This document shows, one piece after another, positions 1 to 64,000 of a stretch of 64,000 bases of DNA. Under the pieces are notes generated by a model that worked only from the letters and a program-made list of their open reading frames with translations, was not told the DNA's origin and did not search any database. Numbering within the stretch: the first letter of the stretch is position 1; each line of letters starts with the position of its first letter. The stretch comes from Blautia parvula (GTDB lineage Bacteria; Bacillota; Clostridia; Lachnospirales; Lachnospiraceae), in contig NZ_CP084061.1 in the NCBI RefSeq assembly GCF_020215665.1, positions 5,740,501 to 5,804,500 on the forward strand, given 5' to 3'. Position numbers and translations under genes: made by a program.

Positions 1-462
1 CTGTACAGCACAGATGCTGCCATAGCCAATGCAGTGGCAAACGCGGATCTGGTCATCGGCTCAGTCTTGATTCCGGGTAAGGCAGCCCCCAAGATCATGA
101 AGAGAGAGTATCTGAAAAATATGAGACCCGGAAGTGTGATCGTGGATGTGGCAGTGGACCAGGGCGGATGCTGTGAGACAACAAAAGTGACCTATCACGA
201 TGACCCGACCTTCGTTGTAGATGGTGTTGTGCACTATTGTGTGGGAAATATGCCGGGTGCGGTACCCAGAACATCCACCATCGCCCTTACAAACGCTACC
301 CTGAAATATGGTCTTGAGATTGCCGGAAAAGGTCTTGAGACAGCATGCAAAGAAAATAATGTTGTGTATTCTGCTATTAATACGTATAATGGATTCAGTA
401 CATGTAAAAATGTATCGTTAAGTTTCAATATGGAAAATACAGATGTTACAACCTTGTTCTGA
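1..462 (+). CDS. ald: Alanine dehydrogenase, C-terminal part (5' end outside window)
   Basis: This is the C-terminal ~153 residues of alanine dehydrogenase, which interconverts L-alanine and pyruvate plus ammonia using NAD. The reading frame is open from base 1, so the gene starts before the window. Visible family signatures are the ADLVIGSVLIPG stretch closing the NAD-binding fold, MRPGSVIVDVAVDQGGC, and the HYCVGNMPGAVPRTST segment of the substrate-closing domain. The C-terminus runs about 35 residues past the ALTNATL motif and ends with no obvious defect. A sodium:alanine symporter follows on the same strand, which suggests an alanine use pair. The family assignment is firm; the start cannot be judged. 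Confidence 0.95.
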   Translation: MYSTDAAIANAVANADLVIGSVLIPGKAAPKIMKREYLKNMRPGSVIVDVAVDQGGCCETTKVTYHDDPTFVVDGVVHYCVGNMPGAVPRTSTIALTNATLKYGLEIAGKGLETACKENNVVYSAINTYNGFSTCKNVSLSFNMENTDVTTLF

Positions 463-476
463 TACTATCACTTATA

Positions 477-612
477 TGTAACTGTTCAGTACCTTCACAG
501 TTACGAGCAAAAATCCATGTAAAATCGCCTTTGGCGATGGGATTTTTGCCTGGCTGCTGAACTTTTTCTTACGGTCAGCGCAGTAAATGCGCAGACCTGC
601 TGAATAGTTACA
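477..612. repeat. 136-bp MITE-like element with terminal inverted repeats
   Basis: The ends are 13-bp imperfect inverted repeats, TGTAACTGTTCAG at 477-489 and CTGAATAGTTACA at 600-612 (12 of 13 match). Inside are nested dyads: GTAACTGT/ACAGTTAC (478-485/496-503), GCAAAAATCC against GGATTTTTGC (507-516/540-549) around an ATCGCC-TTT-GGCGAT hairpin, and GCGCA/TGCGC (about 577-591). It codes for nothing evident. The hairpin with its flanking A and T runs could end ald transcription. Whether it is a dispersed repeat cannot be told from this window. Confidence 0.55.
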
Positions 613-721
613 CTTATACTACATAAAGTATTTTACAGCGCGGCAATAGGTTAAAGACAGATGTCGGTTTCGTACCTTTGCCGCGCTCTTTTTCTCATTG
701 GATTCGATTGGAGGTAGATCT

Positions 722-2116
722 ATGGATAGTATTTTGCATTTGCTGGAAAAAGTACAGGCAGTCGTTTGGGGACCGCCTACTATGGTTTTATTGATCGGGA
801 CAGGTTTATATTTTACGCTGAGACTGAAATGTCTGCAGGTTGTACATCTTCCGAGAGCACTGCGGTATATTTTTGAAAAAGAGGAGGGCGAAGGAGATGT
901 CTCCGCGTTTGGATCCCTCTGCACGGCCCTGGCGGCCACCATTGGAACCGGCAGTATTGTGGGTGTTGCCACAGCACTGCGGGTGGGCGGCCCGGGCGCA
1001 CTTTTCTGGATGTGGGTTTCTGCCTTTGTGGGTATGGCTACAAAATACGCGGAAGGCCTTCTGGCAGTAAAATACCGCACGGTGGACGAGAACGGTCAGA
1101 TCGCCGGAGGTCCCATGTACTATATCCAGAACGGCATGGGAAAAAAGTGGATCTGGCTTGCAAAGCTCTTTGCCTTTTTCGGTATCATCACAGCACTGCT
1201 GGGCTGCGGGACTTTTCCGCAGGTAAACGCGATCACAGAGTCAGCAAGTGAGGCGTTCCATCTTCCTGTGGCCATCATTGGCATTGTGGTTACCATAGCG
1301 GTGGCAGCAGTTGTCCTGGGAGGACTGAAATCCATCTCCAAGGTGGCGGAACTGGTTGTCCCGGTCATGGCGGCAGCTTATGTGATCGGTTCCTTTGCAG
1401 TGCTTTTTGTCAATGCATCAGCCATTCCGAAAGCATTTGCCCTTATCTTTGAATCGGCATTTACGCCTCATGCCATGCTGGGCGGCGCCGGCGGAACCAT
1501 TATGATCTCTGTGATGACTGCCATGCGCACGGGATTTGCCAGGGGTATTTACACAAATGAAGCAGGCCTTGGAAGTTCACCCATCGTTGTGGCTGCAGCA
1601 AAGACAAAATCCTGTGTGCGCCAGGGGCTTATTTCCATGACAAGCGTATTTTTCACCACGATCATCATCTGTACCATGACAGGTATTGTGGTGATCACCT
1701 CAGGCCTTCTGGAAACCACAGAGCTGGACGGCGGTCTGCTTTCAAATGCGGCCTTCAATGCCAGCCTTCCCGGGGATATCGGCATGTACATGGTGACCAT
1801 CGGCCTTATTTTCTTCTCCTTTACCACCATTATCGGCTGGTGTTATTATGGGGAGCGCTGTCTGGTATATCTGTTCAACAGCGTAAAATACATACTGCCT
1901 TATAAGATGGTTTATATTGCCTGCATAGCAGTGGCTCCGTTTTTATCCCTGAAACCTATCTGGCTTCTGGCGGATATTACCAATGCCTGCATGGCATTTC
2001 CGAATCTCATCGGACTTCTGGGACTGAGTTCTGTGGTGATCGCGGAGACGAAAGCTTTTTTCCAGAAAGAAAAAGAGAAAGATAAAGAGAAGGAACGTGG
2101 GATTGCCCCCACATAA
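722..2116 (+). CDS. Sodium:alanine symporter family protein (AGCS)
   Basis: A 464-residue polytopic membrane protein of the alanine/glycine:cation symporter family, which imports alanine or glycine with sodium. The sequence shows the family signatures GGPMYYIQNGMGKK and FARGIYTNEAGLGSSPI, and a run of about ten hydrophobic helices. The open frame begins at 698, but the ATG at 722 has a GGAGG site at the right distance and begins the typical MDSILHLLEKVQAVVWGPP amino end, so 722 is chosen. The C-terminus is a charged KEKEKDKEKE tail. It lies downstream of ald, 260 bp away across a repeat, so it may have its own promoter. Substrate within the family is inferred from the ald neighbour. Confidence 0.93.
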   Translation: MDSILHLLEKVQAVVWGPPTMVLLIGTGLYFTLRLKCLQVVHLPRALRYIFEKEEGEGDVSAFGSLCTALAATIGTGSIVGVATALRVGGPGALFWMWVSAFVGMATKYAEGLLAVKYRTVDENGQIAGGPMYYIQNGMGKKWIWLAKLFAFFGIITALLGCGTFPQVNAITESASEAFHLPVAIIGIVVTIAVAAVVLGGLKSISKVAELVVPVMAAAYVIGSFAVLFVNASAIPKAFALIFESAFTPHAMLGGAGGTIMISVMTAMRTGFARGIYTNEAGLGSSPIVVAAAKTKSCVRQGLISMTSVFFTTIIICTMTGIVVITSGLLETTELDGGLLSNAAFNASLPGDIGMYMVTIGLIFFSFTTIIGWCYYGERCLVYLFNSVKYILPYKMVYIACIAVAPFLSLKPIWLLADITNACMAFPNLIGLLGLSSVVIAETKAFFQKEKEKDKEKERGIAPT

Positions 2117-2120
2117 TCGG

Positions 2121-2160
2121 ATTATACCGCACCTGCGTATTTGGGTGCGGTATAATTTTG
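2121..2160. terminator. Bidirectional intrinsic terminator
   Basis: A perfect 13-bp stem, ATTATACCGCACC at 2121-2133 pairing with 2144-2156, with a 10-base loop followed by TTTT. It lies between the convergent symporter gene and the NeuD-like gene and can serve both. Confidence 0.8.
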
Positions 2161-2180
2161 CCGTTAAGCCGGCGGAGCGG

Positions 2181-2834
2181 TTAATGTTTTCTTTTGGCAG
2201 GAACCCCTACAACGGTGGTTCCGTCCGGCACGTCGCGGATCACCACAGCACCGGCCCCCACAATGGATTCCCTGCCAACGGTTATGTGATCCAGAATGGT
2301 GCTTCCGATACCGATGAAGGAACGTCTGCCTATTTTCGCGTGGCCTCCCATGGAGACCTGAGGGCAGATATTGACATAGTCTTCAGCCAGACAGTCGTGT
2401 TCGATCACTGCGTGGGTGTTTACAATGCAGCCGATTCCCACATAGGCATTGATATTGACGACGGCACCTGCCAGTATGGTGCAGCCATTGGCCACATGGG
2501 CAAGGGGGCTGATGACAGCCGTGGGGTGTATCAGGGTTGCCAGGGGAACCCCTGCAGCCAGCACCTGTGCAATTTTCTTTTCCCGCAGGTAATTGCTGCC
2601 GCTTGCCACAATGACCTCGTCATAACCATGTATCAGTTCGCTGACCTTTTCCTTTGCCTCCTCATAAATTGTGTGACCGGGAATCTGGCGGTGTCCTTTC
2701 TCTTTGATATCGAGAAAGTCAATCCTGCTGTATCTCTTCATTGCCAGAGCACAGTCCAGGGCTACCGTCCCCTGATCTCCGGCTCCCCATATTAAAAGGC
2801 GCTTCGTATTTTTTGTAAATCCAGATGTTTCCAT
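2181..2834 (-). CDS. NeuD/PglD-like sugar O-acyltransferase
   Basis: A 217-residue protein with the two-part layout of the sialic-acid O-acetyltransferase NeuD and bacillosamine acetyltransferase PglD family. An N-terminal Rossmann-like piece (KRLLIWGAGDQGTVALDCA, residues ~11-29) is followed by a left-handed beta-helix of hexapeptide repeats (IHPTAVISPLAHVANGCTIL onward). The HDCLAEDYVNICPQVSMGGH segment carries the catalytic-type histidine found in the family. The start has a strong AGGAGGTAGGGAG ribosome site. It stands alone, with no capsule or glycan genes beside it, so the acceptor sugar is unknown. Family sure, substrate not. Confidence 0.88.
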   Translation of the reverse strand: METSGFTKNTKRLLIWGAGDQGTVALDCALAMKRYSRIDFLDIKEKGHRQIPGHTIYEEAKEKVSELIHGYDEVIVASGSNYLREKKIAQVLAAGVPLATLIHPTAVISPLAHVANGCTILAGAVVNINAYVGIGCIVNTHAVIEHDCLAEDYVNICPQVSMGGHAKIGRRSFIGIGSTILDHITVGRESIVGAGAVVIRDVPDGTTVVGVPAKRKH

Positions 2835-3082
2835 CTCCCTACCTCCTCATTCCCTCATTTCTATCTTATGCCTGTACCAGAAAACGTTTACAGTCTGTCT
2901 GCGGATGACTCGCGGGCAGTACGGTAAGCAGCCTGTTCTGTTCAAGAATAATTCTTATTTATATGATACACTTAAAACAACAGGGAAGCAAGTGGAAGAA
3001 TAGTCAGACAATCATATGGAATTGTGATAAAAATATAACAAAGGGAGGCATCAGAAGCGCGGAAGAAAAGCAGAGTATGCCG

Positions 3083-3895
3083 CTACTTATGGCTGGCTGA
3101 GGTATTTGCTTTTTTCTTTATGACGCCGGCGGAGAAGGATGCAGACATTTTATAGAATGCTTTCCGCGGCATGAATCTTCCCATAAACCTTATAAGCTTT
3201 GCCCCGGCATCCGGAATGGATACCACCTTTCCCTTTCTGAAATCCTTCATGGCATCCGCCACAATATCATCCGGCTGGCGGAAACCAAACAATCCCTTTT
3301 TGTTCTTATCCATATGCATCCCCGCGTTCTCGTGAAAATGAGAGTCAATAAAACCGGGGCAGACAGCCTGCACATGAACCCCTGTTCCAACCAGCTCTGT
3401 GTGCAGCCCCTCTGTGAAATTCAAAATGTACAGCTTTGTGGAGGAGTAGAGGACATTGTGAGGCATCACGGCAAAAGCGCCGTCGGAGGAAATATTGATG
3501 ATAATACCGTCATGGCGCTGCAGCATACCTTTCAGGACGCAGTGTGTCAGTTGTGTGACACACAAAATCTGCAGGTACAGCATTTTTTCGATATCCTCTT
3601 GGGGTGTATCGGCAAAGAACGGTTTTAAACCGAAACCGGCATTGTTTACAAGAACATGGATGTCCCTGTCTCTGATAAAGGAGAGCAGTTGGCTGATGCC
3701 GTTTGGGTCTGACAATTCCACGATCAGCACCTCAGCTTTTATGTGGTACCGCTTTTGCAGTGTTTCCGCGTTTTTTTGTATGATTTCCCTGCGGCGGCCG
3801 GTGAGGATCAGATCATATCCGGCGGAGGCAAAGTATTTTGCATAGCTGAGTCCCAGTCCGCTTGTGGCACCTGTGATAAGCGCTGTATTTTTCAT
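3083..3895 (-). CDS. Short-chain dehydrogenase/reductase (SDR)
   Basis: A classical SDR of 270 residues, predicted to be an NAD(P)-dependent oxidoreductase. The cofactor motif TGATSGLG is at residues 8-15, the structural NNAGFG near 88, and the catalytic YSSTK (YxxxK) near 156, preceded by an ISSDGAF serine. The open frame extends upstream to 3919, but the ATG at 3895 has AAAGGA 8 bases before it and begins directly with the first beta strand, so it is preferred. It is tail-to-head with the tetR-type gene just upstream, and a perfect operator-like dyad sits in the 69-bp gap, so it is likely repressed by that regulator. Substrate unknown; similar proteins are often annotated as acyl or steroid reductases. 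Confidence 0.9.
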   Translation of the reverse strand: MKNTALITGATSGLGLSYAKYFASAGYDLILTGRRREIIQKNAETLQKRYHIKAEVLIVELSDPNGISQLLSFIRDRDIHVLVNNAGFGLKPFFADTPQEDIEKMLYLQILCVTQLTHCVLKGMLQRHDGIIINISSDGAFAVMPHNVLYSSTKLYILNFTEGLHTELVGTGVHVQAVCPGFIDSHFHENAGMHMDKNKKGLFGFRQPDDIVADAMKDFRKGKVVSIPDAGAKLIRFMGRFMPRKAFYKMSASFSAGVIKKKANTSASHK

Positions 3896-3910
3896 ATTAA
3901 CCATCCTTTC

Positions 3911-3927
3911 AGTGAACAAAGTTCACT
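3911..3927. promoter_or_regulatory. Probable TetR-family operator upstream of the SDR gene
   Basis: A perfect inverted repeat AGTGAAC-AAA-GTTCACT lies 15 bp upstream of the SDR start, inside the gap after the TetR-family gene. Related 17-mers occur upstream of the regulator itself (4582-4612), which supports one regulator controlling both genes. Binding is inferred. Confidence 0.6.
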
Positions 3928-3945
3928 CAAATCCTGTAATAAAAT

Positions 3946-3961
3946 CCCTCTTAAGAGGGAC
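3946..3961. other. 16-bp perfect palindrome just after tetR-type gene
   Basis: TCCCTCTTAAGAGGGA is a perfect palindrome starting 4 bases beyond the stop of the regulator gene on the minus strand. It may be a short terminator stem or a further protein site; there is little U-tract, so a terminator role is uncertain. Confidence 0.4.
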
Positions 3962-3964
3962 TTA

Positions 3965-4543
3965 TCACTTTGTCAGTTTGCTCATGTATTCTTTGATTCT
4001 TGCCGCTTTTTCTTCCGGGGTAAGGCTTTCGTCGTTTATGATCGGAATCTGTCCGTATAGGATAAACTGGGAGAAAGATTTTGTGTCGGAGACGGAGATT
4101 GTTCCGTTTGCGTTCAGGCTGTCAAAAAACTCTGCGGCAAAGGGCAGCATATAGTCACAGATAGAGTAACTGAGCAGTGTGTGGAAGGTCCGGTTCTCCT
4201 CCTTGTGGAAAAAGGCATCGTATTTTTCTCTGCTGCCGGAAGTCAAAAAAAGAGCGGCGGCCCGGTCAAAAGCGGAGGACATATCCCCGCTGTGTTCTTT
4301 CAGGGCACGTACAATGGGAGCGCAGTAATCAGAGACGTACTGTCTGACTGCCTGTTCAAATAATACCTGTTTGGATTCAAAATAGCGGTAGCAGAGACCG
4401 GGAACAACACCCACCGCTGATGCGATATCCCGCATGGTGGTCTGCTCATATCCCTTTTCCGCAAATACACGCATGGCAGTGTCCATGATTTCCTGCCTGC
4501 GCTCCTCCGGGGGTTTGGAAACCCTGATCTTATCTTTTGCCAT
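3965..4543 (-). CDS. TetR/AcrR-family transcriptional regulator
   Basis: A 192-residue one-component regulator. The N-terminal helix-turn-helix is clear: RRQEIMDTAMRVFAEKGYEQTTMRDIASAVGVV followed by LCYRYFESKQVLFEQAV (residues ~16-68). The rest is an all-helical ligand domain of no recognised subclass. It precedes the SDR gene on the same strand with a dyad between them and similar half-sites upstream of its own start, so autoregulation plus control of the SDR gene is the natural reading. The ligand is unknown. The ribosome site is weak (GTGAGATGATC). Confidence 0.9.
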   Translation of the reverse strand: MAKDKIRVSKPPEERRQEIMDTAMRVFAEKGYEQTTMRDIASAVGVVPGLCYRYFESKQVLFEQAVRQYVSDYCAPIVRALKEHSGDMSSAFDRAAALFLTSGSREKYDAFFHKEENRTFHTLLSYSICDYMLPFAAEFFDSLNANGTISVSDTKSFSQFILYGQIPIINDESLTPEEKAARIKEYMSKLTK

Positions 4544-4581
4544 ATGATCATCTCACTTTCTGAAAACAGTATAGCACGATG

Positions 4582-4612
4582 AGTGAATAAATGTCAATGA
4601 ACAATAGTCAAT
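4582..4612. promoter_or_regulatory. Two overlapping operator-like sites upstream of tetR-type gene
   Basis: AGTGAATAAATGTCAAT (4582-4598) matches the perfect dyad at 3911-3927 in 13 of 17 positions, and AATGAACAATAGTCAAT (4596-4612) matches in 12 of 17. They lie 39-69 bp upstream of the regulator start, where its promoter must be, consistent with autoregulation. Confidence 0.45.
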
Positions 4613-4621
4613 AATACCGGA

Positions 4622-5509
4622 TTAAAGGGATTCCGCCGGAATTTCTGCATTAACCGTTTCGGCAGCAGGCATAAATTTTGACAGGATCACACCGGAAAGT
4701 ATCAGACCTGCGCCCAGATAATCTGTCCAGTCCAATATCTCATGTAGAATAAGAAAGGAAAGAACCGCGGAAAATACTGGCTCCAGGGAAAAAATCAGTC
4801 CGATTCTCTCAGCCGTGGTATATTTCTGGGCCACAGACTGCGCGAGAAAACCATAAGCACTGCACATCAGTCCAAGACAGAGTATGGCTGCCCACTGTGC
4901 GGGGGAAGCCGGGAGGGACGGCGTTTCAAACAACATCATACAGACGGAGGCACACGCGGCAATAACACCAAACTGGATGGTGCTGAGAAGGAAGGTGTCT
5001 GCAGTTTTAGAGGTTTTTTCAAGCAGAAGGATATAAACAGCATAAAAAAACGCACCTGCCAGGCTGTAGATGGCCCCGCCATTCAGGGAAAGCCCATTTT
5101 TGGCGGTCAGAAGATACAGGCCGGCTCCGGCAAGAAGAATACTGGACAGTACCAGCCTGCGGGGGAGTTTTCTCCATATGATACTCTCCAGAATGGGAAT
5201 AAAAATAACGGTAGTGCTGGCTAAAAACCCTGCGGTGGATGCAGTGGTACGGCTGACACCATAAACCATCCCGGAAAATGTGAGAAACAAAAGAATTCCC
5301 ATCAGAATCCCTTTTCCTATATCGGAAGGCTTGGCTGAGCGGTACTTTTTGGAAAAAACCAGTGTCATAAAAAGAAACGCGATTCCGAAACGCAGTGCGA
5401 TCAGGTTAAAAGGGGCAATGCTTCCAAGCCCTATTTTCATCAGCAGATAAGAGGACCCCCAGACGAAAGAGACGCTGACCATCAGCATTTCAGCCTTTTT
5501 GCTGTTCAT
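4622..5509 (-). CDS. EamA-family drug/metabolite transporter
   Basis: A 295-residue membrane protein with ten predicted helices arranged as two EamA repeats (KAEMLMVSVSFVWGSSYLLMKIG and ALRFGIAFLFMTLVF at the start of the first; GAIYSLAGAFFYAVYILLLEK at the start of the second). Members export or take up small metabolites; the substrate is not evident. Its start overlaps the stop of the PhzF-like gene by four bases (ATGA), so the two are translationally coupled and transcribed together, divergent from the LysR regulator. The C-terminus is a short hydrophilic tail. Confidence 0.9.
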   Translation of the reverse strand: MNSKKAEMLMVSVSFVWGSSYLLMKIGLGSIAPFNLIALRFGIAFLFMTLVFSKKYRSAKPSDIGKGILMGILLFLTFSGMVYGVSRTTASTAGFLASTTVIFIPILESIIWRKLPRRLVLSSILLAGAGLYLLTAKNGLSLNGGAIYSLAGAFFYAVYILLLEKTSKTADTFLLSTIQFGVIAACASVCMMLFETPSLPASPAQWAAILCLGLMCSAYGFLAQSVAQKYTTAERIGLIFSLEPVFSAVLSFLILHEILDWTDYLGAGLILSGVILSKFMPAAETVNAEIPAESL

Positions 5510-6045
5510 AAGTCATCCCGCCTTTCCTGCACATACAATTCAGCGACGGAGTATAGGGCGGCTTCTCCAGCAATGAAAACCCTGTCCCCGGAAAAACGGC
5601 AGTATAAAATACCGCTTCTTTCAGAAGCCTGCAGGGCGCGGAAATCCTGCCTTTTCAGCTTTTCTGTCCACATAGGGATGACATGGCAGTGACCGGAGCC
5701 GCAGACCAGATCACGTACGAGCCATGCTTCGGCCGGCATAAATCCCACGGCCGCTGCCATCTCCTCTGTGACCGGTATTCGGTGCAGGGGATAGGAGGGC
5801 ATGTCCAGTTCATATCGTCCGTCCTTTTTTCTGACGGTAAGTTCTCCGCTTTTGGTCAGAAAGGATATCCAGCGCAGTTCATACGCATCCCCTTTTGTGA
5901 CCGTAAATGCCGTTTCAGACAGATTGTTTTCCCTGGCAATATTCTGCATCAGCTCATCCGGTATCCACTGTTCCGGAAGACAGACAGCGGCAGGGTTTCC
6001 TTTGAATACAGTATCAGTAAAAGCGTCTGCAATGTAACATTTCAT
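5506..6045 (-). pseudogene. PhzF-family isomerase-like gene with two internal in-frame deletions
   Basis: The frame encodes 179 residues, against roughly 260-300 for PhzF-family epimerase/isomerase proteins. It begins normally (YIADAFTDTVFKGNPAAVCL, then NNLSETAF with the catalytic glutamate). It then jumps from LRWI straight to SFLTKSGELTV, skipping the DLCGHAT segment. A second jump runs from AEAWLVRDLV to CGSGHCHVIPMW, losing most of the second domain. The usual C-terminal GDRVFIAGEAALYSVAEL follows. No frameshift or stop is seen and the ribosome site (AAGGAG) is good, so a shortened protein may still be made. Loss of the core catalytic and fold elements suggests a decayed gene. Coupled to the downstream EamA transporter. 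Confidence 0.75.
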
Positions 6046-6149
6046 TTTCTTCCATCTCCTTGTCTTTGGTTTTATATTAGTATATACTGGTTTTTAAAAT
6101 AAGGAAAATAAATAGATATTATATAAATATGCAGAAAGGTTATTTGAAA

Positions 6150-7019
6150 ATGCAGCGTTATATTGCACTACAAAAAATAGTTGAACTTGGAAGTTTTACA
6201 AAGGCGGCCAACCTGCTGGGATACACACAGCCTGCCATGAGCCAGATGATCTCATCCCTGGAAAAGGAGCTGTCCATTAAACTTCTGTATCGCTCCCGCT
6301 ATGGCGTCCATCTGACGCTGGAGGGGGAGAAGCTGTATCCGTTCATCCAGAGAACCGTGGCTCAGTATCAGTCCATGCTGGAGATGGTAAAGGAAATAAG
6401 GGGGCTGGAATCCGGGGTGATCAAGATCGGTACTTTTTCCAGTGTATCAGCACACTGGCTGCCAAAGCTGATCAAAAAGTTTCAGATACAGTACCCCAAT
6501 GTACAATTCGTACTTCATCAGGGGGACTATACTACGATACCGGAGTGGGTGCGGATTGGGGAGGTGGATTTCGGATTTGTGAACCCGGACGCGGTCAAGG
6601 GGATCAGGACCAGGCTCATAAAGGAGGATAAACTGATGGCTGTGCTCCCCACCGGCCATCCCCTCTGTGAACAGGAGTATGTCACCATGCAGGATCTGGC
6701 AAAGGAACCGTTTCTTCTTCTGGAAGAAGGGGCTTTCAGCGAGACTCTGACTGCGTTTCATGCCGAACAGATAGAACCGGACATAAAACTCCGTGTCCAT
6801 GATGACTACTCCATTTTATCCATGATTGAGGAGGGCCTGGGGGTCAGCATCATACCGGAGCTGATCCTGTGCAAATCCAGCCACCAGGTGGCAGTGCGGC
6901 CCATACAGCCGGTTGTGAAGAGAAAAATCGGGATTATCACACAGGATAAAAACACGATTCCCATTGCAAGCAATGTGTTCATTAAGTTCTTACTGGAAAA
7001 TGTGGATATCCTGCCTTAG
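6150..7019 (+). CDS. LysR-family transcriptional regulator
   Basis: A 289-residue LysR-type regulator, divergent from the PhzF-EamA pair and so probably its regulator. The N-terminal winged helix is clear (YIALQKIVELGSFTKAANLLGYTQPAMSQMISSLEKEL), followed by a periplasmic-binding-protein-like effector domain starting at SGVIKIGTFSSVSAHWLPKLI. An in-frame ATG lies upstream at 6129, but it lacks a ribosome site. The ATG at 6150 has AAAGG about 11 bases before it and fits the family start, so 6150 is chosen. The 104-bp divergent gap should hold its binding site; I could not define a clear T-N11-A box. Confidence 0.92.
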   Translation: MQRYIALQKIVELGSFTKAANLLGYTQPAMSQMISSLEKELSIKLLYRSRYGVHLTLEGEKLYPFIQRTVAQYQSMLEMVKEIRGLESGVIKIGTFSSVSAHWLPKLIKKFQIQYPNVQFVLHQGDYTTIPEWVRIGEVDFGFVNPDAVKGIRTRLIKEDKLMAVLPTGHPLCEQEYVTMQDLAKEPFLLLEEGAFSETLTAFHAEQIEPDIKLRVHDDYSILSMIEEGLGVSIIPELILCKSSHQVAVRPIQPVVKRKIGIITQDKNTIPIASNVFIKFLLENVDILP

Positions 7020-7044
7020 AGCGTGTTCGTTTTGGCAGCGGGGA

Positions 7045-7066
7045 CGGCTGTTCATATGAACAGCCG
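7045..7066. other. 22-bp perfect palindrome between convergent genes
   Basis: Two 11-bp arms (CGGCTGTTCAT at 7045-7055 and its complement to 7066) meet without a loop. It overlaps the last codons of the feoB fragment and lies 26 bp after the LysR stop. It could be a rho-independent stem for either gene, but lacks a clear T run. Confidence 0.45.
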
Positions 7067-7897
7067 CACCATACAATTAAATAAAAAGCAAAAGACGAAG
7101 CCTAAAACCGTGGGAATGAGAAATGCCAAAAACGTCCATTTCAAACTGTGTGTTTCCTTTTTGATGGTGAGAAGTGTGGTGGCGCAGGGCCAGTGCATGA
7201 GTGTGAACAAAAGCATGGAAACAGCAGTAAAACAGGTCCAGCCGTTTTGTACAAGCAAAGTGTGCAGGGTTGCAAGACTGCCGGAATCGGTCAGTGTCCC
7301 CTGTGCCGTGTAAGCCATGATCATGATGGGTACCACGATCTCATTGGCCGGCAGTCCAAGGATGAAAGCCAGCAGAATGATACCGTCCAGTCCCATAAGC
7401 CGTCCCACAGGTTCCAGGAATCCGGCAAAATGCAGCAGCAGGGAAGTATCCCCCACAGTTACATTTGCCAGTATCCAGATAATGAGTCCTGCAGGGGCCG
7501 CCGCGATCAGTGCCCGCCAGAGTACGTGAAGGGTGCGGTCCATAACAGAGCGCACCAGCACACGGAAGAACTGGGGCCGCCGGTAAGGCGGAAGTTCCAG
7601 CGTAAAAGAGGAGGGAACCCCCTTTAGTACTGTCTTAGACAAAAGCCAGGATGAGAAAAACGTCATGAAAATACCCAGCAGTATGGTGGCCGCCAGTAAA
7701 AGCGCAAGGGACAGGGAAGTAAAAAGCCCGGTGCCGGCGGCAAAGAACATGGTGAGAACAGCTAAAATAGTGGGAAATCTTCCGTTGCAGGGAACCAGGC
7801 TGTTGGTCAGTATGGCGATCAGGCGCTCCCTGGGGGAGTCTATGATACGGCATCCGGTGACACCCGCTGCGTTGCATCCAAAGCCCATGCACATGGT
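7052..7897 (-). pseudogene. feoB: FeoB ferrous iron transporter, C-terminal fragment (gene interrupted)
   Basis: This is the C-terminal ~281 residues of the GTP-driven ferrous iron transporter FeoB. It opens with MCMGFGCNAAGVTGCRIIDSPRER and NSLVPCNGRFP, the conserved first gate region, and continues through the second gate (LILAFILGLPANEIVVPIMIMAY-like segment) and final helices. There is no G domain. The missing front half lies on the same strand at 24023-25074. The two join in frame at a shared 8-bp repeat to give CGKQALTM-CMGFGCN. As it stands this part has no promoter or ribosome site of its own, so the transporter is presumably off unless the 16-kb element is excised. Confidence 0.93.
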
Positions 7898-7913
7898 TGG
7901 TCAAGATCAGGAT
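7890..7913. other. attL: left attachment junction
   Basis: The 8-bp core CACATGGT (7890-7897) is followed inside the element by an arm TGGTCAAGATCAGGAT (7898-7913). That arm is the imperfect inverse of the arm at the other end (24005-24020; 13 of 16 match), as expected for the two sides of an excised attP site. Confidence 0.75.
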
Positions 7914-7988
7914 TTTTTGATATCTGCGGAGCATAACTTTTTTCTGTATGCGGTAGAATAAGTAAAAACAGAGAAAGGAAGCAGGAAA

Positions 7989-8831
7989 ATGAAAAGAAAT
8001 ACACAGAAAATTCTGGGAGAATATGAAGAACATTTGCTGTATCAGGAACGCAGCCAGAAGACTGTTGAGAAATACATCCGTGATCTGCGCGCCTTTTTTA
8101 CGTTTCTGGATGGGAAGAAAATGGACAAAGAAGCAGTTCTGAGATGGAAGGAAAAGCTGAGAGAAACTCATGCGCCTGTCAGTATTAATTCTATGCTGGC
8201 CGCTGTGAACAGCTATCTGGAATTTGCAGGTATGCCGCAGATGAAGGTAAAGCCGCTGAAAGTACAGAGGGAGATCTTTTCCAGACCGGAAAAAGAACTG
8301 ACCCGTGAGGAGTATGTGCGTCTTGTAAAAGCAGCAGATCAGAAGGGAAACAGAAGGCTCTCCCTTTTGCTGCAGGCTATCTGTGCGACGGGGATTCGTG
8401 TATCGGAGCTTCAGTACATTACGAAAGAAGCCCTGAGTACGGGACAGGCATTCGTAGCGTGTAAAGGAAAAAGCCGTACCGTTTTTCTGCACCGGGATTT
8501 ATGCCGCGCGCTTCGGAGTTACTGCAAAGAGACCGGTATTGAGAGCGGTCCCGTTTTCCGCACAAAAAGCGGCAGACCTCTGGACAGGAACAATATATGG
8601 AGAGATATGAAATCTCTGTGCCAAAGTGCCGGGGTGGAGCCGAAAAAGGTGTTTCCCCATAATCTGCGCCATCTGTTTGCAAAGGCTTATTATATGCTGG
8701 AGAAGGATTTGGTAAAACTGGCGGATTTATTAGGGCACGCAAATATTTCCACGACACGTATCTATACAATGGAAAGCGGAAGAGAACATTTAAGACAGCT
8801 TGAAATGATGAAGCTTGTTATCACTACATGA
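7989..8831 (+). CDS. Tyrosine recombinase, likely DNA invertase for the adjacent switch
   Basis: A 280-residue phage-integrase-family recombinase. The N-terminal SAM-like DNA-binding part (YEEHLLYQERSQKTVEKYIRDLRAFFTFL) is followed by the catalytic domain. That domain carries the first arginine in ATGIRVSEL, the HNLRH box (HxxR), LADLLGHANISTTRIYT with the second histidine, and the tyrosine nucleophile. The size fits Xer/RecV/FimB-type enzymes and it lacks the extra arm-binding domain of ICE integrases. Nine bases after its stop begins one of two perfect 18-bp inverted repeats, so its likely job is to flip the segment 8858-9131. It could also help element mobility, but the serine recombinase is better placed for that. 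Confidence 0.88.
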   Translation: MKRNTQKILGEYEEHLLYQERSQKTVEKYIRDLRAFFTFLDGKKMDKEAVLRWKEKLRETHAPVSINSMLAAVNSYLEFAGMPQMKVKPLKVQREIFSRPEKELTREEYVRLVKAADQKGNRRLSLLLQAICATGIRVSELQYITKEALSTGQAFVACKGKSRTVFLHRDLCRALRSYCKETGIESGPVFRTKSGRPLDRNNIWRDMKSLCQSAGVEPKKVFPHNLRHLFAKAYYMLEKDLVKLADLLGHANISTTRIYTMESGREHLRQLEMMKLVITT

Positions 8832-8839
8832 ATTGACTG

Positions 8840-8857
8840 CATAATGGTGATTATGCC
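8840..8857 (+). repeat. Left inverted repeat of putative inversion switch
   Basis: CATAATGGTGATTATGCC is perfectly repeated in inverse at 9132-9149. The repeat itself has recombinase-like half-sites, CATAAT and ATTATG, around an asymmetric 4-bp centre GGTG, so the two copies are oppositely polarised, as needed for inversion rather than deletion. Confidence 0.85.
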
Positions 8858-8993
8858 ATCATGCACCTGGAATCCTCAATGAAAGTTACATAGTGATATT
8901 CTAACATACCTGGTTAAGAAAAACAAATATTTGATCCGCCGGCTTATTTTCTGCCGGTTTTAGACGCCTGATGTATAAGAGAACATGGAAAAA

Positions 8994-9032
8994 AGACCGG
9001 AGCCGTTATTTTCCGCACACCGGTCTGCTTTT
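8994..9032. terminator. Terminator-like hairpin inside the putative switch
   Basis: AGACCGG (8994-9000) pairs with CCGGTCT (9020-9026), with an A run on the left and a T-rich run on the right, so it could act in both directions. A weaker hairpin CCGGC/GCCGG followed by TTTT sits at 8939-8961. Confidence 0.6.
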
Positions 9033-9081
9033 CATGTGTTTCTAAAACAATATGGCTGCATTTCTCAATGATAGAAAGAAC

Positions 9082-9109
9082 ATTACAGTTTTTGGGCATA
9101 TGATATAGA
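9082..9109 (+). promoter_or_regulatory. Candidate outward promoter in the switch
   Basis: ATTACA (9082-9087), a 16-bp spacer and TATAGA (9104-9109), preceded by TG to form an extended -10 (TGATATAGA). It reads rightwards across the right inverted repeat towards the gene at 9212. Confidence 0.5.
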
Positions 9110-9131
9110 ATGCTTTGAACTGTAATTTTAC

Positions 9132-9149
9132 GGCATAATCACCATTATG
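9132..9149 (-). repeat. Right inverted repeat of putative inversion switch
   Basis: GGCATAATCACCATTATG is the exact reverse complement of 8840-8857. It lies 62 bp upstream of the next start codon. Confidence 0.85.
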
Positions 9150-9211
9150 TACTCAACCCATAAATGAACAGATCACATAGGATAACCGACAGTACATAGG
9201 AGGATTGAGAA

Positions 9212-9604
9212 ATGAGAGGCGGAGATTTTTTTATTCATGTGGAGACCATCAGAGAGAATACGCCGAAAGGATGGATCATGAACCCCAATTATAGTGAAAT
9301 ACTCAGGTTTCATGATTTTGGGGACATGCTGCTGAAAATAAACACAGTTTTATCCTATCTGGAAAACAGCCGGGCAGGAGCTGCCGAACTGCCGGAGTTT
9401 CATTCCCTGCAGGATTCCGGATTTGGGAAAAAGGCAGCGTGCTTTTATCTTCTGCAGATATTCTGCACACAGCATAACAGCTGGCAGGGGCAGCTCAGGG
9501 GTGCGGACGGAAGGCAGAGGTATTTTAGAAGTGCGCTGGAAGCTCTGTGCATGATGGAGGAGGGAATCCGGGAGACAGCCAAGAGTTCTGAAAAGACGAA
9601 TTAG
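9212..9604 (+). CDS. Hypothetical protein, first gene behind the switch
   Basis: I do not recognise this 130-residue protein. It is predicted soluble, with no signal peptide or membrane segment. It has an acidic, mostly helical look: YSEILRFHDFGDMLLKINTVLSYLENS in the middle and a helix-rich end, RYFRSALEALCMMEEGIRETAKSSEKTN. The start has AGGAGG 7 bases upstream, so translation looks real. It is the first frame downstream of the invertible segment, with 113 bp before the alpha-xylosidase and no clear terminator between, so both may share the switch-controlled transcript. A regulator or small accessory protein is possible, but nothing in the sequence shows it. Confidence 0.65.
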   Translation: MRGGDFFIHVETIRENTPKGWIMNPNYSEILRFHDFGDMLLKINTVLSYLENSRAGAAELPEFHSLQDSGFGKKAACFYLLQIFCTQHNSWQGQLRGADGRQRYFRSALEALCMMEEGIRETAKSSEKTN

Positions 9605-9717
9605 TCATGGCAGTATCGCAAACTTGTAATGGAAAATCAAACAGGATAGCTTACAATGGAAATATCAGCAGAAGCGGAATAGGCAGCAGCTATGCATAGT
9701 TTGAAAGGAGATTGACA

Positions 9718-12084
9718 ATGCGGTTTACAGACGGATTATGGGAGTCGAGAAACGGATATAAGCTTCACAGGGCCCATTCCCTGTGGGAGTGGAGGGCAGA
9801 GAAGGATCAGGTGCATTTCATGGTGCCCTGTACGGAGATACGGTCACTCAGGGATACGATAGTCGGACCGGTCCTTCATTTTACCATCACTGCCCCGAAA
9901 GCGGACATACTGGCTGTCAAGGTCTATCATTTTACAGGCAAAAAGGAGTGCGGGCCATACTTTGACCTGGATGTTTCCAATCGGGAGATGGAAGTATGCG
10001 AGAAGGAGCAGGAGATCACTGTAACTAACGGCAGAATGAAAGCAGTGGTAAGGAAAACTGGAGATTTTGGGATCGCTTTTTATTTCGACGGACGTTTCCT
10101 TACAAGATGCGGGGAAAAGGGAACGGCTTATGTCACAGACGCGGAATATGAGGCAGATAAGCTGTGTGACTATAATGGAAGAAACGGCAGAAGCAGCCAA
10201 AACGAAAACTATATTCGGGAAATGCTGAGTCTGGATGTGGGAGAATATATCTACGGCCTGGGAGAGCGCTTTACTTCCTGTATCAGGAACGGGCAGTCTG
10301 TTGACTGCTGGAACCGTGACGGGGGTTCCAACGGAAATCAGGCTTATAAGAATATTCCCTTTTATCTGTCCAGCAAAAGCTACGGTGTATTTGTAAATAC
10401 CCCTGCCAGAGTGGGCTTTGAGGTGGCCAATGTGAGTGTGCGCCACGTGGAGATCGCAGTGCAGGAGGAGGAACTGGAGTATATGGTGATCGGGGGCAGC
10501 GAACCGAAAGAGGTTCTGTCAAATTACACGGCCCTCACGGGAAGGACACCGATTCCCCCTGCCTGGACCTACGGCCTGTGGCTCTCCACAAGCTGGATGC
10601 CGGATTCAGACGCGCAGATCACACTGGATACCATTGACAAGATGAAAGAATATGACATTCCACTGTCCGTGTTTCATTTTGACGCGCGCTGGATGGATGA
10701 TTTTAAATGCTGTGATTTTGTCTGGTCAAAACGGTTCGGGGATGCCAAAAAGCTGCTGGATGCCATCCATGAAAGAGGCGTGAAGGTCTGTGTGTGGATC
10801 AACCCATATATAAGCCAGGAGTCTTATCTGTTCCGGGAGGGTAAAGACAAGGGTTACTTTTTGAAGACAAAGGATGGGGATGTGTGGCAGTCCGATAACT
10901 GGATGTCAGGGATCGCAATTGTGGATTTTACAAATCCTGAAGCGGTACGCTGGTATCAAAGCAAACTGGGAGCCCTGCTGGATATGGGAGTGGATGCACT
11001 GAAGACGGATTTCGGAGAGCGGATTCCAACGAATGTGGTCTATTTTGACGGTTCAGATCCTGCGAAAATGCATAATTATTATCCCTATCTCTATAATCAG
11101 GCGGTTTATGAGCTGATTCAGGAGAAGAAGGGGGAGGGATGCGTATTTTCCAGATCTGCTACGGCCGGAACCCAGAAATTCCCCTTTAACTGGGGCGGGG
11201 ATAATGAAGCTTCCTATATTTCCATGGCGGAAAGTCTGAGGGGCGGTCTGTCACTCTGCCAGTCAGGGTACGGGTATTGGGCCCACGATATCAGCGGATT
11301 CTGCAGGACAGCAACACCGGACCTGTATAAACGATGGGTGCAGTTCGGAATGCTGTCCACGCACAGCAGGCTTCACGGGGAGCAGAGCTACCGGGCACCC
11401 TGGTATTTTGACGAGGAGTCCTGCAGGGTACTGAAGGCGTTTACGAACCTGAAATGCAGGCTGATGCCTTATCTGTACAGCGGAAGTGTGCAGGTATTGG
11501 AGGAGGGAGTTCCCCTGATGAGGGCCATGATGCTGGAGTTCCCACAGTGTCCCACTTCTCTGCATCTGGAGCGCCAGTATATGCTTGGAAGTGACCTTTT
11601 GGCTGCCCCTATTTTCAATGAAGAGGGCCAGGCGGAGTTTTTCCTGCCGGGAAATGGGTGCTGGACCAATTATCTGGACGGCGAAATCCTGGAGGGCGGC
11701 AAGTGGTACAGACGGAATTATGATTATTTCCATATGCCGCTGTTTGTCCGTCCGGGAACCATTCTCCCGGTGGGCGCAGAGGAGGATACTCCGGTCTATG
11801 ATTACGCGGATGGGGTGACGTTTCAATTGTATGAAATACCCGAAGCGTTTGAAAAGGACTGCAGGGTCTATAATACCTCAGGGGAGCCGGTCCTTAAGCT
11901 GAATGTGAAACGCATGGGAGAAAATATAACATTGGAGCTGCAGGGGCAGGCAGAACATGTCTTTGTACAGCTCATGCATGTCAATGACATCAGATGTGAC
12001 GGGGAAGTACGGAGAGAGAAATGTGAAAATGGTATCCGCTTCGAGATGCGGGAAGGTATCCTGGAATTTGCATTGCAATCATAA
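9718..12084 (+). CDS. yicI: GH31 alpha-xylosidase (YicI-like)
   Basis: A 788-residue cytoplasmic glycoside hydrolase of family 31, predicted to release alpha-linked xylose from xyloglucan fragments such as isoprimeverose. It closely follows the E. coli YicI pattern. The nucleophile aspartate is in DALKTDFGERIPTNVVYFDG (about residue 431) and the acid/base aspartate in NWGGDNEASY (about 495); SMAESLRGGLS, WAHDISGF and HSRLHGEQSYRAPW are also present. The open frame starts at a TTG (9712), but the ATG at 9718 has AAAGGAG 7 bases before it. No signal peptide, so the substrate must be imported. No xyloside transporter lies beside it on the element. Confidence 0.92.
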   Translation: MRFTDGLWESRNGYKLHRAHSLWEWRAEKDQVHFMVPCTEIRSLRDTIVGPVLHFTITAPKADILAVKVYHFTGKKECGPYFDLDVSNREMEVCEKEQEITVTNGRMKAVVRKTGDFGIAFYFDGRFLTRCGEKGTAYVTDAEYEADKLCDYNGRNGRSSQNENYIREMLSLDVGEYIYGLGERFTSCIRNGQSVDCWNRDGGSNGNQAYKNIPFYLSSKSYGVFVNTPARVGFEVANVSVRHVEIAVQEEELEYMVIGGSEPKEVLSNYTALTGRTPIPPAWTYGLWLSTSWMPDSDAQITLDTIDKMKEYDIPLSVFHFDARWMDDFKCCDFVWSKRFGDAKKLLDAIHERGVKVCVWINPYISQESYLFREGKDKGYFLKTKDGDVWQSDNWMSGIAIVDFTNPEAVRWYQSKLGALLDMGVDALKTDFGERIPTNVVYFDGSDPAKMHNYYPYLYNQAVYELIQEKKGEGCVFSRSATAGTQKFPFNWGGDNEASYISMAESLRGGLSLCQSGYGYWAHDISGFCRTATPDLYKRWVQFGMLSTHSRLHGEQSYRAPWYFDEESCRVLKAFTNLKCRLMPYLYSGSVQVLEEGVPLMRAMMLEFPQCPTSLHLERQYMLGSDLLAAPIFNEEGQAEFFLPGNGCWTNYLDGEILEGGKWYRRNYDYFHMPLFVRPGTILPVGAEEDTPVYDYADGVTFQLYEIPEAFEKDCRVYNTSGEPVLKLNVKRMGENITLELQGQAEHVFVQLMHVNDIRCDGEVRREKCENGIRFEMREGILEFALQS

Positions 12085-12149
12085 CCGCAATCGTTTATAA
12101 TGAAAACAGTTATATAAGCTCATAATATGGTTGAGCGTTTCTACCAACT

Positions 12150-12206
12150 GCCGTAAATAGTTGATTATAATTCTTTGGATTATAGTCATCTGTTTACGGC
12201 TTTTTT
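12150..12206 (+). terminator. Intrinsic terminator after alpha-xylosidase
   Basis: A long stem starts with GCCGTAAA (12150-12157) pairing with TTTACGGC (12193-12200), with an inner GATTATAAT/ATTATAGTC pairing, followed by six T. It separates the alpha-xylosidase from the CAT-like gene. Confidence 0.8.
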
Positions 12207-12265
12207 ATTCATGCAGCAGAAAGTCCGCCGGGCGTACTTTTGGTGCTTTATTTCAGGAGGTATTT

Positions 12266-12916
12266 ATGGAAAGAAAAAAACGAATTTTAAAGGATTACAA
12301 ACGGGAAAGCCACTTTGATTATTTCAACAGTTTATCTTACCCGTACGTGGGAGTAACAGTCAATGTTGAGATAACAGATTTATTAAAAAAGGTTAAGGCA
12401 GAGAAACTGCCCTTTTTTCTCACGTTCTGCTACTGCGTGTCAAAGGCGGCAAACGGTGTCCCTGAATTCAGGCAGCGTATTGTAAATAACAGTATTGTAG
12501 AATATGAATCCTGCAGAACGTCACACACAGTGGCATTGGAGGATGGAACATACTGCTACTGTACTCTGGAAAGCAGTATGCCGTTTCCTGATTATCTGGA
12601 CTACGCTGTACGGGCGCAGGAAGCGGCAAAAAGCGAGAGGAGTATTGAGGAGGACAGGGAGGAGAGCAATGACAAAATATTTATCTCAACGCTTCCCTGG
12701 CTGACCTACACCTCGTTTATTCAGCCTGTCCCCATTCCTGCGGACAGCAATCCGAGGATCACCTGGGGAAAGTATTACAAACAGGAGGAAAAAGTCCTGA
12801 TGCCAGTATCCGTGCTGTGTAACCATGCTCTGGTTGACGGAAAACATATGGCTGATTTTTATGAGGCTCTTGACAGGGAAATCTGCGCAGTCTGCGGGCC
12901 GGTATCACTTCTCTGA
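12266..12916 (+). CDS. CatA-like (chloramphenicol acetyltransferase fold) O-acetyltransferase
   Basis: A 216-residue protein with the length and layout of trimeric chloramphenicol acetyltransferases. It has the early SHFDYFNSLSYPYVGVTVNVEIT strand, LPFFLTFCYCVSKAANGVPEFRQRI, and the catalytic histidine motif NHALVDGKHMADFYEAL near residue 190 (HxxxDG). The frame is open further upstream, but that part overlaps the terminator; the ATG at 12266 has AGGAGG 5 bases before it. Family members can acetylate chloramphenicol, but many CatA-like proteins in gut Firmicutes give no resistance. Here the gene lies in nucleoside cargo, so a metabolic or detoxifying role is equally possible. It converges on the gntR-type gene. 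Confidence 0.85.
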   Translation: MERKKRILKDYKRESHFDYFNSLSYPYVGVTVNVEITDLLKKVKAEKLPFFLTFCYCVSKAANGVPEFRQRIVNNSIVEYESCRTSHTVALEDGTYCYCTLESSMPFPDYLDYAVRAQEAAKSERSIEEDREESNDKIFISTLPWLTYTSFIQPVPIPADSNPRITWGKYYKQEEKVLMPVSVLCNHALVDGKHMADFYEALDREICAVCGPVSLL

Positions 12917-12955
12917 GCTGTTTCTGGCCTCTGGGTCTGTTTCCGGTTTCTGAGT

Positions 12956-13717
12956 CTATTTTCGGAAAGTCAGTACCAGGTTGCAGGATTCCAGAGGGAT
13001 ATAGTGCTTGGAAGCTACCAGGGTGAGGCCGGAGTCATCGTACAGATTTTCCTGTATCATCAGAAATGTATTTTTTTCGGACAGCCTGTATTTCTGGGCC
13101 GTGAAGTTGCCTGTGTCTGATCCTCTCAGATTCAGAGTGGAGGAGACAGCATGGCTGTATACATCCTTGTTCAGAAATTGTGTCAGGCTGTCCGTGTCTG
13201 TAAAGTCAATATTGAACCTGGTAACTGTCTCGATAGGGATAAAGCTGAGGGAGTAGGCAAATGTGCTTCCCGGCTGGTCTTTATACCACCGGTCAATAAT
13301 GGCGACTACAGGGGTTTTCCTGCCGATGATATTGCTGATAAAATCCGTGGGAGGTTCCAGGCGGTATTCTGTCTCCGTCTCTGTTATGGTCTGGCCGCAT
13401 TGGAACACAGGATTGCATAGATTGGTGAAGTCTTTTACAGGCGCCTTCTTTGTTTCCTGTACAAAATTACCCTTTCCCTGTACGTTGTGGATCAGTCCGT
13501 CTTCTCTGAGCAGAGCCAGTGCCTGGCGGAGTGTCATACGGCTCACCCCCATCTTTTTAGACAGGTCCGGCTCGCTGGGGAGCTGTGATCCCCTGGGATA
13601 TTCTCCGCTCAGAATCTGGGCATAGAGCTGATCATAGACCTTTACATGCTTCAATTTTCTTGATTTTTCTTCGGACATTCCTGTTTTGGGAACCTTGTTG
13701 TCTAGTGGTTCATTCAT
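12956..13717 (-). CDS. GntR-family (HutC-type) regulator of the nucleoside operon
   Basis: A 253-residue regulator with an N-terminal winged helix (KVYDQLYAQILSGEYPRGSQLPSEPDLSKKMGVSRMTLRQALALLREDGLIHNVQGKGNFV, about residues 27-86) and a C-terminal UTRA ligand domain. The frame opens at a TTG (13738), but the ATG at 13717 has GGAGG 8 bases upstream. It is divergent from udp and the nucleoside genes across a 355-bp gap that holds palindromic sites over the operon promoter. It is therefore probably the repressor of nucleoside uptake and salvage, sensing a nucleoside or sugar phosphate. The effector is inferred from context only. Confidence 0.9.
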   Translation of the reverse strand: MNEPLDNKVPKTGMSEEKSRKLKHVKVYDQLYAQILSGEYPRGSQLPSEPDLSKKMGVSRMTLRQALALLREDGLIHNVQGKGNFVQETKKAPVKDFTNLCNPVFQCGQTITETETEYRLEPPTDFISNIIGRKTPVVAIIDRWYKDQPGSTFAYSLSFIPIETVTRFNIDFTDTDSLTQFLNKDVYSHAVSSTLNLRGSDTGNFTAQKYRLSEKNTFLMIQENLYDDSGLTLVASKHYIPLESCNLVLTFRK

Positions 13718-13997
13718 ATCATTCTCCTCCGTCGGCAATATGGTAATATCAAAATAAGATATGACAATTATACAACTTTACATTATATTAGTCAATTTGA
13801 AAACATGTACTGATTATTCAGTCAGATCTGGGTATACTGCTATGTGCTCTGCATCCTGCACTGGCTCTACACTAGGTCTGTAAAGAGTAACATGTCTAAT
13901 ATTTGACGGATAAATGTAAGCACCTTAACAGATGAAGTTGTAATATATGCACAAAATTAGCGGATAAATATTGTATATATTATGCATAGTAATTTGA

Positions 13998-14048
13998 TTG
14001 ACAGAAAATTATACAAGTGGTAATATACATGTATAGAAAAAATATACA
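13998..14048 (+). promoter_or_regulatory. Nucleoside operon promoter with overlapping GntR-type operators
   Basis: TTGACA (13998-14003), a 17-bp spacer and TAATAT (14021-14026) form a good promoter 46 bp before udp. The -10 overlaps a perfect 12-bp palindrome TATACATGTATA (14024-14035), and TGTATA-N7-TATACA follows (14030-14048). Such AT-rich TATAC dyads are typical of GntR/HutC operators. The rest of the 355-bp gap (13718-13997) is AT-rich, with an AATTATACAA motif at about 13768 repeated near the promoter (14007-14016), but no gene. Confidence 0.7.
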
Positions 14049-14072
14049 GGTACAAACAAGGAGGAAATACAT

Positions 14073-14840
14073 ATGAATTACGCAGAAGAGGGTGTGCAGT
14101 ATCATCTGAATATAAGGAAAGGGGATGTGGGAAGATATGTGCTTCTTCCGGGAGACCCTAAGAGATGCAGTAAGATCGCGGCATACTTTGACAACCCTGT
14201 ACTGGTGGCAGACAGCAGAGAATATGTGACATATACGGGATATCTGGACGGAGAAAAAGTCAGCGTCACATCAACGGGAATCGGCGGGCCGTCAGCGTCC
14301 ATCGCCATGGAAGAACTTGTAAAGAGCGGGGCAGATACCTTCATCCGTGTGGGCACATGCGGCGGTATGGATGTAAATGTAAAGGGCGGAGACATTGTGG
14401 TTGCCACAGGCGCCATCCGCATGGAAGGTACCAGCAAAGAATATGCCCCCATTGAATACCCGGCGGTCGCTGATTTCGGCGTGGCCAACGCGCTGGTAAA
14501 AGCAGCCCAAAACTGCGGATATGAGTATCACGCAGGAGTTGTGGAGTGCAAGGATGCATTTTACGGACAGCATGAGCCGGAGACAAAGCCGGTCAGCTAC
14601 GAATTGATGAACAAATGGGAGGCATGGCTGAGACTTGGCTGCAAGGCTTCAGAGATGGAGTCGGCCGCACTGTTTGTGGTTGCCAACTACCTGAGAGTGC
14701 GCTGCGGTTCCAATTTCCTGGTAGTAGCCAATCAGGAACGTGAGAAACAGGGGCTTTCCAATCCGGTGGTCCATGATACGGATGCTGCTATCAAGGTGGC
14801 TGTGGAAGCGCTGAGAATATTGATCCGGGAAGATAAATAA
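14073..14840 (+). CDS. udp: Uridine phosphorylase
   Basis: A 255-residue cytoplasmic nucleoside phosphorylase that splits uridine with phosphate into uracil and ribose-1-phosphate. Visible signatures are [14 protein letters not shown] (phosphate site), [25 protein letters not shown], and the C-terminal [20 protein letters not shown]. The start has AAGGAGG at the correct spacing. It opens an eight-gene operon (udp-nupOPQN-deoB-deoC-cdd). Together these genes take in nucleosides, deaminate cytidine, phosphorolyse pyrimidine nucleosides, and feed the pentose phosphate to deoB and deoC. Confidence 0.95.
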
Positions 14841-14905
14841 CGCAGAAGGCTGGAATCCCACACAAGAGAGGGGAGAGGCTGAAACACGGCGGAGGAGGTT
14901 TTTAA

Positions 14906-16438
14906 GTGGAGCAGTATGTAATTGAAATGGAACATATCACCAAGGAATTCGGCAGTTTCAAGGCAAATGACGACATTACGCTGAAACTGAAAAAAGGTGA
15001 GATTCACGCGCTGCTGGGCGAAAACGGTGCAGGAAAGTCCACCCTGATGAGTGTACTGTTCGGGCTGTACCAGCCGGAGCAGGGAACGATCAGGATGAAC
15101 GGAAAGCCTGTGACAATCAATAACCCGAACGATGCCAATGCGCTGGGAATCGGAATGGTACATCAGCATTTTAAACTGGTACATAATTTTACGGTGCTGG
15201 AGAGCATCGTGCTCGGACATGAATCGGTAAAACACCGTTTTCTGAAAATGGATGAGGCCAGAAAAAAGGTGGTGGAGCTGAGCGAACGCTATAAGTTTAA
15301 AATTGACCCTGACGCTTTGATCAGCGATATCACGGTGGGAATGCAGCAGAGAGTGGAAATCTTAAAAATGCTCTACTGCGATAATGATGTCCTCATCTTT
15401 GACGAACCCACCGCTGTGCTGACACCCCAGGAGATCGATGAGCTTATGAAAGTCATGAAACAGTTGGTATCCGAAGGAAAATCCATTCTGTTCATCACAC
15501 ACAAGCTGGCTGAGATAAAGGCGGTGGCAGACCGCTGTACCGTACTTAGAAAAGGACGCTGTATCGGAACCATTGATGTGGCAGGTGCCAGCAAGGAGGA
15601 GATGTCCGAAATGATGGTAGGCCGCAAAGTGGACTTTGTCGTGGAGAAGAAAGAAATGAAGCCTCTGGGAACAGCGCTCTCGGTTCGTGATATGACGATC
15701 CGCTCCAAACGTACAGGCAAAAATGTGGTGGACCATGTATCCTTTGAGGTGAAGAAGGGAGAGATCGTCTGCATTGCAGGAATTGACGGCAATGGCCAGT
15801 CAGAGCTTGTCTACGGGATCACCGGGCTTATGGGGATCGACGAGGGTCAGGTGTTTCTGAATGGTAAGGATATCACAAAAGAAAGTATCCGCAGAAAATG
15901 TCTGGACGGTGTGGCCCATATTCCTGAGGACAGGCACAAGCATGGAATGGTTCTGGATTACACACTGAAGGAGAATCTGATCCTCCAGAATTATTACACC
16001 CCGCAGTTTGATAAGCATGGATTTTTAAGATTTGATGAAATCGACAAATATGCGGAGAAGCTCATAGAGCGTTATGATATCAGAAGTGCCCACGGCGCGG
16101 AGTCCATTGCCAGAGGCATGTCAGGCGGCAATCAGCAGAAGGCAGTGATCGCCAGGGAGCTGGACAGAAACCCGGAGATCGTGATCGCGGTCCAGCCGGT
16201 CCGCGGCCTTGATGTGGGGGCCATAGAATATATACACAGACAGATCATAGCACAGAGAGATGCCGGGAAAGCAGTTCTTTTAGTATCCTTTGAGCTGGAT
16301 GAGGTCATGAATGTCAGTGACAGGATACTTGTCATGTATGAAGGGAAGATTGTTGCGGATGTGAAGCCGGAAGATGTGACGATCCAGGAACTGGGGCTTT
16401 ATATGGCCGGAACAGGAAAGGGGGATGCAGCATGTTAA
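14906..16438 (+). CDS. nupO: Nucleoside ABC transporter, ATP-binding protein
   Basis: A 510-residue duplicated ABC ATPase like B. subtilis NupO (YufO), which energises nucleoside import. The first domain has Walker A GENGAGKSTL, signature SDITVGMQQRVEIL and Walker B VLIFDEPTAVL. The second has a degenerate Walker A (GIDGNGQSEL), signature ARGMSGGNQQK, and Walker B IVIAVQPVRGLD lacking the usual DEP. That asymmetry is normal in this family. The start is GTG with a GGAGGAGG site upstream. It overlaps the next permease gene by 7 bases. Confidence 0.93.
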   Translation: MEQYVIEMEHITKEFGSFKANDDITLKLKKGEIHALLGENGAGKSTLMSVLFGLYQPEQGTIRMNGKPVTINNPNDANALGIGMVHQHFKLVHNFTVLESIVLGHESVKHRFLKMDEARKKVVELSERYKFKIDPDALISDITVGMQQRVEILKMLYCDNDVLIFDEPTAVLTPQEIDELMKVMKQLVSEGKSILFITHKLAEIKAVADRCTVLRKGRCIGTIDVAGASKEEMSEMMVGRKVDFVVEKKEMKPLGTALSVRDMTIRSKRTGKNVVDHVSFEVKKGEIVCIAGIDGNGQSELVYGITGLMGIDEGQVFLNGKDITKESIRRKCLDGVAHIPEDRHKHGMVLDYTLKENLILQNYYTPQFDKHGFLRFDEIDKYAEKLIERYDIRSAHGAESIARGMSGGNQQKAVIARELDRNPEIVIAVQPVRGLDVGAIEYIHRQIIAQRDAGKAVLLVSFELDEVMNVSDRILVMYEGKIVADVKPEDVTIQELGLYMAGTGKGDAAC

Positions 16439-17529
16439 AACAAAAGAATAAGAAGGGAAATGAGGGAGTGGAAAGTTTTCTCTCCTCCGTGCTGGCGGTG
16501 GCAGCGGGGCTGCTGTTCGGACTGTTTATCCTTCTGATCACCAACTCCAATGAAATGTTTTCCGGTTTCCTCACGATTTTACAGGGCGGATTTGTGGACG
16601 GCATGAGCGGGATATCCCAGACTCTTTATCTGGCAACCCCCATTGTGATGACAGGACTTTCTGTTGGGTTTGCCTGGAAGACAGGGCTGTTTAACATAGG
16701 CGCATCCGGGCAGTTTACCGTGGGAGCCTATGTGGCGGTTCTCATTGGCGTGAAGTGCACCGGACTTCCGGGCAGTATCCACTGGCTGATCGCAATCTTA
16801 GGCGCAGCCGCGGCCGGTGCGTTGTGGGGCCTGGTGCCGGGATTTTTAAAGGCTGTGGCAAATGTAAATGAAGTGATCTCCTCTATCATGATGAATTATA
16901 TCGGCCTTTATCTGACAAACCTGCTGATCACAAAGACGGTCTACGACCAGACTGGCAACCAGAGTGTTTCGGTTGCGAAGACCGCTTATCTGCCAAAGGC
17001 AGGTCTGGACAAGCTTTTTCCGGAGGCCAATCTGAATATCGGAATCCTCATCGCAGTCCTGTTCGTGGTGGGAATGTACATATTGATCAATAAGACGGCG
17101 TTCGGGTATGAGCTGAAAGCCTGCGGCAAGAACCCGGATGCCAGCCGTTATGCAGGCATCAATGCCAGAAAGAATATCATACTGTCCATGGTTATTGCGG
17201 GCGCACTTTCAGGTGTTGGCGGAGCACTTTTATACCTGTCTGATTTCGGAAAGCATATGCAGGTGCTGGATGTGATCGCGTCTCAGGGATTTTCAGGAAT
17301 ATCCGTTGCACTTTTGGGATTGTCCAATCCTTTCGGCATTCTGTTAGCCAGCCTCTTTATTGCACATATCACCATAGGCGGCTATAATCTTCAGCTTTTG
17401 AGCTTTACCCCTGAACTGATAGATATCATCATTTCCGCTATTATATACTTTGGGGCATTTTCCCTGCTGTTTAAGACATTTATCCGCAGATGGACGAAGA
17501 AATCGAAAAGGGAGGAGACAGCATCATGA
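16432..17529 (+). CDS. nupP: Nucleoside ABC transporter, permease 1
   Basis: A 365-residue membrane permease of the BPD_transp_2 type, similar to NupP (YufP). About nine to ten helices are visible. The family motif GLSVGFAWKTGLFNIGASGQF (about residues 75-95) is followed by VNEVISSIMMNYI, and FGYELKACGKNPDASRYAGIN marks the cytoplasmic coupling loop. It overlaps nupO by 7 bases and nupQ by 4 bases (ATGA), so the three are translationally coupled. It forms the pore with NupQ. Confidence 0.93.
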   Translation: MLKQKNKKGNEGVESFLSSVLAVAAGLLFGLFILLITNSNEMFSGFLTILQGGFVDGMSGISQTLYLATPIVMTGLSVGFAWKTGLFNIGASGQFTVGAYVAVLIGVKCTGLPGSIHWLIAILGAAAAGALWGLVPGFLKAVANVNEVISSIMMNYIGLYLTNLLITKTVYDQTGNQSVSVAKTAYLPKAGLDKLFPEANLNIGILIAVLFVVGMYILINKTAFGYELKACGKNPDASRYAGINARKNIILSMVIAGALSGVGGALLYLSDFGKHMQVLDVIASQGFSGISVALLGLSNPFGILLASLFIAHITIGGYNLQLLSFTPELIDIIISAIIYFGAFSLLFKTFIRRWTKKSKREETAS

Positions 17530-18479
17530 ACATTATCTATTTTTTGATACAGCAGACCATGTTTTTTTCCATTCCCCTTTTGATCGTGGCATTGGGCGGA
17601 ATGTTCTCTGAGCGAAGCGGCGTGATCAATATCGCTCTGGAAGGTATTATGGTTATGGGTGCGTTTATCAGCATTGGGTTTATCAATGTATTTCAGGACC
17701 GTTTGAGCGGGCAGGGGCTGTTTCTGCTGGCATTTTTAGTGGCTGCGGTAGCAGGCGCTTTATTCTCTCTGCTCCATGCGTTTGCCTCCGTCAATCTGAA
17801 AGCAGACCAGACGATCAGCGGTACGGCACTGAATATGTTTGCACCGGCCTTTGCTCTTTTTATGGCGAGAATGGTACAGGGAAAATCCCAGGTTCCTTTT
17901 ACGGATACCTTCCATATTGAAAAGGTGCCGGTTCTGGGAGATATTCCGGTTATTGGGCCTATGTTCTTCCAGAACTGCTATCTATCCACTTACATTGGAA
18001 TACTGATCTTTATTGCAGCCTCCGTTCTGATCAGCAGGACCAGGTTCGGTCTTCGGCTGCGTGCCTGCGGCGAGCATCCCCAGGCAGCGGACTCTGTGGG
18101 AATCAATGTGTATAAGATCAGATATGCGGGGGTTTTGATCTCCGGTGTCCTTGCAGGTGTGGGCGGACTGATCTTCGTGATACCGACTTCCACCAATTTT
18201 AATGCAAGCGTGGCAGGATACGGTTTCCTGGCACTGGCAGTGCTGATTTTTGGTCAGTGGAGGACTAAGGGGATTCTGGGTGCGGCGTTTTTCTTCGGTA
18301 TTTTGAAGACACTTGCCAGCGCGTACTCAGGGATTCCGGTCATCAAGGACCTGCCCATACCCAATGAGATCTATAAAATGCTGCCGTATGTGGTCACACT
18401 GATCGTACTTGCCTTTTCTTCCGGCAAATCAAAAGCTCCGAAGGCGGAAGGCATTCCATATGACAAAGGAAGCAGATAG
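17526..18479 (+). CDS. nupQ: Nucleoside ABC transporter, permease 2
   Basis: A 317-residue membrane permease paralogous to the preceding one. It shows GGMFSERSGVINIALEGIMVMGAF near the start and FGLRLRACGEHPQAADSVGIN as the coupling loop. The open frame begins at 17490, inside nupP, but the ATG at 17526 overlaps the nupP stop and has GGAGG 10 bases upstream, so it is chosen. It ends 14 bp before the binding-protein gene. Confidence 0.93.
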   Translation: MNIIYFLIQQTMFFSIPLLIVALGGMFSERSGVINIALEGIMVMGAFISIGFINVFQDRLSGQGLFLLAFLVAAVAGALFSLLHAFASVNLKADQTISGTALNMFAPAFALFMARMVQGKSQVPFTDTFHIEKVPVLGDIPVIGPMFFQNCYLSTYIGILIFIAASVLISRTRFGLRLRACGEHPQAADSVGINVYKIRYAGVLISGVLAGVGGLIFVIPTSTNFNASVAGYGFLALAVLIFGQWRTKGILGAAFFFGILKTLASAYSGIPVIKDLPIPNEIYKMLPYVVTLIVLAFSSGKSKAPKAEGIPYDKGSR

Positions 18480-18493
18480 GAGGGTATAAGAGA

Positions 18494-19591
18494 ATGATGA
18501 AAAAAGTGATAAGTCTGTTTCTGGCGGCAGCGCTTTGTGCATCCCTGACAGGATGCGGGCTGGGCGCAAAGCAGGCGGCAAAGGTCAGCAGCGGAAAAGG
18601 CGCGGAGCTGGCCCTGAGTACAGACGTGGGAAGCATTGATGACCGTTCTTTCAACCAGGGATCATGGGAAGGACTTGCAAAATATTCGGAGGAATTCGGC
18701 ATTACCCATAAGTATTATCAGCCCACTGAGAAATCAGATGAGGCATTTACCACCTCCATCAATCTGGCGGCAAAAGGCGGCGCCAAGGTGGTGGTGTGTC
18801 CGGGGTATCTGTATGAGATTCCCATCCACACCATGCAGCAGAAGCACCCGGAGGTGAAGTTCATAATTTTGGACGGGACGCCTCATTCCGCAGATTCTGC
18901 AGAACCGGATATCGGGGAGAATACAGCGTCCATCTATTTTGCGGAGGAGCAGGCGGGTTTTCTGGCAGGTTATGCGGCGGTCTATGAAGGCTGCACAAAA
19001 CTGGGATTTATGGGCGGGATTGCAGTTCCGGCGGTTATCCGTTATGGCTATGGATTTATTCAGGGCGCGGACTACGCGGCAAAAGAAAAAGGCATGGCTC
19101 CGGGCAGTATTGATATGAAGTACACCTATGTGGGAAATTTTGAGGCATCCCCGGAGAACATGGCTAAAGCGGCATCCTGGTACAATGAGGGTACAGAGGT
19201 GATCTTCTCCTGCGGCGGCCCTGTGGGCAACTCCGTCATGAAAGCAGCGGAAAACGCAGGGAAAAAGGTGATTGGCGTGGACGTGGACCAGAGCGCAGAG
19301 TCGGAGACTGTCATGACCTCTGCCATGAAAAATCTGAGCAAAGCAGTCTATGACTATCTGACGGATTTTTATAACGGGGAATTTAAAGGCGGAGAGAGCA
19401 TTACGCTGGATGCCTCAGAGGATGGCGTGCAGCTTCCTATGGAAACTTCCAGATTTACGGTATTTACACAGGAGCAGTATGACGCCATATACGAAAAGAT
19501 AGCGGATAATGAGATCACCATTTTAAAGGATGAGGGAATCGCCGACGCGTCAGAAATAGAAGCTGAATATGTGAATGTGAAACTGATTTAA
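18494..19591 (+). CDS. nupN: BMP-family nucleoside-binding lipoprotein
   Basis: A 365-residue lipoprotein of the Bmp/Med family that binds nucleosides outside the membrane and delivers them to NupPQ. A signal peptide with lipobox LTGC (cysteine near residue 20) is followed by ALSTDVGSIDDRSFNQGSWEGL, the family hallmark, and later GFLAGYAAVYEG and GGIAVPAVIRYGYGFIQGADY. An AGGAGGG ribosome site precedes it. Its place after the permeases differs from the common order in which the binding-protein gene comes first. Confidence 0.93.
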   Translation: MMKKVISLFLAAALCASLTGCGLGAKQAAKVSSGKGAELALSTDVGSIDDRSFNQGSWEGLAKYSEEFGITHKYYQPTEKSDEAFTTSINLAAKGGAKVVVCPGYLYEIPIHTMQQKHPEVKFIILDGTPHSADSAEPDIGENTASIYFAEEQAGFLAGYAAVYEGCTKLGFMGGIAVPAVIRYGYGFIQGADYAAKEKGMAPGSIDMKYTYVGNFEASPENMAKAASWYNEGTEVIFSCGGPVGNSVMKAAENAGKKVIGVDVDQSAESETVMTSAMKNLSKAVYDYLTDFYNGEFKGGESITLDASEDGVQLPMETSRFTVFTQEQYDAIYEKIADNEITILKDEGIADASEIEAEYVNVKLI

Positions 19592-19614
19592 GAGCAGAAT
19601 AAAGGAGACAGATT

Positions 19615-20826
19615 ATGGAGAAATTCAAACGTATCTTTGTGGTTGTGCTGGATTCCCTGGGTGTAGGGGCTATGCTGGATGCGGTGCAGTTCGGAGACGC
19701 AGGTGCCAATACCCTGGGCCATATAGCGGATTACAGATACAGGAAAGGGCAGCCTCTTCGGATTCCCATCCTGGAGAAAATGGGGATAGGGAATATCCTT
19801 CCCCTTAACGGGGTTGACAGTACGCCGTCTCCTCTTGCCTATTATTCGGCCATGAGAGAGGCCGGCAGCGGAAAGGATACCATGACCGGACACTGGGAGA
19901 TGATGGGGCTTCGCACTACCAAACCCTTCCAGACTTTTACAGAGCATGGTTTTCCGGAAGAACTGATTCGTGAGCTGGAAAAGCGCACCGGAAGAAAAAT
20001 CATCGGAAATAAAAGCGCCAGCGGCACGGAGATCCTGGAGGAGCTGGGGGAGGAAGAAGTGAATGAGGGTCACCTCATTGTCTATACCTCCGCGGATTCC
20101 GTCCTGCAGATCTGCGGAAATGAGGAGACCATGGGTCTTGAGAACCTGTACCACTACTGCGAGATCGCCAGGGAGCTGACCATGCGGGAGGAATGGATGG
20201 TGGGCAGAGTGATCGCCCGCCCCTATGTAGGCAGAAAAAAAGGAGAGTTCAAACGCACGGCAAATCGTCACGATTATGCGGTGAAGCCTTTTCAGAAAAC
20301 GGTTCTGGATGCGCTGAAAGAGGCATCCTGTGATGTGATCTCTATCGGGAAGATCAAGGATATCTTCGACGGAGAGGGGATTACCCGGGCATACAAATCA
20401 AAAAGCTCCCTTCACGGGATGGAACAGACCATAGAGGCGGCGGGGAAAGAATTTCACGGACTCTGCTTTGTGAATCTGGTGGATTTTGACGCCCTGTGGG
20501 GACACAGAAGGGACGCGGAGGGATATGCCCGTGAGCTGGAACAGTTTGACGAAAAGCTGAGCGTACTGCTTGGCAGTCTGGAAAAAGAAGACCTGCTGAT
20601 CCTGACAGCGGACCACGGCAATGACCCCACATATACCGGGACGGACCACACACGGGAGAAGGTTCCGTTTCTGGCGTATTCACCTGCATTTCAGTGCGGG
20701 GGAGAGCTGGAGGAGAGCAGTGACTTTGCAAGGATCGGGGCCACCATAGCAGATAATTTTCATGTAGCAATGCCGGATGGTACTATAGGGATTTCCTGTC
20801 TGGACAAACTGACAGTATCGGAATAG
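19615..20826 (+). CDS. deoB: Phosphopentomutase
   Basis: A 403-residue metalloenzyme of the alkaline phosphatase superfamily that converts ribose-1-phosphate or deoxyribose-1-phosphate to the 5-phosphates. Motifs: [15 protein letters not shown] (first metal ligand), [13 protein letters not shown] with the phosphorylated threonine, and [25 protein letters not shown] (metal-binding Asp and His). Length is normal. It links udp to deoC within the operon; a 23-bp gap to nupN holds AAAGGAG. Confidence 0.96.
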
Positions 20827-20873
20827 AATAGAAGAATATCATGACAGTGAAAAATTATGAGGAGGATATCAGA

Positions 20874-21527
20874 ATGGAACAGAAAGAAATATTAAGTAAA
20901 GTTGACCATACACTGCTGGCGCAGACAGCTACCTGGGAGGAAATAAAGGTTATATGCGATGACGCGGTGGCTTATCAGACGGCATCTGTCTGCATACCGC
21001 CGTCTTATGTGAAACAGGCAGCAGAGTACCTGGGAGACAAAATGCCGGTATGCACAGTTATCGGCTTTCCCAATGGGTACAATACCACTGCAGTGAAAGT
21101 TTTTGAGACTGCGGACGCTGTGAAGAACGGAGCAGAGGAAATTGACATGGTCATTAACCTGGGATGGGTGAAAGAGGGCCGATATGATCTGGTTAAGGAA
21201 GAGATCCAGGCGGTTAAGAAAGCCTGCGGCGGAAAACTTCTGAAGGTCATCATTGAGACATGCCTGCTCACAGAGGAGGAGAAGATCCGCATGTGCAGAA
21301 CAGTCACAGAGTCAGACGCGGAGTACATCAAGACTTCCACGGGCTTTTCCACCCATGGGGCAACAATTGACGATGTGAAGCTTATGAGAGAACACACGGG
21401 AAGCGACAAGAAAGTAAAAGCAGCAGGAGGAATCTCCTCCTTTGCCGACGGGGAAACGTTTGTAAAACTGGGGGCGGACCGCCTTGGCACCAGCCGTCTG
21501 GTAAAGGCTGCAAAGGCACAGCAGTGA
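20874..21527 (+). CDS. deoC: Deoxyribose-phosphate aldolase
   Basis: A 217-residue class I aldolase that splits deoxyribose-5-phosphate into acetaldehyde and glyceraldehyde-3-phosphate. Motifs: KVDHTLL at the start, [31 protein letters not shown] with a reactive-site lysine, and [10 protein letters not shown] with the Schiff-base lysine. The frame begins at 20841, but the ATG at 20874 has GGAGG 8 bases upstream and matches family starts. It overlaps the upstream extension of cdd only, not its chosen start. Confidence 0.95.
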
Positions 21528-21559
21528 CAACGGGAAATAGACTGAAACGGGGTGAGATT

Positions 21560-21973
21560 ATGATTCCAGTAAAAGAACTGATCAAACAGGCGGTTAAGGC
21601 AATGGAGAACGCATACACGCCGTATTCCAATTTTAAAGTGGGGGCAGCACTCCATACACCGGAGGGGAAAATATATAAGGGCTGCAATATTGAAAATGCA
21701 TCTTATACCCCCACCAACTGCGCGGAGAGAACGGCATTTTTCAAAGCGGTCAGCGAAGGCGAGCGCGAGTTTGATGCCATCTGTATTGTGGGCGGGAAAA
21801 ATGGTGTCCTTACAGAGTACGCGGCTCCCTGCGGTGTATGCCGGCAGGTGATGATGGAATTCTGTGATCCGGAGAGTTTCCAGATAATCCTGGCCACAGA
21901 TACGGAACATTATGATATCTATACATTAAAGGAGCTGCTGCCTTTGGGATTCGGACCGGCGAATCTGGCGTGA
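21560..21973 (+). CDS. cdd: Cytidine deaminase
   Basis: A 137-residue zinc enzyme that deaminates cytidine and deoxycytidine to uridine and deoxyuridine, feeding udp. The signature CNIENASYTPTNCAERTAFFKA holds the first zinc cysteine and the catalytic glutamate (CAE), and PCGVCRQVM supplies the other two zinc cysteines. The ATG at 21560 follows a GGGGTGAG ribosome site; the open frame from 21524 is an extension without one. Last gene of the nucleoside operon, followed by a hairpin at 22066-22112. Confidence 0.96.
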   Translation: MIPVKELIKQAVKAMENAYTPYSNFKVGAALHTPEGKIYKGCNIENASYTPTNCAERTAFFKAVSEGEREFDAICIVGGKNGVLTEYAAPCGVCRQVMMEFCDPESFQIILATDTEHYDIYTLKELLPLGFGPANLA

Positions 21974-22065
21974 CAAAGCAGGATTCGATCAGTGTGGTGT
22001 GGCAGCATATCTTGTCAGTGACAACTGTCTGAAGGCTTCTGTTGAATAAGAGCTGATTTTTTATG

Positions 22066-22112
22066 AAAGGGGTTGTGTATTATCGGTTAGCCGGTAGTAC
22101 GCAGCCCCTTTT
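22066..22112 (+). terminator. Terminator-like hairpin after nucleoside operon
   Basis: AAAGGGG (22066-22072) pairs with CCCCTTT (22105-22111), with further imperfect pairing inside and a short T run. It lies 93 bp after cdd and 130 bp before the small ORF of the recombination module. Confidence 0.6.
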
Positions 22113-22241
22113 AGAATCTTTCGGGAAGAAATCCTGTTTTTGAGGTTCAGCAGATATCATACCGTACAAGCAGAGCATCATAAATTATCTATGAAGAACC
22201 TATGCATAGTTTTCTATGTAAAATGTGAGAAGGGATAGGAT

Positions 22242-22355
22242 ATGGATGAGAAAACCACAGGTATTGTTGCGGAAGTAAGATTTTCCGACGGACCCGCACT
22301 GAAGGAGCTGTTGCTGGAAATACTGACTGAGAAAATAGGAGCTGCCGACAGTTGA
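22242..22355 (+). CDS. TnpW-like 37-residue small protein
   Basis: A short frame (MDEKTTGIVAEVRFSDGP then ALKELLLEILTEKIGAADS) with an AGAAGGGATAGG site just upstream. It resembles the small TnpW-type ORFs found beside serine recombinases of Tn4451-like elements of Clostridia: a short V-x-V-x-FS strand followed by an amphipathic helix. It lies 39 bp before the recombinase and points the same way. The role of such proteins is not established. The resemblance is by pattern only and moderate. Confidence 0.55.
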   Translation: MDEKTTGIVAEVRFSDGPALKELLLEILTEKIGAADS

Positions 22356-22394
22356 TACCTGCCGCCGGAAGATTTGCTCTGAAGGGGGAATAGC

Positions 22395-24011
22395 TTGAGA
22401 AATCATATGCTGCCTGAAAACAGAAAGTATTTTGCGGCTCTCTATATGCGCCTTTCAAAAGATGATGAAGGAAAGGGCGAGAGTGCCAGTATCACTACGC
22501 AGAGAAAAATGCTCAGGGCTTACGCAGCCGAGAATCATTATCCTGTCTATGATGAGTATGTGGATGACGGCATTTCGGGCACCACCTTTGAACGCCCCGA
22601 TTTCCGGCGTATGATACGGGATATAGAAAGCGGCAGGGTCAATATGGTGATCACCAAGGATTTGTCGCGTCTGGGGCGCGATTATATTCAGACAGGACAG
22701 TATACAGAAATTTATTTTCCGACGAAAAAGGTGCGGTATATTGCCATCAATGACGGATACGATTCCGACAGCCCCTGTACGGATATCGCTCCGTTTAAAA
22801 ACATTATCAATGAGATGTACGCCAGGGACATCAGCAAAAAAATACGTTCATCCTTTACCACTCACATGCAGGAGGGGGCTTTTGTAGGTGCATTCGCTCC
22901 TTACGGCTATATGCGGGACCCTGCGGACAAACATCATTTGGTCATAGACAGGGAAGCGGCAAAGATTGTAAGGGAAATATTTCTTAAGGCTTCGGAGGGT
23001 ATCCTGCCTATTGACATTGCGCGGGAACTGAACCGGCGGATGGTGCCTACCCCTCTGGAATACCGCCGGAACCAGAGGGTGGCAGAAGAGACGGAAGAGT
23101 TTGAAAAGCGGAGAGGATGGACATCATCGACCATCACGAAAATGCTGCGCAATGTGGTATATCTGGGGCATATGGCTCAGGGAAAAACTACAAAAATATC
23201 TTTTAAAAGCCGGACTTCCGTTAAAAATCCAAAAGAAGACTGGTACGTAGTAAAACACACACATGAGCCGTTGGTCAGCCGGGAGGTATTTTCCATGGCG
23301 GGACGCAGAAGCAGACAGCGCACCTGCGCCGGGAAAGGGGAGTTTACGAATATATTTTCCGGGATTGCCAAATGCGCAGACTGCGGCAGGAATATGTCCA
23401 TTGTGGGAACAAGAAAAAGAGACGCCTCCGGGAATCTCGCCTGCGGTGCATATAAACTCTATGGGACAAAAGGGTGTACCAATCATTTTATGGATTATGA
23501 TACGCTCTGCCGTATCGTATTAACCGCTATCCAAAAGTCTGTCCGGATATCCGAACAGGAGGAGCGTGAAATTCTGGAGCATGCCCGGAAGTACCTGGAA
23601 AAACAAAATATCCAGACAGACAGGATACAAGAGCTTTCCGCCCTAAAAAAGCGCCTGCATGAGCTGGACAGACTGATCGAAAAACTCTATGAGGACCATG
23701 TGGAGGGACTGCTCAGTGAGGAGCGGATGAAGAAACTGCTGAGGAGATATGAGAGCGAGAACCGTGAGGTTTCTTTTAAGATGGAGGTTTTGAGGAGAGA
23801 TACAGGCACAGAAAAAAAGGAAGATGCCATGGAACAGCTGAGAAAGATGCTGCACGGCTTTACGGAGCCGGAGGAATTATCCAGGGAGCTGCTTTTTCAT
23901 TTTATCGACCATATTGAGATCGGGCAGGGAAGTTTCCGGGAAACGGAACAGGGGCGTATAAAGGAACAGACTGTGAGGATTTATTTCAGGTTTGGCAGGG
24001 ACATATCCTGA
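22395..24011 (+). CDS. Large serine recombinase, probable integrase/excisionase of the element
   Basis: A 538-residue serine recombinase. The N-terminal resolvase domain holds the nucleophile in ALYMRLSKDDEGKGESASITTQR, and VITKDLSRLGRDYIQTGQYTE. The recombinase domain follows (FAPYGYMRDPADKHHLVIDREAAKIVREIF). Next comes a zinc ribbon (CADCGRNMS...GTKGCTNH) and a C-terminal coiled coil (RIQELSALKKRLHELDRLIEKLYEDHVEG). I take the TTG at 22395, which has GGGGGA in place; an ATG follows at 22407. The stop overlaps the right attachment arm, 12 bp from the core repeat, so it is the best candidate for the enzyme that put the element into feoB and can remove it. Confidence 0.9.
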   Translation: MRNHMLPENRKYFAALYMRLSKDDEGKGESASITTQRKMLRAYAAENHYPVYDEYVDDGISGTTFERPDFRRMIRDIESGRVNMVITKDLSRLGRDYIQTGQYTEIYFPTKKVRYIAINDGYDSDSPCTDIAPFKNIINEMYARDISKKIRSSFTTHMQEGAFVGAFAPYGYMRDPADKHHLVIDREAAKIVREIFLKASEGILPIDIARELNRRMVPTPLEYRRNQRVAEETEEFEKRRGWTSSTITKMLRNVVYLGHMAQGKTTKISFKSRTSVKNPKEDWYVVKHTHEPLVSREVFSMAGRRSRQRTCAGKGEFTNIFSGIAKCADCGRNMSIVGTRKRDASGNLACGAYKLYGTKGCTNHFMDYDTLCRIVLTAIQKSVRISEQEEREILEHARKYLEKQNIQTDRIQELSALKKRLHELDRLIEKLYEDHVEGLLSEERMKKLLRRYESENREVSFKMEVLRRDTGTEKKEDAMEQLRKMLHGFTEPEELSRELLFHFIDHIEIGQGSFRETEQGRIKEQTVRIYFRFGRDIS

Positions 24012-25074
24012 TATCAACCATCCACATGGTGAGCGCCTGCTTACCGCAGGCACAGCACTTCTGGAAACAGTGGTCCAGATTAAAGGCTACACGGGGAAGA
24101 TACCCATAGTCCTCAAGCAGAGTAAAAAGCGGGAAGAAAATAGCCATGGGAGGGAGCATCACGCTTACCACCCAGGCTGCGACCCGATATACTCCGTAGA
24201 TCAAAACCTGACAGAGGATTTCAGGAACTCCCAGCATGAGAAGGCCGTGGTAAAAACGCGGTTCCAGCCAGAACAGCCCTTGATTCAGCAGGTCAGAGGG
24301 GACATTTGCCCCCACAATGGTGATCCAGAAAATGCAGAGCAGGAACAGGAGCATAATGGGAAACCCCGTGCATCTGCTGGTGAAAATCCGGTCCAGTTTC
24401 CTGTCCCTTCTGGCATAATCCGGATTTTCCAAAGTGACACAGGCCCTGCAGATCGCCGCGGCCTGCTGGACATAGGTGCCGCAGTATTCCGCGGAAGCGC
24501 AGCACATCTCCGCGTTTCCGCGGTAAATGTCGGGAACCGGGGAAACGGCCTCTGTGTTGGAAAGGGCATCTTCAATCCCCCCGAATATGCGTTCCAGGCC
24601 TTTCCGGCTCCTGGCCGTTATGCCGATAACAGGAATCTTCAGTTCTTTTTGGAGCCGCAGAAAGTCTATGCGGATATGCTTTTTTCTGGCCTCGTCCATG
24701 AGATTTACACACAGGAGCACATGGGGGGTGACAGCACAAATCTGGAGAACCAGATTGAGATTTCTTTCCAGACAGGTGGCATCGCAGACAGCCACCACCA
24801 CATCAGGATGGCTCTGCAGGATATAATCACGGGAAATCTCCTCCTCGCTGGAGCGGCAGGAGAGGGAATAACAGCCCGGCAAATCTACAAAACGGTATTC
24901 GCGTCCCCGATAGATCCTGTTTCCTGCGGCGCATTCCACTGTCTTACCGCACCAGTTCCCTGTATGCTGATGCATACCGGTCAGCGCGTTGAATACAGTG
25001 CTTTTGCCTACGTTGGGATTGCCGATCAATGCTATATTACGGAGGGGAACCTCCTTTTTCTTTTCTTTCTTCAG
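23986..25074 (-). pseudogene. feoB: FeoB ferrous iron transporter, N-terminal fragment (gene interrupted)
   Basis: The front half of FeoB. The G domain has G1 GNPNVGKST, G3 DLPGCYSL and G4 NLMD, followed by the cytosolic helical region and the first membrane helices (FPIMLLFLLCIFWITIVG). It ends natively at LEDYGYLPRVAFNLDHCFQKCCACGKQALT, then reads into the element and stops at 23986. The start is odd. The TTG at 25029 would cut off the first beta strand (RNIALIG), and no ATG or GTG lies between it and the upstream in-frame stop. A CTG at 25074 with AGAGGTG 7 bases upstream is my best guess. The product would be a soluble G domain with a few helices, unlikely to transport iron. Confidence 0.9.
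24005..24030. other. attR: right attachment junction
   Basis: The arm ATCCTGATATCAACCA (24005-24020) is inverse to 7898-7913 and overlaps the recombinase stop codon. It is followed by TC and the core CACATGGT (24023-24030), beyond which feoB resumes (GAGCGCC on the plus strand, encoding the ALT end of KQALT). Confidence 0.75.
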
Positions 25075-25110
25075 AACTATTCACCTCTTAATTCATAGGG
25101 CAGAAGAATA

Positions 25111-25380
25111 TCAAAGCACACTTCTGTCCCGGATTTTTTTAACAAGAATCAGAGAAGCCTCTTCTTTTCTGAGAGCCAGGACAGCGCCCCGGATGAGAAA
25201 AGCTTTGGGGCTTCCAAAGGCACTCACTCCAACACAGGTAACTTTCGTGTTTTCAATCAGACCTAAATCCATAAGGCGTTTGATGGTCTGCTGCTGCGCC
25301 GGACTGACATTGTCCGTCAGAATGGATTTGACAATCCCTGTCTCATCCGGAGACAGGGTAAAAAGCGGAGTAAGGGACAT
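25111..25380 (-). CDS. feoA: FeoA-domain protein
   Basis: An 89-residue SH3-like FeoA protein that supports FeoB. Visible: SILTDNVSPAQQQTIKRLMDLGLIENTKVTCVGVSAFGSPKAFLIRGAVLALRKEEA, the full FeoA fold. The open frame starts at 25392, but that ATG lies inside the ribosome site; GGAGG is followed by ATG at 25380, which is chosen. It precedes feoB by about 36 bp, forming the usual feoAB operon, here broken downstream by the element. Confidence 0.9.
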   Translation of the reverse strand: MSLTPLFTLSPDETGIVKSILTDNVSPAQQQTIKRLMDLGLIENTKVTCVGVSAFGSPKAFLIRGAVLALRKEEASLILVKKIRDRSVL

Positions 25381-25455
25381 TTTTTCCTCCATTACCGACC
25401 GGAAAATCCCGGACGGGAGAATCTATTGTATAGTATGCAGAGGGGAGAAAGAAGT

Positions 25456-27057
25456 TCAAAAGGGAGGAGAATCTTTGCCGGTGCTGTCTGCTGCCTGGGA
25501 CTGTTTCCTGTAGTTCATGGGAGTCATCCCGGTGATCTCCCTGAAAATCTTGGAAAAATAAGCAAAATTACCATAGCCAACCTGAAGCGCCACCCGGTTG
25601 ATGGGCATACGGCTTTCCGCCAGAAGGCTGCACGCAGCCGTTATACGTTTTTTCGTTACATACTGCATAAGGGACAGGCCCGTTTCTTTTTTGAACAGCC
25701 GGGACAGATGATCAGGGCTGACAAACACAATATCAGACAGATCATTTCTCTGGATATCCTCTGCATAGTGGGTATCTAAAAAGTTCTGTATGATTTCCAC
25801 AGCGCTTTTGGAATTGTCAGTGATAGTGGCATAACAGAGGGCGCGGTCAATCAGGTAACTGCAGTAAGCGTACATATGGTCAATGCTCCGGACTGCGTTT
25901 TGATAGAGGCGGTCACTTTCGGCATCACCGAAAAGCCGGTGGGCCTGGATCTCTTTCTGTTTTAAAAAGCTGTACACCATCTGGGCAAAATCCTGACGGA
26001 TTTCCTGCATATTTTCCGGTGTGAGAAGCGAGGCTTTGGACTGCAGAAAGGTATACAGGCTTTTTTTCAGGGCTTCCTTGTCCGCGGACTGCAGCAGAGT
26101 CTCCCAGAGCCTGATCTCGGACTGGGTGCAGGTGGTGCCGCGGGGGAGAGTTTGATCTTTGTACAAAATTCTGCCTCTCCGGTTCATGGTGCTGTCCAGC
26201 AGCTTTTCAAGTTCCGACACTTCCCGGTAAATATCTCTATAGGACACGGCATTGCCCATACTGATACTGAGTTCCATATGCATGAATTTTCCCGCGGTAT
26301 CCTGCAGAACATCCAGACGCTCTTCCAGGGGGGAGAGGTCTGTCTCCGGTCCGCTTACGATGCTGACCACAGCCAGCCAGCGGCCGGGAGTCAGGGAAAT
26401 GACGCACCGGGGTAGCAGGTGCTCCTGTTCCAATATTTCATAACCTACATTTTTGACAGCATACTCCCACATGGGGTCATCAATCTGGCTTCGTCTGTCA
26501 TCCTGAAAGGCTTCGATCAGAACAGGAATGAAAAGCTGGGTTTCCCCGTATCCCAGTTTCCGGGGCAGGGAATAGACCTCAGCCAGAAAACCACGGGCAG
26601 TTTTGTTCCAGAAATATTCCGCCGTATTTTTTTCCTCATCCAGCCAATACTGGCTGTATTTCTTTGCCGTGTTCATCTGGCGGGACAGCTTTAACCTCTG
26701 TACAGCTTTTTCCACCGCGCTTTGCAGCGGTTCCGCGGAGACGGGCTTCAGCAGATATTCCACCACATTTAAGTCTATGGCACGCCGGGCATACTCAAAA
26801 CGGGCATAGCTTGTCAGAAGAATACAGGGGATGCCGCTTTCCGAGTTCTGCAGTGTCTCCATGAAATCAAGCCCGCTGCTTCCGGGCATTTCAATGTCGC
26901 ATATAATGACGTGCACAGGAACCTGGGCGATCATTTTCTGGGCTGAGGCAGTGTTTTCGGCGGTATAAACTTTCTGGAACCCAAGCGCGTTCCAGTCCAG
27001 GATTTCCTTTAGATCCTGGAGCATCAGGACATCATCATCAACCAGCAGTAAATTCAT
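25456..27057 (-). CDS. YesN-type response regulator, AraC output (locus A)
   Basis: A 533-residue response regulator. The receiver domain (NLLLVDDDVLMLQDLKEIL, phosphorylated Asp in VIICDIEMPGSSG, residues 1-120) and a long linker are followed by a C-terminal AraC domain (IIQNFLDTHYAEDIQRNDLSDIVFVSPDHLSRLFKKETGLSLMQYVTKKRITAACSLL...VGYGNFAYFSKIFREITGMTPMNYR). It overlaps the kinase gene by 20 bp. The target is probably the divergent sugar uptake operon starting at 29063. Strong GGAGGAG ribosome site. Confidence 0.93.
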   Translation of the reverse strand: MNLLLVDDDVLMLQDLKEILDWNALGFQKVYTAENTASAQKMIAQVPVHVIICDIEMPGSSGLDFMETLQNSESGIPCILLTSYARFEYARRAIDLNVVEYLLKPVSAEPLQSAVEKAVQRLKLSRQMNTAKKYSQYWLDEEKNTAEYFWNKTARGFLAEVYSLPRKLGYGETQLFIPVLIEAFQDDRRSQIDDPMWEYAVKNVGYEILEQEHLLPRCVISLTPGRWLAVVSIVSGPETDLSPLEERLDVLQDTAGKFMHMELSISMGNAVSYRDIYREVSELEKLLDSTMNRRGRILYKDQTLPRGTTCTQSEIRLWETLLQSADKEALKKSLYTFLQSKASLLTPENMQEIRQDFAQMVYSFLKQKEIQAHRLFGDAESDRLYQNAVRSIDHMYAYCSYLIDRALCYATITDNSKSAVEIIQNFLDTHYAEDIQRNDLSDIVFVSPDHLSRLFKKETGLSLMQYVTKKRITAACSLLAESRMPINRVALQVGYGNFAYFSKIFREITGMTPMNYRKQSQAADSTGKDSPPF

Positions 27058-28804
27058 TTTGCTCCTCCTTACAGGGGAGGTGCAGTTCTGTCACTGCGCC
27101 TCCCAGCGGACTGTTGTATAATTTCATCACAGCATTTTCATGGTAAAACAACTTAAGACGTTTGGAAGCATTGGCGATTCCGATATGGGAGCCGCCGCTT
27201 CTTGCCAGGTCCTTTCCCTGAGCCCATACATCCAGACATGTTTGGGGATATCCGGGACCGTTGTCCGTGATAAAGATGGTCAGCATTTCCTTCTGCCCGG
27301 ATGTTTCCGTGCATTCGATCAAAGCGGAGATGCTCAGTTCCATTTTGGTATCCGCCGTGATTCCGTGCTTGACGGAATTCTCCACAAAAGTCTGGAGAAG
27401 AAGAGGCGGTACTGCCTGCAGCAAGGCCTCCTCCTCAGCGAAAATCTCGTATTGGAAATGGTCCGGGTAGCGGATCTCCATAATGGACAGATAGTCACGC
27501 AGATGATTCAGTTCCTGTCCAAGCTCCACACAGGAAACATCACTCTGGAAAATGTACCGCAGATAACTGGCTGTGATCTCGCTTAGCCGGGCTACGTCCT
27601 GACAGTTTCCGTGGCTGGCCATGGAATGGATCAGATTCAGGCTGTTCAGGAAAAAATGCGGTTTGATCTGCATCTGCATGTAGTCCATCTGTATTTTCTG
27701 CCGTTCCAGCTCCTGCTCATAGGCACGGATACGCAGACGGTTGATTTCTTTTGTGAGGTTGTTGAACTGCCTGCTGGCTGCGGACAATTCCTCCAGTTCC
27801 GAACTCATCTCTATGAGTACCGGCTTATCCGGATCATAGGATTTCAGCCTTTCCGTAAACAGGCGGAGAGGGCGCAGTATCTTTTTCTGGGTGTAGGACA
27901 TGGCCAGTATGACAGCGCTTAACAGGATAACGATGATCACCAGAACCCCGGTCTGGAACAGCACAGCCTTCTCGAACTGCCCATAATCCTTGATGAACAG
28001 CTTCAATTGAAAACCGGTGTCCGATACAGAGGAATCCACCACCAGCCACCGCTGGCCTTTATGCCAGAAAGGTCCGCGGCCTGCAAGGGCTTTATCCGGT
28101 GAGAGCCCTTCACGGGAAAGATTCCCGGCACCGGCGGCAAGTTTTCCGTTTTCTGTGAAGAGTACAGGGAAGCTGACACTTTTGGGATAGATGCCCACCA
28201 GAGGTTTGATGAGGGCCTCCGCCGGAATACAGCTTCCGTTCCACACATCCTGGTACTGATAAAGACGGATGGCATAATAGGTATCCCCCACCGGAAGCAG
28301 GGTCCACTGGTCCGACACGCTGCTGGGGTGATAGCCGGAGTCGAGAAGTTGGATCACGGCGTCCTGCAGCCCTTCTCTCTGGGGATAGGCAATGTAGCGG
28401 GAGTGTACGGCAGTTAAAAATTCCCTGCTTTTGGGAAAATAATAGAAAAGTGAGTAGTCATTTCCGGAATTTCCCGATATATAAATAAGGCTGTCGATCA
28501 GCGTCTGCCGCGCCTGTATCCTGGTAAGGGAATCTTCGCTTTGAGCCTGCGAAAGGGCTGTGCCCTGCCCCTGGGTCACCAGAGTCTGTTTTAAATGCTG
28601 GTTCAATATGAAAAAATTATTCTCCACCTGTTCCATACGGTTCTGGACCATAACACTGGCGTTCTGGGCCGTTTGTTTTCGTACCATATGGATGGCCCAC
28701 ACACTGACACTGAGTTCCAGAGCTGTGGCAGCCACCACCATACAGAGCAGAAGTTTGTGCCGTCCGAAGGCGGAATGTGTTTTTTTCCTGTGTTCCTTTT
28801 TCAT
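27038..28804 (-). CDS. YesM-type sensor histidine kinase (locus A)
   Basis: A 588-residue membrane kinase. An N-terminal helix (LLLCMVVAATALELSVSVWAI), an extracellular sensor region of about 250 residues and a second helix (VLVIIVILLSAVILAMSYT) lead into a HAMP region. The His_kinase box is MQIKPHFFLNSLNLIHSMA with the phosphorylated histidine, and the ATPase lid is ITDNGPGYP. It pairs with the response regulator and is divergent from the binding-protein gene, a typical layout for sensing an extracellular sugar or the loaded binding protein. Confidence 0.92.
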   Translation of the reverse strand: MKKEHRKKTHSAFGRHKLLLCMVVAATALELSVSVWAIHMVRKQTAQNASVMVQNRMEQVENNFFILNQHLKQTLVTQGQGTALSQAQSEDSLTRIQARQTLIDSLIYISGNSGNDYSLFYYFPKSREFLTAVHSRYIAYPQREGLQDAVIQLLDSGYHPSSVSDQWTLLPVGDTYYAIRLYQYQDVWNGSCIPAEALIKPLVGIYPKSVSFPVLFTENGKLAAGAGNLSREGLSPDKALAGRGPFWHKGQRWLVVDSSVSDTGFQLKLFIKDYGQFEKAVLFQTGVLVIIVILLSAVILAMSYTQKKILRPLRLFTERLKSYDPDKPVLIEMSSELEELSAASRQFNNLTKEINRLRIRAYEQELERQKIQMDYMQMQIKPHFFLNSLNLIHSMASHGNCQDVARLSEITASYLRYIFQSDVSCVELGQELNHLRDYLSIMEIRYPDHFQYEIFAEEEALLQAVPPLLLQTFVENSVKHGITADTKMELSISALIECTETSGQKEMLTIFITDNGPGYPQTCLDVWAQGKDLARSGGSHIGIANASKRLKLFYHENAVMKLYNSPLGGAVTELHLPCKEEQNEFTAG

Positions 28805-29062
28805 ATCTGTCCTTTCCCGGATTTTAGTCTGTGATTTTATCAGGATTTATAGTAATGTTTAATTATACACGTTTGAAAATGCAAATTCAATTACGAAAAC
28901 GATGGGGAAGTATAAGAAAAACGACGTATTTCGGGGCTTTGCAAAGGAGCACGTTTTTGTGATAACAGGATGTCGGTATTGTGATTGAAAGTGGTTTGGG
29001 CCGGAAGTAAAATGAAACCACAAAACAGGCAGAGACCTGGAAATACGAAAAGGAGAATGAAG

Positions 29063-30565
29063 ATGAAAACGAAATGGATTGCAGGACTCATGACTTCCGT
29101 GCTGGCAGTTTCCATGCTGGCCGGATGCGGCAGCTCTGCGGATACGGGAGAGAAAAGCAAAACAGAATCCGCCGGCAGCAAACAGGATGGCGGGGAGGAG
29201 CCTTACACAGTGACTATGATGTTCATCGGAAACACACAGGACGATGAACAGAAGGTGGAGGAGGCTATCAATAAGCTGACCATGAAGGACCTGAACATGA
29301 AGCTGGATATTATGCTGGTTCCCTGGGCCAATGCCAATGAGCAGCAGCGCCTTATGCTGTCAGGAGGGGAAAAGCTGGACCTGATGGTAGGACAGGCGTA
29401 TCAGGCAGCCAATTTTGTCTCCACCCAGGCCGTCTACGACTTAAGTGAGATGATAGACAAATACGGCACCAATATTAAGGAAAATATGGGTGACAACGCA
29501 AAAGTGGCAAATATCAACGGATTCGTGTACGGCATTCCAAATGTCTGTGACTGGTACCGCCAGGCGTCCATTATGGTGAGAAAAGACTGGCTGGAGGAGG
29601 CCGGTTTTCAGGAAGCGGATATTAAGAGTGTGGATGACCTGGAAGGGGTATATGAGGTGGTTGCCAAGAATCATCCGGAGGCAGCCATGCTGGCTATGAG
29701 CAAGGGACAGAAATTCGACTCCGACTGGTATCAGTGTGACCCGCTGGGAGACGGGTACGGGGTACTGCTCAACTACGGCGAAAAACCGGTGGTGGAAAAC
29801 TGGTATGCAAGTGATGCATATAAAGCGTTCCTGGACCGTCAGTACCGCTGGGCACAGAAGGGATGGATCGGAAAGGACGCTGCCACCACCACAGATTCCA
29901 TTGAGGTGCAGATGAGCAATGGCAAGGCCTTCAGTCTGGTTTCCACCTATCAGCCGGCAATAGCCAATGAGGCCTCTGTTGCCTATAAGACAGAGATGGC
30001 GGTGATTCCGCTGTACGATGCCTTTACCACCAGCAGCTTTACGGCAGGTTTTTACTGGGCAGTGGCACGCAACTCCGAGCAGCCGGAAAAAGCGTTCCAA
30101 ATGCTGGATTATATCTATGGAAATCCGGAAGCGGCAAACCTTCTGAACTGGGGTATCGAGGGAGAACACTACAAGCTCACAGAGGACAGACATGTCACCT
30201 TCCCGGATGGAATGGACAAATCCAGTGATCCCTACAACGCTTATTTCGGATTTATGCTTCCGAACCAGTACATTTCCGATGTATGGGAAGGACTTCCTCT
30301 GGATGTGGGAGAGCAGGTCATGAAACTGAATGAGGAGGCAAGAAAATCCTGTGCTTATGGGTTTACCTACGACGGCACCGCCCTTGCCAATGAACTTGCT
30401 GCCCTGGACAATGTAAAAGGCCAGTATATTGATGCTCTGAACACAGGTTCCGTGAATCCGGACGAGGTACTTCCGCAGTTTTTGGCTGACCTGAAAGCAG
30501 CCGGTCTTGATAAGGTCATGGAATCCAAACAGCAGCAGCTTGATGACTGGCTGGCTAAACAGTAA
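29063..30565 (+). CDS. Sugar ABC transporter binding lipoprotein (locus A)
   Basis: A 500-residue family-1 extracellular solute-binding protein, the larger LplA/YtcQ-like type. Signal peptide and lipobox: MKTKWIAGLMTSVLAVSMLAGCGSS, with the lipid cysteine near residue 22. The ATG at 29063 is chosen because AGGAG lies 7 bases upstream; the frame is open from 28985. The serine-rich linker after the cysteine is usual. The neighbouring GH20 and GH3 enzymes suggest an N-acetylhexosamine-containing or beta-linked oligosaccharide ligand. Confidence 0.92.
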   Translation: MKTKWIAGLMTSVLAVSMLAGCGSSADTGEKSKTESAGSKQDGGEEPYTVTMMFIGNTQDDEQKVEEAINKLTMKDLNMKLDIMLVPWANANEQQRLMLSGGEKLDLMVGQAYQAANFVSTQAVYDLSEMIDKYGTNIKENMGDNAKVANINGFVYGIPNVCDWYRQASIMVRKDWLEEAGFQEADIKSVDDLEGVYEVVAKNHPEAAMLAMSKGQKFDSDWYQCDPLGDGYGVLLNYGEKPVVENWYASDAYKAFLDRQYRWAQKGWIGKDAATTTDSIEVQMSNGKAFSLVSTYQPAIANEASVAYKTEMAVIPLYDAFTTSSFTAGFYWAVARNSEQPEKAFQMLDYIYGNPEAANLLNWGIEGEHYKLTEDRHVTFPDGMDKSSDPYNAYFGFMLPNQYISDVWEGLPLDVGEQVMKLNEEARKSCAYGFTYDGTALANELAALDNVKGQYIDALNTGSVNPDEVLPQFLADLKAAGLDKVMESKQQQLDDWLAKQ

Positions 30566-30586
30566 TCGTATCAGAAAACATATCAC

Positions 30587-30620
30587 AGGCGCCGCTTGGT
30601 AATGGCGGTGCCTCTTTTTT
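30587..30620 (+). terminator. Hairpin between binding-protein and permease genes (locus A)
   Basis: AGGCGCCGC (30587-30595) pairs imperfectly with GGCGGTGCCT (30604-30613), followed by a run of T to 30620. Within an operon it likely acts as a partial terminator or RNA-stabilising stem that raises binding protein over permease. Confidence 0.65.
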
Positions 30621-30639
30621 ACCACAGGAGGAGTTTTTT

Positions 30640-31596
30640 ATGTCAAATACTGCTGTTTACGGACGTCCGGCGGGGCAGAGCCGTTTCAGAAAATGGAAAC
30701 GCTGGGTACCTCTTTATCTGATGATGCTGCCGGGACTTTTGTATCTGTTTATTAACAATTACATACCCATGGCGGGCCTGGTGGCTGCATTTAAGAATGT
30801 GAATTTCGCGGACGGAATCTGGCACAGTGACTGGGCAGATCCGCTGCTTAAAAATTTTGAATATCTGTTTGTGACAAAGGATGCCTGGGTCATCACCAGG
30901 AACACCATATTGTACAATCTGGCATTTATCATCATCAACACAGCAGCCGGAATATTGATCGCGATCCTTATCTGTGATATTGCCTCGCGCAGGTTAAAGC
31001 GCCTGTATCAAAGTTCTATTTTGCTGCCATTTTTAATGTCCTATGTGATCGTTTCTTACATTGTGTTTGCCATTTTGTCCAATGAGAACGGTCTTCTGAA
31101 CAAAAGTCTGCTGCCAGCGCTGGGCATGGAACCTGTGCAGTGGTATGCTTCGGCTAAGTATTGGCCGTTCATTCTGGTCCTGGTGAATTTCTGGAAGGGC
31201 ATGGGATATAACTGTCTGATCTATATTGCGTCTATTAACGGTATAGACCCGTCCCTCTATGAGGCAGCCAAACTGGACGGTGCCGGACGCTGGCAGCAGA
31301 TCAGAAATGTTACGCTCCCGGGGATCAAGAGCAGTGTCATCACCCTGACCATGCTGAATATCGGGCGTATCTTCTATTCGGATTTCAGCCTGTTTTATCA
31401 GGTGCCCCAGAATTCGGGCCTGATATATTCCACGACCAATACACTGGATACCTATGTTTACCGTGCTTTGCTGAATTCGGGAAATATTCCTATGGCTGCT
31501 GCCGCCGGATTTTACCAGTCGCTGATCGGCTTTGTGGTTGTACTGGCTGCCAATCTGTTCGTGCGGAAGATCAGCAAAGAAGACGCGCTGTTTTAA
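30640..31596 (+). CDS. Sugar ABC transporter permease, LplB/MalF-like (locus A)
   Basis: A 318-residue inner-membrane permease with six helices (first: YLMMLPGLLYLFINNYIPMAGLV). The EAA coupling loop is YEAAKLDGAGRWQQIRNVTLPGI (about residues 207-229). It works with the following permease as a heterodimer. Preceded by AGGAGG and 15 bp ahead of the next gene. Confidence 0.93.
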   Translation: MSNTAVYGRPAGQSRFRKWKRWVPLYLMMLPGLLYLFINNYIPMAGLVAAFKNVNFADGIWHSDWADPLLKNFEYLFVTKDAWVITRNTILYNLAFIIINTAAGILIAILICDIASRRLKRLYQSSILLPFLMSYVIVSYIVFAILSNENGLLNKSLLPALGMEPVQWYASAKYWPFILVLVNFWKGMGYNCLIYIASINGIDPSLYEAAKLDGAGRWQQIRNVTLPGIKSSVITLTMLNIGRIFYSDFSLFYQVPQNSGLIYSTTNTLDTYVYRALLNSGNIPMAAAAGFYQSLIGFVVVLAANLFVRKISKEDALF

Positions 31597-31611
31597 AGGA
31601 GGAGTGAAAGG

Positions 31612-32505
31612 ATGCATATCAGCAGACATGACAGGGTTTATCAGACCCTTGCAAATATATTTCTCATTATTCTTGTAGTTGTTATCATTTTACCGTTTCT
31701 CCTGTTATTTATATCATCCATAACAGAGGAAGGCACACTGGTCAGGGACGGATACACCCTGTTTCCGAAGGAATTAAGCCTGGCAGCATACAAATATATC
31801 TTTGTCAACAGCAATAAAATTTTCAGGGCTTATGCCATTACCATCGGCGTTACCATAGTGGGAACCGCACTGCATTTGATCTTGTCTTCCATGCTGGCAT
31901 ATCCCCTGTCCCTGAAAAAACTGCCGGGGAGAAACTTTTTTTCCTTCTTTGTCTTTTTTACCATGTTGTTTAACGGCGGTCTGGTGCCCACTTACATGAT
32001 GTATTCAGGTACCTTTCATATAAAAAATACTATTTTCGCCATGATCGTTCCGGGATTCTTGATGAGTGCCGTAAATGTACTGCTGATCCGGACATATTTT
32101 TCCAACAATATCCCCGAGGCTCTCTATGAAGCCGCGGAGGTGGATGGGGCAGGTCATTTTACGGTGTTTACAAAAATCGTGCTCCCTCTGGGAAAACCGA
32201 TCCTGGTGACTGTGGGGCTGTTCGCAGGCCTTGGATACTGGAATGACTGGACAAATGGTCTTTACTATATATCAGACCCGGATCTGTGGGGCATCCAGAA
32301 TCTGTTAAACAAAATGATCAGTGATATCCAATTTCTGCAGAGCGGCAATTCCACAGTCACAACAGCCATGTCCATGGGGCCTCTGCCAAGTACCAGCGTC
32401 AGAATGGCCATTGCTTTTATTGCCATGGTGCCGATCCTCATCCTATATCCGTTCCTGCAGAAATATTTTGCCAAGGGAATCGCTATGGGCGCTGTGAAGG
32501 GTTAG
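31612..32505 (+). CDS. Sugar ABC transporter permease, YtcP/MalG-like (locus A)
   Basis: A 297-residue permease of the MalG group with six helices. The EAA loop is YEAAEVDGAGHFTVFTKIVLPLGKPI (about residues 173-198) and the usual end is FAKGIAMGAVKG. The ribosome site is GGAGGAG. No ATPase gene follows, so energy coupling must come from an ATPase encoded elsewhere. Confidence 0.93.
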   Translation: MHISRHDRVYQTLANIFLIILVVVIILPFLLLFISSITEEGTLVRDGYTLFPKELSLAAYKYIFVNSNKIFRAYAITIGVTIVGTALHLILSSMLAYPLSLKKLPGRNFFSFFVFFTMLFNGGLVPTYMMYSGTFHIKNTIFAMIVPGFLMSAVNVLLIRTYFSNNIPEALYEAAEVDGAGHFTVFTKIVLPLGKPILVTVGLFAGLGYWNDWTNGLYYISDPDLWGIQNLLNKMISDIQFLQSGNSTVTTAMSMGPLPSTSVRMAIAFIAMVPILILYPFLQKYFAKGIAMGAVKG

Positions 32506-32550
32506 AAAAAATACCATTATATTGAACTTACGAATAAAGGAGAAAAACAG

Positions 32551-34431
32551 ATGGAGAAACCATGTCTTATTCCAAAGCCTCAGGTTTACCTGCAGAGGGC
32601 CGGATATTTTGTAAAAAAGGCGGCAGTGTCTAAGGAGCGTATGCCCAGTGGACTGGAAGCGCCGCTGGCTGTGATCTGGCCGGAAGTAACAGGTACTGAG
32701 GATACGATACAGTTTACGGAAAAAAAGGAACTGCAGAAAGAGCAGTATGTCCTGGAAATCACGGAGGAGGGGATTGAGATATCCTGGGGTTCCCCAGCAG
32801 GGGCATTTTATGCTGTGATGACGCTGCACCAGCTTGTACTTTTTTCTGAAGGGAAAATAGCCTGCTGCCGTATAGAAGACTTCCCCGGCCTCAGGGACAG
32901 GGCCGTGATGATAGACATTTCCCGGGGGAAAGTACCGAAAGTGGAGAGTCTGAAAGCAATGATCGACCTGCTGGCCGGTCTTAAGATAAACCAGTTTCAG
33001 CTCTATGTGGAGGGCTTTTCTTTTGCTTATCCATCCTTTTCGGAGGTGTGGGAAAAGAGGGCAAAGGATTACCTGACACCGGCAGAGATCAGGGAACTGG
33101 ATGCCTACTGCGCAGAGCGGTTTATAGAACTGGTTCCCAATCAGAACTGCCTGGGGCATATGAATGCCTGGCTGGAGACAGAGGCCTTCGGACATCTGGC
33201 GGAAAATCCGGGTGGGCTTCAGATAAAGGGAACCACGCTTCCCCCTGCAACAATGGACCCCACAAACCCGGAATCTCTGAAGCTGATCGAACAGATGCTG
33301 GATGATCTGCTGCCATGTTTTCATTCCCGAATGTTTCATGCGGATTTGGATGAGACCTTTGACCTGGGGTATGGAAAAAATAAAGACAAAGCCGAAAAAG
33401 AGGGTGTTGTAAGCATTTATCTGGACTATGTAAAAAAGCTCAGTGAAAAGGTTAAGGCCCGTGGCCATAACATGATGATGTGGGGAGATGTCCTGAGCAA
33501 AGAGGAGGATGCCGCAGCGCAGCTTCCGAAAGACATAATCGTTCTCGACTGGGGATATGAGAAGGAACACCCGGTACGCAGACGGGCGGAAAGGCTGCAG
33601 AGGGCAGGCGTTGAATTTTATCTCTGCCCGGGTACAAACAGCTGGTGCAGTTTTACGGGAATCACGGATAACATGATGCAATGTACGGAGAACGCGGTGT
33701 CTGCTGCCTATGATTTTCATGCCAGAGGGCTGATGGTCACAGACTGGGGTGATTTCGGGCATCTCCAGTATTCCCTGTTTTCCCTGCCGGGCATTCTGTA
33801 TGGAGCTGCAGGGGCCTGGAACAGAGAACTTGTGACGGAGGAGGAATTGGCAGAGGCTCTTAACCGGTATGTGTTCAGGGATGAGACGGGCATTTTCGGG
33901 CGGCTGTGTCTGGAGGCCGGAAGATACAGCCGAAAAGAAGAGTTTTTATTCCCATGCAGAACGCTGGCGTTTATGACACTGCAGACTGGATGTGTGAGCA
34001 GAGACCGATTTGAAGCGTCTATTAAAAATATGGTGGATTCCATGCGCTTTTTCGTGGAACCGTGTGTATATCTTCCCTGTGAGGAGGCATATGCAGGGCG
34101 CAGCGGGATGGAGGAAGAGGCAATTCTGGAGTATCTGGATGAGCTGGCTGTACAGGCTCGGAAAGCAGACCCTGCCTGTCCGGATGGTACTCTTCTGAAA
34201 GAGGAGATGATAAACGGGCTTGCCATGGTGCGGGCTGCCACCAGAACCAGAGCGCTGTGTTACGGGCTGGAGGACGGCAGCGGACTGGAAAAAGAGATTG
34301 AGGACCTCTGCGAAAGACACAGGAATCTGTGGCAGAGGCGGAATAAGATAAAGGGACAGGAGGACAGTCTGCTGGGATTTACCACACTTCTGGAACAGCT
34401 CAGGGAGAGAAAACAGGAAGAAGAGGAGTAG
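32551..34431 (+). CDS. GH20-like beta-N-acetylhexosaminidase
   Basis: A 626-residue cytoplasmic enzyme with the GH20 layout. A small N-terminal alpha/beta domain ends at WGSPAGAFYAVMTLHQLV. The TIM barrel then begins DFPGLRDRAVMIDISRGKVPK and contains the catalytic Asp-Glu pair in FHADLDETFDLGYGK (about residues 266-267). The barrel continues with MMWGDVLSKE and TDWGDFGHL. It lacks a signal peptide, so it acts on imported sugars, removing terminal N-acetyl-glucosamine or -galactosamine. The long helical C-terminus is typical of this GH20 branch. It is 8 bp from the GH3 gene. Confidence 0.85.
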   Translation: MEKPCLIPKPQVYLQRAGYFVKKAAVSKERMPSGLEAPLAVIWPEVTGTEDTIQFTEKKELQKEQYVLEITEEGIEISWGSPAGAFYAVMTLHQLVLFSEGKIACCRIEDFPGLRDRAVMIDISRGKVPKVESLKAMIDLLAGLKINQFQLYVEGFSFAYPSFSEVWEKRAKDYLTPAEIRELDAYCAERFIELVPNQNCLGHMNAWLETEAFGHLAENPGGLQIKGTTLPPATMDPTNPESLKLIEQMLDDLLPCFHSRMFHADLDETFDLGYGKNKDKAEKEGVVSIYLDYVKKLSEKVKARGHNMMMWGDVLSKEEDAAAQLPKDIIVLDWGYEKEHPVRRRAERLQRAGVEFYLCPGTNSWCSFTGITDNMMQCTENAVSAAYDFHARGLMVTDWGDFGHLQYSLFSLPGILYGAAGAWNRELVTEEELAEALNRYVFRDETGIFGRLCLEAGRYSRKEEFLFPCRTLAFMTLQTGCVSRDRFEASIKNMVDSMRFFVEPCVYLPCEEAYAGRSGMEEEAILEYLDELAVQARKADPACPDGTLLKEEMINGLAMVRAATRTRALCYGLEDGSGLEKEIEDLCERHRNLWQRRNKIKGQEDSLLGFTTLLEQLRERKQEEEE

Positions 34432-34438
34432 CGGGAAA

Positions 34439-36664
34439 ATGAAACAGGAAGAATTAAAAAAACTGCTGGACACCATGTCACTGCAGGAGAAGATCGATCA
34501 GATGCTTCAGCTTACCGGAGACTTTTATCAGGACGCAGACAGCGTTCTCACAGGTCCGGCAGTACAGCTTGGGGTGACCGGGGAGGATGTCCATATGGCA
34601 GGCTCCATACTGGGAACCTGCAGGGCGGAAAAACTGATCAAAATACAGAAGCGCTATATGGAGAATCATCCGCACCACATTCCGCTGCTCTTTATGATGG
34701 ACATTATACACGGCATGAAGACCATATTTCCCATTCCGCTGGGACAGGGAGCTTCCTTTGAACCGGAGCTTTCCAAAAGATGTGTGGCAGCAGCGGCGAA
34801 GGAGGCGGCTGTATCAGGCCTTCATGTGACCTTTGCACCTATGGTGGATCTGGTCCGGGATGCCAGATGGGGGCGTGTTATGGAGTCCACAGGGGAGGAT
34901 ACCTGGCTGAACAGTCTTTTTGCAAGAGCCATGGTGGAAGGCTTTCAGGGGGATGACTTAAAGGAGCCTTATAAAGTAGCTGCCTGTGTTAAACATTTTG
35001 CGGCCTACGGGGCACCTCAGGCGGGGAGGGAATATCACACGGTGGAGCTGTCTGAAAACACGCTCCGGGAGTATTATCTTCCCGCTTACCAGGCCGGAAT
35101 TGATGCCAAAGCTGCCATGGTCATGACCTCTTTCAACACAGTGAACGGCATTCCGGCCAGCACCAACAGATGGCTCATGCGTGATATCCTGAGGGAGGAG
35201 ATGGGATTTGACGGCGTGCTGATCTCAGACTTTTCCGCCATTTTGGAAACCATTGCCCACGGCTGTTCCGAAGACAGCCGGGAGGCAGCGGTAAAGGCTC
35301 TTGAGGCCGGGGTGGACATTGATATGATGACAAATGTATACACTGCCAATCTGAGGAAGCTCACTGAGGAGGGTGTTGTACAGGAAGCCTGGATCGACCA
35401 ATGCGTCATGCGGATCTTGGAACTGAAAAATAAACTGGGGTTATTTGAAAATCCATACAAAGACGCTGATACAGAGAAGGAAAAAGAAATTTTCCTGTGT
35501 CCGGAACACAGGGCACTGGCAAGAGAAGCGGCTGTGAAATCTTTTGTCCTTTTGGAAAATGACGGCGTTCTGCCTCTGGATATGGGCAGAAGAACGGCAT
35601 TTATCGGTCCCTATACGGACAGTAAACAGATAAAGAGCAGCTGGTCTTTTACAGGAGATGACAAGGACTGCGTAAGTATCAAAGAGGCAGCGGGGAAGGT
35701 CTTTGATGGCAGCCATACGGTATATTTAAAAGGCGCTCCTGTACTTGGGTCTGACAGTAAAGAGAGTGAAGCCAGGCTGACCGGATTTACGGGGGATGAA
35801 TGCGGGATCATGACGCGTGAGGAAGAGGAAAAGATGCGAAAAGAGGCTGTGGAGGCGGCAAAAGAGGCAGATCTTGTCATTATGCCACTGGGAGAGCATT
35901 ATCTGCAGAGCGGTGAGGCAGCCAGCCGTGCCCAGATCACAGTGCCGGAGGTGCAGATGGAGCTTTTCAGGGCAGTACACAGGGTGAATAAAAATATTGT
36001 GGTGGTGCTGTTCTGCGGCCGCCCCCTGGATATAAGGGAAATCAGCCAAAAGGCCAGAGCCGTGCTGGTGGTGTGGCGCCCCGGGACGGAGGGAGGCAGC
36101 GCTGTAGTGGACGTGCTGACGGGAAAAGAAAATCCCTCCGGCAGACTGCCCATGAGTTTTCCATACTGTGTGGGCCAGGTTCCTGTCCACTACAATGAGT
36201 TTTCCACAGGAAGACCGGACCAGATAGGAATACAGGAGCGTTTCCGCTCCAAATACCTTGATATTCCAAACGAACCACTCTATCCTTTCGGCTATGGTCT
36301 TGGCTATACACGGTTTTCTCTGTCTCAGGTAAAGCTTGATAAAGCAGAGATGAGAGAAGGGGATACCATCCATGCCGGAGTAATGCTTAAAAATATCGGA
36401 GAACGGAAGGGAACAGAGACTGTACAGTTCTACATCCGGGATATGGCGGCCAGCGTGGTCCGGCCTGTAAAAGAGCTGAAAGGGTTTGAAAAAGTTACCC
36501 TGGAACCGGGAGAGGAGCGGGAAATTATCTTTGCGGTAGAAGAGCCTATGCTCAGGTTTCATACGGAACAGAATGGATTTGCCAGCGAAGCGGGGGAATT
36601 TCTGGTATTTGCGGGAACGGACAGCAGGACAGAGAACCGGGCTGGGTTCAGGCTTGTAAAATAG
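34439..36664 (+). CDS. GH3 beta-glucosidase-like enzyme
   Basis: A 741-residue family 3 glycoside hydrolase of BglX-like design. The barrel has MMDIIHGMKTIFPIPLG, VKHFAAYGAPQAGREYHTVELSE and the nucleophile aspartate in GFDGVLISDFSAI (about residue 262). The alpha/beta sandwich begins near SFVLLENDGVLPL, and a C-terminal fibronectin-III-like domain has YPFGYGLGYTRF. No signal peptide. It likely completes breakdown of the oligosaccharide imported by locus A, releasing beta-linked glucose or a related sugar; exact specificity is open. The start lies 7 bp after the GH20 stop and overlaps its ribosome site. Confidence 0.9.
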   Translation: MKQEELKKLLDTMSLQEKIDQMLQLTGDFYQDADSVLTGPAVQLGVTGEDVHMAGSILGTCRAEKLIKIQKRYMENHPHHIPLLFMMDIIHGMKTIFPIPLGQGASFEPELSKRCVAAAAKEAAVSGLHVTFAPMVDLVRDARWGRVMESTGEDTWLNSLFARAMVEGFQGDDLKEPYKVAACVKHFAAYGAPQAGREYHTVELSENTLREYYLPAYQAGIDAKAAMVMTSFNTVNGIPASTNRWLMRDILREEMGFDGVLISDFSAILETIAHGCSEDSREAAVKALEAGVDIDMMTNVYTANLRKLTEEGVVQEAWIDQCVMRILELKNKLGLFENPYKDADTEKEKEIFLCPEHRALAREAAVKSFVLLENDGVLPLDMGRRTAFIGPYTDSKQIKSSWSFTGDDKDCVSIKEAAGKVFDGSHTVYLKGAPVLGSDSKESEARLTGFTGDECGIMTREEEEKMRKEAVEAAKEADLVIMPLGEHYLQSGEAASRAQITVPEVQMELFRAVHRVNKNIVVVLFCGRPLDIREISQKARAVLVVWRPGTEGGSAVVDVLTGKENPSGRLPMSFPYCVGQVPVHYNEFSTGRPDQIGIQERFRSKYLDIPNEPLYPFGYGLGYTRFSLSQVKLDKAEMREGDTIHAGVMLKNIGERKGTETVQFYIRDMAASVVRPVKELKGFEKVTLEPGEEREIIFAVEEPMLRFHTEQNGFASEAGEFLVFAGTDSRTENRAGFRLVK

Positions 36665-36684
36665 AAAATTACAATGTATGAAAA

Positions 36685-36716
36685 GAGCTGCGCTTAGATA
36701 TCTGCGCAGCTTTTTT
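36685..36716 (+). terminator. Intrinsic terminator ending locus A
   Basis: AGCTGCGC (36686-36693) and GCGCAGCT (36704-36711) form a perfect 8-bp stem followed by six T. The rest of the gap to 36912 shows no gene. Confidence 0.9.
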
Positions 36717-36912
36717 CTATTAACTTGTTACCGGCTGGCAGAAAGCAGCATAAGGAGGGAGGAATTTTGAAGTACCTTCTGCGGCTCAGGGAGCAGGGTG
36801 TAGTCTGTCATCCGGGAATAGGATGCGTCTGTTCAGCGGATTTTAAGTAATGAAAATGCTGTAACAATGCAGCATTACGTGCTGCTAAAAGCTGCTAAAT
36901 GAATAATCCAGG

Positions 36913-37698
36913 TTAAATTAAGGGTATGCCATGTCCCATATATGGTTTAGGGTTATTGAGGCATAAAAAAACATGCTCTGTTATTTTTTTTACCGCAGCA
37001 TCGTAAATTTCATTGCCAAATTGAGCTGTAGCATGCAAAGGATTTCGTGTGCTCATGATTCCATACTGTAATTCATTTGCTGCAGCTTTTAGATTTACTG
37101 TCTCAGGATGAGAGGCTAAGAGATGAGAAGTTTCCCATCCCCCTGCATGGTCACCTGGAGAAGTATATTCGTCTTTAAGTAAAAGATAATCTGCGGCAGC
37201 CAACCCTGCTATACGCTTCCATTCTTTATCGTAAGCCCATTGATTGTATAAGATAATTGCACTGCGTGCAGACTCTATTAATGGATAATGACCAATAACA
37301 AAGACTACCAGATCAAAACCATAAGACGCAGCTTCTGATATAATATGAATCAAATGATGCTGATAATGTTCAATCTGTGCGATTCCACTGTAGGGAAAGC
37401 GGTCTGCATCAAATTGGTTTTTGTTTAATGACAGTCTTTCACAAATACCAGCCTGATATTTGGGGTCTGTTTCAAGTAAAGAATTTACCCTGCTCTCTCC
37501 ATAATAAACAGTTGGAAAAACAACACCACCTTGATCAGCACACCTCAAAGCTAATTCTTCGGCCTGCAGTCCGTCAGCGCCTATTGGATTATGTAAGCCA
37601 TGCCATTCTAAGGTACCAAGCGGAATATATGCCACCGGACATTTATCTCTTTGCTCTATGATTTGCTCAGGCCTGAGCATATGAAATCTTTTTTCCAT
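36913..37698 (-). CDS. Creatininase-family amidohydrolase
   Basis: A 261-residue protein of the creatininase family, which contains metal-dependent amidohydrolases. Signatures are PLGTLEWHGLHNPIGADGLQAEELA (metal-binding Glu, His and Asp near residues 30-40) and VVFVIGHYPLIE, where family members usually have GHGGN; here the two glycines and the asparagine are replaced. The active-site departure suggests a substrate other than creatinine. It is the last gene of the locus B operon, after a sugar-type importer, so it may act on the imported compound or on an amide or lactam derived from it. Confidence 0.82.
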   Translation of the reverse strand: MEKRFHMLRPEQIIEQRDKCPVAYIPLGTLEWHGLHNPIGADGLQAEELALRCADQGGVVFPTVYYGESRVNSLLETDPKYQAGICERLSLNKNQFDADRFPYSGIAQIEHYQHHLIHIISEAASYGFDLVVFVIGHYPLIESARSAIILYNQWAYDKEWKRIAGLAAADYLLLKDEYTSPGDHAGGWETSHLLASHPETVNLKAAANELQYGIMSTRNPLHATAQFGNEIYDAAVKKITEHVFLCLNNPKPYMGHGIPLI

Positions 37699-37726
37699 AA
37701 ATTATCTCCTTTATTATTTATGTAGA

Positions 37727-38575
37727 TCATCCTTTGATGCCACCCGCGATCATACCCTCCATAAACAATTTTTGGCAGGCAAAAAAGATGATCATAACAG
37801 GTATGACAGATAAAACTGCTCCGGCAAACAACAGGTTATAATTATTTCCATATGGTGACAGATAGGTTTGAAGTCCTACTGTCAAAGTGAAATTTTCGTT
37901 TTTGGACATTACAATAAGGGGCCAGAGAAAGTCGTTCCATGCATTTGTGGCCTGCAAAATAGTCATGGAGGCAAAGGCAGGTTTCATTAATGGGACCATT
38001 ACTGTTAAAAATATTCTTATTTCTCCGCACCCGTCAATCCGTGCTGCATCCATAAATTCCGGAGACAGTGATTGGGCATATTGCATAAAAAAATAAATTG
38101 TAAATGCTGAGACTGCAAAAGGAAGGACAACTCCTAAATGTGTATTTAACAGGTTAAAGCTTTTTATTTCGTTGTATAACGGGATCATAAGTGTCTCTAC
38201 GGGAATCATCATCGTACTGAGGATAAGAACTACTAATAATTGTTTTCCCTTAAATTTGTACATGGAAACACCATATCCCACCATGGAGGAAAAACCGATA
38301 GAGAGCACTGTGAATAAAATAGTTATGATACCACTATTTTTAAACCAACTGAAAAACATGCCATTGTTATCAGTAAAGAGTAATTTGTAGTTGCCTATGT
38401 CCAGCATATCTGATGTTATTTTTAGAGCAATACCGTTTTTAAAAACAAGGCTCATATCATTCACACAAGAAGTAATGATCAAATATATAAAAGGAATCAG
38501 AGATATGGCAGCTATGATACAGAGCATAAAAGTTACAAATATCTGATATAACTGTTTTTTCTTTTTATCTATCAT
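37727..38575 (-). CDS. ABC transporter permease, MalG-like (locus B)
   Basis: A 282-residue permease with six helices (first: IFVTFMLCIIAAISLIPFIYLIIT). The EAA-type loop is MDAARIDGCGEIRIFLTVMVPLMKP (about residues 176-200) and the usual tail is LFMEGMIAGGIKG. Its start overlaps the stop of the previous permease by 4 bases. The coding sequence is richer in A and T than locus A or C. Confidence 0.92.
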   Translation of the reverse strand: MIDKKKKQLYQIFVTFMLCIIAAISLIPFIYLIITSCVNDMSLVFKNGIALKITSDMLDIGNYKLLFTDNNGMFFSWFKNSGIITILFTVLSIGFSSMVGYGVSMYKFKGKQLLVVLILSTMMIPVETLMIPLYNEIKSFNLLNTHLGVVLPFAVSAFTIYFFMQYAQSLSPEFMDAARIDGCGEIRIFLTVMVPLMKPAFASMTILQATNAWNDFLWPLIVMSKNENFTLTVGLQTYLSPYGNNYNLLFAGAVLSVIPVMIIFFACQKLFMEGMIAGGIKG

Positions 38576-39474
38576 CTCTTTTCCTCCTTCCTGCCTATAC
38601 CCAAGGTTTTAATATAAATAAAGTTTAATACCATCAGGCAGATAAACAAAACTACAGACATTGCGGAAGCATAACCCATATCAAAATGTCCAAAGGCAGT
38701 CCTGTATATATAAAGTACAATAGTCAATCCGATGTCCCCGGGAGTTTTGCTGTTTGGCCATAAAACATAACTCTCTCCAAACATTCTTAATCCACCGTAT
38801 GTAAGTATGGTTATTACAAAAATGAGAATGGGTTTTACACCGGGCAGTGTGACGTGGCGAAAACGCTGCCAGGCAGAGGCACCATCCACGTGGGCGGCAT
38901 CATATAATTCAGGTGATATCGTTTGCAAAGCGGATAAAAAATATAAAACATTGGTTCCCAGATATCGCCAGGTGGAAGTAAATACAAGAGCAACAATACC
39001 GGTTATTTTAGTATCATATAGCCATTCTTTGGGGCTCATTCCGATAAACTGCATAAGTGTATTCAACGGGGTGTCAGAATTGCTTGCAAAAAACAGACGA
39101 AAAAAAATGCCTGCCACTATAATGGATGTCAATGCCGGGATATAGATTGCGGAACGGAAGATATTTTTAAGAGGAGTAAATTTATGATTTAAAAGTACGG
39201 CCAATAATAAAGCCAGTACAATATTTACGATAATGATACCAACCGTAAACCCCAGGCTATTAAAAATGGCAGCACTAATATGAGTATCAGAGGCAAGCCT
39301 TTTGTAGTTATCCAACCCGGAAAAATTATATGTATTAATACCCTCCAGTTTGAAAAAACTTGTATATATCATATTGATCATGGGATACAGCATAAAAACT
39401 AAAAAAGAGCAAATGAATGGTGCACAAAAAATATAAGGTGCGGTTTTCTGAGTTATTATTTTTTTTCGTTTCAT
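38572..39474 (-). CDS. ABC transporter permease, UgpA/MalF-like (locus B)
   Basis: A 300-residue permease with six helices. The EAA loop is YDAAHVDGASAWQRFRHVTLPGVKPI. The frame is open upstream to 39519, but the ATG at 39474 follows GGAGG by 9 bases and starts the normal MKRKKIITQKTAPYIFCAPF amino end. It lies downstream of a strong hairpin that separates it from the binding-protein gene. Confidence 0.92.
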   Translation of the reverse strand: MKRKKIITQKTAPYIFCAPFICSFLVFMLYPMINMIYTSFFKLEGINTYNFSGLDNYKRLASDTHISAAIFNSLGFTVGIIIVNIVLALLLAVLLNHKFTPLKNIFRSAIYIPALTSIIVAGIFFRLFFASNSDTPLNTLMQFIGMSPKEWLYDTKITGIVALVFTSTWRYLGTNVLYFLSALQTISPELYDAAHVDGASAWQRFRHVTLPGVKPILIFVITILTYGGLRMFGESYVLWPNSKTPGDIGLTIVLYIYRTAFGHFDMGYASAMSVVLFICLMVLNFIYIKTLGIGRKEEKR

Positions 39475-39495
39475 ATAAATAACCCTCCCGGTCAA

Positions 39496-39531
39496 AAAGA
39501 TTGGGCTGCCGCAGGACAATTTCGGCAGCCC
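39496..39531 (-). terminator. Hairpin between binding-protein and permease genes (locus B)
   Basis: On the transcribed strand GGGCTGCCG (39531-39523) pairs perfectly with CGGCAGCCC (39511-39503), followed by AATCTTTTTG. It is a strong stem placed inside the operon, as in loci A and C. Confidence 0.8.
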
Positions 39532-39542
39532 ATGATTATTAG

Positions 39543-40904
39543 TTACTGAGCATTTTTTATCTCATCCGCAGCACTGTTTAATGCTTCCTCAGGAGTTGCA
39601 CTTTTCTCACCTAATACTCTAAACAGGATGTCACTGGAAATAAGTGAGTTGGCCAGAGAATATTTAGGAGATGCAGTGATATTGGATGTATGGAATTTAT
39701 CTTTCATGCTGATGACAACGTCAAAGATATCTTTGCCAAAATAGTCAGTATATTTATTGGTCTCTTTCATTACATCAGTATCCCAAATATCCCATCTGAG
39801 AGGATCAAATCCAAGAACATTCCATATTTTCGCGGCACCTTCTTTACTTATTTTAGCTTCAGCCAAAAAGCGTTTTGCCAAATCTGGTACTTTGCACTGT
39901 GTTGTGATACTTGTCGCGGTTCCGCCAAAAACCGGATATTGGCTGTTTTCATCCCATACAGGCGGTGCTGCCACTTGGATTTTTCCTTTTAATTCCGGCA
40001 TATAGTCTGTGAAGCGTCCCATATACCACAGGCATTCCAGCATAGATGCGGCTCCTTCCTGGGCCATGAAACCATAATATTCTTCAGTATGGAAACCACC
40101 GCCAGGAGTAGTTACAGCGGTACCATCTTCAAGCATACTCAGCATAAAATCAAGTACCTCTGCATTCTCTTTACTATTTATAATACAGGTACCGTCTTTG
40201 TCAAAATAATCTCCACCTTTTTCGCCAGTCATGATATAGTAACTCCAGGAGTCATTTACTTCAAAGGTTATAATTGGCTTTCCAGTAGCAGCAAGGACTT
40301 TTTTTCCTGCCTCGTGCAGGTCATCCCATGTAATAATATCTTCAGCTTTTACTCCTGCCTGATCCAAAATCTCCGTATTATAGAACATGATAGGGGCACC
40401 TACATGATACTCAATACCGTAATAATTTCCGTCATAATTATAAATATCCAATACTGGTTCAAGAAAATTTTCCTTTTCAGGTTCAATAATATCGTTCAGT
40501 GGTACAAAAACTTCGGAATCACCCTGAACAAAATCACTGAATCTTGCAACATTAACATCAACCAGATCGGGAGCTCCATCTCCGGACTGCAAAGTGATCA
40601 GCAGTTTACTGTGCATATCTTCAGTTGGATAAGTTTCAGTCTGTAATTCAACTAATTCATCCGGATGATTTTGGTTCCATGTTTTTACCGCATCCTGCAT
40701 AAATTCCGTATGCTGTTCCACATAAGTCCAAAATGTAAGTGTAGTTACATTATCGGTGGAATCCTTGGTATCCTTAGTCTGCTTATCATCCTTATTTTGT
40801 TCGCTTTCTGTTGATGAGGCATCTTTGGATTCTGAACCGCAGCCAGATAGTGCAGAAAAGGCTAATGTGCCGCAAAGCAACAAAGAAATAACCTGCTTTT
40901 TCAT
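39543..40904 (-). CDS. Sugar-type ABC binding lipoprotein (locus B)
   Basis: A 453-residue family-1 solute-binding lipoprotein: MKKQVISLLLCGTLAFSALSGCGSES with a lipobox LSGC, then a long Asp/Lys/Ser-rich linker (KDDKQTKDTKDSTDN). Its mature part starts VTTLTFWTYVEQHTEFMQDAVKTWNQNHP. The ATG at 40904 has AAGGAG 7 bases upstream; the longer frame to 40979 lacks a signal peptide start. The ligand is not evident; enzymes in the operon do not include a glycosidase. The promoter region holds a 16-bp palindrome. Confidence 0.92.
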   Translation of the reverse strand: MKKQVISLLLCGTLAFSALSGCGSESKDASSTESEQNKDDKQTKDTKDSTDNVTTLTFWTYVEQHTEFMQDAVKTWNQNHPDELVELQTETYPTEDMHSKLLITLQSGDGAPDLVDVNVARFSDFVQGDSEVFVPLNDIIEPEKENFLEPVLDIYNYDGNYYGIEYHVGAPIMFYNTEILDQAGVKAEDIITWDDLHEAGKKVLAATGKPIITFEVNDSWSYYIMTGEKGGDYFDKDGTCIINSKENAEVLDFMLSMLEDGTAVTTPGGGFHTEEYYGFMAQEGAASMLECLWYMGRFTDYMPELKGKIQVAAPPVWDENSQYPVFGGTATSITTQCKVPDLAKRFLAEAKISKEGAAKIWNVLGFDPLRWDIWDTDVMKETNKYTDYFGKDIFDVVISMKDKFHTSNITASPKYSLANSLISSDILFRVLGEKSATPEEALNSAADEIKNAQ

Positions 40905-40936
40905 AAATCTTCTCCTTCTTGTGTGTTTTCTTGAAT

Positions 40937-40952
40937 TTAATGACGTCATTAA
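40937..40952. promoter_or_regulatory. 16-bp perfect palindrome upstream of locus B binding-protein gene
   Basis: TTAATGACGTCATTAA is a perfect palindrome 33 bp upstream of the binding-protein start, in the 102-bp gap after the response-regulator gene. It is placed where an operator or activator site would act on an internal promoter. The binding protein is unknown; the MerR or AraC-type regulators of this locus are candidates. Confidence 0.5.
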
Positions 40953-41006
40953 TCTTTTTGATAGATATATCATACACAAGCAGCTATTGATTTACCATTA
41001 ACAAAT

Positions 41007-42587
41007 TTATCCTCTATTCTCATTATTTTGTTCAACTATTTTAATATATTCAGAAGGTGTATACCCATAGGTTTCTTTGAATAGTAAATAAAAATAGTTG
41101 TAGTTATGTATGCCGACGTCCAGGGCGATTTCCTGAAGTGATGTATTACCTTGCAGGATTTTTTCCTTGGCATGTTCCATCCGTATCTGGTTTATAAAGT
41201 TTATAATATTTACACCCTGGGTTTTTTTAAATATGCGGCTCAGATAAGAGGGGCTGACCGCAAATTTTTCTGCAATACTTTGCAGGCTGATTTTATGCTG
41301 ATAGTTTTCTATTATATAATCAGATATTTTTTTACATAAGGAGCTCTGTTTTAATACCTGGCGTTTTTCCTTTGCCAGACGTTGGAGGGAAAACAGGGTT
41401 TCTATAAGGGAATTTTCCATATCCTCAAGTGTGTTAAATTTATCAAATACATCATAAGGATTCGTTTCTGCGAAAACTAATGCATTGTCAAGTTGATATT
41501 CGTTCACTTTTTTAATGATATAACTAATGAACTCAACATAAAATACCTGCAATTGATGCTTCATTATTCCTGAGCTTTTGATGTCGGTAAATAGTCTGGA
41601 AATATAGTCATTGATATCGTTCTGACCCAGAAAAATTAATTCTGTCAATTGCTGTTTTTGTTTTGGGCTGAAACGTAATATATTCTTCTCAGTGATTGAT
41701 GTATTTTGAGAAAGAAAATTTTTATTTCCTTTAAAATATTCCTGAAGCAATAAGTTCTTTATATAGTCACTTTTTGGTTTGATCATTTTGTGACCGGAAA
41801 GAAAATCTGATATTACAAAGGATAAGTCCAGATTGCAAAACCTTTTAAGTACAGTGCGTATTTGTTTTGCAAGGTCAACAACTTCATCTGTAGAATTGCC
41901 CTTTGCCTGAAATACCAAAAGAATAATACCTTTATCTAAGGATACCAGAAAGAAGTTGTGATAATATTTTATGGTTTCATCTATTAACATTCGTATAGTC
42001 GTGTCGTCTATTGATACTTTTGAGGAATCTTCAAAATAAAGGTCAATACCACATATAGCAAGAATTAATTCGCCTTTCACCCAGCCAAGGGCAGTTTTTT
42101 GAATCAGTTTTTCTAAGTAATCTGTATCTGGCATTTCTTTACTGACAAGTTCGTAGATTAAGTGCTCACGTTCTTTCGAGATGGAAAATCCATCTTTGTC
42201 CTTATTTTCTGTATTTATTTGCCATATGGTTTTTTTGATAATATCATTGATACTATTTTCGGTTATCTGGTATTTTAATAGATAATCAACTGCACCGTTT
42301 TTCAGACTGCTGCGTACGTATTCAAAATCATCGTATGCGCTTAATACTATGATTTTTGTCTCTTTAAATCCATTGCTTATATAATTGATCAAGTCTATGC
42401 CGTTAGATCTTGGCATACTGATATCAGTGAGTATAATATCAGGTTTATACGTATTGAAAGCATCTATTGCCTGTTTGCCATCAGATGCTTCGGCAACCAT
42501 TTCACAATTTAATGTTTCCCATTGTATCATTTTCTTTAATTGTACTAATACTATGGGGTCATCATCTACTAACATAATTTTATACAT
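41007..42587 (-). CDS. YesN-type response regulator, AraC output (locus B)
   Basis: A 526-residue response regulator: receiver YKIMLVDDDPIVLVQLKKMI with the phosphorylated Asp in IILTDISMPRSNG. A middle region of no known fold follows, then a C-terminal AraC domain (IIENYQHKISLQSIAEKFAVSPSYLSRIFKKTQGVNIINFINQIRMEHAKEKIL... VGIHNYNYFYLLFKETYGYTPSEYIK). It overlaps the kinase gene by 8 bp and is the likely activator of the binding protein and permease genes downstream. Confidence 0.93.
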   Translation of the reverse strand: MYKIMLVDDDPIVLVQLKKMIQWETLNCEMVAEASDGKQAIDAFNTYKPDIILTDISMPRSNGIDLINYISNGFKETKIIVLSAYDDFEYVRSSLKNGAVDYLLKYQITENSINDIIKKTIWQINTENKDKDGFSISKEREHLIYELVSKEMPDTDYLEKLIQKTALGWVKGELILAICGIDLYFEDSSKVSIDDTTIRMLIDETIKYYHNFFLVSLDKGIILLVFQAKGNSTDEVVDLAKQIRTVLKRFCNLDLSFVISDFLSGHKMIKPKSDYIKNLLLQEYFKGNKNFLSQNTSITEKNILRFSPKQKQQLTELIFLGQNDINDYISRLFTDIKSSGIMKHQLQVFYVEFISYIIKKVNEYQLDNALVFAETNPYDVFDKFNTLEDMENSLIETLFSLQRLAKEKRQVLKQSSLCKKISDYIIENYQHKISLQSIAEKFAVSPSYLSRIFKKTQGVNIINFINQIRMEHAKEKILQGNTSLQEIALDVGIHNYNYFYLLFKETYGYTPSEYIKIVEQNNENRG

Positions 42588-44445
42588 GGTGTTCCTCCCT
42601 GGATTCGGATATAGGATTTTTTGTGATAACAGGCAGATTAATTAAGATAGTTGTATAACTTCCTTTTTCACTTAAAACTTTTAAACCATATTGGTCACCC
42701 ATCATAAGTTTTATCCTGTTGTTTACATTGCTGACACCTAATCCGCTGAATCTTGAATTCTTTTCCACAGTATTATTTTTGGAGTCCAGCGCTAATTCTT
42801 CTATTCTCATGCCAACACCGTTGTCTGTTATAGAGAATATCAGTTGGTCATTTTTGCATTTGCCTGCTATAGTGATGAGCCCTCTTCTGCAAGAAGGTTC
42901 AATACCGTGGATAATGGCATTTTCTACGATTGGCTGGAGGATAAAGCGCGGCATTTGAAAATCCAAAATCTGTGGGGATATTTGGAATTCCACATCAAAT
43001 TTTCCCATTAAACGATAGTCCTGGATAATTATATAGTTTTTGATCAAAGAGATTTCTTCTTGTACTGTGTGGAGACTGTCGTCATTTTTCATGCTGTCTC
43101 TGAGCAATTCAATAATTGCGTTTATAATAGTTTCTATGGATGTTTCCTTTTTTAACTTGGCTATAAAAGAGACAGTGTTCAAAGTGTTTGCTAAAAAATG
43201 AGGGTTGATCTGAGCTTGTAAAGCCTGGATTTCCAACTTCCTCTTTTGACGCTCATTCATTTTTATATTATCCAACAATTGAGTTATTTCTTCGGCCATT
43301 TTGTTAAATTGCCTTGTTAGGATCGTAAGTTCATCATTTCCATCCTCCACTAATTTTAATGAAAAGTCTCCTTTTTCAAATGATTTAATTCCTGTTATCA
43401 TTTTGTTGATTGGCGAGATTATGGTAATGGAGAATGCTAAGGTAAAAATGATACCAAATATGATTCCTATAAACCCTACCAAAAGAAAATTTTTCAATAT
43501 AATCTTTAGATCAGATTGAAGATAGGTGAGTGGAATAAGTGCGGCCATTTTCCATTCCGCTTGCTCTATAGGAAAATTATATATCATTGTATTTAATTCG
43601 GAGAAGTGGTAATTATTACCAGTAATGTTGTGGGAATCCTGAATTTCTTTAAGTACATTATTATTTGGATATATTTCTCCGACGGGAGTATTAAGATCGG
43701 CAGATGAAATAACAATGTCATTATTGTCTATGATGAATACCTGCATGTTCATGGTACTGGAAATTTTTTCGTATATATTTCGGATTTTATCTTCTTCTAT
43801 AGCCATTATCATATATCCGATAATCTTACCGTCAGATTTCTTTTTGATGGCTTTACCTAAAAGTATATAATTTCTATCATTATTTACACCGGAAGCAATT
43901 CTTTTTTCGTAATTATGATTAATGGCTTTCCAGACACATGCACCGTTGTACGAGTGGCATATGTCTAAAAATTCATTAAAATAATCAGATTTTAAATTTA
44001 CAGTGAACGTGTTATTTCCATAGACATTGAGTTTTGCTCCTGTTAATGTGTAAAGTGTTATTTCGGATACAATATTGTCAAAGACATATTTTTTGCTCAT
44101 TTTATCGGTAACGGCTATTTTTACTTTGTTTTTCATTCGCTCATTATAATCATTGTAATTGATAAGTACATCTTGGATTTCTTCAAGATAACTTATTTCT
44201 ATGCTGTCATTTCTTACTTTTTCTATTTTTTCATTTATACTTGTACTTATTTGTGTTAATGCTTCACTGATTGAAAGATTGACTTTATCCTGAATAATCT
44301 CACTGCTTTTATTATAGAGCAGAATCCCATATAGTGTTATGGGGAGCAAAGTTACAAAAATAAACATAACAAATAGCCTTTTAAAAATATTAACAGTTCG
44401 TAATTTTAAGATGTAAAACTTGAAAAAATTTTTCCAGTGTTTCAT
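42580..44445 (-). CDS. YesM-type sensor histidine kinase (locus B)
   Basis: A 621-residue membrane kinase. First helix LFVMFIFVTLLPITLYGIL, an extracellular dCache-like sensor of about 270 residues, second helix (FLLVGFIGIIFGIIFTLAFSITII), a HAMP region, the histidine box LQAQINPHFLANTLNTVSFIAK, and the ATPase motif ITDNGVGMR with GLGVSNVNNRI. Its start overlaps the MerR gene stop by 4 bases, so the MerR protein, kinase and regulator are co-translated, which is uncommon for a YesMN pair. Confidence 0.92.
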   Translation of the reverse strand: MKHWKNFFKFYILKLRTVNIFKRLFVMFIFVTLLPITLYGILLYNKSSEIIQDKVNLSISEALTQISTSINEKIEKVRNDSIEISYLEEIQDVLINYNDYNERMKNKVKIAVTDKMSKKYVFDNIVSEITLYTLTGAKLNVYGNNTFTVNLKSDYFNEFLDICHSYNGACVWKAINHNYEKRIASGVNNDRNYILLGKAIKKKSDGKIIGYMIMAIEEDKIRNIYEKISSTMNMQVFIIDNNDIVISSADLNTPVGEIYPNNNVLKEIQDSHNITGNNYHFSELNTMIYNFPIEQAEWKMAALIPLTYLQSDLKIILKNFLLVGFIGIIFGIIFTLAFSITIISPINKMITGIKSFEKGDFSLKLVEDGNDELTILTRQFNKMAEEITQLLDNIKMNERQKRKLEIQALQAQINPHFLANTLNTVSFIAKLKKETSIETIINAIIELLRDSMKNDDSLHTVQEEISLIKNYIIIQDYRLMGKFDVEFQISPQILDFQMPRFILQPIVENAIIHGIEPSCRRGLITIAGKCKNDQLIFSITDNGVGMRIEELALDSKNNTVEKNSRFSGLGVSNVNNRIKLMMGDQYGLKVLSEKGSYTTILINLPVITKNPISESREEHHV

Positions 44446-44867
44446 TGGTCTATTAGCTCTCCCCTCAGTGCTTTCTCTACAGGTATTAAGTTGCTGACAT
44501 AAGGACGTTTGCCAGAAAGAACGTCATCATAAAACGCCTGCTTCCAGTCAATATATTCAACATGGTCTTTCAATTCTTCAATGGAAGCTAAAAGAGCGTT
44601 CCGTTTTTTAGTAAACATTTCTTTCCTTTGATGAATCGTAGACTCGCCCTGCATACATAAATCCAGATATTCTTTCATTTCCTGAATGTTCATATCACAT
44701 TTTTTCAGACAAATCAGGTCTTTGCTCCATTTCAAATCTCGTTTATCAAAAATCCTGCGGTTGTTTTTATCTCGTTTTACATTAGGAACTAATCCTTTAT
44801 TACAGTAATATTTTAAGGTCTGATAAGTCATATTGGCTTCTTTACAGACCTGCATCATAGTATACAT
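44442..44867 (-). CDS. MerR-family transcriptional regulator
   Basis: A 141-residue regulator with an N-terminal MerR winged helix (MQVCKEANMTYQTLKYYCNKGLVPNVKRDKNNRRIFDKRDLKWSKDLICLKKCDMNIQEMKEYLDL) and a coiled-coil dimer helix. The C-terminus lacks a cysteine cluster, so it is not a metal sensor of the usual type. The frame extends upstream to 44966, but the ATG at 44867 follows GGGGG by 8 bases. MerR regulators of this short type often sit beside NAD(P)H-dependent flavin oxidoreductases, and a decayed one lies just upstream at 45067-45471. It heads the operon with the locus B kinase. Confidence 0.88.
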   Translation of the reverse strand: MYTMMQVCKEANMTYQTLKYYCNKGLVPNVKRDKNNRRIFDKRDLKWSKDLICLKKCDMNIQEMKEYLDLCMQGESTIHQRKEMFTKKRNALLASIEELKDHVEYIDWKQAFYDDVLSGKRPYVSNLIPVEKALRGELIDQ

Positions 44868-45066
44868 TTTCCAATCCCCCGTTTCATACATAAATAAAAA
44901 TAGAAATTTACAAAAATCTCTTGACCGATAGTTATAATCGGTTGATACAATCATAGTGTACAGCAATGGGTAACAAAAAACAATGGTGCAATTTTATGAA
45001 AGTGTGTGGTCTGCCTGCAAAGTCAAAAGAATTAAAATCAAAAGTGGAGATTGCATAAGGAAAAAG

Positions 45067-45471
45067 GAGGACATAATAGTGAATGTGAAATCATCTATGT
45101 AGGAAACAAAGGGATTCGGGGATGTACAGCCTGCCGGGCATGTGCCGAGAAGGGTAAATGTGTGTTTGATGATTGTGTCAACGAGATTGCGCCTAAGTTT
45201 GAGGCCTGTGATGGACTTATTATTGGCAGTCCGGTATATTATGCGTCCGCCAATGGCACGCTGGTGTCATCTCTGGACCGGTTATTCTTCAGCACGCCCT
45301 TTGATAAGACAATGAAAGTGGGAGTAAGTGTTGTGGCGGCCAGAAGGGTTGCAGGGAATGCGGACACTGGCAAATAATATGTCATTTCTTATAGAATCCA
45401 TTGCACTTGGGAAAGAGCGGCTGGGGATGCCGGAAAAGGAAGCTATGCAGCATACAAACTTTATCCGTTAA
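45067..45471 (+). pseudogene. Decayed NAD(P)H-dependent FMN oxidoreductase
   Basis: Remnant of a flavodoxin-fold oxidoreductase. The first ~40 residues of the family (the FMN P-loop) are missing; what remains starts CEIIYVGNKGIRGCTACRACAEKGKCVFDDCVNEIAPKFEACDGLIIGSPVYYASANGTLVSSLDRLFFS and breaks at VVAARRVAGNADTGK. Further downstream another frame holds the family's tail, LANNMSFLIESIALGKERLGMPEKEAMQHTNFIR, ending at 45471. So there is a 5' truncation, an internal deletion and a frameshift. It is divergent from the MerR gene, its probable former regulator. Confidence 0.8.
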
Positions 45472-45995
45472 AAAGGATTATTATCTGAACCGGATGTTTA
45501 TAGAAATACGGTTTATGATATGACTGAACCCGATTGACAATCGGCTTTAGCAGTGTGATATAGGCGGGAATTTGGCTGCGGGCAATCCATACAATATGAT
45601 ACGTGTACTATAATTAAGGGAGTTGTGCTTATATGATAGTAATATCTGTGCAGCTCTTTTTCTGCGCCGATGGAGTATTTGACCGCTGATATTATTTATT
45701 GCCAGGATAGCGATTTCCGTCGTCAAAAGGCGGCAGGTTGTTTCATAGGAACGCCCCGCAAACCTACATGAAATCAGCCGACACCCCGGGATTTGTCAAT
45801 TTTTTTACCTTTAATATTCCTGATCCCAATAATAACAAAAGGGATGCCAAACACTATTCAAATTAATAGCTCATTTCGTTTCATTACTTCATGCTGTTGC
45901 TCATAACTCTGATTGTTCGCTCGGGCACCATTTTACCCTTTGCAGGACGGTTTTTTATATAGCAGAATTTTTGGTGAATGAAATAATGTAGATTT
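45472..45995. other. Intergenic stretch with terminator-like hairpin and possible gene remnants
   Basis: No intact gene of credible quality is seen. A stem GAGTTGTG/GTGCAGCTC followed by TTTTT lies at about 45630-45663. On the minus strand short broken frames appear, one reading MVPERTIRVMSNSMK (near 45930-45890) and one with VFGIPFVIIGIRNIKGKK (near 45860-45800) that looks like a membrane-protein piece. They are interrupted by stops and probably represent a decayed gene or mobile-element debris. Confidence 0.4.
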
Positions 45996-46000
45996 TATAA

Positions 46001-46053
46001 TGTTAACTTAAATTAAAATATAAGTTGACAATTTGGGGCTGATTGATTATACT
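46001..46053 (+). promoter_or_regulatory. bioY promoter with BirA (biotin repressor) operator
   Basis: TGTTAAC (46001-46007), 16 bp, and GTTGACA (46024-46030) form the bipartite BirA box known in Firmicutes. Its right half contains the -35 TTGACA (46025-46030), followed at 17 bp by -10 TATACT (46048-46053). Bound BirA-biotinyl-AMP would block the polymerase. A 150-base leader follows, with a 14-bp palindrome AGAAAAGCTTTTCT near 46112. Confidence 0.82.
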
Positions 46054-46206
46054 TCTTTATGTAAAGAAAAGCACAGCCACAAAACAAGCGGTAAAACCGT
46101 AAAAAATGTTTGAGAAAAGCTTTTCTATAAAATCAGGAAAGATTTATGCCGTCGAACAACAGGCGGAAAAGTCGAAATAAGTTTTGCAACCTCGGAGGAA
46201 AAGTAT

Positions 46207-46770
46207 ATGGAAACAGCAATGCCCAGTAAAAACAAGAAAATGAGTACCAGACAGATGACGATCATTGCACTGATGACAGCGGTAACCTGCATTTTAGGCC
46301 CCCTGGCCATACCGCTGCCGTTCAGCCCGGTGCCGATCAGCTTTACCAATCTGGCCATCTATTTCAGCATTTTTGTGCTTGGCACTTATTCAGCAACCGT
46401 CAGCTATCTGGTGTACCTGCTCATTGGAATGGTAGGACTTCCGGTGTTTTCCGGATTTGCCGGAGGATTTGGCAAAATGGCAGGCCCGACGGGCGGATAC
46501 CTGGTGGGATTTATTTTCATGGCGCTGATTGCCGGATTTTTTGTGGACAGATTTCAGGGAAAAAGAGTGCTGCAGGCAGCAGGAATGGTTCTGGGAACCG
46601 TGGTGGCTTACCTGTTCGGGACTGCATGGCTCTGCGTTCAGGCCAATCTGTCCTTTGGCGCGGGCCTGGCAGCCGGGGTGATTCCCTATGTGCCCGGTGA
46701 TCTGATCAAGATTGCGGCTGCGCTGGCTGTGGGACCGGTACTTCGGAAGGCTGTGAGAAGAGCAGCGTAA
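46207..46770 (+). CDS. bioY: Biotin transporter BioY (ECF S component)
   Basis: A 187-residue six-helix substrate-binding subunit that takes up biotin with the shared ECF energy-coupling module. Signatures are LPFSPVPISFTNLAIYFSIFVLG, GMVGLPVFSGFAGGFGKMAGPTGGYLVGFI (the BioY glycine-rich loop) and FGAGLAAGVIPYVPGDLIKI. The start follows GGAGG by 8 bases. The BirA box upstream supports the assignment. Single gene between a promoter and a strong terminator. Confidence 0.95.
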   Translation: METAMPSKNKKMSTRQMTIIALMTAVTCILGPLAIPLPFSPVPISFTNLAIYFSIFVLGTYSATVSYLVYLLIGMVGLPVFSGFAGGFGKMAGPTGGYLVGFIFMALIAGFFVDRFQGKRVLQAAGMVLGTVVAYLFGTAWLCVQANLSFGAGLAAGVIPYVPGDLIKIAAALAVGPVLRKAVRRAA

Positions 46771-46786
46771 AATAACAGATACAGAG

Positions 46787-46821
46787 AAAAGACAGTGTGA
46801 TGCGGACACTGTCTTTTTTTT
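46787..46821 (+). terminator. Intrinsic terminator of bioY
   Basis: GACAGTGT (46791-46798) pairs with ACACTGTC (46806-46813), with AAAA before and eight T after. Confidence 0.9.
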
Positions 46822-47009
46822 GCAGTTCGGAAAGGAATCCGTGGCTCCCTATATAACAAAAAGATCCGGGCGCTGCCGTCCCTTCCCGGGGAAAGGTGCA
46901 TGATGCGCAGGATAATCTTAAATAACTGTAAAAAACACTTAAAATATATAAGGGGAATATTCTGAAAATGAGTTATAATAAACAATAATATTATGGGCGG
47001 AGGGAGAAA

Positions 47010-48503
47010 ATGTATAAGGTATTGATAGTCGAGGACATGGATCTGACAAGAGAAGATTTGATCAGTCTGATTGATTGGGAACGATACGGTTTTGAACTGC
47101 TTCCCGACGCAAGGAACGGAAAGATAGGATTGGAATACGCAAAACGGTATCGCCCGGATATTGTTATCACAGATATCAAAATGCCGGTCATGACAGGCCT
47201 TGACCTGGTGGCGCAGATGAAGAAGGAAAATATAGAGGCGGAGGTTATACTGCTTACAGCCTATGAAGAATTTGAGCTTGCGAAGCGGGCGCTCCAGATG
47301 GGCGTCAGAACCTTCATACTGAAATACGAAATTGATGAAGAGGTACTGCTGCGTGAACTGAACGGCTGTATTGAGGCACTGAAAACAAAAGAAAATGTAC
47401 ATAAGGTCAGAATGAAACAATATCTGGAGGCGATTCTGGCAGGTGAAAATGAGATATGTAAAAGTGATGAGACCATACTGGAATGGATAGGAAAAAGTGT
47501 TCTGATTTTGCTGGAGCAGATTGGAAAACCCCTGATGCATCCGGATGAAGAGGGCATACGGGAGCTGATCGAAACAGAGATTCCCGGCTCCAAGATCAGG
47601 GTGATGAAGAATTCAGGAGGAGGCATCCTGATCTTTTACCGGGTCCGTTCCTGCATTTCCAAAATGCATCTGGACAGTGAAATCAGGGAGTTTATCACAA
47701 AGGTACAGGGTCTTTTTTCTTCACAGATGGGGCTTTCCATGACAGCATCCATAGGCGGCATGATAAGAAAAAATAAGGATATCCTGCCGGCGAAGGAGGA
47801 AGCGGAAAGGATTATGAAAGGCCGCGTTTTTCACAGGGGCGTCTGCATTCTGGACAGGGCAGCAAAGGATGAAAAGGAGGAATTTTCGGCTGAGATAAAG
47901 GATGCGCTGAGGTGTGTCGAAGAAAATATAGAAAAAGATTCCTACGAAAATATGCCAGGCTTTTTGGAAAATGTCCTGTGCCGCAGTGTGGTAAAGACAG
48001 AAAATCTATACATATGGCGCAAAGTATCCGAGAAGCTGCTCTATTTTCTGATGCACCGGTGCGCAGCTCTGGAACAGCCGGAAATAGAAGAGCGTCTGGA
48101 TAGATTTAAAAGGGACTTTCAGAAGATGGATATCTACAGCTTTATGAAGGAGTATGAGGGTATCATGGAAATGCTGGAAAGCAGTTCAGACAGCAGATAT
48201 TCCGGAAAAGTCCGCTATATCAAAGCGTTCATGGAACAGAATTACAGCCGTGACATCAGCCTGAATGACGTGGCAGGGGATCTGGGCATGAATGCCATAT
48301 ATCTGTCCCAGCTTTTTAAGAAAGAGACGGGTTCCACATTTTCCGCCTATCTGACAAAGGTGAGAATGAATCAGGCAATACGGCTGCTGAGAACAGGAGA
48401 ATATAAGATATATGAGGTCAGTGAAATGGTGGGCTACCAGACCGTCCAGTATTTCAGCAAGGTATTTAAAAAGGAAACCGGTAAAAATCCCAAGGATTAT
48501 TAG
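47010..48503 (+). CDS. YesN-type response regulator, AraC output (locus C)
   Basis: A 497-residue response regulator: receiver YKVLIVEDMDLTREDLISLI, phosphorylated Asp in IVITDIKMPVMTG, and C-terminal AraC domain (YIKAFMEQNYSRDISLNDVAGDLGMNAIYLSQLFKKETGSTFSAYLTKVRMNQAIRLL... VGYQTVQYFSKVFKKETGKNPKDY). Start with GGAGG 6 bases upstream. It precedes its kinase by 31 bp, the reverse of the usual kinase-first order and of the order in loci A and B. A TATAAT (about 46974) lies just upstream. Confidence 0.93.
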   Translation: MYKVLIVEDMDLTREDLISLIDWERYGFELLPDARNGKIGLEYAKRYRPDIVITDIKMPVMTGLDLVAQMKKENIEAEVILLTAYEEFELAKRALQMGVRTFILKYEIDEEVLLRELNGCIEALKTKENVHKVRMKQYLEAILAGENEICKSDETILEWIGKSVLILLEQIGKPLMHPDEEGIRELIETEIPGSKIRVMKNSGGGILIFYRVRSCISKMHLDSEIREFITKVQGLFSSQMGLSMTASIGGMIRKNKDILPAKEEAERIMKGRVFHRGVCILDRAAKDEKEEFSAEIKDALRCVEENIEKDSYENMPGFLENVLCRSVVKTENLYIWRKVSEKLLYFLMHRCAALEQPEIEERLDRFKRDFQKMDIYSFMKEYEGIMEMLESSSDSRYSGKVRYIKAFMEQNYSRDISLNDVAGDLGMNAIYLSQLFKKETGSTFSAYLTKVRMNQAIRLLRTGEYKIYEVSEMVGYQTVQYFSKVFKKETGKNPKDY

Positions 48504-48534
48504 GGGGAATCTATTGTACAAAGGGGAAGATCAT

Positions 48535-50229
48535 ATGCTTTATCAAAAGAAATCAAAAATATATAAAAGACTGCTGCTCATGGTATTGAGCGCTATCATG
48601 ATATGCGTTGTTCTCTGCAGCGGTGCCGTATATCTGTATCTGAAGCCGCTGATAGAAAACTCCCTGGTTGAGAAGAACAGGACCATGATCTTAAAGATGG
48701 CAGAACAGGTCTCAAACTCACTGGAAGAGATCAGCATGTATGCAAGAAATATTACCTTTGACGAGACTGTGCAGGCGTCTTTTTACCAAAAGTCACAGCG
48801 CCGGGAGGGCAGTTACGGATACTATTCGGTCATTCAGACACTGGAGAAAAAGCTGAAGGAATACCAGCTTCTCAGGGACAATATCATTCTGGATATTTTT
48901 GCCGTAGACAGTGACGGCGTTGTGATGGAGACCATAAACCAGTACGAACAGCTTATGTCTGAGGCTCCCTATGAACAGATGCAGCGGGATGATATAAGCG
49001 GGGAATTTCTGGTGCCGCATATGGTGAATTATTACAGATCTTACGGCGAAAAGAATACCATTGCCTATGTAAACGACATTTTTGATAAGACAAAGATCGG
49101 GGTGAAAAGAGGAAAGCTGTTTATTCTGGCAGATACGGAAAGGATCATTTCTCCCCTTGTTTTTGATGAAAATGAGATAGGGATGGAGCTTCACAACCAA
49201 AGCGGCAGAGTGATCTACAGCAATGTGGATTCCGGCATGGAGGGAGTCCTTTCGGAGAAGGATTACTATAAAGACAGCATAGGCAGCCATGGGTGGTATA
49301 TCTGTTATCAGGTGGCAAAAGGGGATATCTCCGGTACTATGCGGCAGATGAATAATATTGTGATCATTATCATAGTGATCTGTCTTCTTGTGATGCTTAG
49401 CCTGGTGGCAGGTCTGGTACAGAGGATCATTACGCCTCTTGATACTCTTGTGCGGGGAATGCAGAGTGTGGCCGGCGGAAGCCGTGAAGAGCGCATTGAG
49501 ATCCACACAGGGGACGAATGTGAGCAGGCGGCCAATGTCTTCAATTCTATGGTCAAAAGCATTAACGACCACACGGAAAAACTCCTTCTGAGTGAAAAAA
49601 AGCAATATGATTCTCAGCTTAAAATGCTGTCTTATCAGTTAAATCCACATTTTATCTATAACACCTTAAATGCGGTTATCTGCCTTGCCAGAAAACAGGA
49701 TTACCAGGAGATCATCCGCCTGACCAGAGCTTTTATTCTGCTTCTTCGCTCCCTTCTGCGCACGGATCTGCAGGCAATGGCAGCGGTTTCGGAGGAGAAG
49801 GAGTATATCTGCCGCTATGTTGAGGTTCTGCAGATCTGCTATAAAAATATTCCGGATATTCAATGGGAGATTGACGAATCACTGCTGCAGGAACAGATTC
49901 CGCGGATGATTCTCTATCCTCTGGTGGAAAACAGCGTGTTCCACGGCATCATCCCGAGCAATACGGCGTCACTGCTTAAAATTGTGATAACCGGTAAAGA
50001 TAACTGGATAAAAGTGACCGTGGAGGATGATGGGGTAGGATGTACGGCAGAGGAGAGGGAACGCATCAGACAGCGCCTGGAAGAGGAGCGTACCGGGGGA
50101 CATATCGGCATGTTTAATGTGAACGGCAGGCTGAAGCTGATCTATAAGGAGGTTCATCCTCTGAAAATGGAGAGGCGACCCGGCGGAGGAACCGTTATCT
50201 CCTTTGCTTTCAAAAAATCGAGAGACTAA
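48535..50229 (+). CDS. YesM-type sensor histidine kinase (locus C)
   Basis: A 564-residue membrane kinase: first helix LLLMVLSAIMICVVLCSGAVYLYL, extracellular sensor of about 240 residues, second helix IVIIIIVICLLVMLSLVAGLV, HAMP region, histidine box MLSYQLNPHFIYNTLNAVICLARK, and ATPase motif VEDDGVGCT. I choose the ATG at 48535 (AAGGGGAAG upstream); a TTG at 48514, also with a purine-rich site, is possible. The longer open frame from 48412 overlaps the regulator gene. Confidence 0.92.
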   Translation: MLYQKKSKIYKRLLLMVLSAIMICVVLCSGAVYLYLKPLIENSLVEKNRTMILKMAEQVSNSLEEISMYARNITFDETVQASFYQKSQRREGSYGYYSVIQTLEKKLKEYQLLRDNIILDIFAVDSDGVVMETINQYEQLMSEAPYEQMQRDDISGEFLVPHMVNYYRSYGEKNTIAYVNDIFDKTKIGVKRGKLFILADTERIISPLVFDENEIGMELHNQSGRVIYSNVDSGMEGVLSEKDYYKDSIGSHGWYICYQVAKGDISGTMRQMNNIVIIIIVICLLVMLSLVAGLVQRIITPLDTLVRGMQSVAGGSREERIEIHTGDECEQAANVFNSMVKSINDHTEKLLLSEKKQYDSQLKMLSYQLNPHFIYNTLNAVICLARKQDYQEIIRLTRAFILLLRSLLRTDLQAMAAVSEEKEYICRYVEVLQICYKNIPDIQWEIDESLLQEQIPRMILYPLVENSVFHGIIPSNTASLLKIVITGKDNWIKVTVEDDGVGCTAEERERIRQRLEEERTGGHIGMFNVNGRLKLIYKEVHPLKMERRPGGGTVISFAFKKSRD

Positions 50230-50232
50230 AGC

Positions 50233-50272
50233 GTGTTTGGAAATTCATTCTGACATTCCAATTTTCAAACAC
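50233..50272. terminator. Hairpin after locus C kinase
   Basis: GTGTTTGGAAATT (50233-50245) pairs with AATTTTCAAACAC (50260-50272) at 12 of 13 positions. A third related half, CTGTTTGAAA, follows at about 50282. Without a T run it may be a repeat-type stem rather than a strict terminator. The remaining gap to 50490 is AT-rich and should hold the binding-protein promoter. Confidence 0.55.
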
Positions 50273-50490
50273 ACTCCAGAGCCTGTTTGAAAGGCAGTTA
50301 TATAAAATTTATAAAAAACATATAAAAAATGACAAAAAATAGATGATAAGCGGGGGAAATGCCGAAGACGACAAAAAAACAGGTGAAAAAAGTATGAAAA
50401 ATCCAAGAATCCCCATATTTTTATGTGACAAATATACAGCTATACTGAAGATGTAAAAAAGATGCGTGAAAAATAAAGGAGGAAAAGGAA

Positions 50491-51813
50491 ATGAAGAAAA
50501 AGATTATCACGATTTTCATGGCGTCCATGCTGGCAGTCACATCACTTGCAGGCTGTGCATCTTCAGAAAGTGAAAAAGGCGGGGAGGACAAAGCAAAAGA
50601 GGAAGGCAAAAGTGAAGAAGGGGACCGGGAGATTACCATCTGGTGCTGGGACACAAGCGACAATGGGAAAAATATGAACGCCGGATTTACAGAGGCCACC
50701 GGAATCAAGGTCAATATGGTTGCTGTGGAGAGTAAGGACATGACACAGAAGCTGCAGACCACACTGGCCAGCGGCGGGGAAATGCCGGATGTGGCGTGGC
50801 TGGAAGCCACTTACAGAGGCAAACTGTTGTCCCTGGATATCTGGGAAGACATAACAAAAGACCCTTATAATTTTGACACCAGCCAGGTCCTGGATTATCT
50901 GCTTCCCCTGGAAACTGCTGAGAGCGGACAGTATGTTGGTCCGGAGTGTCCGTCTGTGGCCGGCATGGCATACAAACGGGAACTGGCAAAGGAGTATCTG
51001 GGAACCGATGACCCTGCAGAACTGGAAACCATGCTCTCCGACTGGGATTCCTTTATCGAAAAAGGAAAAGAAGTGAAGGAAAAATCAGGAGGCAAAGTAT
51101 TCATGCTTTCCAGCATCGGTGCAGCGGGACAGATGCTTATGGGACAGTCCACAGAGCCTTTTGTAGACGGGGATAAGATCAATCTGGAAACATCCATGAA
51201 ACCGATCTTTGAAAAACTCATCGAGATGAAGCAGGCCGGAATCGTGGATGTACTGGATTTCAGTTCCGCGGAGGAAGGGGCTTCCTATGCGGGCGACAGT
51301 GACATTTTCTATCCCTGCGCCAACTGGTCCGTTGAATTTACCATCAAACCCAATGACAAAGACGGTAAGGGGCGCTGGGGCTTCATGCTTCCTCCGGGAG
51401 GTCCGTTCCCGTGGGGCGGAACCGTTATGGGTGTGCCAAAAGCTGCAAAGAATAAGGAGGCAGCGGCAGAGTATGTGAAATTCATGTTTGGCTCCGAGAA
51501 GGGCGCGACTCTTCAGAGAGACTGCAAGGGTAATTTCTCTCCTTTCAAACCGGTATACGAACAGGATGATTTCTACAGCAGAGAGGATGAATACTTTGCC
51601 GGTCAGGATGTGCTCCAGGCAATTGCACAGGAAGTAATGCCAAACATCAAGGGAGTAAGGGAACCCAGCAAGTACGACCAGGATATTAATGACGCCTATA
51701 ACCTTGCCCTGAAAACTATCAATGCCTCCGTGGACGGAAGTATAACAGCAGACGAACTGATCGCGTCCATGACAGACGAACTGCTCACAAAGCAGCCGGA
51801 TTTGGAAAAGTAA
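50491..51813 (+). CDS. Sugar ABC transporter binding lipoprotein (locus C)
   Basis: A 440-residue family-1 solute-binding lipoprotein: KKKIITIFMASMLAVTSLAG then C at the lipobox, a Glu/Lys-rich linker (SEKGGEDKAKEEGKSEEG), then EITIWCWDTSDNGKNMNAGFTEATGIKVNMV. Start with AGGAGG upstream. The three GH2 mannosidase-like enzymes downstream point to a beta-mannoside or another beta-linked oligosaccharide as ligand; this is inferred. Confidence 0.92.
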   Translation: MKKKIITIFMASMLAVTSLAGCASSESEKGGEDKAKEEGKSEEGDREITIWCWDTSDNGKNMNAGFTEATGIKVNMVAVESKDMTQKLQTTLASGGEMPDVAWLEATYRGKLLSLDIWEDITKDPYNFDTSQVLDYLLPLETAESGQYVGPECPSVAGMAYKRELAKEYLGTDDPAELETMLSDWDSFIEKGKEVKEKSGGKVFMLSSIGAAGQMLMGQSTEPFVDGDKINLETSMKPIFEKLIEMKQAGIVDVLDFSSAEEGASYAGDSDIFYPCANWSVEFTIKPNDKDGKGRWGFMLPPGGPFPWGGTVMGVPKAAKNKEAAAEYVKFMFGSEKGATLQRDCKGNFSPFKPVYEQDDFYSREDEYFAGQDVLQAIAQEVMPNIKGVREPSKYDQDINDAYNLALKTINASVDGSITADELIASMTDELLTKQPDLEK

Positions 51814-51833
51814 TACGACAGATTAGGACAGAC

Positions 51834-51867
51834 GAGGGAAAGGGCCTGAAAAGCAGGTCCTTTTCTC
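51834..51867 (+). terminator. Hairpin between binding-protein and permease genes (locus C)
   Basis: GAGGGAAAGGGCCTG (51834-51848) pairs imperfectly with CAGGTCCTTTTCTC (51854-51867). It lies in the 72-bp gap between the binding-protein and first permease genes, matching loci A and B. Confidence 0.6.
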
Positions 51868-51885
51868 ATAAAGGGGGAAAAATAC

Positions 51886-52773
51886 ATGACGAAAAAAAGT
51901 GCACCGTATGCCATGATCCTGCCGTATTTTCTGCTTTATATTGCCTTTGGCCTTTTTCCTATTCTGTTTTCACTTGGTGTCAGTTTTACAAGCTGGGACG
52001 GAATCGGAGAAATGACCTTTGTGGGTCTGAAGAATTATGTGCGGGTGTTTACACAGGATAAATATTTTTACAAGTCGCTTTGGAATACGCTGATCCTGCT
52101 GGGAATCAGCACGCCAATCCAGATCACGCTGGGACTTCTGACGGCAACCTTTCTAAAAGATTTTTTCAAGAAGACACAAAACGGGCTGCAGCTTATTAAT
52201 TTTCTGCCATACATAACCACGCCTGTTGCAGTGGGTATTATCTTTCAGTTGATGTTTGACTGGAAAAGCGGAGTGGTCAACGCATTTTTAAACCTGTTCG
52301 GCGCAGAGTCTGTTTACTGGCTGGGACATGCATGGACAGCTCGGGCAGTGGTGATCTTTATGCTGATCTGGAAGAATTACGGATATAAGATGATCATGTT
52401 TCTGTCAGGACTCTCCACCATTCCGGATGAATTATACGAGGCAGCTAAGATTGACGGTGCCTCCTGGTGGGCCAGATTTACGAAGATTACCATACCGCTT
52501 TTGAAGCCTATATTTGTGTTCGTGATCATCACCAGTGTGATCAACGGATTCAAGCTGTTTGACGAGCCGCAGCTTCTGTTTAACTCCGCAGGACAGCCCA
52601 CAGGAGGGCCGGATCGTTCCGTGATGACAGTTGTGATGAAATTCTATGACAGCTCCTTTAAGAACTTTGAATTCGGATACGGTTCTGCTCTGGCATATTG
52701 TCTGTTTTTGGTGATCGCGGCTGCGTCACTTGTGCTTTTCCGTGTTGTCAATGGAAAGAAAAAGGAGGATTGA
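51886..52773 (+). CDS. Sugar ABC transporter permease, UgpA/MalF-like (locus C)
   Basis: A 295-residue permease with six helices (first: MILPYFLLYIAFGLFPILFSLGVSF). The EAA loop is YEAAKIDGASWWARFTKITIPLLKP (about residues 184-208). It ends 4 bp before the next permease start. Confidence 0.93.
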   Translation: MTKKSAPYAMILPYFLLYIAFGLFPILFSLGVSFTSWDGIGEMTFVGLKNYVRVFTQDKYFYKSLWNTLILLGISTPIQITLGLLTATFLKDFFKKTQNGLQLINFLPYITTPVAVGIIFQLMFDWKSGVVNAFLNLFGAESVYWLGHAWTARAVVIFMLIWKNYGYKMIMFLSGLSTIPDELYEAAKIDGASWWARFTKITIPLLKPIFVFVIITSVINGFKLFDEPQLLFNSAGQPTGGPDRSVMTVVMKFYDSSFKNFEFGYGSALAYCLFLVIAAASLVLFRVVNGKKKED

Positions 52774-52777
52774 GAGT

Positions 52778-53602
52778 ATGAAAAAAACAGTCTGGATAGG
52801 GAAAATACCATTATATCTGTTTATGCTGGTCCTGTCAGTCTGTGCCCTGCTTCCTTTCTATATGATGATCGTCATGGGCACACACTACAGCGAGGATTTA
52901 TATACAGGTGTCAAATTATTCTTCGGAAAATATTTCGTGGAGAATTTTCATGCAGTCATGCGTCAGAACTTTCTGCTCTATTATGCAAACAGCCTGATCG
53001 TGGCATGCTGCAATACCATCGGCGGTCTGCTGGTCAGCGCTCTGGCCGGCTATGCATTTGCAAAATATGATTTCAGGGGCAAGAAGCCGCTTTTTGCCAT
53101 GATCGTGGCAACCCTGGCGATTCCCCAGCAGCTCGGCCTTGTGGGCTTTGTTATGGAGATGAGATGGATTGGGATGAACAACACCCTGTTTCCGCTGATC
53201 GTATCCGGTATGGCCAATGCCTTCGGTGTATTCTGGATGCGCCAGTTTATAGAAAGTTCAGTGCCGGATGAGATCATCGAGAGCGGCAGGGTGGACGGAT
53301 GCAGGGAATTCGGCATCTTTTTCCGGCTGATCATGCCTATTATCCGGCCGGCCCTTATCACGATCTTCCTTCTGTTCTTCTTATGGTCCTGGAACAACTA
53401 CATGACACCTCTTGTTATGATCAGTGATCAGAAATATTATACCATTCCTCTGTCCATTGCCCTTATCAGCAGTGAGTACAGAACCGATTATGCAGCCAGG
53501 ATCCTGGCACTGTCCATGGGCACCATTCCTATTCTGATCCTGTTTTCCTTCGGGTCAAAATATCTGATACGCGGACTGGTGGCAGGCAGCGTAAAGGGGT
53601 GA
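52778..53602 (+). CDS. Sugar ABC transporter permease, MalG-like (locus C)
   Basis: A 274-residue permease with six helices. The EAA-type loop is IESGRVDGCREFGIFFRLIMPIIRP and the tail is LIRGLVAGSVKG. The frame is open from 52730, but the ATG at 52778 follows GGAGG by 9 bases. Its stop overlaps the possible early starts of the GH2 gene, so translation is coupled. Confidence 0.93.
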   Translation: MKKTVWIGKIPLYLFMLVLSVCALLPFYMMIVMGTHYSEDLYTGVKLFFGKYFVENFHAVMRQNFLLYYANSLIVACCNTIGGLLVSALAGYAFAKYDFRGKKPLFAMIVATLAIPQQLGLVGFVMEMRWIGMNNTLFPLIVSGMANAFGVFWMRQFIESSVPDEIIESGRVDGCREFGIFFRLIMPIIRPALITIFLLFFLWSWNNYMTPLVMISDQKYYTIPLSIALISSEYRTDYAARILALSMGTIPILILFSFGSKYLIRGLVAGSVKG

Positions 53603-53610
53603 TGAAATTT

Positions 53611-56055
53611 ATGAAAAGAGAAAGAATACTGGCAGAAAACTGGTATCTGGAGGAACAGGGAAGCGCGGAACAAATGGAGATTCCCGCCATGCCCATGCAG
53701 GTTCATGATATTTTATACCATCATGGAAGGATAGGGGATTCCTACCGGTGGGGAAAGACAACAGACTGCAGATGGGTCAACGATAAGACATGGATATACC
53801 GGACGGAATTTGAACTTTTATCCTGGGGGGCTGACCGCGGAGAATACCTTTTATTTCTGGAAGGGCTGGATACTTTTGCCGAGATCAGGGTAAACGGGGA
53901 ATCGGCGGGAAGACATAATGACTGCTATCTGCCGTGCAGACTGGATATCTCTTCTCTTGTACAGCCGGGAAAAAATACACTGGAAATTATCTTCAGTCCA
54001 GTGAAGGAAGCCCTGAAAAAGGCGGAGGAAAAATACAGCAGTGTCTTGGCAGAGAAAATGGTGGATTCCTGCCGGTTTCTTAGAAAAACCTTTCATGACT
54101 TTACAACCTATTTGGGAAATGATCCGGATTTTTATAAGGTGGGGGTGTTTGGAAAGGTCATTCTGTTTGAAATACCGGACAGACTGCAGATAGATGGGAT
54201 GGATGTGGAATATTCTCTGAATGAAACCCTTGATACTGCAAAAGTACAGATCCATCCCATGCTGTCCGGGGAAAAGAAGGCCGGCTCGGATGAACGTATG
54301 CAGGTGAAGATCCTGTATGGCAGGGAGATGATATGGGAGCAGGAAAAGAGTGCCGGATGCTGTTTTGAAGCTGTGCTGGAAAATGTGCATCTGTGGTGGC
54401 CCGCAGGTTACGGCAGGCAGAATCTGTATCAGGTTCGGGCGGAACTCATAAGAGACGGGCAGGTCCTGGATACGTGTCAAAAATCCATTGGCTTCAGGAA
54501 GGTCACGGTACAGGGAATGCTGGATTTCCGGATCAACGACAGAACGGTGAAGTTATGGGGCGCTAATCTGACACCGGATCAGGGATACACGCTCTGTGAG
54601 GATACAGACAGGATCAGACGGCTTTTAACGCTTGCAAAGGATGCCCATGTAAATACACTCCGCATCTGGGGGGAAGGGGTGCCTTTTGGGGAATTTCTCT
54701 ACGACTTTGCAGATGAGAACGGCATTCTTTTGTGGCAGGAATTTTTCTGCGGACACACCCAGTACCCGGATGTGGATGAGGTGAAGGAAAAGATACTGCA
54801 GGAAGCAGAATATATGATAAGGAGCAGAAAGCATCATCCCTCCATTCTGCTCTGGTGCGGAGGGAATGAGTGCTATCTGAGCCGGGATTTCGCCGCACCG
54901 TCAAGGCCTTACCTGGCGGCAGATTTCTTTGAATATGATTTGAAAAGGCTGTGCCTCAGGCTGGACCCGGACCGGTATTATCATGTAAATTCACCGTTTT
55001 TTGGAAGCTATTCTAATGAACCGGGGAAGGGAGATACGCACAGTTATACCAATTCCTGGTATGTGCCGGGAAGTGACTATCCTCTCTTTGCCAGTGAAAA
55101 TCTGAGGGTTTCCTTTCCTGGTGTGAAGACACTGAAACGGTATCTGAAGACGGATACGCTTCCAAAGCCGGAAAGGCAGAGACACGGCAGCCTGCCGTGG
55201 CCAGAAGCCTATGAGAAGATCACGTCAGCGGAGTCCTGGAAGAAGATTCCCGCCATTGAGGAATTCTATGACCCGGAATGCGCGGAGGAAATGGTTTATC
55301 AGTATGGGGCAGCAGCAGGACAGTACATCAAAGATACGGCAGAGCGGTACAGAAGAGGAAAAAAGGCGGACAATGCGGCAGGGGAAAGAAACTGCAGAGG
55401 GCATTTTATATGGAAATGGAATACCACGTTTCCACACATTTACAGCTCCATGCTGGATTTTTATCTGGAACAGAAAATGCCGTATTATTATTTGAAACGG
55501 GCATATGAACCGCTCTGTGTACAGGTGGAGGTATCGGATCATCTGTATGTATGGCTTGTCAATGATACGGGCATGCCGGTGGAGGGGCGTATTCGGGCGG
55601 AACTTTTTGATCTGCAGGGGAACTGTTTTGTGAAGAGAGAGGAATTTCCGGTGAAATGTGATGCAGGGGAAAGTGTCCTGGCAGGGAGGCTTAATTCCTT
55701 TGGCCAGTTCACACGGGACAAGATCATCAGAGCTGTTTTCTGTGACCATAAGGGGCAGACAGCAGCGGAAAATCACGCATTTGCAGATATAGAAAGACAT
55801 CTTGTTTTTCCGCAGTCCGGGATAGAAATGTGGAAAGAAAAAGATGAAATCTGCCTCAGAGCCAGGCAGTTTGCTCGTTGTGTGGAACTTTGCGGAGAGG
55901 AAGACGGAGACGCTTATTGGTGGGATTTCCGGGATAATTATTTTGACCTTTTCCCAGGTGAGATCAAGAGAGTGGGATATGGGAACAGACACAGAAGCGG
56001 AACGATCAAAGCCAGAGCGGTATATGATAAAGCAGTTGCAGAACTGAATATCTGA
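53611..56055 (+). CDS. GH2 beta-mannosidase-like enzyme 1
   Basis: An 814-residue cytoplasmic GH2 enzyme. It has the N-terminal jelly-roll (LFLEGLDTFAEIRVNG), the Ig-like domain and the barrel (VNTLRIWGEGVPFGEFLYDFADENGILLWQEFFCG). The acid/base glutamate is in LLWCGGNECYL (about residue 419) and the likely nucleophile glutamate in PLFASENLRVS. WCGGNE is the beta-mannosidase form of the GH2 motif. Starts at 53599 (GTG), 53602 and 53611 (ATG) are in frame; 53611 best fits the AAAGGGG site and the paralogues' amino ends. It is one of three paralogues in this operon, the first in order. Confidence 0.88.
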   Translation: MKRERILAENWYLEEQGSAEQMEIPAMPMQVHDILYHHGRIGDSYRWGKTTDCRWVNDKTWIYRTEFELLSWGADRGEYLLFLEGLDTFAEIRVNGESAGRHNDCYLPCRLDISSLVQPGKNTLEIIFSPVKEALKKAEEKYSSVLAEKMVDSCRFLRKTFHDFTTYLGNDPDFYKVGVFGKVILFEIPDRLQIDGMDVEYSLNETLDTAKVQIHPMLSGEKKAGSDERMQVKILYGREMIWEQEKSAGCCFEAVLENVHLWWPAGYGRQNLYQVRAELIRDGQVLDTCQKSIGFRKVTVQGMLDFRINDRTVKLWGANLTPDQGYTLCEDTDRIRRLLTLAKDAHVNTLRIWGEGVPFGEFLYDFADENGILLWQEFFCGHTQYPDVDEVKEKILQEAEYMIRSRKHHPSILLWCGGNECYLSRDFAAPSRPYLAADFFEYDLKRLCLRLDPDRYYHVNSPFFGSYSNEPGKGDTHSYTNSWYVPGSDYPLFASENLRVSFPGVKTLKRYLKTDTLPKPERQRHGSLPWPEAYEKITSAESWKKIPAIEEFYDPECAEEMVYQYGAAAGQYIKDTAERYRRGKKADNAAGERNCRGHFIWKWNTTFPHIYSSMLDFYLEQKMPYYYLKRAYEPLCVQVEVSDHLYVWLVNDTGMPVEGRIRAELFDLQGNCFVKREEFPVKCDAGESVLAGRLNSFGQFTRDKIIRAVFCDHKGQTAAENHAFADIERHLVFPQSGIEMWKEKDEICLRARQFARCVELCGEEDGDAYWWDFRDNYFDLFPGEIKRVGYGNRHRSGTIKARAVYDKAVAELNI

Positions 56056-56147
56056 ATTTAGGATCAGATGCTGAAATTTTGGCCGGATACTGAAATAAGC
56101 ATGGGTACCGGCAGATAGAAACAGGGAACAGTGAGGAGGAAAATAGT

Positions 56148-57089
56148 ATGAAATACAGAAGATTCGGAAAAACAGAACTTAAGGTATCAGAAATCGGATT
56201 CGGAGCATGGGCGATCGGAGGCTCCGGCTGGGGAGAGGGATGCGATGACGCTCTTTCCATGGAGGCTCTCGCCTGTGCATGGGAGGAAGGTGTGAATTTA
56301 TACGACACCTGTGATTCCTATGGGAATGGGCACAGTGAGGAACTGATAGGCAGATTTTTGACGGGAAAACGTGACAAAGCAGTGATCGTGACAAAAGGGG
56401 GCACCAACTTCCGCGTACCGGAAAGGAGTAAAAATTTCACCAGAGAATACCTGAAAATGAGCCTTGACGAGAGCCCGAAAAGACTGCAGACAGACTATGT
56501 GGATGTCTATCTTCTCCATGTGCCGGATGCGGGATGGCAGGACAGGGAGCAGGTGCTGGATACCATGAAAGAGCTGAAACGTTCCGGAAAGGCCAGGTTC
56601 TGCGGACTTGCCATGTGGGGAGCAGCGGATACGCTCCATGCCTTTGAGGCAGATAAAGATGGCGTCATTGAGGCCCTCGAATGTCCCTTTAATATTCTCA
56701 ATAAATCCAATCTGGAAGTAGTAAGAATCGCCGAAGAAAGGGATATTCCCGTCCTCACCAGTCAGCCTCTGGCAAGCGGCATTCTCACCGGAAAATACCC
56801 GGCAGATACAAAATTCTCACAGGGAGATAACCGAGCGGGTTTCTGGACAGAAAAACGCTTTGCCGCAGTGGAAAAAGATATGGAGATCATCCGCTCCTGT
56901 GTTAAAGAACCGGTACAAAACATGGCACAGCTTGCCCTTGCCTACAACCTGAATTATCCCGGGATCACCTGTGTCATACCCGGCGCCAAAAACGCGTCCC
57001 AGGTCAGAAAAAATGTGTCTGCCAGCGGAATCGTTCTTGACGGCAGTGTTATGGAAAAACTAAAAGGAACAGAAGGATTTGTATTCTGA
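56148..57089 (+). CDS. Aldo/keto reductase family protein
   Basis: A 313-residue (alpha/beta)8 NADPH-dependent oxidoreductase. The catalytic tetrad is visible: Asp and Tyr in LYDTCDSYGNGHSEELIG, Lys in VIVTKGG, and His in VDVYLLHVPD. The start KYRRFGKTELKVSEIGFGAWAIGG is that of the AKR family 11-13 type. It lies between GH2 genes 1 and 2 on the same strand (92 bp and 18 bp gaps). This suggests it reduces or oxidises the sugar released by them, for example in a mannose or hexose epimerisation step; that role is inferred. Confidence 0.92.
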   Translation: MKYRRFGKTELKVSEIGFGAWAIGGSGWGEGCDDALSMEALACAWEEGVNLYDTCDSYGNGHSEELIGRFLTGKRDKAVIVTKGGTNFRVPERSKNFTREYLKMSLDESPKRLQTDYVDVYLLHVPDAGWQDREQVLDTMKELKRSGKARFCGLAMWGAADTLHAFEADKDGVIEALECPFNILNKSNLEVVRIAEERDIPVLTSQPLASGILTGKYPADTKFSQGDNRAGFWTEKRFAAVEKDMEIIRSCVKEPVQNMAQLALAYNLNYPGITCVIPGAKNASQVRKNVSASGIVLDGSVMEKLKGTEGFVF

Positions 57090-57107
57090 CCGGATACGGA
57101 GTGTTCT

Positions 57108-59687
57108 ATGAAAACAAATGTAGAGCTGAAAGACGGATGGAGTCTGAAAAAAGCTGGGGAAGATAGGGAGTGGTTACCCGTGAGAAATATGCCTGCCCAG
57201 GTACAGGATATTTTATATGACCATGGTCTTTTGTCGGAAGAATTCAGGCTGGGATGGTGTGAAAAAGCACTTTTTATCGGGGAATCAGACTGGATATACC
57301 GATGCTGTTTTGCCGGTGAGAAAGGCAGAAAATGCAGGCTGTTTTTCGGGGGACTGGACACCGTGGCGGACATCTGGCTGAATGGCAGAAAATTGGGCAG
57401 AAGTGAGGATTTTTATCTCCCCGCAGAGTTTGAAGTCTCAGATCTTCTGGAAGAGAACAATACCCTTTATCTGCATTTTATAAGTCCCATCTCTTATATG
57501 GGAGAACAGGAATGGAAGGAAAAGTGGAACGGATCTGTTCTGCGCTGCAAAACAGTCAGAAAACCGATACATGATTTTCCGCCGGAAAAAATGGAAAAGG
57601 GAAGCAGCTACCAGGGGGCAGTGCCCTATTTCACACCCGTAGGCGTATATGCACCGGTATCTCTTGTATATTATGAGGAAGAAGAGATCAAGGAGGATTT
57701 CATACAGGCCAGAGTGGAGGAGGATGGGCGTGGTGTGCTCTCCATAGAAATGAGGGGCACCGGGAGACCGGATCATCTGACGGTACACTGGAACTTCCCT
57801 TCGGAGGACGGAAACGGAACACCGGGCAGGGGCCAAATGCAGAGTTTCAGGCCTGAGGTCAACGGGTACGGCTGGAGCATCCGGGAAGAGATAGAGGTGG
57901 AGGACCCGCCTCTGTGGTGGCCGAGGGGATTCGGGAGACAGAACCTGGCGGATATATGTATAGAACTGTGGAAGAACGGGAAGGTCTGTGACCGCCTTTT
58001 GAAAAGGGCCGGGTTTCGCAGCGTGGAGATGGATGTGCCTTTTGCATACCGGATCAATGGGAAAAAGGTGAGGCTGTTTGGCGGAAGTCTGGACCCTCTG
58101 CAGGGTTACACGCATTGTTATCAGCCGGAGCGGGAACAGCGTCTCTTTGAGATGGTGGAGAATGCCAATATGAACACGCTTCGCATCTGGGGCGAAGGCA
58201 TTCCACTGCCGGATGCATTTTATGAGGAATGTGACAGACGCGGCATCCTTGTCTGGCAGGAGTTTTTTCTCGGACATGGAGCCTATCCCGACAGTCAGAA
58301 GATTAGGGAACTCTGCAAAAAAGAAGCGGAGTTCCTTGTAAGGAGGCTCAGACATCATCCCTCCCTGCTTCTGTGGTGCGGGGGAAATGAAACCTTAATG
58401 GGAGCGGAATTTCAGGGATGCTGTCCCTATGGAAAAGAGATTTTCCTGGAAGATTTCCCGGAGATCGCACAGCGCCTTGACAAAGACAGATATTATCATC
58501 CCAATTCACCCTATGGCGGAGAGTGGGCCAATGATCCCAGGGCAGGCGATCTGCATACCTATGATTGTGTGTGGGAATATCCTTATAAATCCTATCCGAA
58601 TTTTATCAGCGAGCATATCAGAACCGCGCCTCCAGTGAAACACAGTCTGGAAAAAATGATCCATGGGGACATTTGGCCGAAGGGATTTACAGGACAGGTT
58701 TTGGACGGCAGCAGCAATAGTATGCCGGATACCTGGCTGGAGCGGAGCCATATTTCAGCCCAGGGGCAGCGAAAAACGGGTGACTATTGGGAATTTTACG
58801 ATGCAGAGAATGCGGAGGATCTTCTATACCGCTTTGGTGCGGCTTACGGAAAGGAAATCAGGCGGTACGGCGAGCAGGTGAGAATCGGCAGCAGAGAACC
58901 TGAGGTGTATTCCGGCCGTTCCAAGGGATATTTTGCCTGCAAACTGGTGGACACGTGGCCGAAGGTCTACTGTGCGGCCATAGACTTTTTTCAGGAGGGA
59001 TATATTCCTTATTACTCGCTAAAGCGTGTGTTTTCACCGGTTCTTTTGTGCTTCCAGAAGGAGGAAAGCATCCGTCTGTGGTGCGTCAATGATTCCGGGG
59101 AAGAGGCAGCAGGATCAGTACGATATGGGCTTTTTCATATTGTGAGCGGGCAGATACAGAAGGTAAAGGAGAAGAAAATCTCTGTGCCGCAGGGGGATGC
59201 AGTGCTTCTTGATGATTTGGCTGACTTTCGGTTTTTCTCGAAGGACTGTGCTCTGTTCGCGGTTCTCTGTGATGAAAAGGGAAACGAGGTTTCGGTATGT
59301 ATTGATTATGTGGATATAGAAAGACATCTGAAATTTCCAAATGCCGGTTTGAAACTGGAAATGCGCGGAGATGAACTGGTGATCACTGCGGACAGATTTG
59401 CGCGCTGTGTGCAGATAACCGGGGAGCAGGACGGCGATCCATTCGGCTGGCTGTTTTCAGACAATTATTTCGATATGCTGCCGGGGCAGAGGAAGACGGT
59501 AAAGATACTGGGAAATAAAGAATATGGAACCATTTGTGTGAAGGCGCAGTATGGGGGCTGTGAAAAGATAAGATATAACAGAGAGGATAAAACGGATGGA
59601 ACGAATTTTACTGCAGAAAGGCTGGAAACTGCTGGGACCGGACAACAGGGAACTGGACATAGAAAAAATGCCGTGCCAGGTCCATGA
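57108..59687 (+). CDS. GH2 beta-mannosidase-like enzyme 2
   Basis: An 859-residue paralogue of the genes at 53611 and 59596. It shows LFFGGLDTVADIWLNG, MNTLRIWGEGIPLPDAFYEECDRRGILVWQEFF, acid/base motif LLWCGGNETLM (about residue 427) and the nucleophile region FISEHIRTAPP. The C-terminus is about 25-30 residues longer than its paralogues and ends in a low-complexity tail (TAGTGQQGTGHRKNAVPGP) because the frame overlaps the first 92 bases of the next gene. This may reflect loss of the original stop. No signal peptide. Confidence 0.87.
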   Translation: MKTNVELKDGWSLKKAGEDREWLPVRNMPAQVQDILYDHGLLSEEFRLGWCEKALFIGESDWIYRCCFAGEKGRKCRLFFGGLDTVADIWLNGRKLGRSEDFYLPAEFEVSDLLEENNTLYLHFISPISYMGEQEWKEKWNGSVLRCKTVRKPIHDFPPEKMEKGSSYQGAVPYFTPVGVYAPVSLVYYEEEEIKEDFIQARVEEDGRGVLSIEMRGTGRPDHLTVHWNFPSEDGNGTPGRGQMQSFRPEVNGYGWSIREEIEVEDPPLWWPRGFGRQNLADICIELWKNGKVCDRLLKRAGFRSVEMDVPFAYRINGKKVRLFGGSLDPLQGYTHCYQPEREQRLFEMVENANMNTLRIWGEGIPLPDAFYEECDRRGILVWQEFFLGHGAYPDSQKIRELCKKEAEFLVRRLRHHPSLLLWCGGNETLMGAEFQGCCPYGKEIFLEDFPEIAQRLDKDRYYHPNSPYGGEWANDPRAGDLHTYDCVWEYPYKSYPNFISEHIRTAPPVKHSLEKMIHGDIWPKGFTGQVLDGSSNSMPDTWLERSHISAQGQRKTGDYWEFYDAENAEDLLYRFGAAYGKEIRRYGEQVRIGSREPEVYSGRSKGYFACKLVDTWPKVYCAAIDFFQEGYIPYYSLKRVFSPVLLCFQKEESIRLWCVNDSGEEAAGSVRYGLFHIVSGQIQKVKEKKISVPQGDAVLLDDLADFRFFSKDCALFAVLCDEKGNEVSVCIDYVDIERHLKFPNAGLKLEMRGDELVITADRFARCVQITGEQDGDPFGWLFSDNYFDMLPGQRKTVKILGNKEYGTICVKAQYGGCEKIRYNREDKTDGTNFTAERLETAGTGQQGTGHRKNAVPGP

Positions 59688-62034
59688 TATTTTGTTGGAC
59701 CATCAGCAGATTCCAAATCCCAATATTACCGGGATCAACGAGAACCGGTGGATTGGAGAGGCGGAATGGTGTTACAGAACCGAGTTTGAGGTAGAGGATG
59801 ATTCAGGAGAATGGAATCTCTGTTTTCAGGGACTTGATACATTTGTGGAGATCTATCTGAACGGCGAACTGGCAGGGGAAAATAAAAGTGCATATATGCC
59901 TCTGGTGCTGCATGGCATTGCCGGCATGCAGAAAAGAAATCTGCTTGAATTGAAAGTGAAGCCGCCGCGGCAGGAGCTTCAAAAGATAACCCTTCCAAAG
60001 AAATACAAAGACAGGGTACCGGAGTTTTGTAAAGCCAGGGTATTCCGCTCCGGATACCATGAATTTTCGGGACCGAAACCGGATCTGATCCGGATGGGAG
60101 TCTACGGAAATATTTATTTGGAGAGAGTGGGCTATGACGGCATACAGGAAGCGGTTATGGATGTCAGCGTAAACGCAGGTCTGGATGAGGGAAAGGTTAG
60201 GATTGACTTTACTTATTTCCACCCGGAGGCTGAAAGGGTGCTGGAGTACAGGATAACAGATATGCAGGGAAGCGTCATCTGTGAGGGAACAGAGACAGAA
60301 CATACAGCTTATCTGGAAATCCCTGTATCGAATCCCAGATTATGGCAGCCCAGGTCCCACGGAGCGGCGGAGCTTTATGATGTGGAGGTGTCAGAAAAAA
60401 GAGGAGATACAGTCCTGGATGTCTATAAAAGGCAGTTCGGCTTCCGAAGAATGGAAAGGAAGGGGGATATGGATTTTTCCGTAAACGGCAGACCCCTGAA
60501 ACTGTGGGGGGCAAATCTTGCGCATGCAGATACTCTTACCGGCTGTTACGGCAGAGTGAAGGAAAAGCTGTATGGACTGCTGGATCTGGCTGAAATGGGG
60601 AATTTTAACTGTCTTCGCATCTGGGGAGAGAGTGAAATCCTGGATGATGATTTTTATAGTGCGTGCGACAGAAGAGGGATATTGCTGTGGCAGGATTTTT
60701 ATCTGGGATTTCATATGTACAGTGAGGAAGAGGAGATGCTTTCCATGTGCAGACAGGAGGCAGAGACTCTGGTGAAGAGACTGAAGCATCATCCCTCCAT
60801 TCTGCTCTGGTGCGGAGGAAATGAGATGTATTGGTCCCGGGATATGCAGTATAAGGGAGAATACTGTTTCGGTGAAAAAATATTCTGTGAAGTGTTTCCA
60901 AATGTCTGCCGGAAATTGGACCTCGGAAGATATTATCACAGAACCTCTCCCTTTGGAGGTGATTTCTCCAATGACCCGAAGGGCGGAGATACGCATGGAT
61001 ACACCCATCTGTGGTTTGTTCCGGGAAGAGACTATCCTGTATTCTTAAGTGAAAACTGCAGAGTATCGGCGCCTGAACTGAAGACCATGAAAAAGATGAT
61101 GAAGCCTGAGGAGCTGTGGCCAGCAGGATATCAGAATGTAAGTACTAAAAGAAAACCGCTGGCCTGGCCGGACACCTGGAACCTTCATAATACAAATGAC
61201 GGAGCAGTCAAATTAGGGCCTGTGGAACATTACTATGACGCGGAAAATGCAGAGGAGCTTATTTACCGGATCGGCATGGCTCACAGTGAGTATATCAGAA
61301 GAGAAGTGGAGCGGTTCCGAAGAGGTAGATCGGAAGCGGATGCAGATAAGACACGCAAGACAAAAGGACATCTTCTGTGGAAATTTAATAACAACAGCAA
61401 TATCATTTCGTATGGGGTCGTGGACTATTTCAATGAGCCTATGCGGGCCTACTATGCGCTGAAAAGAGCGTATGAGCCGTTTCAGATTTCTTTTTCCATA
61501 GGAAATCATATTACTTTGTGGGCCGTCAACGATACGCCTGAGAAAAAGGAAGGAATCGTGAGAGCACAGCTTTTCAGTCCCGGAAAGAATCAGGTGGAGG
61601 ATGAACTGGAAATACCGTTTTCCTGCTGTCCGGATGAATCCGTTTTAATCGGTGATCTGGATGCTTTCGGACAGTTTAAAAAGGATTGTGTTCTTGCGGC
61701 ATTTGCGGAAGATGATAGGGGCAATGTCATGGCGGAATCCATGGATCTTGTGGAGATGGAAAGACGGATCACCTTCCCGGGAAGCGGAAAATTATCCTGT
61801 ATCTCAGAGGCGGGGATACTTGTACTGAAAACGGATACCTTTGCAAGATGCGTGGAACTGCGGGGAGGAGAGGACGGAGAAGAATTCGGCTGGATTTTTG
61901 AGGATAATTACTTTGACCTGCTTCCCGGAGTGGAGAAGAGGATTGCGGTCTATGGAAAACATGAGAGAGGGGCAGTACAGATCAAGCCATATTATTGGAA
62001 GAAAGGGATTACCGTACAGTATTTAAAGAAGTGA
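59596..62034 (+). CDS. GH2 beta-mannosidase-like enzyme 3
   Basis: An 812-residue paralogue of the two preceding GH2 enzymes, last gene of locus C. It shows LCFQGLDTFVEIYLNG, FNCLRIWGESEILDDDFYSACDRRGILLWQDFYLG, acid/base motif LLWCGGNEMYW (about residue 408) and nucleophile region VFLSENCRVSAPE. The start follows AGAGGA by 8 bases and lies inside the end of GH2 gene 2 in another frame. The three copies differ most in the loops around the barrel mouth, so different linkages or aglycones are likely. Followed by a terminator. Confidence 0.88.
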   Translation: MERILLQKGWKLLGPDNRELDIEKMPCQVHDILLDHQQIPNPNITGINENRWIGEAEWCYRTEFEVEDDSGEWNLCFQGLDTFVEIYLNGELAGENKSAYMPLVLHGIAGMQKRNLLELKVKPPRQELQKITLPKKYKDRVPEFCKARVFRSGYHEFSGPKPDLIRMGVYGNIYLERVGYDGIQEAVMDVSVNAGLDEGKVRIDFTYFHPEAERVLEYRITDMQGSVICEGTETEHTAYLEIPVSNPRLWQPRSHGAAELYDVEVSEKRGDTVLDVYKRQFGFRRMERKGDMDFSVNGRPLKLWGANLAHADTLTGCYGRVKEKLYGLLDLAEMGNFNCLRIWGESEILDDDFYSACDRRGILLWQDFYLGFHMYSEEEEMLSMCRQEAETLVKRLKHHPSILLWCGGNEMYWSRDMQYKGEYCFGEKIFCEVFPNVCRKLDLGRYYHRTSPFGGDFSNDPKGGDTHGYTHLWFVPGRDYPVFLSENCRVSAPELKTMKKMMKPEELWPAGYQNVSTKRKPLAWPDTWNLHNTNDGAVKLGPVEHYYDAENAEELIYRIGMAHSEYIRREVERFRRGRSEADADKTRKTKGHLLWKFNNNSNIISYGVVDYFNEPMRAYYALKRAYEPFQISFSIGNHITLWAVNDTPEKKEGIVRAQLFSPGKNQVEDELEIPFSCCPDESVLIGDLDAFGQFKKDCVLAAFAEDDRGNVMAESMDLVEMERRITFPGSGKLSCISEAGILVLKTDTFARCVELRGGEDGEEFGWIFEDNYFDLLPGVEKRIAVYGKHERGAVQIKPYYWKKGITVQYLKK

Positions 62035-62046
62035 CATGAGAGGCAT

Positions 62047-62089
62047 AAAGCTGATGTTCGTTTCCGGAGGAGATGGGCATCAGCTTTTT
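62047..62089 (+). terminator. Intrinsic terminator ending locus C
   Basis: AAAGCTGATG (62047-62056) pairs with CATCAGCTTT (62078-62087 region), followed by a T run, 13 bp after the last GH2 stop. Confidence 0.85.
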
Positions 62090-62204
62090 GATGTGCACTT
62101 TTGGCAGGAGGATGCCCGCAGGCGACTGTGCTCCGGCGCGTAAGTCCGGCTTAGAACGTGGTTGAAAATAAGGATTTATGTGGAAAACCAGGATTATAAA
62201 TATA

Positions 62205-62241
62205 TTTTGATATATAAATAATATCTTATCTCTGATATAAT
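62205..62241 (+). promoter_or_regulatory. Possible promoter for the DUF5714-like gene
   Basis: An AT-rich stretch with an extended -10, TGATATAAT (TATAAT at 62236-62241), lies 160 bp before the next gene. No convincing -35 is seen. The rest of the 369-bp gap (62090-62403) shows no gene. Confidence 0.4.
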
Positions 62242-62403
62242 AAAAAACAGATAACAAGAGGTATTGGTAAATTTTGAAGGCCCCTCTGTAGCAGACTGTG
62301 CTGATTCAAATGTCAGTATCCGGGGCGCATAAATGTTTCAGTGTGATATCTGTGTCCGGACACCGGAAAAATTTACCTCAAAACAAAAAAGCGGAGGAAG
62401 AGT

Positions 62404-63150
62404 ATGGCACATTCAAAGAGTCAAAATGCCTGTCTTGTATGCGGCAAAGAGTTAATTTATCATGAAGAAAGCGTGGAAATGGAGTGCATATACTGCCATA
62501 AAAAATTTATGAGCAATGCGGCCTGTGCGGACGGCCACTATGTATGTGATACCTGCCATTCTAAAAAAGGGATTGAAGCCGTAAAAGAGATCTGTCTGCA
62601 TAGTAAATCAAAGAATCCGTATGAAATTGCGGTTCAGATGATGGAAACCCCATTTATCCATATGCATGGTCCGGAAAATCATGTGCTGGTGGGAGCTGCT
62701 CTGCTGGCAGCTTATAAAAATGCAGGCGGTGACATCGAATTGGATACGGTAATAGAAGAGATGAAAAAACGCGGCAGTCAGGTGCCGGGAGGTACATGCG
62801 GCTTTTGGGGATGCTGCGGTGCAGCAGTCAGCACCGGAATCTTTGTCAGTCTCGTCACAGGTGCCACACCTTTAAGCGGAAAAAGCTGGGGTCTTTCCAA
62901 TCAGATGACATCCAGGGCGCTGGCACAAATCGGAGCCATTGACGGCCCCAGATGCTGCAAGAGGAATGCTTTCCTTGCCATGAAAGAGGCCGTGCGGTTT
63001 GCAGAGGAGCATTTACCAAACGCAGAAGGCAAAACGATTCAGATGGAACTGCCGGATGAGATCATATGCACGTTTACAAGTAAAAACCATCAGTGTATCG
63101 GGAAAAGATGCCCGTTTAATGCGGTAAACCATAAAAAGAAAACAGAATGA
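62404..63150 (+). CDS. DUF5714-like cysteine-rich protein
   Basis: A 248-residue protein resembling the DUF5714 family found in anaerobes. Many cysteines are arranged as likely metal sites: CLVCGKE, MECIYCHKKF, CADGHYVCDTCHSKKG at the N-terminus; GGTCGFWGCCGAAVS and PRCCKRN in the middle; HQCIGKRCPFN at the end. An N-terminal zinc-ribbon-like part followed by a helical domain fits the family. The biochemical role is not established. It has AGGAAGAG upstream and stands between locus C and a histidine phosphatase gene. Confidence 0.72.
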   Translation: MAHSKSQNACLVCGKELIYHEESVEMECIYCHKKFMSNAACADGHYVCDTCHSKKGIEAVKEICLHSKSKNPYEIAVQMMETPFIHMHGPENHVLVGAALLAAYKNAGGDIELDTVIEEMKKRGSQVPGGTCGFWGCCGAAVSTGIFVSLVTGATPLSGKSWGLSNQMTSRALAQIGAIDGPRCCKRNAFLAMKEAVRFAEEHLPNAEGKTIQMELPDEIICTFTSKNHQCIGKRCPFNAVNHKKKTE

Positions 63151-63220
63151 TTACGGCTGCAGCCAGATAAAGGGGCTTTCATCGGGTACAGTGGATAGAT
63201 TCCAAAATGAGGTGAAACAT

Positions 63221-63754
63221 ATGATTATATACACAGCAAGACACGGACAGACAGAATGGAATGCTCTCCATAAAGTCTGCGGCAGAACAGATGTGGATTT
63301 AACCCCGGAAGGATATAAGCAGGCTGAAGCATTGGCCGAAAATGTATCCGGGTGCCGCATCCATATGATCTATTCCTCACCCCTGCGCCGCGCGGCGGAA
63401 ACCAGCAGAATAATTTCAGAGCGAATGGGAATCCCCTATTTCACAGACAACAGACTGATGGAACAGGACTATGGCATTTATGAGGGCGTGGATAGAAAAA
63501 ATGAGGATTTTCTGAGGAATAAGAAAAATTTTGCGTTCCGTTATCCCAGCGGGGAATCCATGATGCAGACTGCCGTTCGTGTGTATGGGCTGTTGGATGA
63601 GATCAGAGAAAAAGAGGCAGGTAAAAATGTTTTACTGGTCAGCCATGGCGGAGTCTGCCGGGTCATCAGATCTTATTTTGTGGATATGACAAACGAGGAG
63701 TATTTCAATTATACGCAGAAAAACGGAGCTCTGGAGGTATACGAATACAGATGA
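63221..63754 (+). CDS. Histidine phosphatase family protein (phosphoglycerate-mutase-like)
   Basis: A 177-residue phosphatase with the catalytic TARHGQTEWN at the very start, SSPLRRAAETSRII, a central acid in LMEQDYGIYEGVD, and VLLVSHGGVCRVI with the second histidine. The ATG at 63221 follows GAGGTG by 6 bases. Members dephosphorylate small phosphomonoesters; the substrate is unknown. Its stop overlaps the start of the next gene (ATGA), so the two are coupled. Confidence 0.92.
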   Translation: MIIYTARHGQTEWNALHKVCGRTDVDLTPEGYKQAEALAENVSGCRIHMIYSSPLRRAAETSRIISERMGIPYFTDNRLMEQDYGIYEGVDRKNEDFLRNKKNFAFRYPSGESMMQTAVRVYGLLDEIREKEAGKNVLLVSHGGVCRVIRSYFVDMTNEEYFNYTQKNGALEVYEYR

Positions 63755-64000
63755 AAGACAGTTTGAACAGGGTATTGGGCATGCATGTCAAAGTGATCAT
63801 AGACAGGCCTCTGGGCAGCTATCATCCGGAACACAAAGACCTGTATTATCCCATTAATTATGGATATATCGAAGGAATCCTGGCTGCTGACCAGGAGGAA
63901 CAGGACGTCTATTTTATGGGCATCCATGAACCTGTCGAATGCGCGGAGGGTGTTATCATCGCTGTGATCCACCGGAAAAACGATGTGGAGGATAAGTGGG
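63751..64000 (+). CDS. Inorganic-pyrophosphatase-like protein, N-terminal part (runs off window)
   Basis: The first 83 residues of a protein that continues past the window edge. DRPLGSYHPEHKDLYYPINYGYIEGILA and GVIIAVIHRKNDVEDKW match a group of Firmicutes proteins commonly annotated as inorganic pyrophosphatase-like. The YPINYGYI segment is analogous to the YPxNYGYI box of family I pyrophosphatases. The start codon overlaps the previous stop. Function beyond the family name is uncertain, as only the front is visible. Confidence 0.7.
   Translation, partial: MKDSLNRVLGMHVKVIIDRPLGSYHPEHKDLYYPINYGYIEGILAADQEEQDVYFMGIHEPVECAEGVIIAVIHRKNDVEDKW

Follow-up and report, generated by a model that had tools for sequence, protein, structure and literature searches.

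A large serine recombinase element that interrupts feoB at a single codon and may be excised during sporulation

The interrupted feoB locus

In the window (the whole stretch of 64,000 nucleotides of Blautia parvula DNA that was analysed), a 16,133-bp element interrupts feoB at one Met codon, leaving both halves open and in frame. The features of the locus are as follows.

7052..7894, minus strand: C-terminal part of feoB (280 codons), with no ribosome-binding site visible ahead of it in the element
7890..7897, plus strand: left core CACATGGT, attachment half-site, from sequence search
7890..24022, no strand assigned: feoB-intervening element, 16,133 bp with one core copy counted in
7989..8831, plus strand: Xer-like tyrosine recombinase, 280 aa, probably cargo; the G008 element has it as well
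9712..12084, plus strand: GH31 alpha-xylosidase, cargo
12090..12187, plus strand: purine riboswitch (Rfam RF00167)
12161..12916, plus strand: CatA-like acyltransferase, cargo; below NCBIfam cut-offs, the true start probably lies past the riboswitch
12956..13738, minus strand: GntR-family regulator, cargo
14073..21973, plus strand: nucleoside-use operon, cargo (uridine phosphorylase, ABC ATPase, two permeases, Bmp-type binding protein, deoB, deoC, cdd)
22161..22187, plus strand: conserved block ahead of the 37-aa ORF; also fits AC-N16-CATANNNTA
22242..22355, plus strand: 37-aa ORF directly 5' of the recombinase gene; candidate directionality factor
22395..24011, plus strand: large serine recombinase, 538 aa (Resolvase, Recombinase, Zn_ribbon_recom, DUF4368), ending 11 bp short of the core
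24023..24030, plus strand: right core CACATGGT, from sequence search
24026..25074, minus strand: N-terminal part of feoB, 349 codons; the precise start codon is uncertain
25111..25392, minus strand: feoA (PF04023), upstream of feoB in the same operon
25429..25455, minus strand: sigma-K-like promoter AC-N16-CATACTATA before feoA, predicted by pattern match

On the plus strand of the window the core occurs only at these two places, with one further occurrence of its complement at 23695, and the two Met codons lie 16,133 bp apart. An earlier note had claimed that the feoB halves flank recombinase-bearing DNA with an 8-bp repeat and that exact removal restores the frame. Scripted joining of the flanks bears this out, giving a single 631-residue open frame across CGKQALTM-CMGFGCNAAGV; such exact restoration of a coding gene is a mark of sporulation gene-intervening elements. 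Read from 24026 into the element, the N-terminal half gains a short foreign tail before a stop at 23986. The C-terminal half aligns to the C-terminal portion of FeoB model TIGR00437 with E 1.2e-31; being half a protein, it predictably falls short of the cut-off set for the full length.

The element, which carries the nucleoside-use operon, ends in the gene for the large serine recombinase (LSR). All four domains of this protein (PF00239, PF07508, PF13408, PF14287) score over their cut-offs, placing it in the large serine recombinase family, and its position provides the element with what gene-intervening elements characteristically have, their own site-specific serine recombinase adjoining the attachment site. 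Sister elements likewise carry small ORFs upstream of the recombinase gene. Neither relaxase or conjugation genes nor phage structural genes were recognised among the window ORFs listed and the families scanned, and the element does not classify as an integrative conjugative element or a prophage. A phage origin was considered and rejected: no relative of the LSR was confirmed in IMG/VR, and all phage and plasmid matches were below 60% identity. Also rejected was the tyrosine recombinase of the window as the excision enzyme. It is present in the elements of the window's genome (G000) and G008 and missing from that of G009, where the closest homologue lies outside the element at 45% identity; L005 has a different tyrosine integrase. 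As to control of the split by an intron or riboswitch, an Rfam search gave the purine riboswitch in the cargo only.

Recurrence and age of the break

Among homologue matches whose locus was retrieved, LSRs of one clade adjoin feoB or sit within 1.6 kb of it in 15 genomes. These 15 form a single clade (100/99 support) against 18 other LSRs, in a tree that omits LSR fragments of 48-55% identity from L013 (which has no feoB match), G137, and G194. Wherever both halves of feoB could be located (12 of 12 loci), the same Met codon is broken and both frames are intact, as judged by reading junctions by eye and by frame, since an automatic longest-repeat search gave false repeats at several loci. The 8-bp repeat by itself is weak evidence; the recurring break with intact frames is stronger. 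Members of the clade have in common a short core around CATG; insertions of either orientation are found, a hint that the crossover may be symmetric. The window shares its split with two congeners; within the genus, the comparison that the earlier note had proposed found feoB uninterrupted in seven of 20 genomes, split in three, and without a match at the cut-off in ten.

In a related genus, represented by G404 and G498, three different serine recombinases divide feoB into four pieces with every junction in frame, two of the pieces being only about 40 residues long. The same break sites recur in G1020 and in G561 (there spread over two contigs, from which the first piece is absent). In the wider set of loci, every junction that could be resolved at sites A and C preserves the frame, the right side of site C in G618 falling outside the resolved set. 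The site-A and site-C recombinases of G404 are confirmed by Pfam. That of site C is 41% identical, over nearly its full length, to the recombinase inside sigK (skin) of the same genome. For the site-B LSR, as measured in G404, identity to the sigK recombinase is only about 23%.

The split in the window's clade likely predates the separation of species. The elements of the window and G008 carry nearly identical sets of cargo, whose divergence (dS 0.44-0.92 for ten cargo genes, 0.88 for xer, 0.86 for the LSR gene) is comparable to, if slightly lower than, that of two genes in the left flank (1.03 and 1.14), and the LSR tree and the FeoB tree give the same topology, ((G000,G008),G009). Since divergence is a little lower in the element than in the left flank, and a conserved right flank directly past feoA was not found, the locus could have been shared later. 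Between the window and G008, the two feoB halves show dN/dS of 0.022 and 0.051 (dS 0.74 and 0.62). Neither half contains a stop, where unconstrained change would give about ten; none of 400 simulations remained free of stops. On the likely assumption that the insertion predates the separation of G000 and G008, both halves appear to be under strong purifying selection. With the same core in relatives and selection on both halves, the earlier description holds, of a gene interrupted precisely and in a reversible-looking way by an element with its own recombinase.

Promoter signals before feoA

A sigma-K-like box precedes feoA in eight of the 12 split loci scanned (G000, G008, G009, G404, G498, G1020, G1021, G096), and also in the intact relatives L017, L022, L023, and L024, but not before the three other, intact feoB operons of the window's genome. 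The scan revealed no such box at the split loci of G866, G052, and L008 or at several intact loci, some of which have little upstream DNA. The pattern is a loose one, matched by 6.7% of shuffled 350-nt windows; the form with the 16-nt spacer has three matches in the window against 1.2 expected. As a control, dpaA, used in place of YabG (absent from 24 of 24 genomes), has such a box in six of 12 genomes, G000, G008, and G009 among them. The promoter evidence favours a link to sporulation. A feoA-feoB pair of C. difficile (CD1518-CD1517) is reported in the sigma-K regulon, with a ratio of 0.05 in a sigK mutant (PMC3789822); counting against such a link, feoA and feoB of C. acetobutylicum are placed in a cluster described as transitional and iron-related (PMC2530871).

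The conserved block upstream of the LSR gene was considered as a sigma-E/SpoIIID promoter but set aside as evidence, as it is not enriched in the genome (eight sites, versus 12 for a reversed control). Of its seven other genomic sites, five lie within long ORFs, one (L173) is unclear, and one (L178) precedes the LSR gene of a conjugative-type element; the block, being shared with that element, is not a sporulation signature. The sporulation gene spoIVA is present in 22 of 23 genomes, whether or not feoB is split. Five genomes with split feoB also have a split sigK (G404, G561, G1020, G1021, G866); the window's genus has an uninterrupted sigK.

A possible mother-cell gene-intervening element

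We favor, with a probability of about 0.6, the view that this is a gene-intervening element of the skin/SPbeta/gin type, residing in a mother-cell copy of feoAB and excised during sporulation, rather than an iron switch. The LSR would carry out excision in the mother cell during sporulation, probably with help from the product of the neighbouring small ORF; the rejoined feoB would then be transcribed from a sigma-K promoter and translated as one protein. The forespore would retain the element, so that neither it nor its nucleoside-use cargo would be lost from the lineage. A mother-cell gene would be a harmless harbour for such elements, and this would account for the presence of other serine-recombinase elements in feoB. 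Against this view, neither an excised circle nor a joined feoB in the same species was seen, and a search of IMG/VR for the circle junction found nothing. The odds are perhaps even that mother-cell feoAB serves in Clostridia as a shared harbour, with at least three sites for different serine-recombinase elements and up to three elements at once, and that the mother cell's uptake of ferrous iron is gated by programmed excision of DNA bearing metabolic cargo, a nucleoside-use operon for example.

Perhaps, instead, this is an ordinary site-specific mobile element, whose LSR targets conserved feoB, whose host can dispense with the gene because of its paralogues, and whose insertions are so recent that the halves are still intact. 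The genome does have three other intact feoB genes, and the tree of the feoB C-terminal part requires that the split was gained or lost about five times, several of these events being apparently independent gains, so the element also moves between hosts. Some insertions are recent, since the LSRs of L005 and L006 are nearly identical while their feoB parts differ strongly. However, dispensable fragments would be expected to decay, and in the window's clade the shared split and its cargo seem to date from about the time of species separation, with the low dN/dS given above; pieces of feoB in G404 and G561 have values of 0.025 and 0.057, and other split pairs 0.05-0.13, similar to intact pairs. 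We consider this account unlikely.

A switch under the control of iron or stress in growing cells is less probable still. The gene does encode a ferrous iron transporter and excision would be precise, but the promoter-like sequence is of the sigma-K type, and excision in growing cells would presumably risk loss of the element and its cargo. Iron as a trigger, one form of the earlier note's proposal, gains nothing from the region before feoA, where no Fur-type box stands clearly above shuffled sequence (the best in G008 has three mismatches, the lowest number its shuffles reached). Nor is the proposal that iron uptake as such depends on excision supported, as the three other intact feoB genes mean that the split does not close off all iron uptake. 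Least probable, in our estimation, is that the halves are made as separate proteins that cooperate in trans. Both are open frames, the C-terminal half begins with ATG at the core, and in elements of the other orientation it lies close behind the LSR gene, possibly co-transcribed with it. Against this, no ribosome-binding site precedes the C-terminal half in the window nor, by eye, in G008 or G009, and the four-piece genes include the pieces of about 40 residues, for which independent function is implausible.

The proposed mother-cell excision has close parallels. Like the feoB element, skin in sigK of B. subtilis and C. difficile has an internal serine recombinase and is rejoined exactly in frame, its directionality factor in C. 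difficile, CD1234, being under sigma-E and SpoIIID (PMC5025042); skin differs in that its target is a sigma factor, whereas here the target is a metal transporter, the cargo is metabolic, and excision is a prediction. Mother-cell genes with intervening elements, as proposed for feoB, include spsM (SPbeta), which is rebuilt through excision in the mother cell (PMC4191935), spoVFB (vfbin), and spoVR (vrin), though these elements carry phage-related genes of a kind not recognised here. The gin element in gerE of B. cereus ATCC10987 is non-phage, with a serine recombinase, a partner protein, and a 9-bp shared junction sequence (PMC5595907). Apart from the target, it differs in combining three recombinases in one element, whereas relatives of the window have three separate elements in one gene. 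Farther afield, 101 interruption elements have been counted in heterocyst genes of 38 cyanobacterial genomes (PMC4874684). These too gather in genes of a terminal cell type, although phylum, cell type, and target genes are different; the LSR of the window has a sub-threshold match to XisF.

No earlier report of feoB rearrangement was found in the open-access literature. If the proposal is true, feoB would be the first transporter known to us among the few genes rebuilt by DNA excision in sporulation, a mother-cell function of ferrous iron would be indicated, and the persistence of the element would be tied to a terminal cell type, as in heterocysts. The CATG core of the LSR clade and its two orientations may also interest users of serine integrases.

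The interruption of feoB and its predicted exact removal

In the window, feoB is split by a 16.1-kb element bearing CACATGGT at each end, as the earlier note had claimed. Its N-terminal half (N-part) and C-terminal half (C-part) both lie on the minus strand. Each read in its own frame, the N-part ends in ...CACGKQALTM and the C-part begins with MCMGFGCNAAGV, 16,133 bp away. That removal of the element would restore the gene exactly was also borne out, as scripted joining of the flanks gave a single open frame of 631 residues. Where the N-part runs into the element, it acquires a short foreign tail and then a stop codon, and no ribosome-binding site was seen by eye upstream of the C-part in the window.

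Features of the element within feoB
7890-7897, core CACATGGT, one end of the element
24023-24030, core CACATGGT, other end of the element
left end, Xer-like tyrosine recombinase
9212-9604, 130-aa ORF, cargo
12090-12187, purine riboswitch, cargo
CatA-like protein, cargo, scores below cut-offs
GntR regulator, cargo
uridine phosphorylase, cargo
ABC transporter with Bmp-type binding protein, cargo
deoB, deoC, and cdd, cargo
GH31 alpha-xylosidase, cargo, between the two recombinases
directly upstream of the large serine recombinase, 37-aa ORF
22395-24011, plus strand, large serine recombinase (LSR), 538 aa, right end, four Pfam domains above cut-off

The LSR gene ends 11 bp short of the core. Among those of the element's ORFs that were scanned, none was recognised as a conjugation or phage gene, and the element's G+C content (48.1%) is similar to that of the flanks. 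The CatA-like acyltransferase gene is preceded by the purine riboswitch, an unusual pairing, and adjoins a nucleoside-use operon.

Split and intact feoB among relatives

FeoB-C was matched at cut-off in 10 of 20 genomes of the genus, three of them with a split gene (the window's genome G000 and the congeners G008 and G009). The other seven have the uninterrupted feoB that the earlier note had proposed looking for in relatives, in frames of 616-632 aa. The element of G008 carries the window's cargo minus the CatA-like gene, and G009 has an identical break with a related LSR (65%) and different cargo. That unrelated cargo (L069+L070, same feoB site) comprises, by eye, an ABC exporter with a two-component system and a hybrid histidine kinase.

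When the LSR was followed outward, using differing cut-offs at successive taxonomic levels, matches were found at 9 loci (genome contigs) and in 49 of 299 genomes of the family, 24 of 392 of the order, and 4 of 391 of the class. Among the fetched loci, the top-scoring LSRs lie at feoB (in G561 after a gap of 1.6 kb) and weaker-scoring LSRs elsewhere; the G618 locus runs out at a contig edge. The 15 feoB-adjacent LSRs form a single clade (support 100/99) in a tree with 18 other LSRs picked from the fetched loci. In all 12 loci in which both halves were located, the break falls at one and the same Met codon and leaves both frames intact, at Met-to-Met distances of 3.1 to 19.5 kb. The smallest element seen (L008, 4494-9737; 3.1 kb) holds a glycosyltransferase-like ORF (by eye), a small ORF, and an LSR. 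The LSR is antisense and beside the N-part in G000, G008, G009, G096, and G866, and sense and on the C-part side in the remaining loci, which suggests that insertion may take place in both orientations, via the symmetric CATG in the core.

In two genomes of a related genus, G404 and G498, three cuts divide feoB into four pieces. At site A (NQHTG/NW) there is a repeat of 9 bp, together with a serine recombinase of 465 aa; site B is that of the window; and at site C, within CNGRFP/TM, the ends are inverted and the serine recombinase has 545 aa. For G404, Pfam confirmed the recombinases of sites A and C. At both site A and site C, the adjoining pieces, each read in its own frame, run on from each other in FeoB. 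All three sites occur also in G561, spread over two contigs that lack the first piece, and in G1020, on a scaffold that contains gaps and repeated segments; G618 has the C piece. Pairwise identity among the three G404 recombinases is only 21-28%, and the site-C enzyme shares 41% identity, along almost its full length, with the recombinase within sigK of the same genome. The loci (L095+L096+L120 in G404, L097+L098+L121 in G498, L102+L103+L126 in G561) hold three different serine-recombinase elements. Among the cargo in G404 are a PF00144 beta-lactamase-family protein, a DsbD/thioredoxin-type protein, and, by eye, sugar transporters with glycosidases.

The kind of system is already known. The target gene feoB, its triple interruption, and the metabolic cargo all appear to be new, and no report of feoB rearrangement was found among the open-access papers listed (most subscription journals lay outside the scope).

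Age, selection, and transfer

Between the window and G008, dN/dS is 0.051 for the N-part (dS 0.62) and 0.022 for the C-part (dS 0.74). The corresponding dS values are 0.44-0.92 for ten cargo genes, 0.88 for xer, 0.86 for the LSR, 1.03 and 1.14 for two left-flank genes, and lower, 0.14, for the short feoA, the gene upstream of feoB in the same operon. No collinearity of the right flank was found past feoA, and the G008 copy of the 130-aa ORF contains one stop. The LSR tree and the FeoB tree both recover ((G000,G008),G009). On the simplest reading of these comparisons, the element was likely inside feoB before the two species separated, and the halves have been under selection since. Unconstrained change simulated at 0.31 per site per lineage produced a mean of 10 stops and no stop-free run in 400; the aligned feoB pieces contain none in 16 split or 12 intact sets. 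Split copies are by this measure no looser than intact ones, since dN/dS is 0.025-0.13 in the other split pairs with measurable dS (0.20 in the saturated G000/G866 pair) and 0.055-0.28 in intact relatives.

Two observations count against a single origin of the split. With 14 split and 12 intact sequences, the feoB-C tree requires five changes, of which no fewer than three are forced, and near-identical LSRs occur in the very different feoB genes of loci L005 and L006, which points to recent passage of the element from host to host. A tyrosine integrase of phage type is also present in L005 (282-1415), and L006 has an ORF that resembles it.

A possible role in sporulation

The split copy may serve something special, since the window's genome has three further feoB genes, all intact. 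In its multiple interrupting elements, feoB resembles genes of terminal cells: the nif genes of heterocysts, described as interrupted by many elements (PMC4874684), and mother-cell sporulation genes, likewise interrupted (PMC4191935; PMC5595907). The feoA-feoB pair of C. difficile (CD1518-CD1517) is reported to belong to the sigma-K regulon, with a ratio of 0.05 in a sigK mutant and a sigma-K promoter (PMC3789822); feoA and feoB of C. acetobutylicum are instead placed in a transitional cluster alongside iron-related genes (PMC2530871).

The pattern AC-N14-18-CATANNNTA was sought upstream of feoA. It is present in 8 of the 12 split loci scanned (G000, G008, G009, G404, G498, G1020, G1021, and G096), starting 32-64 nt upstream of the extrapolated feoA start, and was not found in G866, G052, or L008; the G561 contig is without the operon start. 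Five intact loci (L017, L022, L023, L024, and L029) have it near the start and L021 has it 302 nt upstream of feoB; there was none near the start in the remaining intact loci, for several of which little upstream sequence could be scanned. None of the three further feoB genes in the window's genome has it within the 3.0-3.7 kb that take in the gene start and 1.5-2.0 kb upstream; a single match occurs downstream of one of these genes. At dpaA, given as a sigma-K gene in C. difficile (PMC3789822), 6 of 12 loci have the pattern, those of the three split congeners among them. Because the motif is short, it is support, not proof, for sigma-K control of feoA.

Genes for sigma-K and SpoIVA are both present in the window's genome. 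We propose that in the mother cell the LSR would cut the element out of feoB, perhaps with the small ORF upstream of it encoding the excision partner. Sigma-K RNA polymerase could then transcribe an intact feoAB, and the forespore genome would retain the element and its cargo. The comparisons directly show the structure of the split gene, the site specificity, and the selection; excision, its timing, the partner protein, and the promoter are the inferred parts of this scheme.

Five genomes with a split feoB also have a split sigK: G404 (L162), G1021 (L163), G561 (L164), G866 (L165+L166), and G1020 (L170). The interrupting elements are of skin type and include a serine recombinase (checked with Pfam for G404 alone); in the window's genus, sigK is intact. 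Elsewhere in the window's genome, a Tn916-like element, so judged by eye (L179+L180; G000:C1:6215001-6247046), has its own serine recombinase, preceded by a GTACAAGC block that also occurs upstream of the feoB LSR.
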